A program made the position numbers and the translations under genes. 64,000 nucleotides of DNA, taken from the NCBI GenBank assembly GCA_928724745.1, contig CAKMXJ010000021.1, positions 392,215-456,214 of the forward strand, given 5' to 3'. The notes below the pieces were generated by a model. The model saw only the letters and a program-made list of their open reading frames with translations, had not been told where the DNA came from and ran no database searches. Positions 1 through 64,000 of this stretch are shown piece by piece (within the stretch, counting starts at the first letter, position 1; each line of letters starts with the position of its first letter). The DNA comes from Anthracocystis setariae. Its lineage: Eukaryota; Basidiomycota; Ustilaginomycetes; Ustilaginales; Ustilaginaceae.

Positions 1-1863
1 ACGCTCATTGTCCATGAGGAAAGTGCCATATTTGCACTCTTGCACGACTTGAAGAAGCTCGACGAGATAGGTCGATTGATATTCGAAACGTTGGGGAAAC
101 TGACGCATGATCTGCCACATGCAGTCAAGGAATTGATGGAAGACCGGACAAGTCTCCTTGATGTTGGATCCCTTTTTCGCGCCAGAGGCGGCACCGGACG
201 TGGCGGCGGAGAAGTTGGCAGTGATCGACTTGGTGAAGCCCCAGAAGGCGTTGGCAGCCGCGTGGGAGTCGAAGCCGCTACCGGTGTTGGTCTTTTCCAG
301 CTCTGGATCGGTGTCGTTTCCATCGCTTTCGTCATCGTTGTTGGAAGAACCGTAGCTATGCTTGGAAGCGACGGTAAAATAGCGATCGGAACCCTTGAGA
401 CCATTCCTATCGTTGAATTTATGGCCAAAGCTGAGCCAATCCTTCTCGATGAGCACGGCGAGACCATCGAAGGTGCGGAAGTACGGATCGAGGCACACTT
501 GGGCGATAGCGGCCAACTGTGAGGTGCGATCCCAACCGTCCGAGCAATGGATGAGGACATGGGAACTGTTGATGTGGACATTGCGAACGATTGCCATGGA
601 GCCTTCGAGAAGACATTGAATGTGCTTGAGCCACATGGACTTACGCAGCGCGGCGGAGTCGACAGGGGTAGGATTCAGCCGTAACACCGAGCCCGTACCG
701 TCGGTGACCGCATCGCCTGTCGAGGCATCGCCGACCGCTTCGACGCGCATTCCAAACGTCGCAATGGGTTCGCTTTCTCGTAACGCATCTGTGAGCTTGT
801 TGAGGCTATCACGCATGACGTGAATGTTTTCGATACCGAGATACGACTTTTTGCAGCCCTTGTAGTATTCCATGTTCTCTGTGCCTGCACCTTTGGCTAC
901 ATTGGCCATGGCGTTGGTGGTGGAGCGTGCATCGACGATCAGATTGGTGGTGGTAGCGCCATAGACAGTTGCAGGGGCAGGGGCAGGGGCACCGGATGGC
1001 GTTGAGGCCGCACCGCCCGAGGCTTCAACGGCAGCTTTTGCAAGGATGGACTCGGGATCGGCAAAGTGATGCGATGTAAAGATGGCTTCGATCAGCTTTT
1101 CGTCCTGGATGGAACGTGCATTCTTCAGGCCGACCATGGGTTGGCTGGAGCGTGTGATGGATGCATGGTTGGCCCAGTGTAGATAGGTGAGGGCGGGAAC
1201 GCGGGCTTTGCTGCGGTACTTGGCGGCGTAGCTGAGGGTAGTGTCGCTGATGCGCGAAGGTACAGCCATAAGAGCAGGGTAGGTGGGGCAGAAGGCATAC
1301 TGTGCGTTGATGTCGGTGAAGCGCCAAGCTTTGGAGCGTATACCGAGGCCCTGACGCGCAAATTCGGATTTGGGCTCATAGATGCGGCTTGCATGCCCTT
1401 GGCGAGGAGCTTCCAGCGGTGAGGGCTGGTAGTAGAATGCATAGAGTTGCGATATATCGGTGAGGACGGCGCATTCTCTAAGACTGTCAAAGACGGCGAG
1501 CTGATCATGCTCGGACTGGAACGCAAAGGCGGACGAATCAAAGTTCTTGTAGAAGAGCGTGATGGGATAGATGCGTTGCGACGGTTGGCCTGCTTGGGCG
1601 GAGATACGCAGAGATGGTATGCGCGTTGCCTTGAGGATGAGCGACAGTGGGATGAGGTGGCATCTCGACGGCCGATCAGTGTTGTTGGAAGCTACCTTGT
1701 ATTCGAAGATGCAGTGGTGCGATGTCAGACGCAGAGCGCCTCGATGGCAACTGGATTCACCCTTTCTTTGAAACCAGACATCCGCGATATGCTCCACCTT
1801 GGGCTGTGGTAGAGGTGTTGTCGAGATCGCTGTCGAAGTGGAAGCACCAGATGCCATCATCAT
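1..1863 (-). CDS. Myotubularin-family phosphoinositide 3-phosphatase (partial, 3' end outside window)
   Basis: The reading frame opens at an ATG triplet (1863) and stays open to base 1, so 621 codons are visible and the C-terminus lies off the left edge. An in-frame TGA at 1885-1887 sets the start. The N-terminal part looks like a PH-GRAM domain (residues about 15-130). The phosphatase core follows, with the CX5R signature HCSDGWDR: Cys440 encoded at 544-546 and Arg446 at 526-528, in the context VLIHCSDGWDRTSQL. Downstream comes the conserved FGHKFNDR-type segment. Proteins of this family remove the 3-phosphate from PI3P and PI(3,5)P2 on endosomal and vacuolar membranes (YMR1 in yeast). The Cys and Arg are intact, so an active enzyme is expected. 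A Ser/Asp-rich insertion lies after the core. It is divergent from the transporter gene at 2944. The family assignment is firm; substrate preference is inferred from the family. Confidence 0.9.
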   Translation of the reverse strand, partial: MMMASGASTSTAISTTPLPQPKVEHIADVWFQRKGESSCHRGALRLTSHHCIFEYKVASNNTDRPSRCHLIPLSLILKATRIPSLRISAQAGQPSQRIYPITLFYKNFDSSAFAFQSEHDQLAVFDSLRECAVLTDISQLYAFYYQPSPLEAPRQGHASRIYEPKSEFARQGLGIRSKAWRFTDINAQYAFCPTYPALMAVPSRISDTTLSYAAKYRSKARVPALTYLHWANHASITRSSQPMVGLKNARSIQDEKLIEAIFTSHHFADPESILAKAAVEASGGAASTPSGAPAPAPATVYGATTTNLIVDARSTTNAMANVAKGAGTENMEYYKGCKKSYLGIENIHVMRDSLNKLTDALRESEPIATFGMRVEAVGDASTGDAVTDGTGSVLRLNPTPVDSAALRKSMWLKHIQCLLEGSMAIVRNVHINSSHVLIHCSDGWDRTSQLAAIAQVCLDPYFRTFDGLAVLIEKDWLSFGHKFNDRNGLKGSDRYFTVASKHSYGSSNNDDESDGNDTDPELEKTNTGSGFDSHAAANAFWGFTKSITANFSAATSGAASGAKKGSNIKETCPVFHQFLDCMWQIMRQFPQRFEYQSTYLVELLQVVQECKYGTFLMDNER

Positions 1864-2943
1864 CGACTGACTGCGCCGAATGGATCACCTGAGCAGGTTG
1901 AAAGACCCAAAATAAACCCTCTCCCCGCCAGATCGGAAGAAGCGAAGCGATGATTGGATTTGGCTTGGACGGCGTGGGAAAGCTCGATGCTGCCAGTGGT
2001 CGGATTCTTGCCCGAAGCAACTGCTTTCAACGGATGTGATCCGTTGGAGATGCTATGGTTATGAATGTAGCCTGCGCGAAACAAACGGGTGGTGATGTGT
2101 ATGTGGTGATAAGAAAGGTCAATTCGCGATCAGTGGAATACCCGAACGACATGCAGGGTGGTGATGGTCAGTAGTGTTGGAGACGACGCGGCTGTTCCGT
2201 ACTGTAGCGCCTGCAGTCACAGTGTACTGACTGACTGACTGACTGTCTGTACCCAAGGGAAATTCAGGGTCTCGTGAATTGTGTCTCACGCCCTGCAGTT
2301 TGCGAGCTTCCCCTGAAGCTCACAACCTACTGCACTCTAACACACAAAAAAAAAGAGTATGGACAAACACGCCGGAATGGGTGGTGAGCTTGACCTTGGC
2401 GGGCTCGTGCCCAATTTGCTGTGCTGTGCCGTGCTGTGCCCCACTACCGTATTCCACTCCACCCCACTCCACTCCACTTTGATTGTATTTTTCCGCCCGC
2501 TGATGCTAGCCTGTCTTTTTTGGAATGCGATCGCCCGTGGCCAGAAAAGAGAGGAACTGCACAACGGCTTAAGCCAACATACTGTACAGAACTTTATCAA
2601 CGAAACCGCAGTCTCCTATCTAATCTTGAGAGCGCAGGGACGAGCCATTTTTAGAAATCTCTCGTTAGTGATCCACGTGCGTCGAGCCAAAACACAAGAG
2701 TATACAGTACAGTGACTGCACAGCGTTGCGACTGCAGCAAGAACGCAAGCGTGCCAAACTGACATGCGCAGCATCCGAGGCACAGGTCAGCAAAAGAAAC
2801 CAAAAAGCTTACTACAGTACTACTCACTTACTACATCTCTAATCTCGCGTCGACATCCTTCCGACCACGACCTCCAACGGGATCGCCGACTCTGGTTTTG
2901 AACCAGAGCATAGATCAGAATCGCGTTGGTCACGCCCACCGCC
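1864..2943. other. Divergent intergenic region with low-complexity tracts
   Basis: About 1.1 kb separates two divergently transcribed genes and should hold both promoters. It contains short simple repeats: (CTGA)n near 2225-2245, a GTGCTGTGCC repeat near 2418-2440, and a CCACTCC/CCACTCCA repeat near 2455-2477. No ORF has protein-like composition or a recognisable motif. I see no RNA gene here. Confidence 0.6.
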
Positions 2944-5394
2944 ATGAGCAAGCCAATCAATGCGACATCTGCCATCCGAGCATCGCGGCGTGATGCCAAT
3001 GCGGACAACGCTCAACAAGCTCAATCCTCTTCTGTCACATCCGTACCCCGTTCCTACTCGGCGCGCTTCTCGAACCAAGACGTCCAGGTAGAAGCAGACA
3101 CAACCGATGGCGGCACCACTCCGAAACCCTCTTCTAGGTCGTCAAGTCGCGAAAGGACCGGCAGCTACGGCATCCAGCACGCCAGCTCGGACGCCGAAGA
3201 TGGAGATCCTCAGTTCTCGAGCTCCTACACCGACAACGGTCGCAGGTCGAGCTCGTTCGGCATCCCTCCACCCTCCCACGGCTTCCCTTCTTCGTCTGCC
3301 TACAACTACAAGGCAATGATCAGCAAGCATGGCCACGGTTTCCCTGACAGAGCCGAGTCCGTTCGCAACATCTCTGCCCTCGCCAACCTGGTCGACTACC
3401 GCTCCAACTACTACGAGGACCATCGCATCACTGAAGAGGAGATCAAGCACCGTACAAAGCATCTGGGCTGGGCCAAAGCATCGGCGGTGTGCGACTATTA
3501 CGAACGTCTCAACCAAACTCTCGATGGATGGAGGGAGGTGGACGAGATCCTCGACTCGCGCTTCCCGGATGAAGTGATGCGACGCTTTGAGGAGCAACAC
3601 GAGCTTGAAGCCAAGAGACAGCGACGCAGTCAACACAAGGGTAAGCGCCGAATCAAGCATCATCATCACCATCACCATCACAATCACAATCACAGCGCAC
3701 GCCCGAAGCCTGTGGAGAGCGACGGCAATGTATCGGACGAAGAGGAGACCGAAGAGGATGAGCGCGGCAGGTCTAGAAGCGCTCTCAAGCGAAGCTTCAG
3801 TGCCAAGGCCATCGATGCCTTTCAGGGCTGGTTTGGTGCCTCCGGCAGTCCCCGCGCATCGAGCCGACCTGACATCGAGCGCGGAAGACCTCCGCGTTCT
3901 AGCCGACACGATCACCATCGGCCCAAAGGCAGGGCTTTCGACTTGGCCTCCGCTACCGAAGAGGATGAGCCTGACCAGCAAGATCTACGTGGCGAGCACA
4001 ACGGCCAGACAGTCCAAAGTCCTCCCGCAAGCATGGATGATAGCCGAGCACAATCTGTCCGCCGCGACTACGGCGCCACCGCTTCCACCGCCGGTCAACT
4101 CTTCGACAAGCTTCGTCGCCAAGGTCGAATCGAGCAAATGCGTCGTTCAGAGTCGCAGCTTGCCTTATCATCTGGCGCCAACACTCCCGGCACAGCCAGC
4201 GGCACTCAAACGCCTCAAGAGGGCATCCCCGCACCGCCTTCCAGATCCAACACCATCCGCCCAAACCAGGTCGAAAACATCCCCGAGCATGGAAATCCTT
4301 CGATCCCCTACGGCGACTCTTCACGATTCGAAAACGGAAAGATCATTCGCACCTCAACTAACAAGGGCAGTCTGGATCGCGACCTTAGCCTCGAGCGTCA
4401 CCATCGTCCCTACGCTTCCCAAGAAGAAGAAAGGCAAGCTTTGCTCAGCACCGTTCCCAATCGTGCCAAGGAAGAAGAGACGTCTCGCTCCGTCCAGTTT
4501 GCTATCAACATCAACTTGCTAGTCAACATCTTGCTGCTCGGCGGTAAAGGCGTTGCCGTTCTCTCGTCCAACTCAGTCTCTCTCATCGCCTCGTTCGTCG
4601 ATAGCGCCCTCGACCTCCTGTCGACCATCATCATCTTTGCCACTTCGAAAGCCATCGCGTATCGATCCTGGAGGACCATCTACAAGTATCCCGTCGGTAA
4701 GCAACGACTCGAGCCTCTTGGAGTCGTCATCTTTTCCGTCCTCATGATTGCATCGTTCGTCCAGGTCTTCATCGAATCCGTAGGCAGACTTCGCCAGGTC
4801 CTCGCAACGGGACATAAGGATCCCGAATCGGCCGCCAGCCTGCCTTTGATCGGCGTAGCTTTTATGCTGGCCACGATCGGCATCAAGACCGTCATGTGGC
4901 TGCTATATCGGTCTTCCAAGTCTTCGGGTGTTCGAGCCGTGGCCCAAGATGCCGAGAACGATGTCGTCTTCAACGTCGCATCGCTCATCTTCCCCATCCT
5001 AGGCTCGAAACTTGGCTGGCCCGCACTCGATCCTATTGGTGGTGTGGTTTTGTCCATCTACATCATTTACGAGTGGGTCGAGACTTTGTGGGAGACGGTC
5101 AGCAAGCTTTCGGGCGCAGTTGCCTCGGCTACCGAGATCTCAAAGTGCCTCTACTGCGTTGTACGCTTCAACTCGGTCAATAGCGTCTCGGCATTTGAAC
5201 TCTTCCACTCGGGCGACAACCTCATCGTCGAAGCTGACGTTGTGCTGCCGCACTCGATCTCACTCAAGGAGTCCCACGATCTTGGCGAGATCATCACCTA
5301 CTGCACAGAAAACATCAGTGGAGTCGAACGATCCTACATCCATCTCGACTACAATCCCAAGGGCCAAGCAGGTCACCTTACCCAACGAGGCTAG
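2944..5394 (+). CDS. Cation diffusion facilitator transporter, Mn-CDF-like (DxxxD type), with long His-rich N-terminal tail
   Basis: 816 residues, starting at the ATG at 2944 (context ccaccgccATG). The frame extends a little upstream but only from a TTG. The first ~500 residues are polar, Ser- and charge-rich and probably cytosolic. They include a histidine-rich stretch at about residues 239-253, a likely metal sensor or chelator. From about residue 515 the cation-efflux domain begins, with hydrophobic helices near SVQFAININLLVNILLL, SLIASFVDSALDLLST, LGVVIFSVLMIASF and PLIGVAFMLATIGI. The two metal-site motifs are DSALD (D553, D557) and DAEND (D669, D673). This DxxxD/DxxxD pair is the pattern of manganese-type CDF proteins; zinc members have HxxxD. 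A C-terminal ferredoxin-like cytosolic domain follows. Proton-coupled export of Mn or a similar divalent cation out of the cytosol is expected; the compartment cannot be read from the sequence. Confidence 0.87.
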   Translation: MSKPINATSAIRASRRDANADNAQQAQSSSVTSVPRSYSARFSNQDVQVEADTTDGGTTPKPSSRSSSRERTGSYGIQHASSDAEDGDPQFSSSYTDNGRRSSSFGIPPPSHGFPSSSAYNYKAMISKHGHGFPDRAESVRNISALANLVDYRSNYYEDHRITEEEIKHRTKHLGWAKASAVCDYYERLNQTLDGWREVDEILDSRFPDEVMRRFEEQHELEAKRQRRSQHKGKRRIKHHHHHHHHNHNHSARPKPVESDGNVSDEEETEEDERGRSRSALKRSFSAKAIDAFQGWFGASGSPRASSRPDIERGRPPRSSRHDHHRPKGRAFDLASATEEDEPDQQDLRGEHNGQTVQSPPASMDDSRAQSVRRDYGATASTAGQLFDKLRRQGRIEQMRRSESQLALSSGANTPGTASGTQTPQEGIPAPPSRSNTIRPNQVENIPEHGNPSIPYGDSSRFENGKIIRTSTNKGSLDRDLSLERHHRPYASQEEERQALLSTVPNRAKEEETSRSVQFAININLLVNILLLGGKGVAVLSSNSVSLIASFVDSALDLLSTIIIFATSKAIAYRSWRTIYKYPVGKQRLEPLGVVIFSVLMIASFVQVFIESVGRLRQVLATGHKDPESAASLPLIGVAFMLATIGIKTVMWLLYRSSKSSGVRAVAQDAENDVVFNVASLIFPILGSKLGWPALDPIGGVVLSIYIIYEWVETLWETVSKLSGAVASATEISKCLYCVVRFNSVNSVSAFELFHSGDNLIVEADVVLPHSISLKESHDLGEIITYCTENISGVERSYIHLDYNPKGQAGHLTQRG

Positions 5395-5673
5395 CCGTTG
5401 TGCTAGATCGCTCCATCGCTACCAGGCGATGAAAATCATCCCTCATAGAATGGCACTCTTCTGCACCAGGATCAGACCCGGAAGCTCCTCTCCTTTATCG
5501 CTCGTTATATTTTTAAGCGGGCAACTTGCACGCTTCTTTCGCAAAATCAAGACCACACCACAAACATGAGCTTGTCCTTATCCGGACTGTTTCAGTTCCA
5601 ATGTCGATCTCTGATGACGTGTTGATGAGATTGCAATCGCGCAGATTGAGTTGGCGAGCGGCTGCATCAATTG

Positions 5674-8600
5674 TTAGAAACCACTCGTCCGCTTCTTTTT
5701 ATGAGGACGATCCGGCTTGGTTGGTCTTGCGCCAAAGCGGCCAGCCTGGATCTGTGTCGAGGCTGTTGGATAGGCCTGAGTCGATGGCCCCATCTGCGAG
5801 GGAGTTGGCGATGCAGTGGGCGTCAAGTCGCCGAAACTGCCTGCGAACCCGAACGGAGCTGGTCCAGGCTGGGACCACGCTGCCGAGGACGTTTGTCTGT
5901 CTGGTCTGTCGGCTCTGGCCGAGGTCGTGTGTGAAGATGGCGCAACGGCACTGCCCCGCTCAAGGCCTGGGATAGGGGCGCGGACAGGTTGCGAACGGGA
6001 TCCGTCTGCTTCACGTTGCCTCTTGCGTCGAGAAGCTAGCGAAGGTGGTGCGCCAGAGAACGCGGAAGCGCCCGCAGGTTGACTATGTGATACGACGGAG
6101 GATGGATACGACGAGGAATTCCTGCGGGAGGCAAAGGCATCGGGTTGGGACAAAGATGCTGGAATGGACGCATTTCGACTGCGGCTTCGACTTCTTGAGC
6201 GCTCGTCTGCGGAGGCGCTCGATGCGCGAGAGAAAGAGCGAGATCGTGCACGAGCAGTCGGTCCACGCAAACGACTCGCTCTTGGCAGCCTATGTAGACC
6301 CTCGAACGGATCGATGTACGTATAATCGATGGCATCTTCGCCTAGCTGCCACTCAGCCAACAGCAATCGAGCGGTGACCGAGGTACTTGGAAGCAGCATG
6401 TCCAGCTCTGTCTCGCTAAGGTTCCTGCCGACGCCACTCTGGTCTTTGAGCGATTCGGCGGCGGCCTGCACGTCTCCGCTGCGGACAGGGGCAAAAAAGG
6501 AAAGACCAACACTGCCGATGCTGGGCGGCGGAATGGTGGAACCTTGCTTTTCCACAAAGTTGTAGATTTCGCGATGCTCGAATGCCGTCCAATTGGTACC
6601 TTGTCTTTGTCGTGGTCGTTGTGTTGATGCGCCTTCGTCGAGAATGCGAACCTTTGCTCGGACAAACACTTCGGCTTCCAGTGCAATATCCAATCTCATT
6701 TGGCGTGCGGCACTGCGCAAGGAATCTTGAAGTGCACGCTGCTCTTGCAATTGCCAGGACTGGACCGCATCCTTCGTGGGTAAGTAAGAAGCAACATGGT
6801 CCTGCCCATTTCCACTTAGTGCACGATCCACAACGTCGTTGTCCGACTCGGCTGAATTTGCTTGCCCTGCATCGCCGCGGTTGCTCTTGAGAGCATCGGC
6901 AGCGCACGACCAACCGAGACGCGCCGAGGAGATCCCAAGAGAAGGGAGTAGGTGGCGAGCATCTCTTCTGAAATCCAAGATGGCTTTCGCGGGAGCTTGG
7001 ATGTTATCGTGAAACGATCCGATGTCCAATGCGTTCGACCACGGACGGGGCTCGAGGCCGCCCTTGCTTTGCTCTGGCTGCTGGTCTTGGCTGTGATAAT
7101 TGAAACAATCCCGGAACAGTTGGCCGAGAGATATTGTGGCTGCGTTCGTGGAAGCAAACCCCTTTGATAAACCATTTTGCTTGTCTGCGAAATAGTCAAT
7201 TGCGTTTGGTGCATCCGAGCTGTGAACGCCCTGGTCACTTGGACCAACGTCAAACAGATGGCGGTACAGCTGTCGGTAATCGAAGAGCTTGGTCTGCACA
7301 TCACTGATGGGGTCTGTTACTTGTTTGATGTCAGCATCGTCGCTGAGGTAGAGCATCGTATCTTTGGGCGGTACATCCACCCGAATATCGAGCATAGTCT
7401 GGGAGGCTGCAAATCCCTCCCTTGGCGCGGCTGCAGCTTTATGGAGAAGCTGAGCCAAAAGAACTCCGTGTTCAGAGATGGCGAGGGTCAAGATGGAGGC
7501 TGAGCATTGTCCCTCGGCAAGAAGGTCGACTGTCTCGAGGAAAAGCGGAGGAGCACCCAGCTTATACGATTTGGAGAGTACACTGGGCAGAAGATGGGGT
7601 GCCTCGTCGAGCACTGCTCTCAAATGCAGAGATGCCTTCTGTCCGGCGGAAGCGTTCTGCCCGACGTGCCAGCTAGAATCGACAGAAGGCCGGACGATGA
7701 CACTATAGCTGGAGATCATGCCGTTGCGAAGAGAAGACAGTGCCCATGTGGCGGTGCAGCTGCTTTGCTGATCCTGCTCTGACGCGGTCTGAGGAAGTAT
7801 AGCCAGAGTCAATGTTGGGTCGTCGCCTCGATCATGAGCAGTAGCAAATAGGGGATGTGTTGGCTCGTTTAAATCTATCCAGTAGATCGTGTCGGACGAG
7901 CAGACCGCCAATACAGCCTCGTCCAAACCTGGCATGAGCCACAAAGCCATGGAAAAGAATCGCGCCCGCCGAAACGAGCTGACGCAGAAACTTGTGCGCA
8001 ACAGCGTCCTTGATCGAGGCGAAGTCTCGCCGTCGGATGCAGCGGTCGATGACGCATTGAGCTTGACATGCACAAGCGAGTGCCGCGAGAGGACCAGCAA
8101 GGAGCGCTCATCTGGACCAAAGGTGATTCGGAATGGCCCTGAGAAGGATGGCTCCCGACTTGACAAAGGCTGAGAATCTGCATGAGCATCCATCTCCGCA
8201 TCGTGTTCGTCGACTTCGGTGAGCGGGACATAGTCCTGTATGCGCAGGCGCTCAACGGCCACCGAACAGGACGGAAACGGTTCTCTCGAAACCGAAGCAT
8301 GTTGGTTGTGACTGAAATGGCCCCGACGAGATGAACCCAAGGTAACAGCGCCGTTGATAGGCGATCTTGAAGCTGGCGAGCACGAACCAGCTTCAGCTTG
8401 AAGCTGGTCTGGTTGCTGGGTATCTTGGAATCGGACCAAGTCAAGGTTCCCCCATCGATCAATTGCAGCAGCAGCAGCGATCGGAGATTTGGCGCTGAAG
8501 CAGATATCCTGATGCTGAGCGTACCCACCTTCTCCGTACCTGATACGATGGATTGTTTCAAGGAACAGGCGAGGTTGACCATGTTCGCTAGAACTGTGTC

Positions 8601-9360
8601 GCAACGAAAGAAAGGTTGTGGAAGTGTGGTTCCGTACGGCAAGGTGTTTCCGGTCGGCAGAAGCGACGATCTGAAGAATCGGAGTTTTGAACCTTCGAGC
8701 AGCCCGTTCTGTAGGGACGAAATGCAGTTGTGGCGAAGGGAGTTGTCGTCCCTTTCCTTTGCGGCTTGCCGTTGAATCGTGTGGCAGCTGTTCTTGCTCG
8801 ACAGATGCGGTGTCAACATCAGCTTCAAGTCGATGAAGAAGCAGACAGTCTCGATTCAAGCCTCCGATGCAGGCAATCGCGTAGATGCGCTTGTGTTGGT
8901 ATTGGACAGGCCCGAGAAAGGCGACCGCCTGGGCATCAGCAAGGCCGAGAGATCCGTCGAGAGCGTGTGCTGTGTCTGCGATTTGCTTGGCATTGTCATC
9001 AATGACATCTGCAAGAACAAAGTCAGGGATCTCAATATCTGGATGATACTGCTCTAGAAACAGTTGCGCTGCGAGAATGTCGGCATCCACGGAGGAGCCT
9101 TGCTCGGCTTCGTTGCCGGGATAGAGGCCGAGATGATGGCTGGTAGACGGAACCGTTGGAGGTGTGAGTTGTACGAGGGTCGAGGACCCGGCTTTCGAGC
9201 GAAATCTGCCTAGCTCGAATCCTGGTGTCTGCGATGACAGTTGACGTTGAAACGACCATTGCTGCGAGGCAACGACGGGGTCATTCGACCCATCGCTGGA
9301 ACGGGTTCCTTGGAGGTGGAGACGAACCGCTCCTCTTGAACCGGTCGGTAGCGAGTCCAT
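5674..9360 (-). CDS. RRN6-like RNA polymerase I core factor subunit (TAF1C family), tentative
   Basis: A single uninterrupted ORF of 1,228 residues from ATG 9360. The N-terminal two thirds reads like a beta-propeller protein, with repeated short hydrophobic strands and segments such as HKRIYAIACIGGLNRDC and ISEHGVLLAQLL. A helical region comes next, then a Ser/Arg/Pro-rich disordered tail (about residues 1030-1190). The extreme C-terminus is GRFGARPTKPDRPHKKKRTSGF-like, with a basic run followed by GF. As I recall the fungal Rrn6 family, this short basic tail ending in GF is its hallmark, and length and architecture also fit. Rrn6 with Rrn7 and Rrn11 forms the core factor that recruits Pol I to the rDNA promoter. 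The assignment rests on architecture and tail, not on an alignment. It is convergent with the transporter gene; the 279 bp between them hold no gene. Confidence 0.6.
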   Translation of the reverse strand: MDSLPTGSRGAVRLHLQGTRSSDGSNDPVVASQQWSFQRQLSSQTPGFELGRFRSKAGSSTLVQLTPPTVPSTSHHLGLYPGNEAEQGSSVDADILAAQLFLEQYHPDIEIPDFVLADVIDDNAKQIADTAHALDGSLGLADAQAVAFLGPVQYQHKRIYAIACIGGLNRDCLLLHRLEADVDTASVEQEQLPHDSTASRKGKGRQLPSPQLHFVPTERAARRFKTPILQIVASADRKHLAVRNHTSTTFLSLRHSSSEHGQPRLFLETIHRIRYGEGGYAQHQDICFSAKSPIAAAAAIDRWGNLDLVRFQDTQQPDQLQAEAGSCSPASRSPINGAVTLGSSRRGHFSHNQHASVSREPFPSCSVAVERLRIQDYVPLTEVDEHDAEMDAHADSQPLSSREPSFSGPFRITFGPDERSLLVLSRHSLVHVKLNASSTAASDGETSPRSRTLLRTSFCVSSFRRARFFSMALWLMPGLDEAVLAVCSSDTIYWIDLNEPTHPLFATAHDRGDDPTLTLAILPQTASEQDQQSSCTATWALSSLRNGMISSYSVIVRPSVDSSWHVGQNASAGQKASLHLRAVLDEAPHLLPSVLSKSYKLGAPPLFLETVDLLAEGQCSASILTLAISEHGVLLAQLLHKAAAAPREGFAASQTMLDIRVDVPPKDTMLYLSDDADIKQVTDPISDVQTKLFDYRQLYRHLFDVGPSDQGVHSSDAPNAIDYFADKQNGLSKGFASTNAATISLGQLFRDCFNYHSQDQQPEQSKGGLEPRPWSNALDIGSFHDNIQAPAKAILDFRRDARHLLPSLGISSARLGWSCAADALKSNRGDAGQANSAESDNDVVDRALSGNGQDHVASYLPTKDAVQSWQLQEQRALQDSLRSAARQMRLDIALEAEVFVRAKVRILDEGASTQRPRQRQGTNWTAFEHREIYNFVEKQGSTIPPPSIGSVGLSFFAPVRSGDVQAAAESLKDQSGVGRNLSETELDMLLPSTSVTARLLLAEWQLGEDAIDYTYIDPFEGLHRLPRASRLRGPTARARSRSFSRASSASADERSRSRSRSRNASIPASLSQPDAFASRRNSSSYPSSVVSHSQPAGASAFSGAPPSLASRRKRQREADGSRSQPVRAPIPGLERGSAVAPSSHTTSARADRPDRQTSSAAWSQPGPAPFGFAGSFGDLTPTASPTPSQMGPSTQAYPTASTQIQAGRFGARPTKPDRPHKKKRTSGF

Positions 9361-9776
9361 GGGAAGTCAAGAGCACCGATGAGGCCGCTTCATGTCTCAA
9401 TTACCGTACTGAGGCTGCCAGAATGAGCCCAGCGCTGGAATCGATCAGATCAATGGAGGAGCAAGCAAGGTGAAGAAAGCGTGGCGGTTGAGAAAAAGCA
9501 ACCCGAAGCTTTGGTGTGTGAATAATCAGGGTCCAAACCAACCAAGTATTAGATCCTACGTGCGTCTAATCACTGTTGCGTGGTGGGTAGACATTTGAGA
9601 TTGATTGCAAACATGCAAGGACGCGTGTTTGCCGCGTCCCTTGATTCACTTCAAGCTGCAATCTTGGAAGTGTGTTTGGAATCACTAAATCAATTGTCAA
9701 TCCTCTTCGGCGATAAGGCCAACGAGAACAAATTGAGATTGACCGCACTCGTCCAAGTGGGCGCTGTAGGTTAGGA
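9361..9776. other. Intergenic region between the core gene and the first transposon
   Basis: 416 bp upstream of the RRN6-like start, ending at the TG of the copia LTR. It presumably carries that gene's promoter. No coding potential, RNA gene or repeat is visible. It marks the boundary between single-copy core genome and the repeat-rich chromosome end. Confidence 0.6.
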
Positions 9777-10498
9777 TGTTGAAATATGCGGTCACCTACT
9801 GCGTCAGCCATTGGCATGACATTACAGATGTTGGTAGTCTCATAACTAGTGCGGAGTATTCCGACATAGTTGCCGACAATACAATTCCTCGGCACACGAC
9901 TGCACGTCCGCGGAAGCCATGCACGTGCCAATGCCAATGCCGGCACTGTGCATTCCTACGTGATGTTGACATTGTGCCTCATCACATTCCTGACCGGGAT
10001 GTTTACTTGTTGGATCATGTTATTGTCAACATTGTTGTTTATGTTGATGATCAACTGTTCTTTACACTTAGCGTAGAGTTTTGTCACTAACGTTGTTGCT
10101 ATAGGGTTCCCTACACCGCTACTAGCAATGATGATGTAGGGGACCAAGGTGTATTTATAGGGCGCACTTCGAGCGCACAGTTGATGATCCCTTAATCGAT
10201 TCATTACCAACTTCTCCGTATCATAACATTTGCTACTTACAGATCCTTACCGACGTCGCTACTGTTGTATCGACATAGGTCTCTCCCCTTTGTGTCTGCT
10301 GCCTAACGTCACCACCCACTCTTGGTCACGGATCTAACTGGTCTGACATAACAACAGAACTAGCTCTATACGCCCATCCACCAGTGTGAGGTCTGTAGCA
10401 ACTTAGCTACCTGCTATAGTATCTTTGGCAGACGATAGACTCATTGTACCTGGCTGCCTACCGTCAAGGTTGCCCCTTGGCGCAGTTGACGCCCAATA
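9777..10498 (+). repeat. Copia G 5' LTR
   Basis: Begins TGTTGAAATATG and ends GCCCAATA, and is clearly homologous to the 715-bp LTRs of copia D read on the minus strand. It carries numerous substitutions relative to D. A TATTTATA-like element lies near 10152-10160. Confidence 0.88.
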
Positions 10499-10511
10499 GG
10501 TTATGAGCCCA
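10499..10511 (+). promoter_or_regulatory. Copia G primer-binding site overlapping the start codon
   Basis: GGTTATGAGCCCA directly follows the LTR and is complementary to the anticodon arm of fungal initiator tRNA-Met, whose loop carries CAU. The ATG inside it (10503) is the first codon of the polyprotein frame. Drosophila copia uses the equivalent internal tRNA-Met site. Confidence 0.75.
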
Positions 10512-11096
10512 ACGGCTTCACGACTGGGAGAATACCGGCGCTACAACACAAGAAACAATTCAGTAAGATCCCCTCTTTTGATTCCAGACGTCAGAGACCC
10601 AGTACCTCCTCAATCCGCACAATCGCGACGCTCAAGAGGCCATACAGTTCATAGTAACGAAAACACTGTTCCCGCTGAAGTGACCAGCGAAGTTTCACCT
10701 GCAACACAAAACATTGTTTCTGCTGTACAAGACAGCAAAGTTCCTATTCAAGAGCCCCTACCTTTGTCGGTACGCACGGTATCAACCCCATTACAACCTT
10801 ACAGATCTGTCAACATGTCTAAGGTTACTTCCAATTTTGCCACGCAGCTTCTCTCCAACGGGCAAAAACTCCCGGACCTTGACGGCTCTGTCGACTATTT
10901 CAAATGGCGTGCCACTTGCATCACAACTCTAATGCAAAAGGGCCCAGACATCTATGATGCCATCATGACAGAGACGCCTATACCTGCTCCTGGTACTGAC
11001 GAGTATCGAGACTGGCGTTGTTACAACCTTATTGCTTGCGGTATCCTACTGTCGAGCATGTCACTCAAAATCGCAACCATGGTAAACCACCATGAG
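10503..11096 (+). pseudogene. Copia G gag fragment
   Basis: The translation matches the N-terminus of copia D gag-pol (MSPTASRLGEYRRYNTRNN) through the gag segment YFKWRATCITTLMQKGPDIYD and up to NHHET. The frame then runs into unrelated sequence and ends at 11363. Without zinc knuckle, protease, integrase or RT it cannot be functional. Substitutions relative to D, for example in the SIPDVGDP segment, show it is an older copy. Confidence 0.85.
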
Positions 11097-11615
11097 ACGG
11101 TGAAACAGACTAAAGACGGAACGGTAAAGAAGAATTTTGCTTGCAGGCCAGGATTTTTTGCTGGATGGGATGGTGGTGTGAAATTGACTAACAGAGAGAT
11201 CGATGACAAAGAAATTTGCCACCGAAATCTCGCGCAAAAAAAAAATTCGGAAATACAAAAAAAAGCTGAAGCCAGGAATCGAACTGAAGCTCATCCGTTG
11301 ACAGTGCCCAACCAAAGAAAGGCTCCGTCCCGGAGTCGCTTCTGCAAATCGGGATTGGGTTAAGAATAAAATCAGAAAACGGGGAAAACGAAACACAGAG
11401 ACGCTGGATGCGAAGTGTGAGCTGCGAACGAGTCGGGAAACGAACTTGCCGGAAATGATATCGATCTTGACTAGGTGTCCTAAGACAGAAGTCAGAGAAC
11501 TTCGGAATGCCTGGATAAGGGCTGGGCTGCAAGCATTGCTATCGTTGTTTGCGTTGAAGTGGTTGCGAACGTCAATTGCAGAGTAGCTTGATTTGGTAAA
11601 CTAGGTATCATCGCT
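11097..11615. other. Non-coding segment between copia G and gypsy F
   Basis: 520 bp downstream of the F polyprotein stop, probably F 3' UTR or LTR remnant, but I found no matching partner on the other side of F. It contains A-runs near 11237-11266 and a B-box-like motif (GTTCGATTCC on the minus strand near 11277-11286) next to a T-run. That could be a degenerate tRNA-derived SINE, but a cloverleaf does not fold. Part of it resembles a segment in the telomeric array near 60390-60430. Confidence 0.4.
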
Positions 11616-14600
11616 TCATTCTGGCCAATAAGGTTTGAGCCGGTCTTGGTGAACTCTTTCTTCTCGGCCATCAAGAAGATTGCAAATGATATATGTTTTT
11701 CGTTGTTGGGATGAGATTTGATAGGGCCCTGACCATCTCAGAGCAAGCTTCGCATGCGTGGAATAAGTCGATTCCAGATGCGTTTGATGACAAAGAACTA
11801 GGTCACCAGGTTTGTACTCCTGCAAAGATCAATAGGGTCTGCTGCGCTTAACTCGCTTAGCCTGCGTCTCTTCGAATACATTAGAGGCTTTGACCCGTAG
11901 AACATCGACAAATGCTCGCTGCCTCCTGATCGCTGCTTGATCCGATTGAGATGTTGCCGTGCTATGCCTAGCTTCTCTGAGAGTAAAGCCAAATTGCAGC
12001 TCTGTTGGTGACCAATTGCTCATGCCTTCAATCGGTCTGCGATTAAGTGCTCGTACTGCTGTGCCGAGATACGGATGCCATGCCAGGGTACTTGCTGAAT
12101 CTTGATTGAGAGGCGTAACCACCAACTTTTGCAAAGTTTGTACAAGTAAACCATTATGCCGTTCCACCAAACCATTAACCCAAGGAGCATAAGCACTAAC
12201 GATATGATGCTTGACTTGGTTTTCTGTCAAGAATGTTGCAACCTCTGCACAATTGAAGTGAGATGCTCCGTCCGTGATGATCTGCGCTGGTAGCACAGCT
12301 AGAGTATCGCGTAGACCTTCCAGGGCATCAACAACAATTTTGGCTTGTTGTTGTTGGCAGGCATATGCCCATACAAACTTGCTGAAGTAGTCAACTATGA
12401 CTAAAACCTTGCTGCGATTGTGAGAAGTCGGCAGGCTAATGAAATCCATTGCCCAAACTTGCATAGGAGATGAGACGACAACTGGATTGATAGTGCTGGA
12501 ACGCCAAGGACCGAATTGCTGGCAGGATTGACATCTTTTGATGATATCGCAAACATCGCGCCACATAGCTGGCCACATAACGTTCTCCTGAAGGCGCAAT
12601 ATGTTGATAGTGATACCGATCCCAGCATGGCATTGATTATGGATTTCCTCCGCAAAGTGTTGAGCTTCCTTGCGCGGCAATACTTGCATGATTTGGTCGT
12701 CATGAACATAGCACAGTTGATTATCCGCTATGATATAGGACCCCTGGCGTCAAATCTTTGCACGACTAGTGAGTGAATCAGGTAACTTGATAAGCAATAG
12801 GAAACAAAGTAGAGGTTCCAATTTGTCTCCCTTAAAGCGCTCCAAGAGCGGGCCTGCATGCTTGTCGAGTTCCAAATATCGCTCTGCTCTAGTAACGGGA
12901 TCTTCTGCAAAGTATTCCACCGCCGCAACAAACAACTGGCCGTTGTCTTGTAAAGGAATCAAGTCTTGATCCTGGGTGGTTGAGGGACGATGTGATAGCC
13001 CATGAGCAAGTTGATGCCTCCTTCCTGCACAATGCCTGACATCGATGATGTTATGAGCGAGAAGTTGTTCCCGCCATTGTGCATGAGCTAAAGGTAGCTT
13101 GTCGGAACGCAACACGTCTTGCAGTGCTGTGCAGTCGGTGACAAGAACGATTGGCTGGCCGAAAGTAAAAGGGACAAACTTGTCGAGAGCGAATTTGGCT
13201 GCTGCAAGCTCACCTAAATGAGCAGAATAGCGGGATTCCGATGGCAAGCACTTGCGACTTGCATAGGCAATGGGGTAAGCGATGCGTTTGCGAGAACTGC
13301 TGTTGTTGTTGGTTTTTGTTGGGCTGTCATCTTCGAGTTGCCATTGGCCTTGCGAATCCTTTGAGACATAGTATTCCTGCATAAGCACGGCGCCCATGCC
13401 TTCAGCGCTCCAATCGCTTTGAACAATAAACGGCCTGTCATACCTTGGTTCTTTTAACACCTTTGAGTTGACAAGTGCTTGCTTGATCTGCAAGAAAGCA
13501 GCATCATGCTTGCTGCTCCACTTAGATTCTAAGCTGCCATCGTAGTTATCGACTTGTTGTGTAAGTTCATCCATAGGAGCAAAGATCTTTGCGAAACTTG
13601 GGATCTTCGACCTTAAGTATGAGCAAACACCCCAAAAAGTCATCAACTCTCTGACCGTCTTGGGTTTTGGCCAGTCGACTATAGCCTTCAGCCTGTTGGG
13701 ATCAATCCGGATACCATGCATCCCAACCAACTGACCACAAAATGTTATGTCCTCCTGCAAGAATTGACACTTGCTGACGCTAAGTGTGAATCCTGTATCA
13801 ATCGCCCTATCCAGGAATGCTCGCAACCATATAAAGTGCGCGCCAAAGTCATGATGTCCTGCCGCAACATCGTCCATCCAGAAATTGCTGTCCCTATCGA
13901 AGAGATCTCCAAATGCGGTGGTGATGAAGCGGTAATACAATGACAGGCCCACTTTAAATCCGAAGGGCATGACAGTATACCCGAAAAAGCCTAGGTCCTC
14001 GATGTAGGTGACTGAAAGAAGTGTAGCGAGGGGCAAACTGGCTACAATAAAGAACCCAGCGCACCCATCTCCCTTGAAGAGGTACTTCTTGTTGGCCAGC
14101 TTGGACGCTTTGACGGTAATATCTCCAGGTACAAAAGCGGAATCTTGCATATAATGGTTGATTGGTGCATAATTATGGACCAACCGATACCGTGCCTTTG
14201 CTGATTTGCTGCTATCATTCTTTTTGTTGGTTGGTAATACCGGTGCTGGCATGTCAGAGTCATGTTCCAACCCAGCCCTCTTGAGTGAAACATTAACTTG
14301 ACGTTTGAGTTCTTCGATGGAGACGTTTGATTCGATCTTGGCTGCTGGCTTAGGAACAATGCGAGTTTCCGAAATCCATCGTACTTTGTCTTCATCGATT
14401 TTGATGAGGAAGCCGTTGTTGATCAGATTGCGTACTTGTTGGTGCAGAAATTCCTTCTGAGGGGGTGACAACGCTTGGGTCTTAGAGCGCCTAGCAGTAT
14501 TGGGTGGTTCTTCAATCAGCACAGGATCGCAAACTACTACCCGATTTTGCTTGCAATTGGCTGAAGTCTCTGCGAAAGCTATGTGTTTTGCTTTGAGTAA

Positions 14601-16193
14601 TGTCCGCAAATGCTGACGTTCTGCTGGAGTACCTTGTGACCCAAACTGTTTCTCGAGGAGGGAAGCAATTTGTTCTGCCCTCTCTTCTGAAGTATCATCC
14701 TGCTTTCCACTGACGCGATAAGGTGCAAATTGCTTTTGCAGTTCCGTTCGTGCCGCAATATAGTCAGGGTTACAATCTTTGATGACTAGCTTGCGCCTTA
14801 GATCTGCGATCTCTTCATCACTGGCTGGAAGATCGAACCGGACTTGCTGATGATCGGAAATTTTGTAGAGTTCTTGCGACCAAGCCTGAACATAGTCATC
14901 GCTTTCTTCTTTGGCTGAATCTGCTTTGATTTGAAACAGCTCTGAAGATGGTGCTTCTGGCTCATAAAGAGCCTCCAATTCTGCAATGCTCGCTTTGATT
15001 GGATTTGCTGCAATAAGAAGTCGGGTTGCTTCCAATGGAGTCGAAGGAATAGGATGATGTGGAGCTTGATGTTGAGTAGAAATGAGTTGAATCCATCGTC
15101 GAAATGGACTAGGGCCACTTGTATCAGGAACATAGATGACGTCAAGCTCGTAGAAATGTAGTGCTCCGACTTGTGTTTTCCATGGTTTGCCCAGTAGCAT
15201 CGAAGCAGGACACTCTGGCATCACCTCGAAGTTGCATTCTTGTTCCTGTGTGGCTCTGTTCTCTGCATCGAAGAGCTTTAGTGTCAAACGGACATATCCA
15301 TCAGTTTGCACACAAGCTCCATTTGCCATGCGAACGATATTGTTGGTAGGTAAAGGTTCAAGACCTAGAGGTTGGATGAAGTCACAAGACACTACATTGA
15401 CCAAAGCTCCGTCATCCACTACTGCTTGGCCAAATATCATTGTGCTATTATCGTCTTCCTCCTCTTGCGAGGTCGTTACTTGAACCTTAAGGGTAAAGAA
15501 GTTATGACAATGTAGGGCTGCACGCTGCTGAAGAACGAGCAAATTGGCCTTAACTTTCCTTCGCGACACTGATGGTGATTGTTGCTGCGGTTGCTTTTGC
15601 TGCTGCAATTGCTGTGATACTTGTTGCTGAGATGAATGACGCTGCTGCAAAGGAGGTGGTGAAGGAGTGCGAATTGATGGAGAAGGCGAGGTTTGCTGGT
15701 TTCGGGCTGAGCGCCTTAAATGATTGACCTGTGCCGCTGATTGCGTGCTGCCATTAGCTGTAACTGACTCCTGCGCAAGGGCCACTTTGTCCTGATTTTG
15801 AATTTTTCCTTCCGGGCGAGAATAAGATTTAGTTGGAACAGGCGATACCTGCTCCGAATTTTTGTTGGGCTCGGTTAAAGCTACTTGAGTTCCCTTAGAC
15901 GGCTGATCCGTCAAAGTTTGTTGTGATCCTGATTGCGATCCTTCCTGAGATGATAAACTCGAAACTGAAACTGATTTTGGGAAACTTGATTGCAATGAGA
16001 ACGTGACTGATTTTTTTCTCGACACAGGAGCTAGGGCTTCCTGCGGCGGCAACGGGACAGGCAATTTGGACCACTCGAGCTGGCCGTGGGAAGAAACTGA
16101 AACAAAAGGATTTTTGATCGAGGCTACAGTAATGAGACCCATCGCTGGCTGACCGGCCCTAGAGCTCGGGTCTTTGCAACTCAAGGGCCTCAA
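11616..16193 (-). pseudogene. Gypsy F pol (protease-RT-RNase H-integrase) with two in-frame TGA codons
   Basis: One reading frame continues from 16193 down to 11616 except for two in-frame TGA codons, at 12750-12752 and 11829-11831. The protease has VDDGALVNVV (D-G-A site). The RT is divergent: the catalytic loop reads NFWMDDVAAG, so WMDD replaces the usual Y(L/V)DD. RNase H has FIVQSDWSAEGMGAVL. The integrase has the His/Cys pair (HNQCHAG and CQSCQQ) and the D, D and E positions in AMDFI, ITDGASHF and NGLVERHN. A GPY-like C-terminal segment (LALRWSGPYQI) follows the second stop. Pol overlaps the end of gag in the -1 frame. Both stops fit CGA to TGA transitions at CpG, as methylation decay or RIP-like mutation would give. 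Confidence 0.85.
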
Positions 16194-17311
16194 GCATTTT
16201 CCGAACGGCGTCTGTCACGGGAGCTTGCCCCATACATGCGCCTATAGGTTTGCTCGAGTTGGGGGACGGGCTGGTTGGTACAGTTATCGGCAAAGTGACC
16301 CCTATGCCCACACCTGTGACATTTGTTGCTGCCTGCCGCTTGAGTGCCAGGGGTAAGTGGGTAAGGCTCGTCAATAGGGGGTTGTGTATACACGCGAGGA
16401 TGCTGCTTCCCAAAATCCTGTAGTGCTTGCTCATACTGCTTGCGTCCCTCGGATGTATCAGGGAATGTCATTTGGCGAATCTCCATGAAACGATCCTTAG
16501 GTGGCAAAGGCAGATAATAAACATTGGATGGCGCTGGAAGAGTCTTGAACCTGCCATGGTTGAGGCCCTGCTCCGGAGGCGGCGAAGGAGGAAAATGCTG
16601 GAACGTACCATTGGCACCCTTGCGTAGTTCAGCAATTTCATTTCGAAGCCTCTTTTCCAACTCGCTTTCCCTCTGTTGTTGAGCTCGGAGTTGTTTAGCA
16701 ATATCTCTTTGCTGATCATGATCTGCAATAATGCGATCATAAGCTGGCCAAGAAGTCCTTCGGCATAGGTTGACCAATTCAGCGACAGTGCCTTTATCAT
16801 TTGGGGCAGGAATGATAGACTGAACTTCCGGAGGGAGCGAGGACCAAGCGTTATAAGCTAAAGGCCCTGGAAGTGAGTACTCAGCCGGTACTTCGCTTGC
16901 AAGCTGAAGCAGCTGCAAAAGCCATTCATCCCAAGCCTTTTCGTCACGGATGAGATCGAGAGAAGGATGAAGATGAGCATTGAAGCGAGCCAGGCTTGCT
17001 GCTCCCATACCTTCAGAGCCTTCTTCGGTATCAAAGTATTTGAGGAATGCATCCTGAAGTTTGTCCCAAGAGTTCTTGGTAGCGCTATCAAGCGTCTTAT
17101 ACCAGGACTCAGCAGCCTTCTGCATTCGGGTCTTGAAGACTCGACAAGCTGCGGCTTCGTTATCAATGAGATCTTTTTCGACTAGGTACATCTCGAAGTC
17201 AGCCAAATAAGACTTTGCAGACGGACCAGTAGGCAAATTAGTGAAAGGTGTGATTCCTAGCCCTAGGCCGTGGTGCGCCGGCTGCACGCGACGGTCAAAT
17301 CCGTCGCCCAT
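16190..17311 (-). CDS. Gypsy F Gag with zinc knuckle
   Basis: 373 residues from ATG 17311; the frame extends further upstream only from a GTG. The capsid-like region contains the hydrophobic and charged pattern of gypsy Gag (YLADFEMYLVEKDL, WDEWLLQLLQLASEVP). Near the C-terminus is a CX2CX4HX4C zinc knuckle, CHRCGHRGHFADNC. A Gln/Arg/Glu-rich predicted coiled coil lies before it. The stop TGA (16190-16192) overlaps the pol frame, so expression of Pol would need a -1 frameshift. Gag itself is uninterrupted although pol is broken. Confidence 0.82.
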   Translation of the reverse strand: MGDGFDRRVQPAHHGLGLGITPFTNLPTGPSAKSYLADFEMYLVEKDLIDNEAAACRVFKTRMQKAAESWYKTLDSATKNSWDKLQDAFLKYFDTEEGSEGMGAASLARFNAHLHPSLDLIRDEKAWDEWLLQLLQLASEVPAEYSLPGPLAYNAWSSLPPEVQSIIPAPNDKGTVAELVNLCRRTSWPAYDRIIADHDQQRDIAKQLRAQQQRESELEKRLRNEIAELRKGANGTFQHFPPSPPPEQGLNHGRFKTLPAPSNVYYLPLPPKDRFMEIRQMTFPDTSEGRKQYEQALQDFGKQHPRVYTQPPIDEPYPLTPGTQAAGSNKCHRCGHRGHFADNCTNQPVPQLEQTYRRMYGASSRDRRRSENA

Positions 17312-18142
17312 TTCCCTGCCAAATGGCAGGCCCCTCCTTTTGTACGTCACCCCAATGGACAGCCAAATTTACACTGCTCCAGTGCAGCAACGTCAAACGC
17401 CAGATTTTAGCAGGAGCAACGGGCTACGGGCAACGGACGCGTCAAAATTGCCAGGAAATTGGCTGGGCAATGGTCAAAGTGGAGGACTGGTCCAGTGCCT
17501 GATGTACAGATCCAACTTTGACACTGGTGCCGTGCCCAAAGTACAGATCCAGTGAGCGTATCCGTGGGTGCATCAACTCCAGGTCAGCACCTTTTTTCCC
17601 GTCTGTCAGACCGCCAGCACGTCAATTGACCAGCACATTCATTTTCTTTGACTGTCAGACCGCCATCAAGTCTATTGATCAAGTCTATTGATCAGCGCAT
17701 CAGCTTTTCAGCGGGTCAGTTAAACTGTCCGGACTGGATCCCTTTGTTCACCACCACACAATGCCATTGCCAACACCATCTCCCTTTGTCCTTGTCCATG
17801 GCGTGACATGCCTATCCAACTTATCAGCATGCGTCCAGTCAAACATTCCCTTTGTTCTCACGCTCAGCCATTGTTTGGGCTGGGGCAAGTACAGCGGTTG
17901 TGTGCAAAATTTTTCACTGCGCTTGCCTGGCAGACTGTCCTGCCAGGTACATGCTTTGTCCGTACTACATTGTCTGTGAGTCACGCACACTGAATGGCGT
18001 TGCTGAGCTGGCTGGACGGGCCTCAGTGGTATATAGATGGGTGCCTGTTCTGCAGAGGACATCACATCCTCATCCTCTCTGTACCAATCTCACTTGAATC
18101 TCTACGCCCATCATCAACGCAGACTGCTCAACATCTCCAATC
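17312..18142. promoter_or_regulatory. Upstream region of the telomere-linked helicase gene
   Basis: 831 bp without an ORF. Short direct repeats occur: CTGTCAGACCGCCA twice (near 17601 and 17660), CAAGTCTATTGAT twice (near 17670-17700) and GTACAGATCCA twice (near 17503 and 17542). A TATATA box at 18030-18035 lies about 110 bp before the helicase ATG. The left part may be a remnant of the 5' end of gypsy F. Confidence 0.5.
18030..18035 (+). promoter_or_regulatory. TATA box of the helicase gene
   Basis: TATATA in the context GTGGTATATAGATGG, 107 bp upstream of the ATG at 18143. It is the only such match in the final 150 bp. Confidence 0.5.
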
Positions 18143-20260
18143 ATGACTTCACAGTCACCGCCTCCTGCCAACAACAGCCAAGTTGACGGCAACATCAGCG
18201 CAGCACTTGACAACGAGTCAGTGGAAATTCCCTTGCTTGAAACGTAAGCTTTTTGTGTCCTGTCCCCACGCATCACCAGCAATTAGCGTGTTTCTGATAC
18301 ATGTGTCTTTCTCCAACACAGTCCTGTCTTACCTGCTGCAAACCAGCTGGCCGCCAATGCTGCTGCTGTACCCAACATTGCAGCTGCTGACAGCCGTGCT
18401 GCTGCTGCCCCCCAAGGCGCTGACCTTGGCCGCTTCTATCTCCGCTTGGTCAATCACCCGCAGTTGCTTGTCTGCACACGTGTTGGCTGCACTCTTGGAG
18501 TCCCGCTAACACCCTCATTCAAAGATGTTACTGCTCACGTGCAGCGTTTCCATCACCAGCCTCTTGGTGACGCTTCACGCCGCGCTATCCAGGCCATGCT
18601 TGATCAGCTTGACCTGCCGCTTCCCAAGGATGTCACTGTGGACCAAGATCGGCTGCCTGTGCCCAAGATCAAGGAGCTGCCGGTGGTCACAGACGGTTAC
18701 CAGTGCAACCACTGCTCCTATGCCATCTTTGCCAGGAATGCCATGTACGCTCACCTCAAGGACAAACATGCAGACCTGAAGGTCAAAGCCAAGTCTACGC
18801 ACCCTGTCCTGCTGCAGGTCATCCAGGAACATGGCAAGAACAAGCGCTACGTCTATGTGCAGGACAAGGAGCTGGACCCCACGCCTCCACAAGCCATCCT
18901 CAACCCCAACTTGGATGCACGCCAGCTGGACGATGCCATCAAAGCCAAGGCTGCTGCATTCATCCAGCAGGATCAAGATGCTCTCCGTGATGCAGGTCTG
19001 CTCAACCCTGTTGTGGACACCTCCATGCGCACCGGCAACATTGGTCCCTGGGCCAAGCAGCTCAAGTGGCGCTCCTACTGGGCAGGCAAGCCGCTGACTG
19101 CCATTGGCGCCTTGGGCACAGACACGTCAAGCTGGCCCGGCGCTCACAGTGACTTTGTTCACTGGCTGGCTAGAATGACCAAAGCCTTTGCTCTGCATTG
19201 GATGCAGGCCTTTATGGACTCTGGCCGCTACATGCAGCAGACATTCCGTGCCTACAGTGACAAGCCGTCCGAGCCCTACAACCTCCAGCCTCCCACCATC
19301 AAGAAGCGTGCTGACATGTGGGGCAATGTCCTTGCTCTACTTGCACACCTTGCCTTGGACGGTGAGGCCCTCCACTATCACGGCAGCAGGACAGAGGAGC
19401 AGCATCTGGTGGTCACAGAAGAGGCCACAGAGGCCATTCTACACCTGCGTGACTTGTCAACGCTCTTTGACAATGACAATGATGCCAGCGCCAACACCAG
19501 TGCACTTGCAGCTGCAGAGCACCAGCAACACATTCATGAGGTCACCCTTGCAGTGGAAGAAGCGCTGCTCAGCCTGTCCCACCAGCTCATCACGCAGCGG
19601 CCAGCAAAGCACGGTCAGACAGATGAGCTGATGCTGGTGCGTCTCTTCATGCACATGTGTGTGGACAGGGAAGGCATGCCCAAAGCCGTCAGCGCTGCCA
19701 CCTCCATCATTGCCAGCCTGGAGTTCTGCATGCGCGCTGTGTTGCACCACTACCTCTTCAATGACACCAACGGTCAGCTCTTGAAGATGTCTCCATCTCA
19801 GACGGACAAGGCCATGCGCAAGCACCTCAAGGAGAATGTCTACCACAACAGCAACTCTGCCAGCGCCCACCTCCAGTCTCTCCACCGCTACGGCAAGGTG
19901 CTTGCTCAGGATGAAGTCACGCCATTCATCTGTTCTTGGGCGCATGACCTCAGCCACATCAAGTATGGAACAGAGGAGATCCAGATCACACGCCTCCAAG
20001 CTCTGATGCAGGGTGCACAGGAACAGGCAGAGCGTCACCTGCGTCAGCTGTGTCTGCTCCCAGAGGACGCCACGCTGGCCATCAACCTCAAACACATCCA
20101 AGATGATCACCGCAACATGCAACCAGGCTTCAACTTTGTCTCCGCCTCCCCAGAGCTCAGCAACCTCAGCACTGTCCTCTGCCGTGCCGTTGCTGGCAAC
20201 GCCCCACCAGCGCAACCGTTGCTGGATGCCTACAGTGAAGAGCTGGAGTTTGATGCAGAA
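18143..20260 (+). pseudogene. Telomere-linked zinc-finger/recombinase-like/helicase gene, 5' part (split by element E)
   Basis: Exon 1 is 18143-18243. An intron of 78 bp (18244-18321, GTAAGC...ACACAG) restores the frame, and exon 2 runs to the E insertion at 20260. The gene resumes at 29956; counting one copy of the CAGAA duplication, the three pieces total 3,177 nt, divisible by three, with no other stop. This part encodes an Ala/Pro-rich start and a cysteine/histidine segment from residue 85 (CTRVGC ... HVQRFHH). A C2H2-type finger starts at residue 162 (YQCNHCSYAIFARNAMYAHLKDKH pattern). A long helical region follows. The paired zinc segments resemble the OrsD-type N-terminus common in basidiomycete subtelomeric RecQ genes. 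A Ustilago telomere-associated RecQ-like helicase family is known; assignment to it is inferred from content and position. Confidence 0.78.
20256..20260. repeat. Target-site duplication of E (left copy)
   Basis: CAGAA, repeated at 29951-29955 on the other side of E. It places the insertion between codons of the helicase gene. Confidence 0.92.
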
Positions 20261-21373
20261 TGTCAGCGGTCGGGCGCCTGGTAAATAGGCCGATCTTGTT
20301 TCGAGAGCGGTGCGGTCCTGTTGGGCTGGGCCGCCGAGTTTGGGTTACGCGCCTGCGCAACTGGGTAGTACGAGGTGGGTTGCGCAGATACGTCGGCGGT
20401 CCGATAACGACGACTGGGCCGCACTCAACTCGACGGCGGTGGAGTGTGGGCCTCTCAACCGCGTTCGACCTATTACCGACTGACGCTGTTGGCGCTCCGT
20501 TCAGCGGCAGCACGGCGTACTCGGTATTACAGTGTGTTAGCTTGGTGTCCCGCGAGCGCTCTTGACGAGACAGGAAGCTGTTTAGATGATTAGGTGAACA
20601 CTGGGAGTGATCACCAAGCTGTTACGGCGACGGCTTAGGGCCTGACGTCCCGATGTCAGCTTGTAGGCAGCGTTTACGCGCTGCGGTGTCGATACCGGTA
20701 CCGACGAGGTCTAGCTGTTCTCCGACTTGAACGGAGGCACGCGAGGAAGCTGCAATGCTACTTGTATTGCAACTTACTGAACTAGAAACTGAATGATCGT
20801 GAAGACGTCGTTAAGAATAGATACTGAGCTGAAGACTGGTGTTATAAGAAGTAGAGTGGATGAGGAGCTCATCCACTACGAGCCAGATGAGTAGGCCTTA
20901 AGTATGACTGCTCCAAGCCCCTATGACAAGGCTGATCCGGCGCTAGCCTATTGTCTAGCTGCACGGCCGGCGTGTGCGCATGTACTGACCGTGGTACAAG
21001 CGGCTGATCACCTCCAAGCCTCTGAGAGCGCCTAAGATGGTGTCCCTTGACTGTTGATCACCTCGAGATGGCGTTGTCGCGATCCGGCGTCTCTGCGCTG
21101 TCGAACGGCCGCAATCCGACTGCTATGGACGAAAACGGCTGAGAGAGACCTTTTGAGCCGCACTCACTCCGAGGGCGGCCGAAAAGCGTGTTTTCCACCG
21201 CTCCAACTTTGCCCCCCGTGAGTAACGCCACTACTAAATTCGGCGCACTGCTGGTCACGCAGCTCCCCTCACCCGAATGCGAGGGCGGTTGACTATAGCC
21301 CTCTTAACCGCGCTTGAACCGAAGGCGGCCGGAAAACCAGTTCTCCGCCGCCTCAGCTTCGCTGCCTGTAACA
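20261..21373 (-). repeat. Element E 3' LTR
   Basis: Plus-strand ends TGTCAGCGG ... CCTGTAACA, that is TGTTACAGG ... CCGCTGACA in element orientation. It pairs with 28837-29950 with scattered differences. Confidence 0.92.
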
Positions 21374-21421
21374 TTACCCCCCTTCCGAGAACCGAGCTCC
21401 TGCAAGGTGAAATGAAATGGG

Positions 21422-21481
21422 CTGCGCATCTTCCAGCCGCCGTGAGCTCGTCTGCGCATCTTCCAGCCGCTGTGAGCTCGT
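21422..21481. repeat. 30-bp tandem duplication upstream of the E accessory gene
   Basis: Two adjacent 30-bp units (21422-21451 and 21452-21481), differing at one base, lie 70-130 bp before the accessory ATG. The unit contains the motif CATCTTCCAGCCGC. Confidence 0.8.
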
Positions 21482-21548
21482 CGGCGGCTGAGTGAGAAGA
21501 CCACTGAGCTACCATCATCACCCCAGAACCTCCTCGTCACCATCCACG

Positions 21549-23152
21549 ATGGCGCCCAAGAAGAACCCCTCGACTGCGCCCGCTGTTCCTTCACGTCGGT
21601 CGGCTCGGCTGGCCAAGCCACCGGCCGATACTGCTCCTCACTCCGACTCGTCGTCCGGCGCTAGTCAAGCCCCGGCGGAGTCTACTACCCTCACCACGCC
21701 TGCTGTCGTCGTCGTCGCCGCTGCTGTTGACGCACCCGACACCATGACTGTGGCTGCCGCTGTAGCCCCACCTGCTGCAGTGGCCGTGACTGCTGCTGCT
21801 GCCGCGCCGGCCGTCATGGCCGTAGATGTTGTCGCTGCCGCGTCCGACCCCGTGGTTACAGCTCCTATTGTCACCACCTCTGACGCCATCGCGACTCCTG
21901 CTGGTGTTGCTGTGCCAATCGCTCTGACCCCGCCACAAGTCCGGATCTCAACTTGTGTAGCCGGTTCACCATTGGTACCGTTATTCCTTGGTCCCTCGTC
22001 GCGATCTCCGTCGTCGAGTGGGTCGATTTCGCCGCCTCGTTCACCTGTTTACGTGCGTCCTTCGCCGGAACTGTACGTACCATCCTCCCCTCCTGCGCAA
22101 GTTCCCTCCTCCCTGGGTAGATTTACAGCCAAGGAGCTGCGTGCGATGACAAGCGCGCAGCTCCATGATCATGGTCTGACACCGGCCTCGCCGCCCGCGG
22201 AGTCTCGTTCGCCGATCTATGGTGCTGAGGCGGATGCTAGTCCTAGACTCGCCCACACGCCTGACATCGGCCTGCCACTAGGATCGCCTGGCCGCCGAAC
22301 ACCCGAAATCGGCCCGCCACCTATTCGTCGGCCCGAGGACGTGGTGCTGTCACGCGTGGGTCCTCGTAAACCCTCTCTGGTCGAAATGCTGGAGTGGACA
22401 GAGCGATACACCGCCCCTGCTCTGCTCATCGCGATTGTCAACGAGGCCTGGGACCGCGAGTGGCAGCTCGACGATGCCGGGAAGATCTGGTTACACCGAA
22501 CGATGGTGCGCCGCTTGACTGAGGGTAGTTTGCCGTGGCCGAACTACAGCTGCCAGCACTGTGCTGATCTCGATGTACCGTAAGTAACCCTTCCGACATG
22601 TATGGCTCGGGCAGCGCTGACGACCCGCCTCTCTCCTTTCTTGATTTCGATAGATGCTTTCCTGTCACCTACGGTGACCCAACCGGTCCTCGTCCCCGTC
22701 CCGCAGCTTCGTCCTGCTGCCACTGCCTGACGACCAAGAAGAAGTGTGGCGGCCGTACGATCTGGCGCGCCACTCGCCACGAGTACGTCGGCGATAGCCC
22801 TTACTCGACGTTGAGCACAAACGAGCGGGCTGTGGTGCGTGCCCACCTCTCGTACCCTGGTGGTCCCGGCTTGGGCATGGCGTGGCGTCGCGACCGCCTG
22901 GTGGACTGGTTCAAGGAGCGAACCTTCCACCTCGACGCTCGCAATGCCTTCTTGACGGAGGGCACGATCGGGACGCAAGTTCGTGAGACCCTGGCGCGTT
23001 ACCGTCGTGAGAACCGTTCCTTACTTGGCCAGTACCTGCCGTGTGAAGTTATGGAGGAGGAGTCGAACTTCGAGGGTCTTGGCTGGTTCGTGGAAAGCCG
23101 TGGTGACGACGAAGAGGAGGTGCGGTACCACCGCCCTGAGATCTTCCGCTAG
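21549..23152 (+). CDS. Element E accessory protein with double CX2CX6C zinc-cluster-like motif (two exons)
   Basis: Exons 21549-22579 and 22654-23152, intron 22580-22653 (GTAAGT ... TTTCGATAG, 74 bp), 509 residues. I chose ATG 21549 (context catccacgATGg) over an upstream ATG at 21492 in the same frame. The first ~250 residues are Ala-, Ser- and Pro-rich with a basic start (MAPKKNPSTAP). Around residue 335 is CQHCADLDVP, and the spliced junction supplies the next Cys, giving C335-x2-C338-x6-C345. After 19 residues comes C365-x2-C368-x6-C375 (CCHCLTTKKKC). A charged helical tail follows. Paired CX2CX6C resembles Zn(II)2Cys6 DNA-binding domains but with a longer linker than usual. It lies antisense to gag-pol, like the counterparts in C and B. 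DNA binding or regulation is a guess. Confidence 0.75.
22580..22653 (+). other. Intron of the E accessory gene
   Basis: 74 bp with consensus ends GTAAGT and TAG. Without it the first frame continues only one codon (GTA CCG then TAA). With it the two open frames join and a CX2CX6C motif is completed. Confidence 0.8.
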
Positions 23153-23358
23153 CTGTCGTTTAGCAATCCAAGTCGTTTCTGTTGTGCTTGAACACTTTAT
23201 GAATTGGTCGTGATGTCTTTGAGATTTGAGAAAAGAGTGTGAGTGTGTGGCGACGGGTGTCGATGGCGGCCAATTGAATATGCCAACGCACCGCGGTCAC
23301 GTCACGGCGGCTCAATGACCAGTACCGCGCCGCCAAATTTTCAGGCGCGGTCGGATAT

Positions 23359-26300
23359 CTAATTTGTTTGCCGCCGTCCCGTTACTCGAGGAGGTTGCCC
23401 CCCCCGCTTTTCCTCATACTCCTGGATGAGGTCGGGGCAGGCCAGAAGTTTGACGTATTCCCAGGAAGCCTGTTCCTCAGGGTAGCCCTTCCAAAGGACG
23501 CGATATTGGAGCCTTCCAGCGATGGTACGGCGACCCGTGATAGCTTCGACCTCGTACTCAAGATCTTCGTCATGTAGCTGTGGCACTGCCACACGCTCAT
23601 CCCTACCCTCAATCTTGCTGGACCTCAACTTCTTGAGCATCAAGACGTGGAAGACATCATGAACGCGGAGCGACGCCGGCAACTGAAGACGGTACGCTCT
23701 GGCGCCGATGCGCTCGATGATGGGGTACGGCCCAGCGAAGCGAGTGTCGAGCTTGGGACTCGGTCGACGAGTCTTCCAGTTGCGTCGATTGACGTAGACA
23801 AGTTCACCAACCTTGAACTCGACGTCGAGGCGTTTCTTGTTGTACTGCTCGACAGCACGAGTTTGAGCCAATCGTACTTGGTCTTGTAGATAAGCTGTGA
23901 GGTCTGCTTCTGAACGAGCGAACTCCGCTCGTTGAGGGTCGAGCACGCCAGCACGTTCTGGTACTTCAGGATGCATTTTGGGGTTCCACCCGTAGCACGC
24001 AAAGAAGGGTGAGACGCCGAGACTGCTATGTACCACATTGTTGTAGACGAACTCGGCATTGGCTAGTAGCGAGGCCCAGTTGTCCTGCTCGAAATTGCAA
24101 TACATACGGAGGTACTGCTCAACGACTTGGTTGACTCGCTCCGTCTGACCGTCTGTTTGAGGATGATACGCCGTCGACAGCGAGTGCTGGATGGCGTGGA
24201 AATCGGTGTACCGTTTCCAGACCGCGGAGATGAACTGACAACCGCGGTCGGAAACGATATGCTCGGGTGTTCCAAACCGGCGAAACACGTGTTGCTGGAG
24301 GAGCTCAGCAGTGCCAGCCGATGTGATGGTTTTGACCGTCGGCGTGAGCACCGCGAGCTTGGTAAGCCGATCGACGACGACCAGAATCGAGTCGTAGCCG
24401 TCGGAGAGTGGCAAGCCCTCGATAAAGTCCATGGATACCGATCCCCATGGTCTTGAGGGAGTGGCCAACGGCTTGAGCAGGCCGTACGGCCGATGACGGG
24501 GAGCCTTGTAGCGAGCGCAGACCGGGCAGCTCGCTACGTAATCGGCGATCCAAGCACGCATTCCTGGCCACCAGTAATGCCGCTGGGTGAGGGATAACGT
24601 TGCATCCCGACCTGGATGGCCGGCGGTGATGCCGTCGTGACATTGTGTCATCACCATGAAACGCAAGTGTTCCACTGAGAGCGACTGTTCGCTGGCAATC
24701 TTGGCTGAGCGTGTGTCGCGGCGGCCCTGCTTTCCGGCCAACGTGACCCTGGGAATGACGAGTCGGCCATCGCGGTGCCAGAGACCGTCTTTGACCTCGA
24801 AAGGCATGTGCTTGTGGAGCGCCTGGAGCTCGGTGTCGAGAGGTTGGAAAATGCGGGCTAGCTCCGGCAGGCCGCCCTTTACTATTGCCGCCATCGACGA
24901 ACGCGGCTGAATAGCCTCCACTAGGCCGGAGTCGGATCGTAATCGGTCCGGTGACCTATTTTCCGGCAATGCAGTTTCGAAATTGCGGGGGTGGAGGAGC
25001 TGCCGTACGTTGTGTTCACGCTCCTCTGCCGACGGCTCCATATCGTTGCGTCGCGTCAAGGAGTCGGGCTCACCAGCCTTGTCTCCTGGTCGGTACTGAA
25101 CGACGAAATCGAAGTCGGCCAGTAATACAGCCCACCGAGCCTGTCGTCCGCTAATGCGTCGTTGCACTGTGAAGTACTTGAGCGCCTCGTGATCCGAGAG
25201 AACGGAGAACCGAGACGGGAGCCCCGCCAGCATGTGTCGCCACTGATGGAGGCAGGCGACGATGGCGAGGAGCTCTTTGTCATGGATCTCGTAGTTTCTC
25301 TCAGCTGACGTCATCTTGCGCGAGTAGAACGCCACGGGATGCCATCTGTTCTCCGTCTCCTGTTTGAGAACGCCGGCAATGGCGAAGTCGCTGGCGTCAG
25401 TCTCGAGGCGGGTTGACTTGTGATAATCGAAATGTCGCAGTACTCCAGCTGTAGTGAAAGCCTCGATGAGCTTGTGGAAAGCCTCAACCGCCTCCTCCGA
25501 CAACTGGAACTTCTTGAAGCGCTCCGTAGGCTTGATGAGCGATGTGAGAGGCCTCGAGATGCGAGCGAAGTGTGATATGAACCGGCGATAGAAGTTCGCG
25601 AACCCAAGGAAGCGCTGGATATCATGAACCGTCTGCGGCAACGGCCACTCTTTGATGATTCGTACCTTCTCTTGATCCATTTCGATACCTCCTGGCGTGA
25701 TGACGTAGCCGAGGAACTCGACGGTGTCTGTGTGGAAGATGCACTTTGACAGCTTGGCGAAGAGACGGTTCAATTTCAAACGCCGCAGTACTTCGCGGAC
25801 GTGCTCAACATGCTCATCCTCGTTGTTGCTGAAGATGAGGAAATCATCGAGATACACCACGACATAGATTCCGATGATGTCGCGGAAGATGCCGTTGACA
25901 AGAGACTGGAAATGCGAGGGCGCGTTTGCCAGCCCGAAAGGCATGACAAGGTACTCATACAAGCCGAGCTGGGTGCCGAACGCCGTCTTCCATTCGTCGC
26001 CGTCAGCTATGCGTACCAGGTTGTAGGCCGCCTTGAGATCGAGCTTACTGAACACCTTAGCATTCCTTAGGAGGAACAGCTGCTCCTCGATGAGCGGCAG
26101 CGGCGCTCGATTCTTGACAGTGACCTCGTTGAGCCCTCGGTAGTCGACACAGAGGCGGAGGCCGCCGTCCTTCTTCGGCACAAACAGCACTGGCGAGCGC
26201 GCTGGGCTCTTTGATGGCCGAATGAATCCCTTCGCAAGATTCTCGTCGAGGTACTTGCGTAGTTCCTCCATCTCCTTAGGCCCCTTGAGATAGAGTGGGC

Positions 26301-27129
26301 CCTGCGGAGGTTTGGCCCCCGGCACGAGCTCGATGGGCAAGTCCGTGCTGGTGCGAGGAGGCAGCTTGTCGGCCTCGACTTCACTGAAGACCGCCTCGAG
26401 ATCCCGGTATTGCTCTGGGATCGACACTGGAGTCGGTGGTTCAGGCTCCACCTCAATCTCGATGCCCTTGTCTTCGCCGGTAGGGACGAAGCCGAAGCTT
26501 GGCAGCGAGGAGGGTGGAGCATCGATCAGCATAATGCCAATTGGTCCGTCCTGATAGGACGCTTGGACGAGCTGTTGGAATGAGACGAACTCGTTTCCGT
26601 GGACCGTGATACCCGGCTCGTTAGAGGGTAAGGCGCGGCTGATGACACTAAGTGACGGACCGAGGTCGTGTTTAACGCGGCCTAGTGGATCCCGCTGCGC
26701 CGCGGTGAATTTAATTCGGCCCAAAGTCCAGTCGATCCTCGGCTGAAGTGTGCGAAGTTCCTGGTAGCCGATAATGAGATCGAAATCGCTGATGTCCGCG
26801 ACATAGGCCTGCAGCGGCGGTAAAGTTTGCTCGCCGATGTTGACCGTCAGCGTCGCATCGTGAGTGATGGCTAGACGATGGCCGCTGACGCCGTGGACTG
26901 CAGTGGGCTGGGGAGTGGTCTTGATGTTAATACAATATGTGCGGGCGTAAGCGCTTGAGAGAAGAGACAGTGAAGCTCCGGTGTCGGCCAGGATGCGCGC
27001 CGGGCACCCGTTGATGGTGCCGGTAACTTCGAGGACCGATGTATTGGAGTTGGCCGAGAAACACAATGAACAGTTCCGATATATACAGGGTGATGGCGAG
27101 GGCGGTTGCAGGGCAAGACAAGCCATCAT
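23359..27129 (-). CDS. Element E Pol polyprotein with C-terminal chromodomain
   Basis: 1,256 residues, open throughout. In order: protease (ILADTGASLSLL), reverse transcriptase (VPKKDGGLRLCVDYRGLNE, MPFGLANAPSHFQ, catalytic YLDD in VVVYLDDFLIFS), RNase H (RLETDASDFAIAGVL), integrase zinc site (HDGITAGHPG ... CPVCARYK) and the DDE core (SMDFIEGLP, IVSDRGCQF, YHPQTDGQTERVNQVVEQ). The C-terminus is a chromodomain (YRVLWKGYPEEQASWEY), which defines chromoviruses and targets integration to marked chromatin. Translation probably follows termination-reinitiation: the gag stop and pol start overlap as AATGATGG at 27126-27130. All catalytic residues that I can see are present, so the copy may be competent. 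Confidence 0.93.
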   Translation of the reverse strand: MMACLALQPPSPSPCIYRNCSLCFSANSNTSVLEVTGTINGCPARILADTGASLSLLSSAYARTYCINIKTTPQPTAVHGVSGHRLAITHDATLTVNIGEQTLPPLQAYVADISDFDLIIGYQELRTLQPRIDWTLGRIKFTAAQRDPLGRVKHDLGPSLSVISRALPSNEPGITVHGNEFVSFQQLVQASYQDGPIGIMLIDAPPSSLPSFGFVPTGEDKGIEIEVEPEPPTPVSIPEQYRDLEAVFSEVEADKLPPRTSTDLPIELVPGAKPPQGPLYLKGPKEMEELRKYLDENLAKGFIRPSKSPARSPVLFVPKKDGGLRLCVDYRGLNEVTVKNRAPLPLIEEQLFLLRNAKVFSKLDLKAAYNLVRIADGDEWKTAFGTQLGLYEYLVMPFGLANAPSHFQSLVNGIFRDIIGIYVVVYLDDFLIFSNNEDEHVEHVREVLRRLKLNRLFAKLSKCIFHTDTVEFLGYVITPGGIEMDQEKVRIIKEWPLPQTVHDIQRFLGFANFYRRFISHFARISRPLTSLIKPTERFKKFQLSEEAVEAFHKLIEAFTTAGVLRHFDYHKSTRLETDASDFAIAGVLKQETENRWHPVAFYSRKMTSAERNYEIHDKELLAIVACLHQWRHMLAGLPSRFSVLSDHEALKYFTVQRRISGRQARWAVLLADFDFVVQYRPGDKAGEPDSLTRRNDMEPSAEEREHNVRQLLHPRNFETALPENRSPDRLRSDSGLVEAIQPRSSMAAIVKGGLPELARIFQPLDTELQALHKHMPFEVKDGLWHRDGRLVIPRVTLAGKQGRRDTRSAKIASEQSLSVEHLRFMVMTQCHDGITAGHPGRDATLSLTQRHYWWPGMRAWIADYVASCPVCARYKAPRHRPYGLLKPLATPSRPWGSVSMDFIEGLPLSDGYDSILVVVDRLTKLAVLTPTVKTITSAGTAELLQQHVFRRFGTPEHIVSDRGCQFISAVWKRYTDFHAIQHSLSTAYHPQTDGQTERVNQVVEQYLRMYCNFEQDNWASLLANAEFVYNNVVHSSLGVSPFFACYGWNPKMHPEVPERAGVLDPQRAEFARSEADLTAYLQDQVRLAQTRAVEQYNKKRLDVEFKVGELVYVNRRNWKTRRPSPKLDTRFAGPYPIIERIGARAYRLQLPASLRVHDVFHVLMLKKLRSSKIEGRDERVAVPQLHDEDLEYEVEAITGRRTIAGRLQYRVLWKGYPEEQASWEYVKLLACPDLIQEYEEKRGGQPPRVTGRRQTN

Positions 27130-28799
27130 TCGGTTGTCCCACGCCCGTTTCCCTCAACGTCGTGATCATCATCGGCCCCGTCGTCGTCAGCGAGGGGTGG
27201 GAGATCTTCATAACCAAGTGCCTCCTCCTCATCTTGGTCTTCGACGTCCTCTTGTGCTACGGCATCCTCTTGTGCCACGTAGGCTCGAGGTCCAGGTCGT
27301 CGTGGCGCTCCGGTGGCCGTCTCCCGGGCCGGCTGAGGGCAGTCACGCACCCAATGACCCTCCTTACCGCATCGCTTGCACGTGGTGGAGCCGAAAGTCG
27401 TCGGCGAACGATCGTAGACGACGGGCAGGCGTTGGGCCAGATGGGGCGGTAACGGCCGAGGGCGCGCTGGGGAGGGCGTGGCTGCAGCCGGCCGTGCCTC
27501 CACGGCGGACGGTGCCAATACCCGCCCGGCCGCTTTTGCACCGTCGGCGGTCGGGGCGTGAGTTCTTCCAGCCGCCGAGGGGAAATCGTACCGCAATGAG
27601 TTTGAGATCGGCTGAGCGAGGGTCGCTGCACCGCCTTGGTACGTCTGTTGCGCTAAGACCCGGTTGCGGTCCAAATCCTCCACCTCGCGGTAGAACTCCC
27701 ACAACGTCTTCGGCGACGTACGCTCGAATTGACGCTGGAGAACTGGAGTCAAGCCCCGCCGGAAAAGGTGGAGTTTGAGGTGCTTGTCACTCATACCAGC
27801 TCGCTCCTCGAGGGTCCTGAACGCTTCGACGTACTCGCTTGCAGCGCCTGGCTTGTCGGTTGCGAGGCGCAGGGCGTAGAGCTTATTGAAGGCATCCAGC
27901 TTCTCGTCGTGAACGCCGTAGAGCTGCTTGAGCCGGTTGACGAAAAGGGTCCAGTCACCGAACAATGCGCCCGACTGGGATGGATCGGCACGTAGTTTGG
28001 ACCGGTACCAAGTGAGAGCCCGACCCTTGAGATGCGGTCCCAGGAATTGGATCCTCTTGCGGCCGTCGGACATCTCCTGATACCGGAACCAGGCCTCGAC
28101 CTGGATGAGCGACATCTCCAAGTCATTCTCTTGCCAGTCGGGGAAGTCAAGCTTCGGGTCGCTCTTGGCAGTATTGCGCTCGAAGGTTGCTTCCCGTGCC
28201 GTCATGGTGGGATGGTCCCAGGCGGGGCGTCGGCCGGTGGAGGTCGAATACAAGTCCTCCTGACTGTACTCTTCGTTCCAGCGTAGGGCTGACGCCACTG
28301 GTCGACGGGCAGGGGTAGAGCTACCCAACGGAGCAGAGCGCCGAGGGTCATCATGCATGCTGTACGACCTCTCCTCGTGCGCTTCGTGTCCAGGGGCGAC
28401 GGCGGCGACCTCTGGCTCACCCCCTCGGCGTAGAGCTGGCTTGATCAGCTCCCTGAGGTCTGCGATCTCGGCCTTGAGCGCGAGGATCTCCTCCTGTTGC
28501 GCCGTGAGGGGTCGCGACGTAGCTGGAGTAGCTATCAGGGGCGTGGACGACGACTTGAAGCCGGTCGCCTGGTCCATAAGTGTGTAGAGCTTCTCCTGGA
28601 AGCGGAGTCGGTCCTGACTCTCTTTCAGCATGGCCTCCTGTCGACTAGCTTCGTAAACCATGCGTTGATTATGGACCTCCTTCATCTGAAGTCGGATGTC
28701 CTCAATTAAGCCTTGCAGCAATGGTTCCGGATTCGCTGCAGGAGGCGACGAAGCCCGGCTGCGAGGAGTGCTGCCTCGCGGCGCGGCTGCGTCGGACAT
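27126..28799 (-). CDS. Element E Gag
   Basis: 557 residues from ATG 28799. An N-terminal coiled-coil segment (residues about 30-120, including TAQQEEILALKAEIADLREL) precedes the retrotransposon Gag capsid region (VEAWFRYQEMSDGRKRIQFL ... RSKLRADPSQSGALFGDWTL). A CX2CX4HX4C zinc knuckle (CKRCGKEGHWVRDC) follows, and the C-terminus is acidic (DQDEEEALGYEDLPPL). It ends four bases into pol. Gag assembles the cytoplasmic virus-like particle and packages element RNA. Confidence 0.92.
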   Translation of the reverse strand: MSDAAAPRGSTPRSRASSPPAANPEPLLQGLIEDIRLQMKEVHNQRMVYEASRQEAMLKESQDRLRFQEKLYTLMDQATGFKSSSTPLIATPATSRPLTAQQEEILALKAEIADLRELIKPALRRGGEPEVAAVAPGHEAHEERSYSMHDDPRRSAPLGSSTPARRPVASALRWNEEYSQEDLYSTSTGRRPAWDHPTMTAREATFERNTAKSDPKLDFPDWQENDLEMSLIQVEAWFRYQEMSDGRKRIQFLGPHLKGRALTWYRSKLRADPSQSGALFGDWTLFVNRLKQLYGVHDEKLDAFNKLYALRLATDKPGAASEYVEAFRTLEERAGMSDKHLKLHLFRRGLTPVLQRQFERTSPKTLWEFYREVEDLDRNRVLAQQTYQGGAATLAQPISNSLRYDFPSAAGRTHAPTADGAKAAGRVLAPSAVEARPAAATPSPARPRPLPPHLAQRLPVVYDRSPTTFGSTTCKRCGKEGHWVRDCPQPARETATGAPRRPGPRAYVAQEDAVAQEDVEDQDEEEALGYEDLPPLADDDGADDDHDVEGNGRGTTE

Positions 28800-28825
28800 G
28801 TCGAGTACGAGGCGCTGCTTGAACG

Positions 28826-28835
28826 ATCCACTCTA
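28826..28835 (-). promoter_or_regulatory. Element E self-priming primer-binding site
   Basis: TAGAGTGGAT in element orientation, two bases from the 5' LTR. It is perfectly complementary to ATCCACTCTA inside the same LTR (plus coordinates 29429-29438). That is the arrangement used by Tf1/sushi elements, whose RNA 5' end primes reverse transcription. No tRNA match is evident. Confidence 0.65.
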
Positions 28836-28836
28836 A

Positions 28837-29950
28837 TGTCAGCGGTCGGGCGCCTGGTAAATAGGCCGATCTTGTTTCGAGAGCGGTGCGGTCCTGTTGG
28901 GCTGGGCCGCCGAGTTTGGGTTACGCGCCTGGTCAACTGGGTAGTACAAGGTGGGTTGCGCAGATACGTCGGCGGTCCGATGAGGACGACTGGGCCGCAC
29001 TCGACTTAGCGGCGGTGGAGAGTGGGCTTCTCGACCGCGTTCGACCTATTACCGACTGACGCTGTTGGCGCTCCGTTCAGCGGCAGCACGACGTACTCGG
29101 TATTATGGCGTGATAGCCTGGTGTCTCGCGAGCGCTCTTGGCGAAACAGAAGGCTGGTTGACTATCTAGGTGAACACTGGGAGTGATCACCAAGCTGTTA
29201 CGGTGACGGCTTATGGTCTGACGTACCGGTGTCAGCTTGTCTGCAGCTGTCAAGCGCTACAGTGCCGATACGGGTGCTGACGAGATCTAGTTGTTCTCCG
29301 ACTCGAACGGAGGCACGTGAGAAGCTGCAATGCTTACTGTATTGCAACTTACTAAACTAGATACTGGAATGATCGTGAAGAAGACGTTAAGAAGCTATAC
29401 TGAGCTGAGAGACTGGTGTTGTAAGAAGTAGAGTGGATGAGGAGCTCATCCACTACGAGCCAGATGAGTAGGCCTTAAGTATGACTGCTCCAAGCCCCTA
29501 TGACAAGGCTGATCCGGCGCTAGCCTATTGTCTAGCTGCACGGCCGGCGTGTGCGCATGTACTGACCGTGGTACAAGCGGCTGATCACCTCCAAGCCTCT
29601 GAGAGCGCCTAAGATGGTGTCCCTTGACTGTTGATCACCTCGAGATGGCGTTGTCGCGATCCGGCGTCTCTGCGCTGTCGAACGGCCGCAATCCGACTGC
29701 TATGGACGAAAACGGCTGAGAGAGACCTTTTGAGCCGCACTCACTCCGAGGGCGGCCGAAAAGCGTGTTTTCCACCGCTCCAACTTTGCCCCCCGTGAGT
29801 AACGCCACTACTAAATTCGGCGCACTGCTGGTCACGCAGCTCCCCTCACCCGAATGCGAGGGCGGTTGACTATAGCCCTCTTAACCGCGCTTGAACCGAA
29901 GGCGGCCGGAAAACCAGTTCTCCGCCGCCTCAGCTTCGCTGCCTGTAACA
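28837..29950 (-). repeat. Element E 5' LTR
   Basis: 1,114 bp with the same termini as 20261-21373. It contains the self-priming complement at 29429-29438 and is followed by the second CAGAA duplication (29951-29955). Confidence 0.92.
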
Positions 29951-29955
29951 CAGAA

Positions 29956-31092
29956 GCAGCACAGTCCTACTTCAGCACGCACAACGAGTTCATCAAGCTG
30001 CTTGCCGTTCTCATTGAACTGGGCAGCGGTCTGCCAGCAAGAGGTACAGAACTGATGCAGCTTCAGCACACCAACACGCTCATGGGTCCACGCAACATCT
30101 TTGTCCATGATGGCAGCGTCTTCACGGCACTGCCCACCAACAAGGGCTCAGGGCGGCAAAGGATCATCCCACGCTTCCTGCCTCATGCAGTTGGCTGCAT
30201 GGTGGTCTACTACGTCTCTCAGGTGGCGCCCTTTGTCCATCTGCTTCACAACGCCATCATCAAGCCCCGCCCAGCCTGCCACATGCTTCTTTCTACGCAC
30301 AGCGGACAGCCGCTGGACACCAACACCGTCAGCAAGATGCTGCAGGCGCTCCATCAGCAGCACATCAGCTCTGTCTCCAGCGGCATGACCATGCGCATGT
30401 GGCGTCAGGTTGCGGTAGCCATTGACCGCAAGCTCATCCGTCCAGGCTCTGCAAGCATGTCCAGCAAGGAAACAGATCAAGACAACGAGCATGATCTCCA
30501 AGCAGGTCACTTGACCAGCACCGCAGAGCAGCACTACGGCCTGGATGCAAGCATGCTCTACCAGCTCACGCAGGAAAGCATGGACCGCATGCTGGCGGTG
30601 TCAGAGCGCTGGCACACATTCTGGAGGATGCGCACGCGCTTTCAAGAGGACACACAGCCGTTCAACCAACTTGTTGAGCTTGGAAGCGGTGCAGACCACG
30701 CACAGGAGCTCAGAGGCATCAAGCGCAAGTTGGAGCTGGTAGAAGAGAGCGTGCTCACCATCAGATGCAAGCTGGAACACCACACTCCACCATCAGCGCA
30801 CAGCACTGGCGGCAGCCTGCAGCTCAGCGGTGCTTCACGCTCTGCTGTGCTCCCACCAGCGGTCAGCAGGGCCCTCTTCCAGATTACCGGCAGCCACCGC
30901 ACCAAGACACTGGAGCAGGCATATGCACTCAATGCCATTCACGCCAAGGAGTCTCCACTGATCATCATCATGGCCACTGGATCCGGCAAGTCTGCACTCT
31001 TCATGGCTCCACTGCACTGGCTGCCAGAGCGGTCTGTCATCATTGTGGTGGTGCCCTTCATTGCGCTGACAGATGACCTCCTGCAAGACTGA
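29956..31092 (+). pseudogene. Telomere-linked helicase gene, 3' part: tyrosine-recombinase-like domain plus start of helicase domain
   Basis: Continues the frame broken at 20260 (counting one CAGAA). Residue numbers refer to the joined product of 1,058 residues. The first part matches the tyrosine recombinase pattern: Arg709 in LPARGTELMQLQ, Lys743 in TNKGSGRQRIIPRFLP (beta-hairpin Lys position), Arg827/Arg830 in MTMRMWRQVAV, His865 and Tyr874 in AGHLTSTAEQHYGL. A coiled segment follows, then the helicase domain begins with Walker A MATGSGKS (from residue 1019) and motif Ia (VVVPFIALTDDLLQD). The frame meets TGA at 31090-31092, one base before the LTR of element A. DEAH and later helicase motifs are absent, so no helicase could be made. 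The right part was displaced by A and later lost. Confidence 0.75.
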
Positions 31093-31093
31093 A

Positions 31094-31443
31094 TGTTATG
31101 AACATCAGTGCCGGGCAGGAACATAATTGTGTGACAAGCGGGAGGGGGCTTTCCCGATCCGCATTGTGGATCGGGGTCCAGGGTGGAACTGCGGCAATCT
31201 CCGGGAGGGGCTCCCGGAAGTCATACCGAAGATCCTCCCTGCAACTAACTCACGTTCAGACGTCGATTGTATTTTAGCTTACTCACTATAGTAGGTGGAA
31301 ATATCAGACCTTCTCCCGATCTCTCGCTCACCCGCTCCGCTATCTAGGCAACGATCCCGGGAACAACACCCGGTACCACGCCCCTGGCCTCGATCCAGAC
31401 GCACCGCCACGTTCCGAGGTTCCCAGACCCCAGGAGCATAACA
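31094..31443 (+). repeat. Element A 5' LTR
   Basis: 350 bp, TGTTATGAAC ... GGAGCATAACA. It differs from the B LTRs at least at CCGCATTGTGG against CCGCGTTGTGG. The self-priming site TACAATCGAC follows at 31445-31454. Confidence 0.93.
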
Positions 31444-31490
31444 TTACAATCGACCTCCCCGTTGCCGTCAACGCGGAGACTCCAGCTACC

Positions 31491-33896
31491 ATGCAAACCC
31501 GTAGCCAGCATCGTCCCGGCTCCCCGGACTCTGTTACGAGCTCGGGCAGCCCTACCCCCGATTCGGGAGTCGACCCCGTCCAGGGACTAGTTGCCGCCGT
31601 GCAGAACCTAACCGCCCTGGTCGGAGGACTCGCCGACCAGATCCGGCTGCTCAACAGCGGCCGAGCCCCCGACCCCACCGTCCCGACCCCGGCAGAACCG
31701 GGCCTCCCGCCCATGGAGCACCCGGGAGACCTTTCTCCGGAACGCGAGACCTCGGAGGAAAGGTACGCCCGCGCTACTCGCCTTATGGGCGAGCGCGGGG
31801 CCAATCCCCAGCCGGTGCCCCCCGGGAGCTCCCGTCGTAGCTACCAACTGGGACCCTACGGAGGACTACTCCTCCCGGGTCAAGGCCCCGGAAGTTAGCG
31901 TCGCCGCCCCTTCCTGGGACGGCAAGCGCGACGAGCTGGAGGCTTTCATCGAACAATGCACCCTCCACTTCGATCTTAACCCGGCACGTTTCCCCTCCGA
32001 CCCCCCGCCGGGTCTTATGGGCCCTAGCCCATATCTCGGGTGTACCCCGGGAGCGACTCCGCAACCTGCGCCAGGCCCGCCCGGAAATCAACCTATTCCA
32101 CAAATGGGATACGTTCTGTGCCGATCTTCGCCGCACCTATGGGGATCCTAACCCGGGACACACCGCCCGGGTCAAGCTCCAGCGGCTGCGTCAATCGGGA
32201 AGCGTTAGCGCTCATGCTGCCGAGTTCTTGGCCTTAGCCACTAAGGCTAACGCTACCGACAATCAGCAATTGCTGACGACCTTCCAGCTTAGCCTCCGGG
32301 AGAGCCTCCGGCAGAAGCTCCTCCACGTGGAGACCTACGACCTGCACGAGTACATTGACACCGCTATCCGAACCGAGCAGCGAATGTACGAAATCGGCCT
32401 GGTGACCCCGGGTCATTCGGACACCCCGGGTCGCCCGGAACGCCGCCCCGAACCTCGGGGTGGTCGCCCACCCAATTCGATGGTACCCCGTCGCGAGACC
32501 CCCAACAAGCGGGGTGATCCGCCCCGCCCCGGGCTGGCCAGCCGGGAGCTTCCCGACGAGGTCCGCAAGTACCGTCGGGAAAACAACCTCTGCTACGGGT
32601 GCGGGGGCCCTCACGCAGTCCGGGACTGCCCAAAGGCCGCCCAGACTCGGCCCCTCCGGGCCAATGTGGCTATCCTGGACCCCGCCAACGGCGAGCTTTT
32701 GGTCCAACCCCTGGTCCCGGACGTCCCGGAGATCCGGTGGTCCGGTGAGGACAAAGCCACACCTATCAACGGCGAGGATGACCTACCCGATGACCGCTCC
32801 GTTCTTTCCTATGACCCGGAGTGGGACCCCGAGTCCACCGACCATCCTCAGTCTCTCCCGGTGAGGGCCAACATTGCCCAACTTTGCCAGGACCCGGGAC
32901 TCGTGGATCTCAGGAGCCATGTAGCGGCCCTCATCCCTCCCGCCGAGCCGGTGATCAGCGGGGACACCATCCGAGTACACCGACACCCCAGCATCCCGGT
33001 GTATGAGTGCTGGGTCACGCTGGCCGGGTGCCGTGCCCGGGCCCTCATTGACGGGGGCGCCACCGCGTCTTTTGTGGACAGGGCCATGCTGGATCGGGAG
33101 GTGGGCGTCCCGGAGGCCCTCCGGGCCCCGATGCGCACGGCAACCTTCGATTCCCATTCAGAGGACATCACCCACACCCTCCGGGCAACGGTCAGCCTCG
33201 CGGGCGTCCCGGTTACCCCGAATCATCAATTCTACGTCGCACCCCGCATCTCCGATTATGATATCATCCTGGGAATGGATTGGATTGAGAAGACCGAACC
33301 GGTACTAAATTATCAAACCCAAACCATGCACTTCCCGCTCCCGGGAGGAGGGGGCTACGCCACCACCCCGGTTCAACCTACCGGCCCTCCGCTGCTTACC
33401 AATGGACAGGATCCCGTCCCGGGGGAGAACTGTTTCGCTATCCACCCCAACCCTTTGGGGCCACCCCGGGCCCCAGGCCTCCCGGAAGAGTATCGGGACT
33501 TCTCGGACGTGTTCGATGAGGTCAACGCCGACGTGCTCCCTCCTCGCCGGTCTCACGACCACCAGATTAACCTCCTTCCCGGAGCCCAGATCCCACATGG
33601 CGCACTATACTCCCTCTCCGGGAGAGAAATGGAGGAACTTAAGACCTATCTTGATAAGATGCTTGAGATAGGGTTCATCCGGCCGTCCAAGAGCCCGGCA
33701 GCCGCCCCTATCATCTTCGTCCCGAAGAAAGATGGCAAACTCCGCCTTTGCGTCGACTACCGGGCCCTCAACAGCATCACCGTCAAAGACAAGTACCCGA
33801 TTCCCCTGATCTCCGAGCACCTGGACTGCCTCTCCCGGGCTAAGATTTACACGAAATTAGATCTTAAGGGGGCCTACAATCTGGTCCGCATCGCGG
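31491..33896 (+). pseudogene. Element A gag-pol fragment, frameshifted
   Basis: Same protein as B from MQTRSQHRPGSPD onward. Two single-C insertions in C-runs (near 31821 and 32001) put the coding sequence in three successive frames. Visible parts are Gag, the zinc knuckle CYGCGGPHAVRDC, the protease motif RALIDGGATASFVD and RT up to DLKGAYNLVRIA. It is cut by the LTR of B, and the frame ends at 33902-33904. Confidence 0.9.
33892..33896. repeat. Target-site duplication of B (left copy)
   Basis: CGCGG, repeated at 59106-59110. Element A reading RIAEGDEWKTA is restored across the insertion. Confidence 0.93.
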
Positions 33897-34246
33897 TGTT
33901 ATGAACATCAGTGCCGGGCAGGAACATAATTGTGTGACAAGCGGGAGGGGGCTTTCCCGATCCGCGTTGTGGATCGGGGTCCAGGGTGGAACTGCGGCAA
34001 TCTCCGGGAGGGGCTCCCGGAAGTCATACCGAAGATCCTCCCTGCAACTAACTCACGTTCAGACGTCGATTGTATTTTAGCTTACTCACTATAGTAGGTG
34101 GAAATATCAGACCTTCTCCCGATCTCTCGCTCACCCGCTCCGCTATCTAGGCAACGATCCCGGGAACAACACCCGGTACCACGCCCCTGGCCTCGATCCA
34201 GACGCACCGCCACGTTCCGAGGTTCCCAGACCCCAGGAGCATAACA
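33897..34246 (+). repeat. Element B 5' LTR
   Basis: 350 bp, TGTTATGAAC ... GCATAACA, matching 58756-59105. It holds GTCGATTGTA at 34065-34074, the complement of the primer site. Confidence 0.95.
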
Positions 34247-34247
34247 T

Positions 34248-34257
34248 TACAATCGAC
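34248..34257 (+). promoter_or_regulatory. Element B self-priming primer-binding site
   Basis: TACAATCGAC, one base after the LTR, is perfectly complementary to GTCGATTGTA at 34065-34074 in the LTR. Tf1/sushi-type self-priming is inferred. Confidence 0.7.
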
Positions 34258-34293
34258 CTCCCCGTTGCCGTCAACGCGGAGACTCCAGCTACC

Positions 34294-37083
34294 ATGCAAA
34301 CCCGTAGCCAGCATCGTCCCGGCTCCCCGGACTCTGTTACGAGCTCGGGCAGCCCTACCCCCGATTCGGGAGTCGACCCCGTCCAGGGACTAGTTGCCGC
34401 CGTGCAGAACCTAACCGCCCTGGTCGGAGGACTCGCCGACCAGATCCGGCTGCTCAACAGCGGCCGAGCCCCCGACCCCACCGTCCCGACCCCGGCAGAA
34501 CCGGGCCTCCCGCCCATGGAGCACCCGGGAGACCTTTCTCCGGAACGCGAGACCTCGGAGGAAAGGTACGCCCGCGCTACTCGCCTTATGGGCGAGCGCG
34601 GGGCCAATCCCCAGCCGGTGCCCCCGGGAGCTCCCGTCGTAGCTACCAACTGGGACCCTACGGAGGACTACTCCTCCCGGGTCAAGGCCCCGGAAGTTAG
34701 CGTCGCCGCCCCTTCCTGGGACGGCAAGCGCGACGAGCTGGAGGCTTTCATCGAACAATGCACCCTCCACTTCGATCTTAACCCGGCACGTTTCCCCTCC
34801 GACCCCCGCCGGGTCTTATGGGCCCTAGCCCATATCTCGGGTGTACCCCGGGAGCGACTCCGCAACCTGCGCCAGGCCCGCCCGGAAATCAACCTATTCC
34901 ACAAATGGGATACGTTCTGTGCCGATCTTCGCCGCACCTATGGGGATCCTAACCCGGGACACACCGCCCGGGTCAAGCTCCAGCGGCTGCGTCAATCGGG
35001 AAGCGTTAGCGCTCATGCTGCCGAGTTCTTGGCCTTAGCCACTAAGGCTAACGCTACCGACAATCAGCAATTGCTGACGACCTTCCAGCTTAGCCTCCGG
35101 GAGAGCCTCCGGCAGAAGCTCCTCCACGTGGAGACCTACGACCTGCACGAGTACATTGACACCGCTATCCGAACCGAGCAGCGAATGTACGAAATCGGCC
35201 TGGTGACCCCGGGTCATTCGGACACCCCGGGTCGCCCGGAACGCCGCCCCGAACCTCGGGGTGGTCGCCCACCCAATTCGATGGTACCCCGTCGCGAGAC
35301 CCCCAACAAGCGGGGTGATCCGCCCCGCCCCGGGCTGGCCAGCCGGGAGCTTCCCGACGAGGTCCGCAAGTACCGTCGGGAAAACAACCTCTGCTACGGG
35401 TGCGGGGGCCCTCACGCAGTCCGGGACTGCCCAAAGGCCGCCCAGACTCGGCCCCTCCGGGCCAACGTGGCTATCCTGGACCCCGCCAACGGCGAGCTTT
35501 TGGTCCAACCCCTGGTCCCGGACGTCCCGGAGATCCGGTGGTCCGGTGAGGACGAAGCCACACCTATCAACGGCGAGGATGACCTACCCGATGACCGCTC
35601 CGTTCTTTCCTATGACCCGGAGTGGGACCCCGAGTCCACCGACCATCCTCAGTCTCTCCCGGTGAGGGCCAACATTGCCCAACTTCGCCAGGACCCGGGA
35701 CTCGTGGATCTCAGGAGCCATGTAGCGGCCCTCATCCCTCCCGCCGAGCCGGTGATCAGCGGGGACACCATCCGAGTACACCGACACCCCAGCATCCCGG
35801 TGTATGAGTGCTGGGTCACGCTGGCCGGGTGCTGTGCCCGGGCCCTCATTGACGGGGGCGCCACCGCGTCTTTTGTGGACAGGGCCATGCTGGATCGGGA
35901 GGTGGGCGTCCCGGAGGCCCTCCGGGCCCCGATGCGCACGGCAACCTTCGATTCCCATTCAGAGGACATCACCCACACCCTCCGGGCAACGGTCAGCCTC
36001 GCGGGCGTCCCGGTTACCCCGAATCATCAATTCTACGTCGCACCCCGCATCTCCGATTATGATATCATCCTGGGAATGGATTGGATTGAGAAGACCGAAC
36101 CGGTACTAAATTATCAAACCCAAACCATGCACTTCCCGCTCCCGGGAGGAGGGGGCTACGCCACCACCCCGGTTCAACCTACCGGCCCTCCGCTGCTTAC
36201 CAATGGACAGGATCCCGTCCCCGGGGGAGAACTGTTTCGCTATCCACCCCAACCCTTTGGGGCCACCCCGGGCCCCAGGCCTCCCGGAAGAGTATCGGGA
36301 CTTCTCGGACGTGTTCGATGAGGTCAACGCCGACGTGCTCCCTCCTCGCCGGTCTCACGACCACCAGATTAACCTCCTTCCCGGAGCCCAGATCCCACAT
36401 GGCGCACTATACTCCCTCTCCGGGAGAGAAATGGAGGAACTTAAGACCTATCTTGATAAGATGCTTGAGATAGGGTTCATCCGGCCGTCCAAGAGCCCGG
36501 CAGCCGCCCCTATCATCTTCGTCCCGAAGAAAGATGGCAAACTCCGCCTTTGCGTCGACTACCGGGCCCTCAACAGCATCACCGTCAAAGACAAGTACCC
36601 GATTCCCCTGATCTCCGAGCACCTGGACTGCCTCTCCCGGGCTAAGATTTACACGAAATTAGATCTTAAGGGGGCCTACAATCTGGTCCGCATCGCGGAG
36701 GGCGACGAATGGAAAACAGCCTTCCGGACCAGGTACGGGAGCTACGAATACTTAGTTATGCCCTTTGGACTATGTAACGCTCCGTCTACCTTCCAGCGTC
36801 TTATGAACCACGTCCTCCACGATCTCTTGGATGTTACCGTAATAGTATATTTGGACGATATCCTCATATTCTCGGTTGACCCCGCAGAACACACCTCTCA
36901 CGTCCGGGAGGTGCTAAGGCGCCTCCGGGACCACAAGCTGTACTGTGCCCCGGAGAAATGCGACTTCAGGACCTCGTCTGTCGAGTTCCTCGGGTACCGG
37001 GTCAGTCCCGGGGGGATCAGCATGGACCCCGGCAAGGTAGACGCGGTGACGTCTTGGCCAGAACCGGTCACCGTCCGGGACAT
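34294..37083 (+). pseudogene. Element B gag-pol, 5' part (one frameshift, then interrupted by C)
   Basis: The frame opens with MQTRSQHRPGS. It encodes Gag, a zinc knuckle (CYGCGGPHAVRDC), an aspartic protease (RALIDGGATASFVD, with Gly where DTGA or DSGA is usual) and most of RT: VPKKDGKLRLCVDYRALNS, MPFGLCNAPSTFQRLMNH and catalytic YLDD in VIVYLDDILIFS. An extra C in CCCCGGGGG near 36218-36226 shifts the frame relative to A, which has one C fewer. Coding resumes in the next frame from 36203. Element C sits in codon I of TVRDI. The rest continues at 45699. Confidence 0.92.
37079..37083. repeat. Target-site duplication of C (left copy)
   Basis: GACAT, repeated at 45699-45703 immediately after the right LTR of C. 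Confidence 0.93.
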
Positions 37084-37578
37084 TGTTACGGCTGGGCGAA
37101 GGCTCTCAACCAGCGTGCTGTCCGACGGCCGCGCTGGGGAGAGGGCGTGCCACGCGGGGTGTTACCATTAAGGGGCGAGCTACGGGGGATGCTGGGAATG
37201 GAGGAGCGCGCCGCGCGTCGCTTCCTGAAGAGGGAGGCGCGCCGCGCAGCGTTCGACACAGGGGCCCAACCCATATGTCGTGAATCGGGGCCGCGCGCGA
37301 GCCGCGTGTTTCCAGGAAGAGGCGCGCGGCGCGTGGCACGCGTGATGCCTTATAAGGTGGGGGCCGCGCGCCACCTCCTTGTTGTCCGCCGTCGAATGTA
37401 TTCTTAGTTACTTTGAGTAATAGCGAATATCAGACCCAACGGTAGAACCGTTAACCTCAGGATCGTGCTCGGTGACTCTCGTGGCCACCACCCCCGCCAC
37501 GCGCTCCCAAGCCCAAGCCTCGCGCACCGCGTGCCACGCCGCACAGTCAGGAGGTTGTCAGACCCTTGGCGCTTAACA
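37084..37578 (+). repeat. Element C 5' LTR
   Basis: 495 bp, TGTTACGG ... GCGCTTAACA, identical as far as I can see to 45204-45698. It contains TATAAGG at 37351 and the self-priming complement at 37391-37400. Confidence 0.95.
37351..37357 (+). promoter_or_regulatory. TATA box of element C LTR promoter
   Basis: TATAAGG lies 40 bp upstream of GTCGAATGTA (37391-37400). The self-priming model requires that sequence to be at the RNA 5' end, so the spacing supports a transcription start close to 37385-37391. Confidence 0.6.
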
Positions 37579-37579
37579 T

Positions 37580-37589
37580 TACATTCGAC
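37580..37589 (+). promoter_or_regulatory. Element C self-priming primer-binding site
   Basis: TACATTCGAC, one base after the LTR, perfectly complements GTCGAATGTA at 37391-37400. Relative to element B both sides carry the compensating A/T change. Confidence 0.7.
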
Positions 37590-37616
37590 CTACCCGTCAC
37601 CCCGCACGCTCAAACA

Positions 37617-40600
37617 ATGCTCCCCATGCCGGTGACTCGCAGCCAGGTCGCCAACCAAAACCCCTTGGACGACTGGTCCTCCGCCGGGGAAGACCCTCCC
37701 ATGGTCGCCGCACCCTCCTCGGCGAGCGCGACCACCACCAACTCCCCCGCGCCCACCCCGGAGGCCGCCGTCCCGCTGATGGCGGTGCTCCAGGAGCAAA
37801 TGGCCGTCCTACAGGAATTGGTCCTGGAGATGCGCGCGTTGCGCCGCGAGCAAAGGGGCCAACCACCCCCCGCGGCTACCCCCTCCCAGCGTTCGCCCAG
37901 GGCCGCCGAAGCGGAGCCCCCCAGAGAGGCTCCCAACCCGGTGACGGATCGCGAGACATCCGAGCAGCGCTACGAGCGAGCCACCCGCCGGATGGAGCAG
38001 GACCCCCACCACGCCCGCGAGTCGCAGCCCGGGTACTCCCTCCCGGTCCCTCCTCTGGTGCCGTGGACCGCTCCCCTGGACGCGAGCCTCGACAAAGCTC
38101 CCGAACTCCGCATCGCTGCCCCCGACTGGGACGGTAAGCGGGAAGAGCTGGAGGCCTACATTGAGCAGTGCGAGCTGCACTTCGACCTCAACCCGGCACG
38201 CTTTGCCACAGACAACCGCCGGGTCCTCTGGGCCCTGGCACACGTGGGTGGCGCGCCTCGCGACCACCTGCGCAACATGCGCCAGGCGAGCCCCCACGAC
38301 CCGATCTTCCACGACTGGCCGCGCTACTGCGGTTCCCTACGCCGCACGTACGGCGATCCTCACCCAGGACATACGGCCAGGATGCAGCTGCAGAAGCTGC
38401 GTCAAACCGGGAGCGTCAGCCGCTTCGCTGCCGAGTTTCAGGCGCTGGCCACGCGAGCCAACGCTACCGACAAGCAGCAGCTGCTCACTACGTTCCAGCT
38501 GGGACTCCGGGAGACGTTCCGGCGCCACCTCCTACATGTGCAGACCCACGACCTGCAGGAGTACATCAACGCTGCTGTACGCACCGAGCAGCAGATGCTC
38601 GAAACCGGCCTCGACTCGGCCGGAACCGCCCACATTCCGGGCCGCGCTACGGGCCGCAATGACGAGCGCCCCCGACCGGAGCCCGGTACGACCCCGACGG
38701 GAGCCCCGACTGGTGGGCTGAACGCCGCCCGCCCCGCCGCCGCCCCGGCCGCCGCGCGCCCAACTTTCCATGCTCCGGCCCGCGCCAACACGGCTTTGCA
38801 GAAGCTCACGGAGGACACACGCCGCTACCGGCGCGAGAACAACCTGTGCTACACCTGTGGCGAGAAGCACCTCGCGCGCGATTGCCCACAGGCCACGCAG
38901 GAGCGCGCGCTGCGCGCTAATGTCATTACGGTTGAGCCCACTACAGGCAACTACCTCCTGCCGCCCGAAGGAGAAGATCCCGCTTCAGACCACGCGCCTA
39001 CCGAATGCGACCCCCCGGCCGAAAGGGATGCCTACGACGAGGCGGTCTACGACCCCACCCTCGACCCCCTGGGTTTTGAGGACGCCCTTTTCCCTCCGCG
39101 CGCGGCCGTGGCTCAACTACTGACTCACCCCGATTGGTTCCCACTCCGCACGCATGTCGCCGCACTGGAACCCATCGCGGAGCCATCTGTTCAGGGCGAC
39201 CACATCCGTGTGAGTCGCCACCCCAGCATTCCGGCCTACGAGTGCTGGGTCACCATTGACCACCTGCGGGCGCGCGCTCTCATCGACGGCGGCGCTACCG
39301 CGTCCTTCGTGGCGAAGGATCTCCTCGAGGGCGCGGGCATCGACCTGCACGGGTTGGCCACCCCGGTTAAGACAGCGACGTTTGACGCAGCCTCGGAGCC
39401 CATCACTCATACCTGCAGGGCAGCCGTGGGGCTGGCGGGCCTCACTGTCGCCCCCCACCACCGCTTCTTCGTGGCCCCGCGCATATCGAGCTACGACGCC
39501 ATCTTAGGCTTGGACTGGATCGAGGCCACGCGCCCCGTCCTCGACTACGAGGCTCGCGCTATGCGATTTCCACTGCCCGGGCAAGGCGAGCACGAGGCCG
39601 TGACGCCCCCGGCCGGGGCCATCCCCTCGCCGCCGTTTACCGACAATACCGCCGAACACTGCGCCCTCGTCCAGGCGCACGCGGACGAGCTCGCCGCCGT
39701 ACCATCGCCTAAGGACATCCCCGCTGCGTACCAGGAGTTTGCGGAGGTGTTCAACGAGGCCAACGCCGACATCCTGCCGCGCCCGCGCCCCCAGGACCAC
39801 GAGATCAACCTCCTGCCGGGAGCCAAGATCCCACACGGGCCACTATACTCTCTGTCCGCACGCGAGCTCGACGAGCTCAAGAAGTACATTGACAAGATGC
39901 TCGCTATTGGCTTCATTCGGGAATCGCAGAGCCCCGCCGCGGCCCCTATCATCTTTGTACCTAAGAAAGACGGTCGCCTCCGACCATGTGTAGACTACCG
40001 CGCGCTCAACAGCGTGACCATCAAAGACAAGTACCCCATACCCCTCATCGCCGAACACTTGGACTGCCTCGCGCGAGCGCGCGTCTTCACCAAACTCGAC
40101 CTGAAGGGGGCGTACAACCTCCTCCGTATCAAGGAGGGGCACGAATGGAAAACGGCATTCCGCACGCGCTACGGTAGTTTCGAATACATGGTAATGCCAT
40201 TCGGGTTGTGCAACGCGCCATCTACGTTCCAGCGCTTAATGAACCACATCCTGCACGACCTGCTCGACGTGTCCGTGGTGGTGTACCTGGACGACATCCT
40301 CGTGTTCTCCCGCGATCCCGCCGAGCACGACACACACGTGCGCGAGGTACTCCGCCGTTTGCGCCATAACCAGCTATATTGCGCCGCCGACAAGTGCGAA
40401 TTTGGGGTCACCTCGGTGGAGTTCCTGGGCTACCGAGTCAGCCCGGCCGGCATCTCCATGGACCCGGCGAAGGTCGAGGCCGTAACTACCTGGCCCGCAC
40501 CCACGACCATTCGTGACATCCAGGTATTCCTTGGCTTTGCCAACTTCTACCGACGATTCATCAAGCACTATTCGCGCGTGGCTCGCCCGCTCACAGACCG

Positions 40601-42614
40601 CCTCAAGGGCAAAGCAAGCGGGCGCATCTCCTTAGAGCCCTCCGAGCTGGCCGCATTCGAGACCCTCAAGCGCGCCTTCACCACGGCCCCTATCCTGCAA
40701 CATTTTGACCCGGCGCTGCCCACAGTAGTGGAAACCGACGCCAGCGACTACGTCGTGGCGGCCGTCCTGTCCCAATGGTACCCAATCAACCCCGCCACTA
40801 CAACAGCGCCGCGCCCGAGCACGCACCGTCTCCACCCAGTGGCGTATTGGTCACGGAAGATGCAGCCCGCCGAGCGCAACTACGAGATCCACGATAAGGA
40901 GCTCCTGGCCATCGTCGACTCCCTTCAAGCGTGGCGCCACTACTTACACGGGCTGCACGCACCGTTTGATGTCCTCACGGACCACCAAGCTCTCCAGTAC
41001 TTCCAAACCAAGCGCCAGCTCAATCGCCGTCAGGCCCGTTGGGGCATCGCCCTGGCGGAGTTCGCATTCTCCATCACCTACCGCCCGGGCACAGAGGCCG
41101 CGCGGCCGGACGCCCTGTCACGCCGATCCGATGGCCACCCAAACCTCGCGGACGCCCAACGCCACGGCGACCCCGCTAACGTAGCTACCCTCTTGCCGCC
41201 CTCCCTGTTCATCCACCCCGAGACAACCGGCGTCGACCCCGTCGACTTCCCGGCCCCGGCCGCGCGCCGCGCGGCTCTCCTCCCGGCGACCGCCCTTCCG
41301 GCCACCCCTTCTAGCGCGGCTGACATCGCCGCCATCCTGTCCCGCTATCATGACCACCCCACCGCGGGGCACCCCGGCGTGGCTACTACCACCGCGCTCG
41401 TCCGCCGCCACCACAGCTGGCCCACCCTCGCGCAAGATGTTGTCACCTACGTCGCCACCTGCTCTGCCTGCAAGCGCGCCAAAGCCCCGCGCCATAAACC
41501 TTATGGGCTGCTACTCCCGTTGGGCGCGCCCGATCGGCCGTTCGGGTCCATCTCCATGGATCACATCGAGGGCCTCCCCGCTCGCGCGTGGGCGGCACAC
41601 TCTTCGATTCCATCCTTGTAGTCGTAGACCGCCTCACCAAGTTTGTGATTTTTATCCCAGCTCGGCAATCCGACACCGTTCCCGACCTCGCACGCATGCT
41701 CTTTACAAGTGTGTTTTGCTATTTTGGATTGCCTGACCAGATTGTCTCCGACCGCGGGCGCACTTTCATCGCCTCCCTCTGGCGAGCAGTGCTGCAACAA
41801 CTCCAGGTCCGCCCGGCGCTATCCACCGCCTATCACCCTCAAACCGACGGCCAGACCGAGCGCACCAATCAAACCCTGGAGGTCTTTTTGCGCCTCTACG
41901 TCAACTACCAGCAAGATGACTGGGCCGCGTGGCTCCCGCACGCGCAGCTCGCCATCAACAACCGCCCCGCTGGCGCTACCGGTCTCCCATCCACCCTCCC
42001 CCTTTTCGGGTTTACGCCCAAAACGCTCCCAGGTTCCCCCGCGCTCGCCCCCGATGGTGCGCCACCCTCCCCGGCTTCCCTGCAAATGCTCATCGCGTTC
42101 TGCCAAGACAACATCGCGCGTGCCGCGCGCACCATGGCGAGCCTCGCAAACCGATCCAGGACGGATCGGTCTTACACCGGGGGTGACCAAGTACTGCTGC
42201 GCACCAGACACCTGCGCCAGGACAGACCGTCCAAGAAGCTGTCCAACCCCCTCGCCGGACCATTTACGGTTCTAGAGGCCGTGGGCCAGCGCGCGTACAG
42301 GTTGGACCTGCCAGCAGGCTCCCGCGTTCACCCGGTGTTCCATGTGAGCTTGCTCGAGCCATACCCAGCGGGCGCGCGCGCCCACGGAGCACGCGCCACA
42401 AGCCACCAACCTCCAAGACGACCGCCAAGACTTCGAGGTGGAACGCCTGCTGGAGGCACGGACGAGCAGACGGGGCCTCGAGTACCAGGTCAAGTGGGCC
42501 GGTTATGACGAGCCCACATGGGAGCCGGCGCATCACCTCGCCAATAGCCAAGAGCTGGTGGACGAGTTCCACAGGTCACACCCAGGAGCGCCCACAAGAC
42601 GAAGGCAGGCCTGA
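37617..42614 (+). pseudogene. Element C gag-pol with chromodomain, two compensating frameshifts
   Basis: Open from ATG 37617 to 41621, then shifted frame 41588 to about 42390, then the original frame to the TGA at 42612-42614. Domains in order: Gag, zinc knuckle CYTCGEKHLARDC, protease RALIDGGATASFVA, RT (VPKKDGRLRPCVDYRALNS, YLDD in VVVYLDDILVFS), RNase H (VETDASDYVVAAVL), integrase zinc site (HDHPTAGHPG ... CSACKRAK), DDE core (SMDHIEGLP, IVSDRGRTF, YHPQTDGQTERTNQ) and chromodomain (YQVKWAGYDEPTWEPAHHL). Both frame changes sit at CG-dinucleotide runs (near 41583-41590 and 42369-42379) and cancel out. Either small indels inactivated pol or the assembly has errors there. A second in-frame Met follows shortly after the chosen start. 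Confidence 0.9.
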
Positions 42615-43048
42615 CGGTGGCCGGGGGCAAGCGGCAACCTCATAATGCCGCGCGCTCCCTCAGGGCGAGCTCCTGACCCGCCTCGCGTTGTCACACTCAT
42701 GGCGCGCTCGTCACCCGCGTCGGCGCGGCGCACCCCCCAGGACGGGCTCCCAACCCGCCTCGCGTCGTCTCGCTCACGGCGCGCTCGTCACCCTTGCTGG
42801 CGTGCCCGACACCCTTACACAGCTCCCCAGTACCGCGCGGCTCGCCAGAGATCCCGCAACCCCGCGCGCCACAGCACCCACCGGATCCCGCCACGCTCAA
42901 GCCTCACTTTTACTCAGACACGAACGCAAGGGCACAAGCACAACAACACGGGGAACATTTTGGATTTCAAGGCCGACTACGGGGTTACCGGAGCCGGCCA
43001 ACAGACATTGGAGCAACAGAGCAAGGGGCGCGCGGCACAGCTAGAGAC
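42615..43048. other. Non-coding spacer between pol and accessory gene of element C
   Basis: 434 bp between the convergent stops. It contains a diverged direct duplication of about 54 bp (42661-42714 and 42740-42793), both ending GGCGCGCTCGTCACCC. It is the shared 3' region of the two convergent genes. Confidence 0.6.
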
Positions 43049-44572
43049 TCAGGCCGGGCCCGCGCCTTCTCCACCACCAGGGAGTGCTTGCCGGCGCGGA
43101 CGCTTGGGCGTGCGAGGGGCCTCCGCCACCAAGGGAGACGAGGGCGATGCGCGGCGCGCGGGCACCACAGCGACGGGAGAGCCAGCGGCCGGATGCGGGG
43201 CGCTAGCCGGCGGCGCGTGGTCCAGGAGGCGCCCAACACGCTCGCGAGCGGCGGCAACGTGGGACGCGCTGTCCGAGTCCGACGAGTCCGAGGCGATCAG
43301 ATACGCGGGCCCGCTCACCCGCCAGTAGTCGACGAGCTCGTGCAGCGTCGTTCGCAGAGCAGCGGGCGTAGACTCCAGCATCATCAGGTGCCGCTTCATG
43401 GTGGACGACTGCACGTCCATACCCTCCAGCAGGCCAGCGGCAGCGCACTGCCGAATCGTAACCTTGAGGTCGTCGAGCGCGCGCTCGATGGCCTCCGTAC
43501 TACGTTGAAGATGCACCGCCTGTTTCCGGTAAGAGGCCGATGGCGCCGGCGGATTGGAACCCAGGGTAGACGACCCCCCCAGCTTCCTCGTCACGGTTGC
43601 GCGGCGTCGCGCGAACAGTAGCGCTCACCCCCCGGAAGGGCGCTGAGCGGCTTGCGCGCAGCAGCAGCGGCGGGGACGAGGGGCCTTGGGGGAGCCCAGA
43701 GGGCGGGGACGGTCGGCAGCGCGGCCTCGGGTGGTACGGGTCGCGCGGGGACTGGGAGTGGCGGGCTCGCGCCCCCCCTCTACAGACTCCCCATCGCTCT
43801 CGCTGCTCTCGTTGTCGTCGCTGTTGTCATCCCTGGTTCGACGGCTGGCACGCGGCCAGCGACGCCGGGCGTAGCGCTGTGCTACAGCGGCGCGCTCGGC
43901 CTCCATGTACGGCGGGAGCGCACCTACCGGCACCATCGACGGGGTCAGGGCGGGATTGGGACGATGGCCCAGGACGCGCATCCAGAGGTAGGCTTCCATC
44001 AGCCACGGGCCCTCGAGCCGATTCCCCAGCCACGGGACCCGGCCGCGCCAGTCGCACTTACGTTTCGTGCCGCACGCGCTGCAGGGCGTCGGCATGCCCT
44101 CGAAGGCTTCGGCGATCTCGTCGGGGATTCTGGCGCCGGCGTCGCGCCTGCCCGTCACTGCGCCACGCTCGGGGTCCGCGTGGCACGCCGCGGCGTCGCA
44201 GCCCTTGTGCTCGCACGCGTAGCAGGGCGCCATGAACTCCTCGCAGTCGGGATCGCTAACTACCAGGGCGGCCTTGATGAGACGTACCACGAAGGGGACA
44301 TCGCCGATAGGCTGGTCCTTGCGCTCGCGCATCAGAGAGTCCACGATAGGACAGCTCCGCTCACCCCACGGCAGGATCTCCCACACCTGGTAACGGAATT
44401 GGCTCTGGTCGGCACGGTCGTCGGCGGTAGAAGGGGTTTGGCCGCTAGCCTCGGCGGAAGGTTGAGCGCGAGCCTCGGGAGACGGAACGCCGTCGCGAGC
44501 CTCGGGGGAAGGAATGCCATCGCGAGCCTGGGGCGGAGGCGAAGAAGAAATCTCGATCACAGGGGCACTCAT
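43049..44572 (-). pseudogene. Element C accessory protein with cysteine clusters, one in-frame TGA
   Basis: ATG 44572 (MSAPVIEISSSPPP), preferred over a GTG further up. The frame is open to a TGA at 43625-43627 (315 codons) and continues in the same frame to 43049, so a single nonsense change separates the halves. The N-terminus has repeats of SPEARDG. Cysteines 117, 120, 125 and 130 (CYACEHKGCDAAAC) and 164, 167 and 173 (CSACGTKRKC) form two clusters. Directly after them comes a segment clearly homologous to element B: DWRGRVPWLGNRLEGPWL then MEAYLWMRVLGHRPNP. An Asp/Ser-acidic stretch and an Arg-rich region follow. The 3' half has a helical segment (STEAIERALDDLKVTIRQ). The gene is antisense to pol. 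The TGA fits a CGA to TGA change; 315 residues with both clusters could still be made. Confidence 0.72.
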
Positions 44573-45203
44573 CGTTGTGGGCGCTGTCAAATGGCGGAGT
44601 CCCACCAGGGAGGTTTGGGGTCAGTATGCGTACCGATCAACACGCCGAGGGAAAGGGTTACTCACCGGCCGTCCCGGATGGAGAGGTCGCGGTTGGCGGG
44701 GGCTCTACCACGGTCGCAGTGGCCTCGCTTGTCGCCCGGGGATCGGGGACCACGGCCAGGATCGCGCGAAGGGTCGACGCGGCCTCAGCTTCGGCGCGCG
44801 TTTTCTCGTTTGAGGACTTGTCGGCTGGTCAGGCACAGGAACCGGAAATTCAGAGCCACGCGTCAGTCAGCGTCTCGCCGCCGGTATCGTACCCCGGAAC
44901 GTGCCCATACTTACTGTTATCGGTCATTGCTGCTCAGCTATCTTGCTCACCCGGCGTGGGAGTCGAGTTGTGATCAGGTGGTGGGAGGAAGGAAAGGTGT
45001 GTACCCCCGTAGGTCAATCATTGGGAGCCGCAGCACCCCAAATGAGGCTGAGTCCCCCGCTGCGCAACGCTTTGTGCGCCCAGCCATTGACGCGTGCGCC
45101 GCTCCGTGCCCCACGGGCGAAAATTTTTTGGAACCACTCCCGCCGCCGCAACGAGTGGGGCTTGCGCGCTCCGGAGTGCGCGCACCCCGAGGCGGGGGGG
45201 TAA
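44573..45203. other. Upstream region of the C accessory gene
   Basis: 631 bp between the accessory ATG and the 3' LTR, without a convincing ORF or TATA box. It presumably carries the minus-strand promoter and, at its right end, the polypurine tract for plus-strand DNA synthesis. Confidence 0.5.
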
Positions 45204-45698
45204 TGTTACGGCTGGGCGAAGGCTCTCAACCAGCGTGCTGTCCGACGGCCGCGCTGGGGAGAGGGCGTGCCACGCGGGGTGTTACCATTAAGGGGCGAGC
45301 TACGGGGGATGCTGGGAATGGAGGAGCGCGCCGCGCGTCGCTTCCTGAAGAGGGAGGCGCGCCGCGCAGCGTTCGACACAGGGGCCCAACCCATATGTCG
45401 TGAATCGGGGCCGCGCGCGAGCCGCGTGTTTCCAGGAAGAGGCGCGCGGCGCGTGGCACGCGTGATGCCTTATAAGGTGGGGGCCGCGCGCCACCTCCTT
45501 GTTGTCCGCCGTCGAATGTATTCTTAGTTACTTTGAGTAATAGCGAATATCAGACCCAACGGTAGAACCGTTAACCTCAGGATCGTGCTCGGTGACTCTC
45601 GTGGCCACCACCCCCGCCACGCGCTCCCAAGCCCAAGCCTCGCGCACCGCGTGCCACGCCGCACAGTCAGGAGGTTGTCAGACCCTTGGCGCTTAACA
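45204..45698 (+). repeat. Element C 3' LTR
   Basis: 495 bp, matching 37084-37578. It is followed by GACAT, the second target copy. Confidence 0.95.
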
Positions 45699-47792
45699 GA
45701 CATCCAGGTCTTCCTAGGATTTGCCAATTTCTATCGTCGTTTCATCCGACACTACTCCCGGGTGGCGTCCCCGCTCACCGATCGGCTCAAGAACAAGGCC
45801 TCCGGTAAGATCAACTTGGAGCCTCGGGAGCGGGAGGCTTTCACCCGTCTCAAAGAAGCCTTCACTACCGCTCCAATCCTACAACACTTCGACCCCTCCC
45901 GGCTTACAGTGATCGAGACAGATGCTAGCGATTACGTCGTGGCGGCCGTACTCTCACAGTGGTACGCCATCCCGGGGACCGATCCCGGAGCCGTACCCCG
46001 GCCCTCGACCCACCGGCTCCATCCGGTAGCCTATTGGTCGCGGAAAATGCAGCCCGCAGAACGTAACTACGAAATTCACAATAAAGAGCTGCTAGCAATC
46101 GTAGACGCGCTGCAGGAATGGAGACATTATCTCCACGGGCTCCAGGAGCCGTTTGAGGTGCTCACTGACCACCAGGCCCTCCAATATTTCCAAACGAAAC
46201 GGCAACTTAACAGGCGGCAGGCCCGGTGGAGCATGGCCCTCGGGGAGTTCACGTTTACCATAACGTACCGACCCGGGACCCAGGCAACCCGCCCAGACGC
46301 TCTGTCCCGGCGCTCCGACGGTCACCCCAACACCACCACTACCAATCATCAGCATGACCCCGCTAACGTCGCAACCCTACTACCTCCTTACCTGTTTCAC
46401 GACCCCGGGATGGTGGAACAACAACTCCCAGCCGCTCACCGGGTATCGGACGCCGCCCCGCATCCCGACCCTCTTCCAGCCAGTCCCGAGTCCCCCGCCG
46501 ACGTGAAACGAATCCTAGAACGCTATCACGACCACCCGACGGCGGGACACCCGGGAGTGGCCGCTACCCTGGAACTGGTCCGCCGTCACCACTCCTGGCC
46601 CAATCTCAAGCACGATGTCACGGAGTACGTTCGGACCTGCGGGGCCTGTAAACGCGCTAAAGCGCCCCGACACAAGCCTTACGGACTGCTGCTCCCGCTC
46701 GACGCCCCGACCCGGCCGTTCGGGACCATCACAATGGACCATATTGAAGGTCTCCCGGATTCCCGGATCGGCGGCCTCACGTTCGACTCCATCCTCGTCG
46801 TCGTCGATCGCCTCACCAAATACTCCCTCTTCCTCCCGGCCCAGAAGTCCGATACAGCTAAAGATCTCGCCCACGTACTGTTCTCCCGCGTCTTTGCCTA
46901 TTTTGGACTCCCGGACACCATCGTGTCGGACCGGGGGCGCACTTTTGTAGCGTCCCTGTGGAAGGATATCTTAACGGCCCTCGGGACCACTCCGGCCCTC
47001 TCCACAGCCTATCATCCCCAAACAGATGGTCAAACCGAGCGTGTTAACCAGAATCTGGAAGTTTTCCTCCGCTTCTATGTCAACTACCAGCAAGACGACT
47101 GGGCTGCCTGGCTGCCGTACGCCCAACTTACGCTTAACAATCGGGTGTCAGCTACTACCGGGCTCCCGGCCACCCTACCCTTGTTTGGATTCACCCCAAA
47201 AACCCTCCCCGGGTCACCAGCCCTTTCCCCGGATGGCATCCCGCCCTCCGATTCGGCTTTCCGGGAACTCATCCAGCACTGCCAGACCAACATTCACCAC
47301 GCTGCCTCCCTGATGTCCAAATACGCAAACCGCTCCAGGATGGACCGGTCTTTTTCCGGGGGTGACATGGTGTTACTCCGTACCCGACATCTGCGTCAAG
47401 ATCGACCATCCCGGAAGTTAGGGAACCCGTTAGCGGGACCGTTCCGCATCCTCCAGACAATAGGCCCCCGGGCCTACAAGCTGGACCTCCCGCCCGCCTG
47501 GAAAATTCATCCGGTATTTCACGTCAGTCTCCTGGAACCATACTCCCGGGATACCCGGCCCTCCGAGCATGCCCCGACATCCCGGCGCCTGGAGGACGAC
47601 CGACAAGATTTTGAAGTTGAAGGCATCCTAGCCTCCCGGGAGACGCGCCGGGGACGACAGTACCGGGTGAAATGGGTTGGGTACACCCAACCTACCTGGG
47701 AGCCAGCAGTTCATCTTGAAAACAGCCAAGAATTACTGCGGGAGTTCCATGAGCAACAACCCGGGAGCCAGGAGGACCCTCCGGGCTACTGA
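45699..47792 (+). pseudogene. Element B pol, 3' part: RNase H, integrase, chromodomain
   Basis: Resumes the B frame after C (QVFLGFANFYRRFIRHYSRV). RNase H has VIETDASDYVVAAVL. The integrase zinc site is HDHPTAGHPG ... CGACKRAK, and the DDE core reads TMDHIEGLP, IVSDRGRTF and YHPQTDGQTERVNQ. The GPF/GPY segment (GNPLAGPFRIL) is followed by a chromodomain (YRVKWVGYTQPTWEPAVHL) and the stop at 47790-47792. This part is open and unmutated; the gene is broken only by C and by the single-C shift upstream. Confidence 0.92.
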
Positions 47793-48116
47793 CTCCCGAC
47801 TGCCACCGCACAGCCCCGGATGGGCAGGCCGGCACGTCGTCGGCCGTTCCCGCGACCCCCTCCTGAAGTGACCCTCGGACGGGGCGCGACAATCCGCCCC
47901 CGACCGGGACACGGGGTACACGTCGGGAACAGCTCACCCCGACCAGCGTTTTACGTCCAGGGTTATACCTCACCTCTCCACTCTCACCCGAAGGACAGAA
48001 CACTCCTCAATCACACACACACACAGCACTCAGGGTTTCGGTGCGGACACAATTTCATTTTTACTCCCGGGGTCCTAATGACCCCGGACACGTTACACGA
48101 CCAGGCTCCCGGGAGC
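47793..48116. other. Non-coding spacer between pol and accessory gene of element B
   Basis: 324 bp separate the convergent stops. It includes a short CA repeat (ACACACACACA) near 48015-48027. No ORF is supported. Confidence 0.6.
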
Positions 48117-48307
48117 CTACCGACGCCCCCTGCGAGAAGGAGTGCGGGGACGGGACTTGTACACATCCGAGTCCACCATCACCACATCCTCGTCGGAGTC
48201 CTCCCCGGACTCCCGGCTGCAATCCTCAGCTCCCGAGGACTCCTCGTCGCGGGAGTCCTCCCGGGAGCCTTCCCGAGAGCTGCCGCGACGGCGGGGTCGG
48301 ATGGGGG
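48117..48307 (-). pseudogene. Element B accessory gene, 3' end (cut off by copia D)
   Basis: The terminal ~63 codons of the accessory gene that starts at 58470. They rejoin in frame when D and one CCCGC copy are removed: the upstream piece ends in VVRDM and this piece continues RAPIRPRRRG. The tail is Arg-rich, then Ser/Glu/Asp-rich (SREGSREDSRDEESSG), then EDVVMVDSDVY, and ends RTPSRRGRR at TAG 48117-48119. Confidence 0.82.
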
Positions 48308-48312
48308 CCCGC
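48308..48312. repeat. Target-site duplication of D (left copy)
   Basis: CCCGC, repeated at 56730-56734. Confidence 0.93.
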
Positions 48313-49027
48313 TATTGGAAGTCGACTGCGTCAAGGGGCGACCTTGACGGTAGGCAGCCAGGTACGATGAGTCTATCGTCTGCCAAAGATACTATAACAA
48401 GTAGCTAAGTCGCTATAGACCTCACACTGGTGGATGGGCGTATAGAGCTGGCTCTGTTGTTATGTCAGGCCAGTTAGATCCGTAACCAAGAGTGGGCGGT
48501 GACGTTAGGCAGCAGGCACGAAGGGGAGAGACCTATGTCGATATAACAGTAGCGACGTCGGTAAGGATCTGTAAGTAGCAGGCGTTATGATACGGAGAAG
48601 TTGGTAATGAATCGATTAAGGGATCATCAACTGTGCGCTCGAAGTACGCCCTATAAATACACTTAGTCCCCTACGCCGTTGTTGCCCGTAGCGGTGTAGG
48701 GAACCCCATAGCGTCGACGTTAGTGACAAGATTCTACGCTAAGTGTAAACAACAGTTGATCATCAACATAAACAACGATGTTGACAATAACATGACCCGA
48801 CGAGTAACATCCCGGTCAGAGATGTGATGAGGCACCATGTCAACGTCACGTGGGAACGCACAGTGCCAGCATTGGCATTGGCACGCGCATAGTTTCCCCG
48901 CTGCCGAGTCCCGAGGAACTGTATTGTCGGCAACTATGTCGGAATATCACCGCCCTAGTTATGGACATACCGACGTCTGTAGTGTCACGTCGATAGCTGA
49001 CGCAGCAGGTGACCATATGTTTCAACA
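48313..49027 (-). repeat. Copia D 3' LTR
   Basis: 715 bp; in element orientation TGTTGAAACATATGG ... CTTCCAATA. Same sequence as 56015-56729. Confidence 0.95.
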
Positions 49028-49414
49028 GTCCCCTTCATCTGCTAAGTCATTGAGGCCATCGACCGTGACATGAGACATATACAAACCTCACATGCATAGC
49101 TGTGTTTAAGTGATCGCACTTGAATTTGCTAGAGAGCAAGCGATCAGGGAACTTGAAGAGACAACTATAGACACTAGCGCCAGCGCTAAGTTACTACAGT
49201 GAGCGGAAGGACCGGAACGAGACATCGAGAACTACCTGAATGAAGTTGAGACCTATTGCGCTGAAAGGGAAAGAGGCCGTTAATAGAACGGCGACGACAT
49301 GAAAGTCATCAGCGACGATGAGGAAACAACTACATACAAGGGAGTTATTGGCCTAAGGCCCAAGGGAAACGGATTGGGGAAAAGAAAAGAAAAGACTGCA
49401 GTTGCCTGCAGTGA
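49028..49414. other. Copia D spacer between accessory gene and 3' LTR
   Basis: 387 bp downstream of the accessory stop. Apart from the polypurine-like tract next to the LTR I see no feature. Confidence 0.6.
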
Positions 49415-50575
49415 CTATCGCGACAAGCTACCCACGTACTCGTCGTCGTCATCGTCATAAAGATGGATGAGGTGTTCATCATCCTCGTCGGAGCTATTTT
49501 CGCCTTCCGTTTCCTCTGCCTCCTCCTCTTCGTCGTTATCGGCGACGGGAGTTGGGTTACAAGGTCGGCGAGGACGAGGGAAACTAGCGGAGGGACGAGC
49601 AGGCGACGGCGACATGGGAGTGGTGGGAGCGGCGGCGAGTTGTCGGTTGTTGGAAGGAGCAGCTCCAGACGCGGTACCTTCAGCGGTAGGACGAGGTCGA
49701 CGTGGAGCAGAACGACGAGGACGGCGATGGGGGAGCAGAGCGTCGGCAACATTGCCACCAGTAAGAATGTCCGGCATGTCAATGTTGAGCAGGGACGAGA
49801 GCAAGTTGATGTCAACGATAGCTGCATCGAATTCCAGCTGACGAGTAAGTCCGTTCACATGCATCCGCAGTCGAGCCAACGCATTAGCGATGGCGACACG
49901 GTCCTGCCGTCCACGCGTTTTGCGGTGGTTGTCGCCGATCAAGGTACAGGACTTGCCGTGTCTGTGGCACAGATCACAGCTGTCCGTACGCTGCTTGCCA
50001 GTCATATCGAACCCGGTACCCGTAGTGCAGATGACGCCCTTCTTCATGCAATAATCGCATCCAGGCAATTTGACCCAATATCCTTGTCGAATTACCTCTT
50101 GCTCGTCGGAAGGGAAGTCAGCAAGGGTCTCCCGCTGATTGGTAGTCCCTGCAGGCAGCGGGAACGCGAAGCGTCTACGCTTGCCCGGCGTTTCAGGGGA
50201 AGCGGTACGCCCTTGGCGACGACTGGAGGACGATGCATTAACAGGGGGAGTGGAAGTCTGACCAGGGATTTGGTCTTCGGCAGGAATTGGCTCACCACGA
50301 ACGATCGATCTCGTATAAGGAGTACCACCCCTCAAGCGGCGCTGTGAGGGGGGCGGGGGAGATGGCGTTCGGACGTCAGCTAAGTCGATTACTTCAGGCG
50401 GAGCGCTCTCACGTGCTTTTCCTGCACGGGTAAGTGCAGGGCGAGAACTGGAGGCGGCTGCCGACGTCGGGGGAGCGCTTGAAGATGGGGCGGAGTTACG
50501 GGAAGCGGAATTAGTGCTGGACTTAGTCTTGCCGTTGTTGTTCCCTTTGCCGCGACCGCGGCCTCGTTTAGGCAT
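49415..50575 (-). CDS. Copia D accessory protein with double CX2CX6C zinc-cluster-like motif
   Basis: 386 residues from ATG 50575 (MPKRGRGRGKGNNNGKTKSS), whose basic start could serve as a nuclear signal. An ATG-initiated extension of 21 residues upstream has unlike composition. After a Ser/Pro-rich region comes a basic patch (PGKRRRFAFPLP). The cluster is C173-x2-C176-x6-C183 (CDYCMKKGVIC), 16 residues, then C200-x2-C203-x6-C210 (CDLCHRHGKSC). A helical segment (IANALARLRMHVNGLTRQ) follows, then a Pro/Arg-rich stretch and an acidic C-terminus (DDEHLIHLYDDDDDEY). The motif matches the accessory proteins of E, C and B, though this element is copia and the gene is sense. It is probably expressed from a subgenomic or spliced RNA or its own promoter. 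Function unknown; nuclear DNA or RNA binding is plausible. Confidence 0.78.
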   Translation of the reverse strand: MPKRGRGRGKGNNNGKTKSSTNSASRNSAPSSSAPPTSAAASSSRPALTRAGKARESAPPEVIDLADVRTPSPPPPSQRRLRGGTPYTRSIVRGEPIPAEDQIPGQTSTPPVNASSSSRRQGRTASPETPGKRRRFAFPLPAGTTNQRETLADFPSDEQEVIRQGYWVKLPGCDYCMKKGVICTTGTGFDMTGKQRTDSCDLCHRHGKSCTLIGDNHRKTRGRQDRVAIANALARLRMHVNGLTRQLEFDAAIVDINLLSSLLNIDMPDILTGGNVADALLPHRRPRRSAPRRPRPTAEGTASGAAPSNNRQLAAAPTTPMSPSPARPSASFPRPRRPCNPTPVADNDEEEEAEETEGENSSDEDDEHLIHLYDDDDDEYVGSLSR

Positions 50576-51372
50576 AGTGAGACAAGAGTAACAGATGCGG
50601 TACAAGGTAAAACAGCAGGGGAAATCTTGAGAATGCAACGGTAAGAGCGTATATGCACCGTGACGGAATTATCGATGTAGGTAATGACTTGCAGCGACCG
50701 GAGGAAAAGATAGTCGTGTGAATCCGACCGAAGAGGCGAACCGTGAGAGGAAGAAGACACCAGCTCCTAGTCGAGGAGGCTGGCAACCGAGGGGAGATGT
50801 GGATTGAGGCCACGAGGCGTTGAGCGACAATGGCAACGAGTAAGCGTTGGCGTTGTTGAACGCGCGTGAGAGGGAATGAGACAACCGATGCTTGATGATG
50901 ATCACCGACAGCTACAGATGTAGTGCCGGGTCGGTTGAGGAGTGGTTGAGGAGGAACGGGAAGAGAGTGGCGGCGGTTGTTGAAAACAAGTAGACCCTGC
51001 GTCGGCTAGCTCGCGCTAGAGTCCAGAAAAAAATTTTCTCGCTTGATCGGCATGAGATGCCGCAGTTTTATTTTTGTTTTATTTTACTTGCCGCTGTCGA
51101 GGAAGTTCGGCCGAAGTCTGGAACTGTAAATCGGAATCGGAAAATATTTACCTGAATCGGGAATTCGAGAATTATCGCGCGATAATAATTTTAACGGCGA
51201 TGTTATGTTGTTCCAGTGACGCTATATGTACTAACGACGTTGTTAAGTCGGTTGCGTTTACGCGACACGTCGAATTAGGAATTTTGACGTGATAATTAGT
51301 GATTTTCACGCTACCCATTACTGTTAGGTCGGGAATAATTTGCGCGTCACGTCAATTTGAATTTCGGCGCGC
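50576..51372. other. Copia D spacer between pol and accessory gene
   Basis: About 800 bp, AT-richer near 51020-51350 than the rest of the element. It should contain the pol 3' end signals and the promoter or splice acceptor for the accessory gene. No ORF, obvious TATA box or repeat was found. Confidence 0.5.
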
Positions 51373-54300
51373 TTAGTTTGCACGCGCCTCGGAAATCGGC
51401 ATATCGATCCTGCCGATACCGAGTAGTTGTCGGTGGGTTTGAACTTTTGACCGATCAAGGGCTTTGGTAAAACAGTCTGCAGCTTGTTCCGCTGTCGGTA
51501 TATACGTAGCGACGACTGTACCCTTCGTTTGCTGCTCTCTGACAAAATGATATTTGATGTCGATGTGCTTGTTCCTTTGGTGGTCCTTTGGGTCCTTCGA
51601 GAGGTATATAGCTGCCTGATTATCAACCATTAACGGTGTCGGTAGCTTGACAACGAAGCCCAATTCGGCCAGCAGGCGTCTGGTCCACACAACTTCCTTG
51701 CACCCTTCAGCCATTGCAACGTATTCTGCGAAGCAAGTGGATGTTGCAACGAGTGTCTGACGTTTTGAAAACCAACTGTAAGGCATGCCGAGGACGGTAT
51801 TAGCTAGCCCTGTTGTTGATCTCCTAGTCACTGTGTCACCACCGAAATCTGCATCTGAAAAGGTGTAAATCTTGGGACCCCAGTCTTCCGACATGGGAGA
51901 TTTGATACCTTTGTCGGTAAAGGTGAGACCGTGATCTGCAGTGCCTTTCAGATATCGCAGCAAGTGCTTGGCTGCAACCATAGCATCCTTAGTGGGGGAT
52001 GCCAGGTGTCTGCTTAGCTTGCTTACTGCAAATGCTATATCGGGCCGTGTGCAGGTCGCTATATATAGGATTGATCCCACAATAGTTCGGTAGGTGGAGT
52101 GATCGTCTTCGTTGAGCTTATCGCCGCCGGTAAGGTCCTTACCGTCAGCGGGAGTGTGCACTGTGTTTGCCTGGGATAGGCCGAATTGGTCAATCAATCG
52201 GAGGATATTGGCTGTTTGGGACAGGTGGATCATGCCGTTGTCGTGTTTCACTTGGATTCCTAGGATGAACGACACCGGGTCGCCTCCAGTCATCTTGAAC
52301 TTGGAGCGTAGTGTTTCAATGATTCGTTCTGCTTGTCCCCTGTCTTTGCAGAAGATGAGGACATCATCTACGTATAGGGAAAGCAGTACCGGTGGAGCGT
52401 TGTCGTTAACGATGTAGTATAGTGCTGTATCGTAGTTGCTCCTCGTGAAACCTATATCGATCAAGGTACTGTCGGCCTTCTGGTACCATGCTCTTCCTGA
52501 CTGTTTCAGGCCATATAGGGCCTTATTTAGTCGACAGACACGACCAAGTGAGATGCCTTCCGACGTCGCCATGCTGTCTGGAAGAGGGGGAGGTCTCATG
52601 TAGAGATCTTTATCAACTGTACCATTCAAGTAGGCTGTGACGACGTCTAGTTGGTAGATCTGCATCTTGCACTGGAGGGCAATGATCATTAACATCCTGA
52701 GCGTAGCGATTTTAACGACAGGGGCAAAGGTCTCTTCATAGTCGATACCATGAATTTGGGTGAAACCTTGTGCTACCAATCTCGCCTTGTACTTATCGAT
52801 GGAACCATCACCTTTACATTTGACTTTGAACACCCAACGACAGCCAATAATATGGGCGTCGTTTGGAGGGGTGACTACGGTCCAGGTGTTGTTTTCCTTA
52901 TGCGAATCGAGCTCCTTTTGGATTGCCTCTTGCCACTTGGGCCAGTCCGGACGTCGTTGAGCCTGTTTTATATGTAGAGGCTCGTCGTCAATTGTCGGTA
53001 TGGCAATGCCTTTGTCTGCACAGGCTGCCTCAGTGAATTCCTGCCCCCCCTCCTCTGCAACCGTAGCGTAAGCCATTCCGGCCATTTCTGCAGCTGTAGG
53101 TAAGGGAGGAGTGGAGATACCCTGAGCACGCTCCTCGTCCGTAAGGTGAGGATAGCCTGTGTAATAAGGGCCATTGTCAACAGATGACGTGATGTCGATG
53201 CCGTCTGAGGCAGTTCCATCTTGTGGGGAGTTGATTGCTAGTGATTCGAAAGTGCGAGTGGCCATAGGCTGGTGAACAATGGCCTGTGGCTCTTGGTTTG
53301 GCGATGATGTCGCGTTGCCGACGTCGGCAGTGACTGCATCCGTAGGGATGGGCCTGTCGGTGAAGGGGAAAGATTTTTCGTCGAAGGTAGCATGATGAGC
53401 AGACATTATAGTGTTGTGGTTTGTCTGGAACAACTTGAATGCCTTAGAGCCTTCGGTAACGCCAATGTAGACTGCGGGAATAGCTCTGTCGCTTAGTTTA
53501 TCGCGATTTGCTGCTGGGATGTGTGCCCAGGCCTTGCATCCAAATACCTTGACCTTGGAGAGGTCGGGATCTTGGTTGAAGAGTCTCTTGTACGGTGAGA
53601 CCATGCCAATGGCCTTACTTGGAAGACGATTGTTAAGATACACTGCATAGAGGGCTGCTTCACCCCATAGATAGCGAGGTGCAGAGCTGTGGATGAGCAT
53701 AGCTCGAACTTGATTAAAGATGGTCAGGTTCAGACGTTCGGCAACGCCGTTCTGTTCAGGGGTGTACGGTGACGACGTCTGGTGGATGATACCTGCGTCG
53801 GCAAGGAACTTGCCGAAAAGGCGATTACAGTACTCGCTACCATGATCGGTGCGGAAGCGTTTTATTTTCTTTCCGGTCTGAGTTTCCATGAGGGTCTTGT
53901 AGTTCTGAAAATGGGAAAGCGCTTCCGACTTCTGTATCATCAAGTAGATGACGGAGAATCGAGTATAGTCATCTGTGAAGGAGATGAGGTATCGGTGTCC
54001 TTCGGGAGTAACGTCAGGTAGCTTACCGACGACGTCAGAGTGCACTAATTCCAGTGGCTCCGTTGTACGCGTCGTTCGAGTAGGAAACGGTTGCTTGTGG
54101 GATTTGGCGACCTCGCAGGAGTTGCATTTACCAATGGGGACGCCTTTACTGAATTCGGGAATGAGCTGGGCCATCCCTTTCATCCTAGCGTCCCCTGGAT
54201 GACCTAAACGATCATGCCAGAGGCTTGCAGATGTCGTTGTGACTCCCGCGAATTCGAGTTTAGGTTGAACGAGGTACGTAAGCATCCCATTCGTAGTTGT

Positions 54301-56010
54301 TCCTTTGAAGACGATTTTACCACCTTGGCGAGCTGTGAGCGTGTTCTTGAAGATGCTGATCTGTGCAGTCTTGGCGACCAAGTTAAGGGACATAAGATTG
54401 GCGGCATACGTCGGTACGTATAAAACATTGTGGAGAATGAGGGTATGCGTTTTCCCGTTACCGAGATCGGCAAGTACCTTAACGGTCCCCTTACCCTCTG
54501 TCTTTACGTGGTCACGACTGCCGCTCAGCAGAGGAGGGAACTCCTCAAGGCTGAGATCTGTAAAGAGATCACGATTGATACAAACGTGAACAGTGGACGC
54601 GGAATCGATAATCCATTGCGTCTCAATGCCGTAACCGCTGTCGGTAGTGGACAAAGCGATGTCGGCAATGGCAAGGCCGGTGAAGAAGGAGGATTGTGAC
54701 TTCTTGTCGGAGGGTTGTGCTGCTTTATCCTTAGCCAAGGTAGGGCAATCAGGTCTATAATGACCCTTTTCATGGCAATGATGGCAGGACACTTCCGACA
54801 AGGGACGGCGTGGTTTGATCCCTTTGTTGGTCTTGCCGCGTCTGTTGTTGCGTTGACGCTTATCTGGAGATGATGAAGATGTCGACTTGTGTCTCCATTT
54901 GCTGTTACGATTCTTGGCAGATTTGGAGCTGGAATCATCCGTCTTGGTGTCGGTCAGGAATGCGGAAGTGTTTTGCCGAGGTCGGGCAGCTAAACCAAAG
55001 GTATGTAACCCCTGTCTTATTTCCTCGGCCTTGAGTTGGTCAAGGTAGCTATCGTACTCAATCTTCTCGTCCAAGGGGGTCCCTTGGAAGTTGAACGTCC
55101 TAACGGTACCGTCAGGGTCCATAGAGGTGAAGGTTTGTACATCCCGACGTCGTCTGTAACTTTCCTTGAGCTGACTTCGAACGGTATGGTATTCCGATCG
55201 GAGACCCTTCATTAAGACGGTGAAGCGCTTATTCCAGCTGACTTCAATGCCTCCAAGCTTAAGTTGTTCAACTAGCTTGGTGATTCGTGTGTTATAGGCG
55301 GAGATAGTAGTCTTGTCTTGCTTAATGCTATTGAGCTGTGTTTCGAATTCTTCAATCTTGTATCGTAGCTTAGCGCTAAACGACTTCTCCAGATGCTTCC
55401 ATATTCCGTTAGCCGTTTCATGGTGGTTTACCATGGTTGCGATTTCGAGTGACATGCTCGACAGTAGGATACCGCGAGCGATAAGGTTGTAACGACGCCA
55501 GTCTCGATACTCGTCAGTACCGGGAGCAGGTATAGGCGTTTCTGTCATGATGGCATCATAGATGTCTGGGCCCTTTTGCATTAGAGTTGTGATGCAGGTG
55601 GCACGCCATTTGAAATAGTCGACAGAGTCGTCAAGGTCCGGGAGTTTTTGCCCGTTGGAGAGAAGCTGCGTAGCGAAATCGGAAGTAACCTTAGACATGT
55701 TGACAGGTCTGTAAGGTTGTAACGGAGTTGATACCGTGCGTACCGACGAAGGTAGGGGCTCTTGAATAGGAACTTCGCTGTCTTGTACAGCGGAAACGAT
55801 ATTTTGTGTTGCAGATGAGGCTTCGCTGGTCACTACAGCGGGAACAGTGTTTTCGTTATTGCGAACTGTATGGTCTCTCGAGCGTCGCGATTGTGCGGAT
55901 CGAGGAGGTACTGGGTCTCCGACGTCTGGAATCGAAAGAAGAGACCTTACTGGATTGTTTCTTGTGTTGTAGCGTCGGTATTCTCCCAGTCGTGAAGCCG
56001 TTGGGCTCAT
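51373..56010 (-). CDS. Copia D Gag-Pol polyprotein
   Basis: 1,545 residues, uninterrupted, ATG 56010 lying inside the primer-binding site. Gag (YFKWRATCITTLMQKG, then NGIWKHLEKSF) ends with the zinc knuckle CHHCHEKGHYRPDC. Protease: WIIDSASTVHVC, with DSA at the active site instead of the commoner DSG. The integrase comes before RT, as in copia elements: zinc site HDRLGHPG ... CNSCEVAK, catalytic positions in LVHSDVVGKLP, RTDHGSEYCN and QNGVAERLNLTI. RT: GCRWVFKVKCKGDGSIDKYK, QLDVVTAYLNG and YVDD in LSLYVDDVLIFCKD. RNase H: IYTFSDADFGGD and KHIDIKYHFVRE. A second in-frame Met (MSKVTSDFATQLL) is an alternative start about 100 residues in. All catalytic residues appear intact. Confidence 0.95.
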   Translation of the reverse strand: MSPTASRLGEYRRYNTRNNPVRSLLSIPDVGDPVPPRSAQSRRSRDHTVRNNENTVPAVVTSEASSATQNIVSAVQDSEVPIQEPLPSSVRTVSTPLQPYRPVNMSKVTSDFATQLLSNGQKLPDLDDSVDYFKWRATCITTLMQKGPDIYDAIMTETPIPAPGTDEYRDWRRYNLIARGILLSSMSLEIATMVNHHETANGIWKHLEKSFSAKLRYKIEEFETQLNSIKQDKTTISAYNTRITKLVEQLKLGGIEVSWNKRFTVLMKGLRSEYHTVRSQLKESYRRRRDVQTFTSMDPDGTVRTFNFQGTPLDEKIEYDSYLDQLKAEEIRQGLHTFGLAARPRQNTSAFLTDTKTDDSSSKSAKNRNSKWRHKSTSSSSPDKRQRNNRRGKTNKGIKPRRPLSEVSCHHCHEKGHYRPDCPTLAKDKAAQPSDKKSQSSFFTGLAIADIALSTTDSGYGIETQWIIDSASTVHVCINRDLFTDLSLEEFPPLLSGSRDHVKTEGKGTVKVLADLGNGKTHTLILHNVLYVPTYAANLMSLNLVAKTAQISIFKNTLTARQGGKIVFKGTTTNGMLTYLVQPKLEFAGVTTTSASLWHDRLGHPGDARMKGMAQLIPEFSKGVPIGKCNSCEVAKSHKQPFPTRTTRTTEPLELVHSDVVGKLPDVTPEGHRYLISFTDDYTRFSVIYLMIQKSEALSHFQNYKTLMETQTGKKIKRFRTDHGSEYCNRLFGKFLADAGIIHQTSSPYTPEQNGVAERLNLTIFNQVRAMLIHSSAPRYLWGEAALYAVYLNNRLPSKAIGMVSPYKRLFNQDPDLSKVKVFGCKAWAHIPAANRDKLSDRAIPAVYIGVTEGSKAFKLFQTNHNTIMSAHHATFDEKSFPFTDRPIPTDAVTADVGNATSSPNQEPQAIVHQPMATRTFESLAINSPQDGTASDGIDITSSVDNGPYYTGYPHLTDEERAQGISTPPLPTAAEMAGMAYATVAEEGGQEFTEAACADKGIAIPTIDDEPLHIKQAQRRPDWPKWQEAIQKELDSHKENNTWTVVTPPNDAHIIGCRWVFKVKCKGDGSIDKYKARLVAQGFTQIHGIDYEETFAPVVKIATLRMLMIIALQCKMQIYQLDVVTAYLNGTVDKDLYMRPPPLPDSMATSEGISLGRVCRLNKALYGLKQSGRAWYQKADSTLIDIGFTRSNYDTALYYIVNDNAPPVLLSLYVDDVLIFCKDRGQAERIIETLRSKFKMTGGDPVSFILGIQVKHDNGMIHLSQTANILRLIDQFGLSQANTVHTPADGKDLTGGDKLNEDDHSTYRTIVGSILYIATCTRPDIAFAVSKLSRHLASPTKDAMVAAKHLLRYLKGTADHGLTFTDKGIKSPMSEDWGPKIYTFSDADFGGDTVTRRSTTGLANTVLGMPYSWFSKRQTLVATSTCFAEYVAMAEGCKEVVWTRRLLAELGFVVKLPTPLMVDNQAAIYLSKDPKDHQRNKHIDIKYHFVREQQTKGTVVATYIPTAEQAADCFTKALDRSKVQTHRQLLGIGRIDMPISEARAN

Positions 56011-56014
56011 AACC
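56002..56014 (-). promoter_or_regulatory. Copia D primer-binding site (initiator tRNA-Met anticodon arm) containing the gag-pol ATG
   Basis: In element orientation GGTTATGAGCCCA begins right after the 5' LTR. Its complement TGGGCTCATAACC matches the anticodon arm of fungal initiator tRNA-Met (core GGGCUCAUAACCC). The anticodon CAU pairs with the ATG at 56010-56008, which is the first codon of the polyprotein. Confidence 0.78.
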
Positions 56015-56729
56015 TATTGGAAGTCGACTGCGTCAAGGGGCGACCTTGACGGTAGGCAGCCAGGTACGATGAGTCTATCGTCTGCCAAAGATACTATAAC
56101 AAGTAGCTAAGTCGCTATAGACCTCACACTGGTGGATGGGCGTATAGAGCTGGCTCTGTTGTTATGTCAGGCCAGTTAGATCCGTAACCAAGAGTGGGCG
56201 GTGACGTTAGGCAGCAGGCACGAAGGGGAGAGACCTATGTCGATATAACAGTAGCGACGTCGGTAAGGATCTGTAAGTAGCAGGCGTTATGATACGGAGA
56301 AGTTGGTAATGAATCGATTAAGGGATCATCAACTGTGCGCTCGAAGTACGCCCTATAAATACACTTAGTCCCCTACGCCGTTGTTGCCCGTAGCGGTGTA
56401 GGGAACCCCATAGCGTCGACGTTAGTGACAAGATTCTACGCTAAGTGTAAACAACAGTTGATCATCAACATAAACAACGATGTTGACAATAACATGACCC
56501 GACGAGTAACATCCCGGTCAGAGATGTGATGAGGCACCATGTCAACGTCACGTGGGAACGCACAGTGCCAGCATTGGCATTGGCACGCGCATAGTTTCCC
56601 CGCTGCCGAGTCCCGAGGAACTGTATTGTCGGCAACTATGTCGGAATATCACCGCCCTAGTTATGGACATACCGACGTCTGTAGTGTCACGTCGATAGCT
56701 GACGCAGCAGGTGACCATATGTTTCAACA
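56015..56729 (-). repeat. Copia D 5' LTR
   Basis: 715 bp, same as 48313-49027. It is followed on the right by the second CCCGC target copy. Confidence 0.95.
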
Positions 56730-58470
56730 CCCGCATGTCCCTCACCACCGCCTGAGCGCGGCGGCGCTGGGCACGCCTCTCCGGCTCGGGAGAGGCGGGG
56801 CGCAGCCCACCCAACGGAAGGCGCTTCCCCCCGGTCTGGAAGCTCCCCGGGAGGCGTTTCCCTCCCGTCTGGGAGCCCCCAGGCAGGCGTTTACCCCCGG
56901 TTTGGGGACGAGACCCTCCAGCCCGGGGGGGCCTTTCCCGCGTCGGGGTCCCGGGGCGCTGCCTTTTCGCGCGCGCCAACTCCGGGGTTGCCGGAGCATA
57001 ACCCGGAGGAGAGACCCTCCGGGGGCGGGACGGCCCAGCCTCAGCACTGGGGCGGGGAGCAGCCGCCACGCGAGCAGGGACGGCGGCGGGAGCAGGGGCA
57101 GGGGCAGGGGCAGCGGGAGCCACTACCGGGGGCGGGGGAGGAGGCGGGACGCCAAGCTCCTGAGTGATGCCTCCAAAGGCATGACTCACACCCTCCACGT
57201 ACCGGAGGATGTTCTCGTCCCGGTACGACCAGGCGAGACGGCGCTCCGCTCCCACGGCAGCGGTCCGGCGCAGCACTTGCACCAGGGCGGCGACGACGCC
57301 CGCCGCGTGCGTAGCGGCCTCCCGGGCCCCGGCCATATGTTGCTCCCCGGGAGCATCGAAGGGGCACATCTGGCGGAGGGCCAGGGGTGCGTCGTGCACG
57401 AGGGTGGTTTGTCTCCACCCCCGCTGGCCCCGGGGAGGCCGGGAGCTCGGGGCGCTGCTGCTCCCACCGGTGGACGGCCCAGCGGGAGACTCGGGAGCCC
57501 GGGGTCGACTCCCCGCCTTGGCTTGCCGCCGAGCCTCATACCGAGCACGCGCGGGGGCGTACTCGGCCGCCAGGTACTCCGGGAGGTCCGCCGCGGAGAA
57601 GGAGGTGAAAGGCATCCCGGGGTTAGGACGTTGTCCCCGGGATCGGAGAACAAGGTAAGCTTCCATAAGGAAGCCACCCTCCTGGCGCCCCGTGATGTCC
57701 GGGACGCGACCTTGCCAGTCGCAGGGATACCCCGCGGCATGGCACCTCTCACACGCGGCAGGCTGACCGTCCCGGGGGTCTCCCGAACCCCCGACGTCCC
57801 GGTGCGCAAATCCCAGGGAGCACTGCGGGTGGGGTTTTTTCTTGCTGTTGGCGCACGACCAACACTGCCCGTACCCCTCAGAAGCGGGAGGGGTACCCCG
57901 TGCTCGGACCTCCCGGACCAACTCTGCCAGCCTCCCGGGATCCCCGATCGTCACACCGACCCCGGGAGTTGGGGCGGCCACGTTCAAGGACCCGGGGGTG
58001 ACCCCACTGCGGGGGGCCACCGCGGCACTGGCATCCTGGCCCGGGAGCCCGGGAGCCTGCTGCCCATCTTCCCGGCGCGGAGATGTATTCCGCGCCGGGG
58101 ACTCGTCCACAATCCTGGAAGCCGGGATCAATTCGGCTCCAGCTTCCCCGCCCTCCCGAGCGGGGGACTCGTCCGCATACAGGGAGACCACGTCTCCCTC
58201 TTGGGCCACGTACCGGCCCGACTCGTCCACGACCTCCGGGGCACTCACTCCCCGGGACTCGTCCACAACCTCCGGGGCCATAACGCCCCGGGACTCGTCC
58301 ACGGCCATAGCTTGTTCGGGGGCGGGGGCAGAGCCTCCCGCTACCCCGGAGTCGGAGCCACCGCGCCGGGTGGAGGATCGTGTTGCTGCGTTCAAATGGG
58401 AAAGGCAAAAGATGTCAGTGATCCGTCCCCGCCTCGAACCTCGGGTCCCGGAACAGTACTTACTACGCAT
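56730..58470 (-). pseudogene. Element B accessory gene, 5' part: cysteine-cluster protein interrupted by copia D
   Basis: A 7-nt first exon (ATGCGTA, 58470-58464), an intron of 78 bp (58463-58386, GTAAGT ... ACGCAG) and a long second exon. With the 3' piece at 48117-48307 the gene totals 1,854 nt (617 residues). The frame is also open upstream without splicing, but that extension is hydrophobic and lacks a better start. VDES/ADES motifs recur about six times in the first 120 residues. Cysteines 177, 180, 191 (CWSCANSKKKPHPQC) and 214, 217, 224 (CERCHAAGYPC) form two clusters. DWQGRVPDITGRQEGGFL then MEAYLVLRSRGQRPNP matches element C. A Pro/Ala-rich stretch and three QTGGKRLP repeats follow. 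A TATATAAG box lies about 85 bp upstream. Antisense to B gag-pol; function unknown. Confidence 0.78.
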
Positions 58471-58550
58471 GGTCTTGATGTTACGTTCCCGAGCCGTAGG
58501 ACGTAGGATGTGGAAGAAGGGAAAGAACCAGGAACGGGAGAGGGGCAAGT

Positions 58551-58558
58551 CTTATATA
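58551..58558 (-). promoter_or_regulatory. TATA box of the B accessory gene
   Basis: CGTATATAAG on the minus strand, 81-88 bp upstream of ATG 58470. It supports independent antisense transcription from inside the element rather than from the LTR. Confidence 0.6.
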
Positions 58559-58755
58559 CGGAAGAGAGGTTAGCGCTCAGCCCGCTGCGCACGCCCGGCC
58601 GCGCACGTCCCGCCAGGCACACAAAGCGTCCGTTCCTGACCCCTTTGTTTGCGGAGCGAGTTACGCGTGGTGGGGCCGGTACTCCCGCGTGGGCCCTAAG
58701 ACCCGGGAGCGGGCAAAAGGCCACGGGGACGTCGGCCATCCCGGGGGGGGGGTAA

Positions 58756-59105
58756 TGTTATGAACATCAGTGCCGGGCAGGAACATAATTGTGTGACAAG
58801 CGGGAGGGGGCTTTCCCGATCCGCGTTGTGGATCGGGGTCCAGGGTGGAACTGCGGCAATCTCCGGGAGGGGCTCCCGGAAGTCATACCGAAGATCCTCC
58901 CTGCAACTAACTCACGTTCAGACGTCGATTGTATTTTAGCTTACTCACTATAGTAGGTGGAAATATCAGACCTTCTCCCGATCTCTCGCTCACCCGCTCC
59001 GCTATCTAGGCAACGATCCCGGGAACAACACCCGGTACCACGCCCCTGGCCTCGATCCAGACGCACCGCCACGTTCCGAGGTTCCCAGACCCCAGGAGCA
59101 TAACA
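58756..59105 (+). repeat. Element B 3' LTR
   Basis: 350 bp matching 33897-34246. It is preceded by a long G-run plus TAA and followed by CGCGG, the second target copy. Confidence 0.95.
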
Positions 59106-59132
59106 CGCGGAGGGCGACGAATGGAAAACAGC
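59106..59132 (+). mobile_element. Distal stub of element A
   Basis: 27 bases, beginning with the CGCGG duplication, that continue the A pol reading (EGDEWKTA) exactly where B split it. At 59132/59133 the match to pol stops and the telomeric repeat array begins. The remaining RT, RNase H and integrase regions, accessory gene and 3' LTR of A are missing. Confidence 0.9.
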
Positions 59133-59429
59133 TTACAAGGGGGTCTGAATTACAAACAGGGTAGGGTTGCTTAATAAAAGTTGTTCATCTACCCAAAATA
59201 GGTATATTTGATTACTTAACCCTACGCAAGTTGCATAATAAAATGTTGCTGTACGGCTCCGTCAATATCGGCCCGACTCGACTTGGGTTGGCAAAAATTT
59301 CACTTTTCAGGGACGCACCCATAGTAAACTATGGCTCAAATAGGCCCAAATGAACACCCTGAAACTCCCATGGAAGGGCGCAAAGTGGTTGTGGAGCTAT
59401 GGCCGACTTGTTGTTTTTGGAGATTTTGG
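59133..59429 (-). repeat. Subtelomeric repeat copy 1
   Basis: Starts TTACAAGGGGGTCTGAATTA at the junction with element A and ends where it runs into GGGTTAGGG. It shares about 297 bp with the other copies with few substitutions, for example CCTACGCAAG against CCTACACAAG. Strand is given for the proposed element orientation, with its constant 3' end on the left. Confidence 0.85.
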
Positions 59430-59526
59430 GTTAGGGTTAGGTTACAAGGCTGTTCTCATGAGGCATCAAATACACCTTCAAATCTGTACTAATCGGAGTT
59501 GTAGAGCTAGCTTAGGGTTAGGGTTA
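59429..59526 (+). repeat. Interstitial telomeric repeats flanking a 68-bp fragment
   Basis: GGGTTAGGGTTAGGTTA at 59428-59444, then an unrelated fragment of about 68 bp beginning CAAGGCTGTTCTCATG, then TTAGGGTTAGGGTTA at 59512-59526. The telomeric unit is TTAGGG on the plus strand. Confidence 0.8.
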
Positions 59527-60192
59527 CAAGGGGGTCTGAATTACAAACAGGGTAGGGTTGCTTAATAAAAGTTGTTCATCTACCCAAAATAGGTATATTT
59601 GATTACTTAACCCTACACAAGTTGCATAATAAAATGTTGCTGTACGGCTCCGTCAATATCGGCCCGACTCGACTCGGGTTGGCAAAAATTTCACTTTTCA
59701 GGGACGCACCCATAGTAAACTATGGCTCAAATAGGCCCAAATGAACACCCTGAAACTCCCATGGAAGGGCGCAAAGTGGTTGTGGAGCTATGGCCGACTT
59801 GTTGTTTTTGGAGATTTTGGTCGAAGCTCCAAGGGTCCCCCCTTTGAAAGTGGGAAAATGGACCACCTCCAATCTCCACGCTAGCTTAATCAAACTTGCT
59901 CACACATGCTAGGAGATGCTAGCAGTGAAGTTTCAGAGGGAGCGCACCCCTGGTTGCTGAGATACGGTGACTCGGGTTTTGACCCCGACCCAACCCTGAC
60001 CCTACGTGACCATGTCAGGGACGTTGGAGGTGGACCTCCTCCCATCTCTACGCTACACTAATAAGACTTCCTTCTATATGCTAGGAGAGGACAGCATCAG
60101 AGTTTCAGAGCAGTTGGTGGAGTGTGTGCGGTGGTATGATCACTTACGTGTCTCACCGATACCGACACGAGTCCGATACGTGAAAGTTGAAG
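59524..60192 (-). repeat. Subtelomeric repeat copy 2
   Basis: 669 bp collinear with copy 4 (60839-61507). It ends in GTGAAAGTTGAAG and passes directly into (GGGTTA)n. Its left end overlaps the preceding telomeric TTA. Confidence 0.87.
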
Positions 60193-60214
60193 GGTTAGGG
60201 TTAGGGTTAGGGTT
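60192..60214 (+). repeat. Interstitial telomeric repeat (TTAGGG)n
   Basis: Nearly four units of GGGTTA at the truncated end of copy 2. Confidence 0.9.
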
Positions 60215-60436
60215 CTAATGCTTATCCCCAGCTAGGCAGCTCTGGAAGACGGTCCATTTGAAAATTGGAAGACGCGTTATCAAAGACTAAAGTGCAGGTA
60301 GAGACCAATTTCTTAGCTTGCTATAATGGTAGAGAGGTGGATTGAAAAGAAAAGGTAGCGACGGCGATGGCTCAGTTTTTGCCACCGCGATTGCGCGCAA
60401 AAATTTCGAAAATACAAAAAACTGAGAAAATGAACA
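60215..60436. other. Unassigned 222-bp fragment bounded by telomeric repeats
   Basis: Sits between two TTAGGG tracts and belongs to none of the repeat copies. Its right part (GCGCAAAAATTTCGAAAATAC, shortened here to 20: GCGCAAAAATTTCGAAAATA) resembles 11231-11258 near element F. No ORF or RNA gene was recognised. Confidence 0.5.
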
Positions 60437-60470
60437 GGGTTAGGGTTAGGGGGGGGGGGGGTTAGGGTTA
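60437..60470 (+). repeat. Interstitial telomeric repeat with a G-run
   Basis: GGGTTAGGGTTAGG followed by a run of about 13 G and then GTTAGGGTTA, leading straight into copy 3. The G-run may be slippage by telomerase or a sequencing artefact. Confidence 0.85.
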
Positions 60471-60838
60471 CAAGGGGGTCTGAATTACAAACAGGGTAGG
60501 GTTGCTTAATAAAAGTTGTTCATCTACCCAAAATAGGTATATTTGATTACTTAACCCTATGCAAGTTGCATAATAAAATGTTGCTGTACGGCTCCGTCAA
60601 TATTGGCCCAACTCGACTCGGGTTGGCAAAAATTTCACTTTTCAGGGACGCACCCATAGTAAACTATGGCTCAAATAGGCCCAAATGAACACCCTGAAAC
60701 TCCCATGGAAGGGCGCAAAGTGTTTGTGGAGCTATGGCCGACTTGTCGTTTTTGGAGATTTTGGTCGAAGCTCCAAGGGTCCCCCCTTTGAAAGTGGGAA
60801 AATGGACCACCTCCAATCTCCATGCTAGCTTAATCAAG
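60468..60838 (-). repeat. Subtelomeric repeat copy 3
   Basis: 371 bp. It ends at GCTTAATCAAG, where copies 2 and 4 continue AACTTGCTCAC, and is joined directly to the start of copy 4 without telomeric units. Confidence 0.87.
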
Positions 60839-61507
60839 TTACAAGGGGGTCTGAATTACAAACAGGGTAGGGTTGCTTAATAAAAGTTGTTCATCTACCC
60901 AAAATAGGTATATTTGATTACTTAACCCTACGCAAGTTGCATAATAAAATGTTGCTGTACGGCTCCGTCAATATTGGGCCGACTCGACTCGGGTTGGCAA
61001 AAATTTCACTTTTCAGGGATGCACCCATAGTAAACTATGGCTCAAATAGGCCCAAATGAACACCCTGAAACTCCCATGGAAGGGCGCAAAGTGGTTGTGG
61101 AGCTATGGCCGACTTGTTGTTTTTGGAGATTTTGGTCGAAGCTCCAAGGGTCCCCCCTTTGAAAGTGGGAAAATGGACCACCTCCAATCTCCACGCTAGC
61201 TTAATCAAACTTGCTCACACATGCTAGGAGATGCTAGCAGTGAAGTTTCAGAGGGAGCGCACCCCTGGTTGCTGAGATACGGTGACTCGGGTTTTGACCC
61301 CGACCCAACCCTGACCCTACGTGACCATGTCAGGGACGTTGGAGGTGGACCTCCTCCCATCTCTACGCTACACTAATAAGACTTCCTTCTATATGCTAGG
61401 AGAGGACAGCATCAGAGTTTCAGAGCAGTTGGTGGAGTGTGTGCGGTGGTATGATCACTTACGTGTCTCACCGATACCGACACGAGTCCGATACGTGAAA
61501 GTTGAAG
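60839..61507 (-). repeat. Subtelomeric repeat copy 4 (longest, leads into the OTU gene)
   Basis: 669 bp shared with copy 2. Unlike copy 2 it continues without a telomeric tract into unique sequence (61508-61748) and then the OTU-protease ORF on the minus strand. It would therefore be the 3' untranslated part of that unit if they are one element. Confidence 0.8.
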
Positions 61508-61748
61508 TCATTGGATCTCTACGCTACCTTAATGGAAGTTGGTGACGCACTATAGGAGACACTGGAGCCAAAGTCTCAGGCTCTGGCGGTCTCTGGTGTG
61601 GCAGCTACAGTGACTCCGAGTCTCACCGATACCACACGGTGGCTGCTCAAGCTATGTTGCACACTCTCACACGGTATGTTAACTATTTACAAGGTATTTT
61701 TTTGGGTTTTTTGTGTTATACTATATACATAGGGTCAGGTCAGGCACA
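61508..61748. other. Unique sequence between repeat copy 4 and the OTU gene
   Basis: 241 bp downstream of the OTU stop, seen once in the window. It has T-runs on the plus strand near 61697-61716 and no ORF. Confidence 0.55.
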
Positions 61749-63788
61749 TCACAGGCTCAGGATCTCATAGTGGTTGCCGCCCAGGTGGATGAGCCCCAGG
61801 TACGGCCCACTGTCTCCACCAGGATAGGTGGAGTGCTGACCATGCTGGTCAGAGAAGACCCACAGCGCCTTGCTGTAGGCCTCTGCCAGCCCAAGGAGGG
61901 CCAGCTCGTCCCCCCAGGTGCCCATCTTGGCCATCTCAGTGAGCCAGGCCTTGGCTCCGAGATGTCCGGCACCCTCCACCGCGTAGGCAGCCACCAAGTG
62001 TGGCCTGCCCCGCAGGACCTCCACCGCCATTGCCCTGGCCTCCATGTGCCTGTCCTGGGTGCCATACACATGCTGGCTGACAGCCCTGAACATGCAGTTG
62101 CCATCCTTGGCAATGGAGGTCGACCGCTGGACCCCCGGCAGACCCGGCACAGCCACCATGGCTGGCAGGGGGGAGTGGCACTCCAGCATCGGAGTCCACT
62201 GCAGCTCCACCACCACCTCCAGGGCTGGAGAGCGCTCCACTGTGGCCCTGGGACGCAGCTGCATGGTGGTCGTGGCAGCTGGAGCGTCCGGAGTGGGCAC
62301 GCGCTCCATGTCCGGCAGCCCGTCGGCTGGCGTGGGCGACCTCTCCGGCGGAGGCGCCTGGAACTCCTCCGGTAGCTCCAACTCCTCCAAGGCCACCTGG
62401 TGGAGGATGAACTCCCTGGCCTGCTTCTGGTTCAGCTTGGCACCACACTGGGTGCACTTCAGCCTGAACTGCTTCACATGGCCATCCCAGCTGAAGGTGT
62501 AGCCGGGCTCGGGGCAGGAGTGGCAGGGGAGCTGACTCCTGATGGCCAGGAAGAGCGCCTTCATGGCTGGCACACCCTTGATGTGGTCCAGCAAGAGGGC
62601 AGGCCTCTCTGGCTCCACCTGTGCCGCCAGCGCTGGCGCCTGCACCTCCTCCACATCGTCGAGCCACCAGGCGTCTGCGGCATTGAACGCAGTCACCTTC
62701 ATGCGGCCCGTGTTCCAGCCCAGGGCGTTGAAGAGATCGACGATGATCTGCTTCTTGTGGGGCCTGAGCCTGGCGTGGTTGTCCCCCATGAAGGCCCTCA
62801 GGGTCTCCGCCTTGGCCAGCATGTGCTTGAGGTTGGCCAGGTAGTCTCCCTTGGTGATCGAGATGACCCGGAGCTGGAAGGGCTGCATGATCTCCAGCCT
62901 GTTGTGGAGGTAGGCGTCCAGGTTGAGCAGAGGAGTCTGCTTGATGATGTCCTTGGCATGGACCAGCGTAGGCGCAGTGACAGTGACCTCCAGTCGGAGT
63001 CCACCCATCATCCAGCGCGAGGTCGTGTCCATCGCTTCCACCTGTTTCTTGAGGTTGGTGTGCCTGGCCCTGGCCCTCCTGACGGTGTCCGGTGCCCACA
63101 GAGCCTGGTTGCCTGACTCTGCCTTGATGCAGTGCACCAGACGGGGGTACGCCTTGACCTGGTACATGACAGGACCGAGAGGGATGTCCATGTGGACCGA
63201 TCCGTAGCCCATGCCGACAGGGAGGAGCATGGGGTAGAGCGTCATGCCTGGGTTGTTGTAGCGCACGGGCTGGACCAGGTTGATGCGGCCGTCGTCGTGC
63301 ATGTAGCCAAGGTCAAAGGTGTTGAGGTGGGCAAGCGGGTGGTTGAGGTTGCCCATGTTGGCCTTGAGGTTGAGGAGGCGACGTTTCTGCCCGTAGACTT
63401 GGAGGCGCACGGTGTTGCAGCCTATCTTGACAAGGTAGTCCACAAGCTGACTGACGGCGATGGCCTGCTTGCCTTTGATGAGAGCCAGGGGGTAGGTGGA
63501 CGGCTTGATGACAAGGTGGGTGTTGGCCATGATCTTGAGGAGAGGTTGCTTGAGGTCGGGTGCAATCTTGAAGAGGCCGGCTGCCTGGGCGACATAGATC
63601 CAGTTCTTGAAGTAGGGGTCGTCCTGGATGATCGGGTTGGGTGCATGGCTGACAAGTTGCAGGGTCAGCTCCGGATGGTAGAGCTTGAGGAGATCTTGAG
63701 GGAAGAACGAGATGTTGTAGGCGTCGACATCGTGGGGGGGAGCATTCATCTCGGCGCCATGGAGGATCGTAGCTTGAGGAGTAGACAT
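61749..63788 (-). CDS. Zinc-ribbon-like and OTU cysteine-protease domain protein, subtelomeric
   Basis: 679 residues from ATG 63788 (MSTPQATILHGAEMNAPP). The N-terminal ~430 residues match no family I recognise. Residues near 430-470 carry paired cysteines (CHSCPEPGYTF ... CTQCGAKLNQ), a zinc-ribbon-like CX2C/CX2C arrangement. A Pro-rich linker follows. The C-terminal ~130 residues form an OTU domain: catalytic Asp/Cys in SIAKDGNCMFRAVSQHVYG and catalytic His in LIHLGGNHYEIL. OTU enzymes cleave ubiquitin chains, and similar domains also occur as processing proteases in some retroelements (Dualen-type LINEs). It abuts, in the same orientation, the longest telomeric repeat copy, so it may be the last ORF of a telomere-associated element whose upstream part lies beyond the window. 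Host deubiquitinase is the alternative. Confidence 0.72.
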   Translation of the reverse strand: MSTPQATILHGAEMNAPPHDVDAYNISFFPQDLLKLYHPELTLQLVSHAPNPIIQDDPYFKNWIYVAQAAGLFKIAPDLKQPLLKIMANTHLVIKPSTYPLALIKGKQAIAVSQLVDYLVKIGCNTVRLQVYGQKRRLLNLKANMGNLNHPLAHLNTFDLGYMHDDGRINLVQPVRYNNPGMTLYPMLLPVGMGYGSVHMDIPLGPVMYQVKAYPRLVHCIKAESGNQALWAPDTVRRARARHTNLKKQVEAMDTTSRWMMGGLRLEVTVTAPTLVHAKDIIKQTPLLNLDAYLHNRLEIMQPFQLRVISITKGDYLANLKHMLAKAETLRAFMGDNHARLRPHKKQIIVDLFNALGWNTGRMKVTAFNAADAWWLDDVEEVQAPALAAQVEPERPALLLDHIKGVPAMKALFLAIRSQLPCHSCPEPGYTFSWDGHVKQFRLKCTQCGAKLNQKQAREFILHQVALEELELPEEFQAPPPERSPTPADGLPDMERVPTPDAPAATTTMQLRPRATVERSPALEVVVELQWTPMLECHSPLPAMVAVPGLPGVQRSTSIAKDGNCMFRAVSQHVYGTQDRHMEARAMAVEVLRGRPHLVAAYAVEGAGHLGAKAWLTEMAKMGTWGDELALLGLAEAYSKALWVFSDQHGQHSTYPGGDSGPYLGLIHLGGNHYEILSL

Positions 63789-64000
63789 TGTGGTACTGTA
63801 GCAAAGGAAAGGAAGGGGGAAAGAAAGGCAAAGTGTCAGTCTTGTTGAAAGACTGACAAAGAAGAAAAGACAAAGGCAAAGGAGTGGTCAGTAACTATAA
63901 AAAAGAAGAAGACAAAAGAGGGAAAAGAAGGAAGATCTTACTAGAAAATTTTTTGCATAGTTTCCCAGGGGACCAGGCCCAATGCCCTTTGGTCCTTTTA
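63789..64000. other. Upstream region of the OTU gene with a perfect hairpin
   Basis: 212 bp, purine-rich on the plus strand. GTCAGTCTT (63835-63843) and AAGACTGAC (63849-63857) form a 9-bp perfect stem with a 5-base loop, about 50 bp before the ATG. No upstream ORF is visible before the window ends. Confidence 0.55.

Follow-up and report, generated by a model that had tools for sequence, protein, structure and literature searches.

Copia and gypsy retrotransposons of Anthracocystis setariae carry an additional gene with paired cysteine clusters between pol and the 3′ LTR

It is commonly assumed that gag and pol are all an LTR retrotransposon requires, and a third gene in elements of both large superfamilies raises the question of what it encodes and where it came from. 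We analysed a window of 64,000 nucleotides from Anthracocystis setariae (contig CAKMXJ010000021.1, positions 392,215 to 456,214), for which a preliminary description had reported such a gene, encoding paired cysteine clusters, between pol and the 3′ LTR of three chromoviruses (E, C and B) and one copia element (D), antisense in the gypsy elements and in sense in copia. The LTRs and polypurine-like tracts confirmed this position and orientation, and the cysteine spacings were as reported (for E after splicing), as was the segment MEAYL.....G.RPNP common to B and C.

The chromovirus E lies on the minus strand between its 5′ LTR (28835–29950) and 3′ LTR (20261–21373), which are 94.5% identical, and is flanked by a 5-bp target duplication, CAGAA. 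Its gag (27126–28832) encodes a Retrotrans_gag domain and a CCHC knuckle, and its pol (23359–27153) encodes PR, RT, RNase H, integrase and a chromodomain. The accessory gene is on the plus strand, antisense to gag-pol, with its start codon at 21549 and 175 bp between the LTR and this codon. It is made of two frames joined through a 74-nt spliceosomal intron on the antisense strand (22580–22653; GTAAGT, a branch-like CTGAC and TAG). Exon 1 (21549–22579) contains cysteines 1 and 2 of the first cluster, the third is completed by splicing, and exon 2 (22654–23152) encodes the remainder of this cluster, the second cluster and the conserved C-terminal part, giving a spliced protein with CX2CX6C-X19-CX2CX6C. 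Exon 1 was present in all 15 loci examined; the length of the intron ranged from 68 to 75 nt across the 15 copies, covering all three residues modulo 3, and the spliced frame was open in every one of them, as for a protein-coding antisense mRNA. In sequence terms, this intron speaks well for the antisense transcript of a retrotransposon being a genuine mRNA.

The chromovirus C is on the plus strand, with identical (100%) 5′ and 3′ LTRs (37084–37578 and 45204–45698), the target duplication GACAT and a gag-pol region at 37476–42508 (stop-to-stop frames), split over two frames in the window copy. Its antisense accessory gene (43049–44572, minus strand) encodes intact CX2CX4CX4C and CX2CX5C clusters, yet one in-frame stop in the window copy gives 331 + 191 codons; in six of the eight C loci examined the gene is a single frame of 522–542 codons. 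The accessory gene of B runs on the minus strand from 58470 down to the insertion of D, which splits it. The main part (56730–58470), antisense to pol, contains CX2CX10C and CX2CX6C, and the final codons cut off by D (48117–48307) match the end of intact copies. The 3′ part of B pol (45537–47792, plus strand) encodes RNase H, integrase and a chromodomain, and the 3′ LTR (58756–59105, plus strand) is 99.7–100% identical to 31094–31443 and 33897–34246.

The copia element D is on the minus strand with 5′ and 3′ LTRs (56014–56729 and 48312–49027) of 100% identity, and its target duplication was read by eye from the flanks as CCCGC, taking the LTR start as 48313. Its gag-pol (51373–56013) contains RVT_2 and integrase domains, and the accessory gene is a single sense frame on the minus strand, from the start codon at 50575 to the stop at 49415, with CX2CX6C-X16-CX2CX6C. 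The frame was unbroken in 15/15 close D copies, as expected of a sense gene that passes through genomic RNA, and shortened in 2 of 12 distant D loci (L055 and L063). The half-sites of D types and E are CX2CX6C, with linkers of 16–20 residues.

Among the 195 window frames of at least 100 aa, the strict form of the motif was found in D only and the loose form in D, C and B only, the E motif appearing only after splicing. When residues were shuffled within the window frames, the mean number of frames with the motif was 0.0 for the strict and 0.05 for the loose form (at most 2). Codon-level selection was also evident. The median dN/dS within families, from pairs with dS of 0.05–1.5, was 0.25 for B, 0.31 for C, 0.27 for E exon 1 and 0.13 for E exon 2. 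Over the clusters and directly behind them, pN/pS was 0.05–0.19 in B, C, D and exon 2 of E; the value was 1.06 ahead of the start codon of D and 0.83 in the B segment that includes the start. Thus, the accessory genes are under purifying selection within families, and the shuffling counts together with this selection ruled out chance open frames.

The four elements are real carriers, but four is too few, since relatives of the accessory proteins are encoded at 130 places in the genome of A. setariae, and further families with paired-cluster genes were found, two of copia (copia-1384 and copia-1360) and one of gypsy (E-prime). The counts of position and orientation used 20 places for C, 39 for B and 25 for E, after removal of rows that repeated a copy as a second piece or in another frame. 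The 143 RT_RNaseH rows comprised 79 of carrier type (at least 113 bits) and 42 others of 54–78 bits, both used, and 22 that were left out (5 fragments of 84–105 bits and 17 below 50 bits). An antisense accessory gene was found 1.5–4.3 kb downstream of 65 of the 79 carrier-type gypsy RNase H domains, in no case in sense only, and 14 had no detected gene at the expected place. Among the 42 other gypsy domains, two had a gene in this range, one in each orientation. Furthermore, a copia RT lies in sense 2.2–2.8 kb upstream of the gene in 16/16 close D copies and 25/30 of the distant D types; the nearest RT was of gypsy for 1 of these 16 and 4 of these 25, where the copia RT was identified separately. 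The genome-wide counts show the opposite orientations in the two superfamilies. No paired-cluster gene was seen in four other gypsy types inspected, and a motif scan with reading of the long frames found no paired clusters at L068–L072 and L074; single CX2CX6C motifs do occur in L070 and L071. A B-like protein (37%) is encoded on another, independent public contig. Together these results show a genuine accessory gene, located after pol and before the 3′ LTR, in many families of LTR retrotransposons of A. setariae. A third gene is kept under selection in several families of both large superfamilies within one small genome, with its orientation tied to the superfamily. The function and origin of additional ORFs can be tested here in one organism, where the gypsy families without a detected gene provide natural controls.

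The clusters had been described as resembling Zn(II)2Cys6 regulators, for which the usual pattern is CX2CX6C, a linker of 5–12 residues and CX2CX6–8C. The two CX2CX6C halves of D types are alike to this pattern, whereas the linkers of 16–20 residues in D and E differ, the spacings of B (CX2CX10C) and C (CX2CX4CX4C and CX2CX5C) depart from it, and the genes here are located in retroelements. The gathering score of Pfam Zn_clus (PF00172) was reached by none of the D types, B/C, E/E-prime, copia-1384 or copia-1360. A sub-threshold match was found in 10 of 11 D-type proteins (best E 0.13), and no match in B/C (0/10), E/E-prime (0/2), copia-1384 or copia-1360; scores below threshold or absent ruled out direct membership of PF00172. 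With a Zn_clus profile made of six host domains, GAL4 and LAC9, the pooled D types aligned by hhalign at 83.7% (E 8e-6) over all six cysteines, and 0/60 permutations with fixed cysteines were as good. B/C gave 21% over one cluster only, with 0/60 permutations as good, and E gave no match (37/60 as good). The resemblance thus holds by profile for the pooled D types and not for E, and B, C, E and E-prime lack a Pfam match. The suggested capture of a host zinc-cluster gene gained no support, as all 98 genomic PF00172 matches are more than 3 kb away from each of the 130 extra genes and no host donor gene was found.

Exchange of the gene between superfamilies had also been proposed, and the families were compared profile to profile. 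The pooled D types matched E at 84% with 0/200 permutations as good, indicating a likeness beyond cysteine spacing, and the distant D types alone matched E at 78%. The D family of the window alone gave 2.4% with E and 2.2% with E-prime, and the distant D types gave 2.2% with E-prime, so the D–E likeness depends on the distant D types. B/C against D was not above permutations (28/200 as good), and copia-1384 and copia-1360 gave at most 10% with every other family. These comparisons did not show all four genes to be a single family, as D to B/C failed and window D reached only 2.4% with E. One possible reading, which we hold tentatively, is that Ty1/copia and Ty3/gypsy elements share a single lineage of zinc-cluster regulators that has moved between them and occupies the same slot in opposite orientation, the elements thereby running their own transcription or targeting factor. 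Introns would then be purged from the sense copia gene, a spliceosomal intron could survive in the antisense chromovirus gene, and fast divergence between families would go with purifying selection within them. That copia and gypsy each took a different zinc-cluster gene, the likeness of D types and E being convergence on a common small module, is a serious candidate at slightly under an even chance. The opposite orientations, the Zn_clus match of the pooled D types and not of E, the B/C–D similarity no better than permutations and the values of ~2% for window D with E and for distant D types with E-prime argue for such independent capture. It has to contend with the likeness of the pooled D types to E beyond cysteine positions, with the match of the distant D types to E, with the use of the same slot in both superfamilies and with the similarity of E to B/C, for which 0/200 permutations were as good but the probability was only 22%.

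AlphaFold models of the accessory proteins were weak (mean pLDDT 53 and 55) and gave no fold match; the D model has, at low confidence, a short helix behind each CX2C and, beyond cluster 2, two long helices. Of eight family representatives, seven have basic, NLS-like stretches; no strongly basic 10-mer is present in the E copy examined. From sequence features we infer, at about even probability, that the accessory protein is a nuclear nucleic-acid-binding regulator that tunes expression of the element or steers its pre-integration complex. In gypsy elements the gene would be expressed from a separate antisense transcript that begins within or close to the 3′ LTR and heads towards pol in a tail-to-tail arrangement, and in copia it would be expressed in sense, probably from the spacer of ~0.8 kb after pol. 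The two clusters, between basic and Ser/Pro-rich flanks, may fold into a compact zinc module, Zn(II)2Cys6-like with a longer linker in D types, and the segment behind it may be helical and dimerise. The protein would then act on nucleic acid in the nucleus, a role also put forward for antisense accessory proteins of plant and retroviral elements. DNA binding by these proteins, if it occurs, would give elements a way to regulate their own expression or select target sites.

Gag proteins typically carry zinc knuckles that act as RNA chaperones. A cytoplasmic role, with the accessory proteins as RNA chaperones, nucleocapsid-like helpers or copy-number controllers whose zinc modules bind element RNA or Gag, seems rather unlikely. 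The gag of E has such a knuckle and the cluster spacing of B and C differs from Zn(II)2Cys6; but E already has a Gag knuckle, C and D have knuckle matches below threshold, and the Zn_clus match of pooled D types and the NLS-like stretches also weigh against this role, though none of these is decisive. It is improbable that the antisense unit works as RNA instead of protein, its transcripts forming double-stranded RNA through which the element is regulated or silenced. The gene is antisense and downstream of pol in the gypsy carriers, and the part of PMC7264820 consulted considers regulation by antisense RNA for plant aORFs; RNA as the sole role is nevertheless disfavoured because of the codon-level constraint (median dN/dS 0.13–0.31), and the frame kept across the E intron of varying length and the sense orientation of the copia genes speak against it too. 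An env-like membrane or movement protein is very improbable. The position is that of retroviral env, in copia also in sense, and a 19-residue window with mean hydropathy of at least 1.6 occurs in 12 of 15 E sequences, but in 0/53 sequences of B, C, D, distant D, E-prime, copia-1384 and copia-1360; the E stretch is an Ala/Val-rich, low-complexity N-terminal segment in the fast-evolving part, and the conserved part of the proteins is cysteine-rich, not hydrophobic.

Antisense extra genes in LTR elements are already known, and in the open-licence literature, at the level of titles and abstract openings, no paired-cysteine or zinc-cluster gene was found described for fungal LTR elements. The deltaretroviral genes HBZ and APH-2 differ from those here in belonging to animal retroviruses and in encoding a bZIP-type protein, and no sequence relation is claimed. 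The sections consulted describe them as antisense genes with a nuclear regulatory product (PMC11963269) and place the HTLV antisense promoter in the 3′ LTR (PMC7264820). In the main text of a paper on smut LTR elements (PMC9603552) the words “zinc”, “antisense” and “gag” are absent. The brtn gene of Boty (BcGypsy1) in Botrytis cinerea is described as an extra antisense gene (title of Zhao et al, 2011, as cited in PMC8365987) that lies after pol and before the 3′ LTR (PMC7264820). Compared by description only, it is alike in being an antisense gene in the same slot of a fungal gypsy element, and differs in being reported for Boty-like elements of ascomycetes. The ORF3 types of bdelloid rotifer LTR elements are common to Terminons and Penelope-like elements, according to the parts of PMC5408684 consulted, and so resemble the present case in that the same accessory ORF types occur in very different retroelements; they encode GDSL esterase, DEDDy exonuclease, coiled-coil or TM proteins, and PMC5408684 reports no significant departure from neutrality for them, in contrast to the dN/dS values well below 1 obtained here. 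The plant Ty3/gypsy aORF-3R genes (Grande gene23, RIRE2 and Retand TRP28) are described as antisense, located between pol and the 3′ LTR and present in most copies of a family, with a proposed nuclear or DNA-binding role (PMC7264820; PMC11963269, as far as consulted). These share with the gypsy genes here the slot, the antisense strand and conservation at the protein level; their domains are TRP28 and SMC, paired cysteine clusters are not reported in those descriptions, and A. setariae has sense genes in copia as well.

The two-cluster accessory genes that the preliminary description had assigned to the gypsy elements E, C and B and to the copia element D were found in all four, the E gene being assembled across an intron and the B gene across the insertion of D. 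The D gene is in sense orientation, with a frame of 386 aa and CX2CX6C-X16-CX2CX6C. The E gene is antisense and consists of two frames joined over an intron at 22580–22653, which has a GTAAGT donor, a CTGAC branch-like site and TAG. Splicing completes its cluster 1 and gives CX2CX6C-X19-CX2CX6C; the double motif with linkers of 19 and 16 residues was thus seen as described, in E after splicing. The C gene of the window has intact paired clusters and a frame split by an in-frame stop, and one continuous frame of 522–542 codons was present in six of the eight C loci loaded. The last codons of the B gene, divided by D, lie at 48117–48307 and correspond to the end of intact copies. A chance origin of the paired-Cys motif was ruled out, because among 195 window frames of at least 100 aa the strict motif occurred in one and the loose motif in three, against averages of 0.0 and 0.05 upon shuffling.

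These elements are part of a nest of LTR retrotransposons in the final 64 kb of contig C20 (genome of 21.47 Mb in 36 contigs), the GC content being 57%. E spans 20261–29950, with LTRs 94.5% identical and a 5-bp duplication, CAGAA. B extends from an LTR copy at 31094 or 33897 to 58756–59105 (LTR copies 99.7–100% identical), and a target duplication was not seen. It is interrupted by C (37084–45698; LTRs 100% identical, duplication GACAT) and D (48312–56729; LTRs 100% identical, duplication CCCGC provided that the LTR starts at 48313). The pol of E and of B ends with a chromodomain; the coding region of the C copy lies in two frames, and a domain search of the pol pieces scanned found no chromodomain there.

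The window also contains a tandem duplicate of the B 5′ part (LTR and gag-pol start; 31094–36698, 2.8 kb each, 99.7% identical), an inverted relic comprising the LTR of D and the beginning of its gag (9774–11100, 89–91% identical) and, on the minus strand at 12753–17368, a gypsy element of another clade, with an RT 22–24% identical to those of C and E. The region downstream of L071, a relative of this last element, showed no paired-cluster gene. Two frames flanking E (18287–20284 and 29815–31092) gave matches to OrsD with C2H2-like fingers and to DEAD helicase, and probably represent a single gene interrupted by E; it is similar to subtelomeric helicase genes, and the window is a contig end. 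A 712-aa minus-strand frame (61752–63887), whose C-terminal region encodes an OTU cysteine protease domain (E = 7.4e-8), is adjoined by four near-identical repeats of ~300 bp (59132–61137).

The recurrence of the accessory genes was monitored at 130 places genome-wide, with RVT_2 (81 rows) and RT_RNaseH (143 rows) as markers of copia and gypsy elements, respectively. The C and B queries matched 64 and 79 rows and retrieved one another at 31–44% identity, and therefore B and C form one family. The D query matched 46 rows, comprising 16 full-length copies of at least 92% identity and 30 distant types (32–42%, at or around the clusters), and E exon 2 matched 27 rows. An antisense B/C/E gene was located 1.5–4.3 kb downstream in 65 of the 79 carrier-type gypsy RNase H domains, none of which had a sense-only gene. 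Other gypsy RNase H domains had such a gene 1.5–4.3 kb off in 2/42 cases, one sense and one antisense, and in the reverse count 65 of 84 B/C/E genes had a carrier-type domain where it was expected. Among the 14 carriers in which no gene was detected are the D-interrupted B of the window, C28:678351 (L073), where the gene missed by the count was present on direct reading, and the B-like element L074 (C27:83974), where none was found on reading the downstream stretch. All 16 close D copies sit in sense orientation 2.4–2.5 kb downstream of copia RT, and 25/30 distant types are likewise in sense downstream of copia RT (for one close and four distant rows the nearest RT was gypsy, and the copia RT was taken from the RVT_2 rows). 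Thus, the antisense position in gypsy and the sense position in copia, noticed at first in the window, hold across the genome. At C28:1930612–1931049 lies a degenerate sequence related to the E gene (60% identity) that carries a stop; a gypsy fragment and the end of the contig are close by.

The accessory gene is a protein gene under selection. The median Nei–Gojobori dN/dS over pairs was 0.25 for B (91 pairs), 0.31 for C (25), 0.14 for D (97), 0.27 for distant D (26), and 0.27 and 0.13 for E exons 1 (90) and 2 (93). In windows of 60 columns located at or directly after the clusters, the ratio was 0.05–0.19 for B, C, D and E exon 2 and 0.21–0.28 for distant D; cluster 1 of E exon 1 gave 0.03. 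Constrained stretches were also found in B (columns 541–600, 0.10), just before the D clusters (0.00) and at the D C-terminus (0.04). The Ser/Pro-rich N-terminal parts mostly gave 0.4–0.8, with lower values in D (0.00–0.29) and one E window (0.17). The stretch preceding the D start codon served as an internal neutral control and gave 1.06, and the B window spanning the start gave 0.83. The six Cys are invariant in 11/11 D-type and 10/10 B/C sequences, and CX2CX6C is retained twice in 12/12 distant D loci.

When 3–4 kb downstream of pol was inspected in nine further elements (a tenth stretch, L075, being flank beside L064), three carried paired clusters: the gypsy element E-prime (L073; pol frame 1290 aa) with an E-like antisense gene lacking the intron, copia L067 (1384 aa) with a sense gene having CX2CX6C twice, and copia L066 (1360 aa) with a sense gene having CX2CX11C and CX2CX6C. 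None were found within this distance in gypsy L069–L072 (1219, 1243, 1564 and 1476 aa), L074 or copia L068 (1361 aa). Short sense frames downstream of gypsy pol contain one CX2CX6C each in L070:2478–3107 (plus strand) and L071:1282–1629 (minus strand), and behind the gypsy pol of L072, L072:1762–2817 (minus strand) encodes a Tc1/mariner-like transposase with DDE_3 and Sleeping Beauty HTH domains. In the RT tree, where the 1476-aa row was disregarded as it is not an RT match, E, E-prime, C, B and L089 (the RT of L074) grouped together and split from non-carriers with a support of 99; D grouped with the distant D types (61–62%), and the 1360 and 1384 copia types paired (support 84). RT identity was 71% (partial) for B and C and 84% for E and E-prime, against 30% for the accessory proteins of the latter pair; the accessory gene therefore diverges much faster than RT and, with the intron absent in E-prime, has quickly diverged or been replaced.

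The proposed resemblance to Zn(II)2Cys6 regulators held for the D types but not for E, and for B/C over one cluster only. Against a profile of six host Zn(II)2Cys6 domains with GAL4 and LAC9, the pooled D types (close and distant) scored 83.7% (E = 8e-6) in an alignment that covers the six Cys and a longer linker, and 0/60 Cys-fixed permutations were equally good; B/C reached 21% (0/60), and for E 37/60 permutations were equally good. In the Pfam search, 10/11 D-type proteins matched Zn_clus (PF00172) below threshold (E = 0.13 at best and 1.6 for D of the window), and B/C, E, E-prime and the copia-1384 (L067) and copia-1360 (L066) proteins gave zero matches. Of the 98 PF00172 matches in the genome, none had an extra gene at a distance of 3 kb or less, so the extra genes are no ordinary PF00172 members. 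The likeness among the four genes was likewise borne out in part. Pooled D types matched the pool of E and E-prime at 83% (E = 8.7e-6), with a score of 38.0 vs a permutation maximum of 31.5 (0/200), the signal coming from the distant D types (78% against E), whereas the window's D family alone reached 2.4% against E. E scored 26.8 against B/C (maximum 24.9, 0/200) at a probability of just 22%, and D types against B/C gave no evidence (28/200 permutations equally good). E-prime alone did not match either D set (2.2%), nor did the copia-1384 and copia-1360 genes, single sequences each, match any other family in the profile comparison. The predicted structures were weak, with mean pLDDT values of 53 and 55, and gave no fold match; in the D model each CX2C is followed by a short helix and cluster 2 by two long ones, and the B/C model has like short helices in a stretch with pLDDT <50 and further helices after the clusters. 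P0001, a B-like protein from a separate public contig of 3.8 kb, shares 37% identity with B across 56% of the query and retains the six Cys and the EG...MEAYL.....G.RPNP block, and therefore the B/C type also exists outside this genome. D relatives were not found in the protein set searched, which is apparently fungus-poor.

The E gene shows signs of a spliced antisense mRNA. Its intron is 68–75 nt long across 15/15 loaded loci, covering all three residues modulo 3, and in all of them donor and acceptor are retained and the spliced frame is open with intact clusters; such persistence despite varying intron length is strong sequence evidence for translation of this mRNA. The closeness of the gypsy accessory start codon to the 3′ LTR (175 bp in E) makes an antisense promoter in or beside this LTR likely. 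An antisense intron stays in the genomic RNA and outlives retrotransposition, which fits the antisense E gene; the sense D gene is one unbroken frame in 15/15 close copies. E-prime is antisense yet intron-free, and therefore this rule is permissive rather than strict. Nuclear binding of nucleic acid through a zinc module is suggested for the accessory protein by the way the D types resemble Zn(II)2Cys6, by the basic stretches of 7/8 family representatives (the E copy checked has none) and by the analogous nuclear products of plant aORFs.

Antisense extra genes in LTR elements are already known, as in the case of plant aORFs and Boty brtn (PMC7264820, PMC11963269, PMC8365987), and in bdelloid rotifers extra ORFs are common to distant retroelements and are reported not to depart significantly from neutrality (PMC5408684). 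As far as open-access literature listings show, what is new is that elements of both superfamilies in a single fungal genome carry accessory genes with paired Cys clusters, in part Zn(II)2Cys6-like, whose orientation is set by superfamily and whose protein sequence is strongly constrained.
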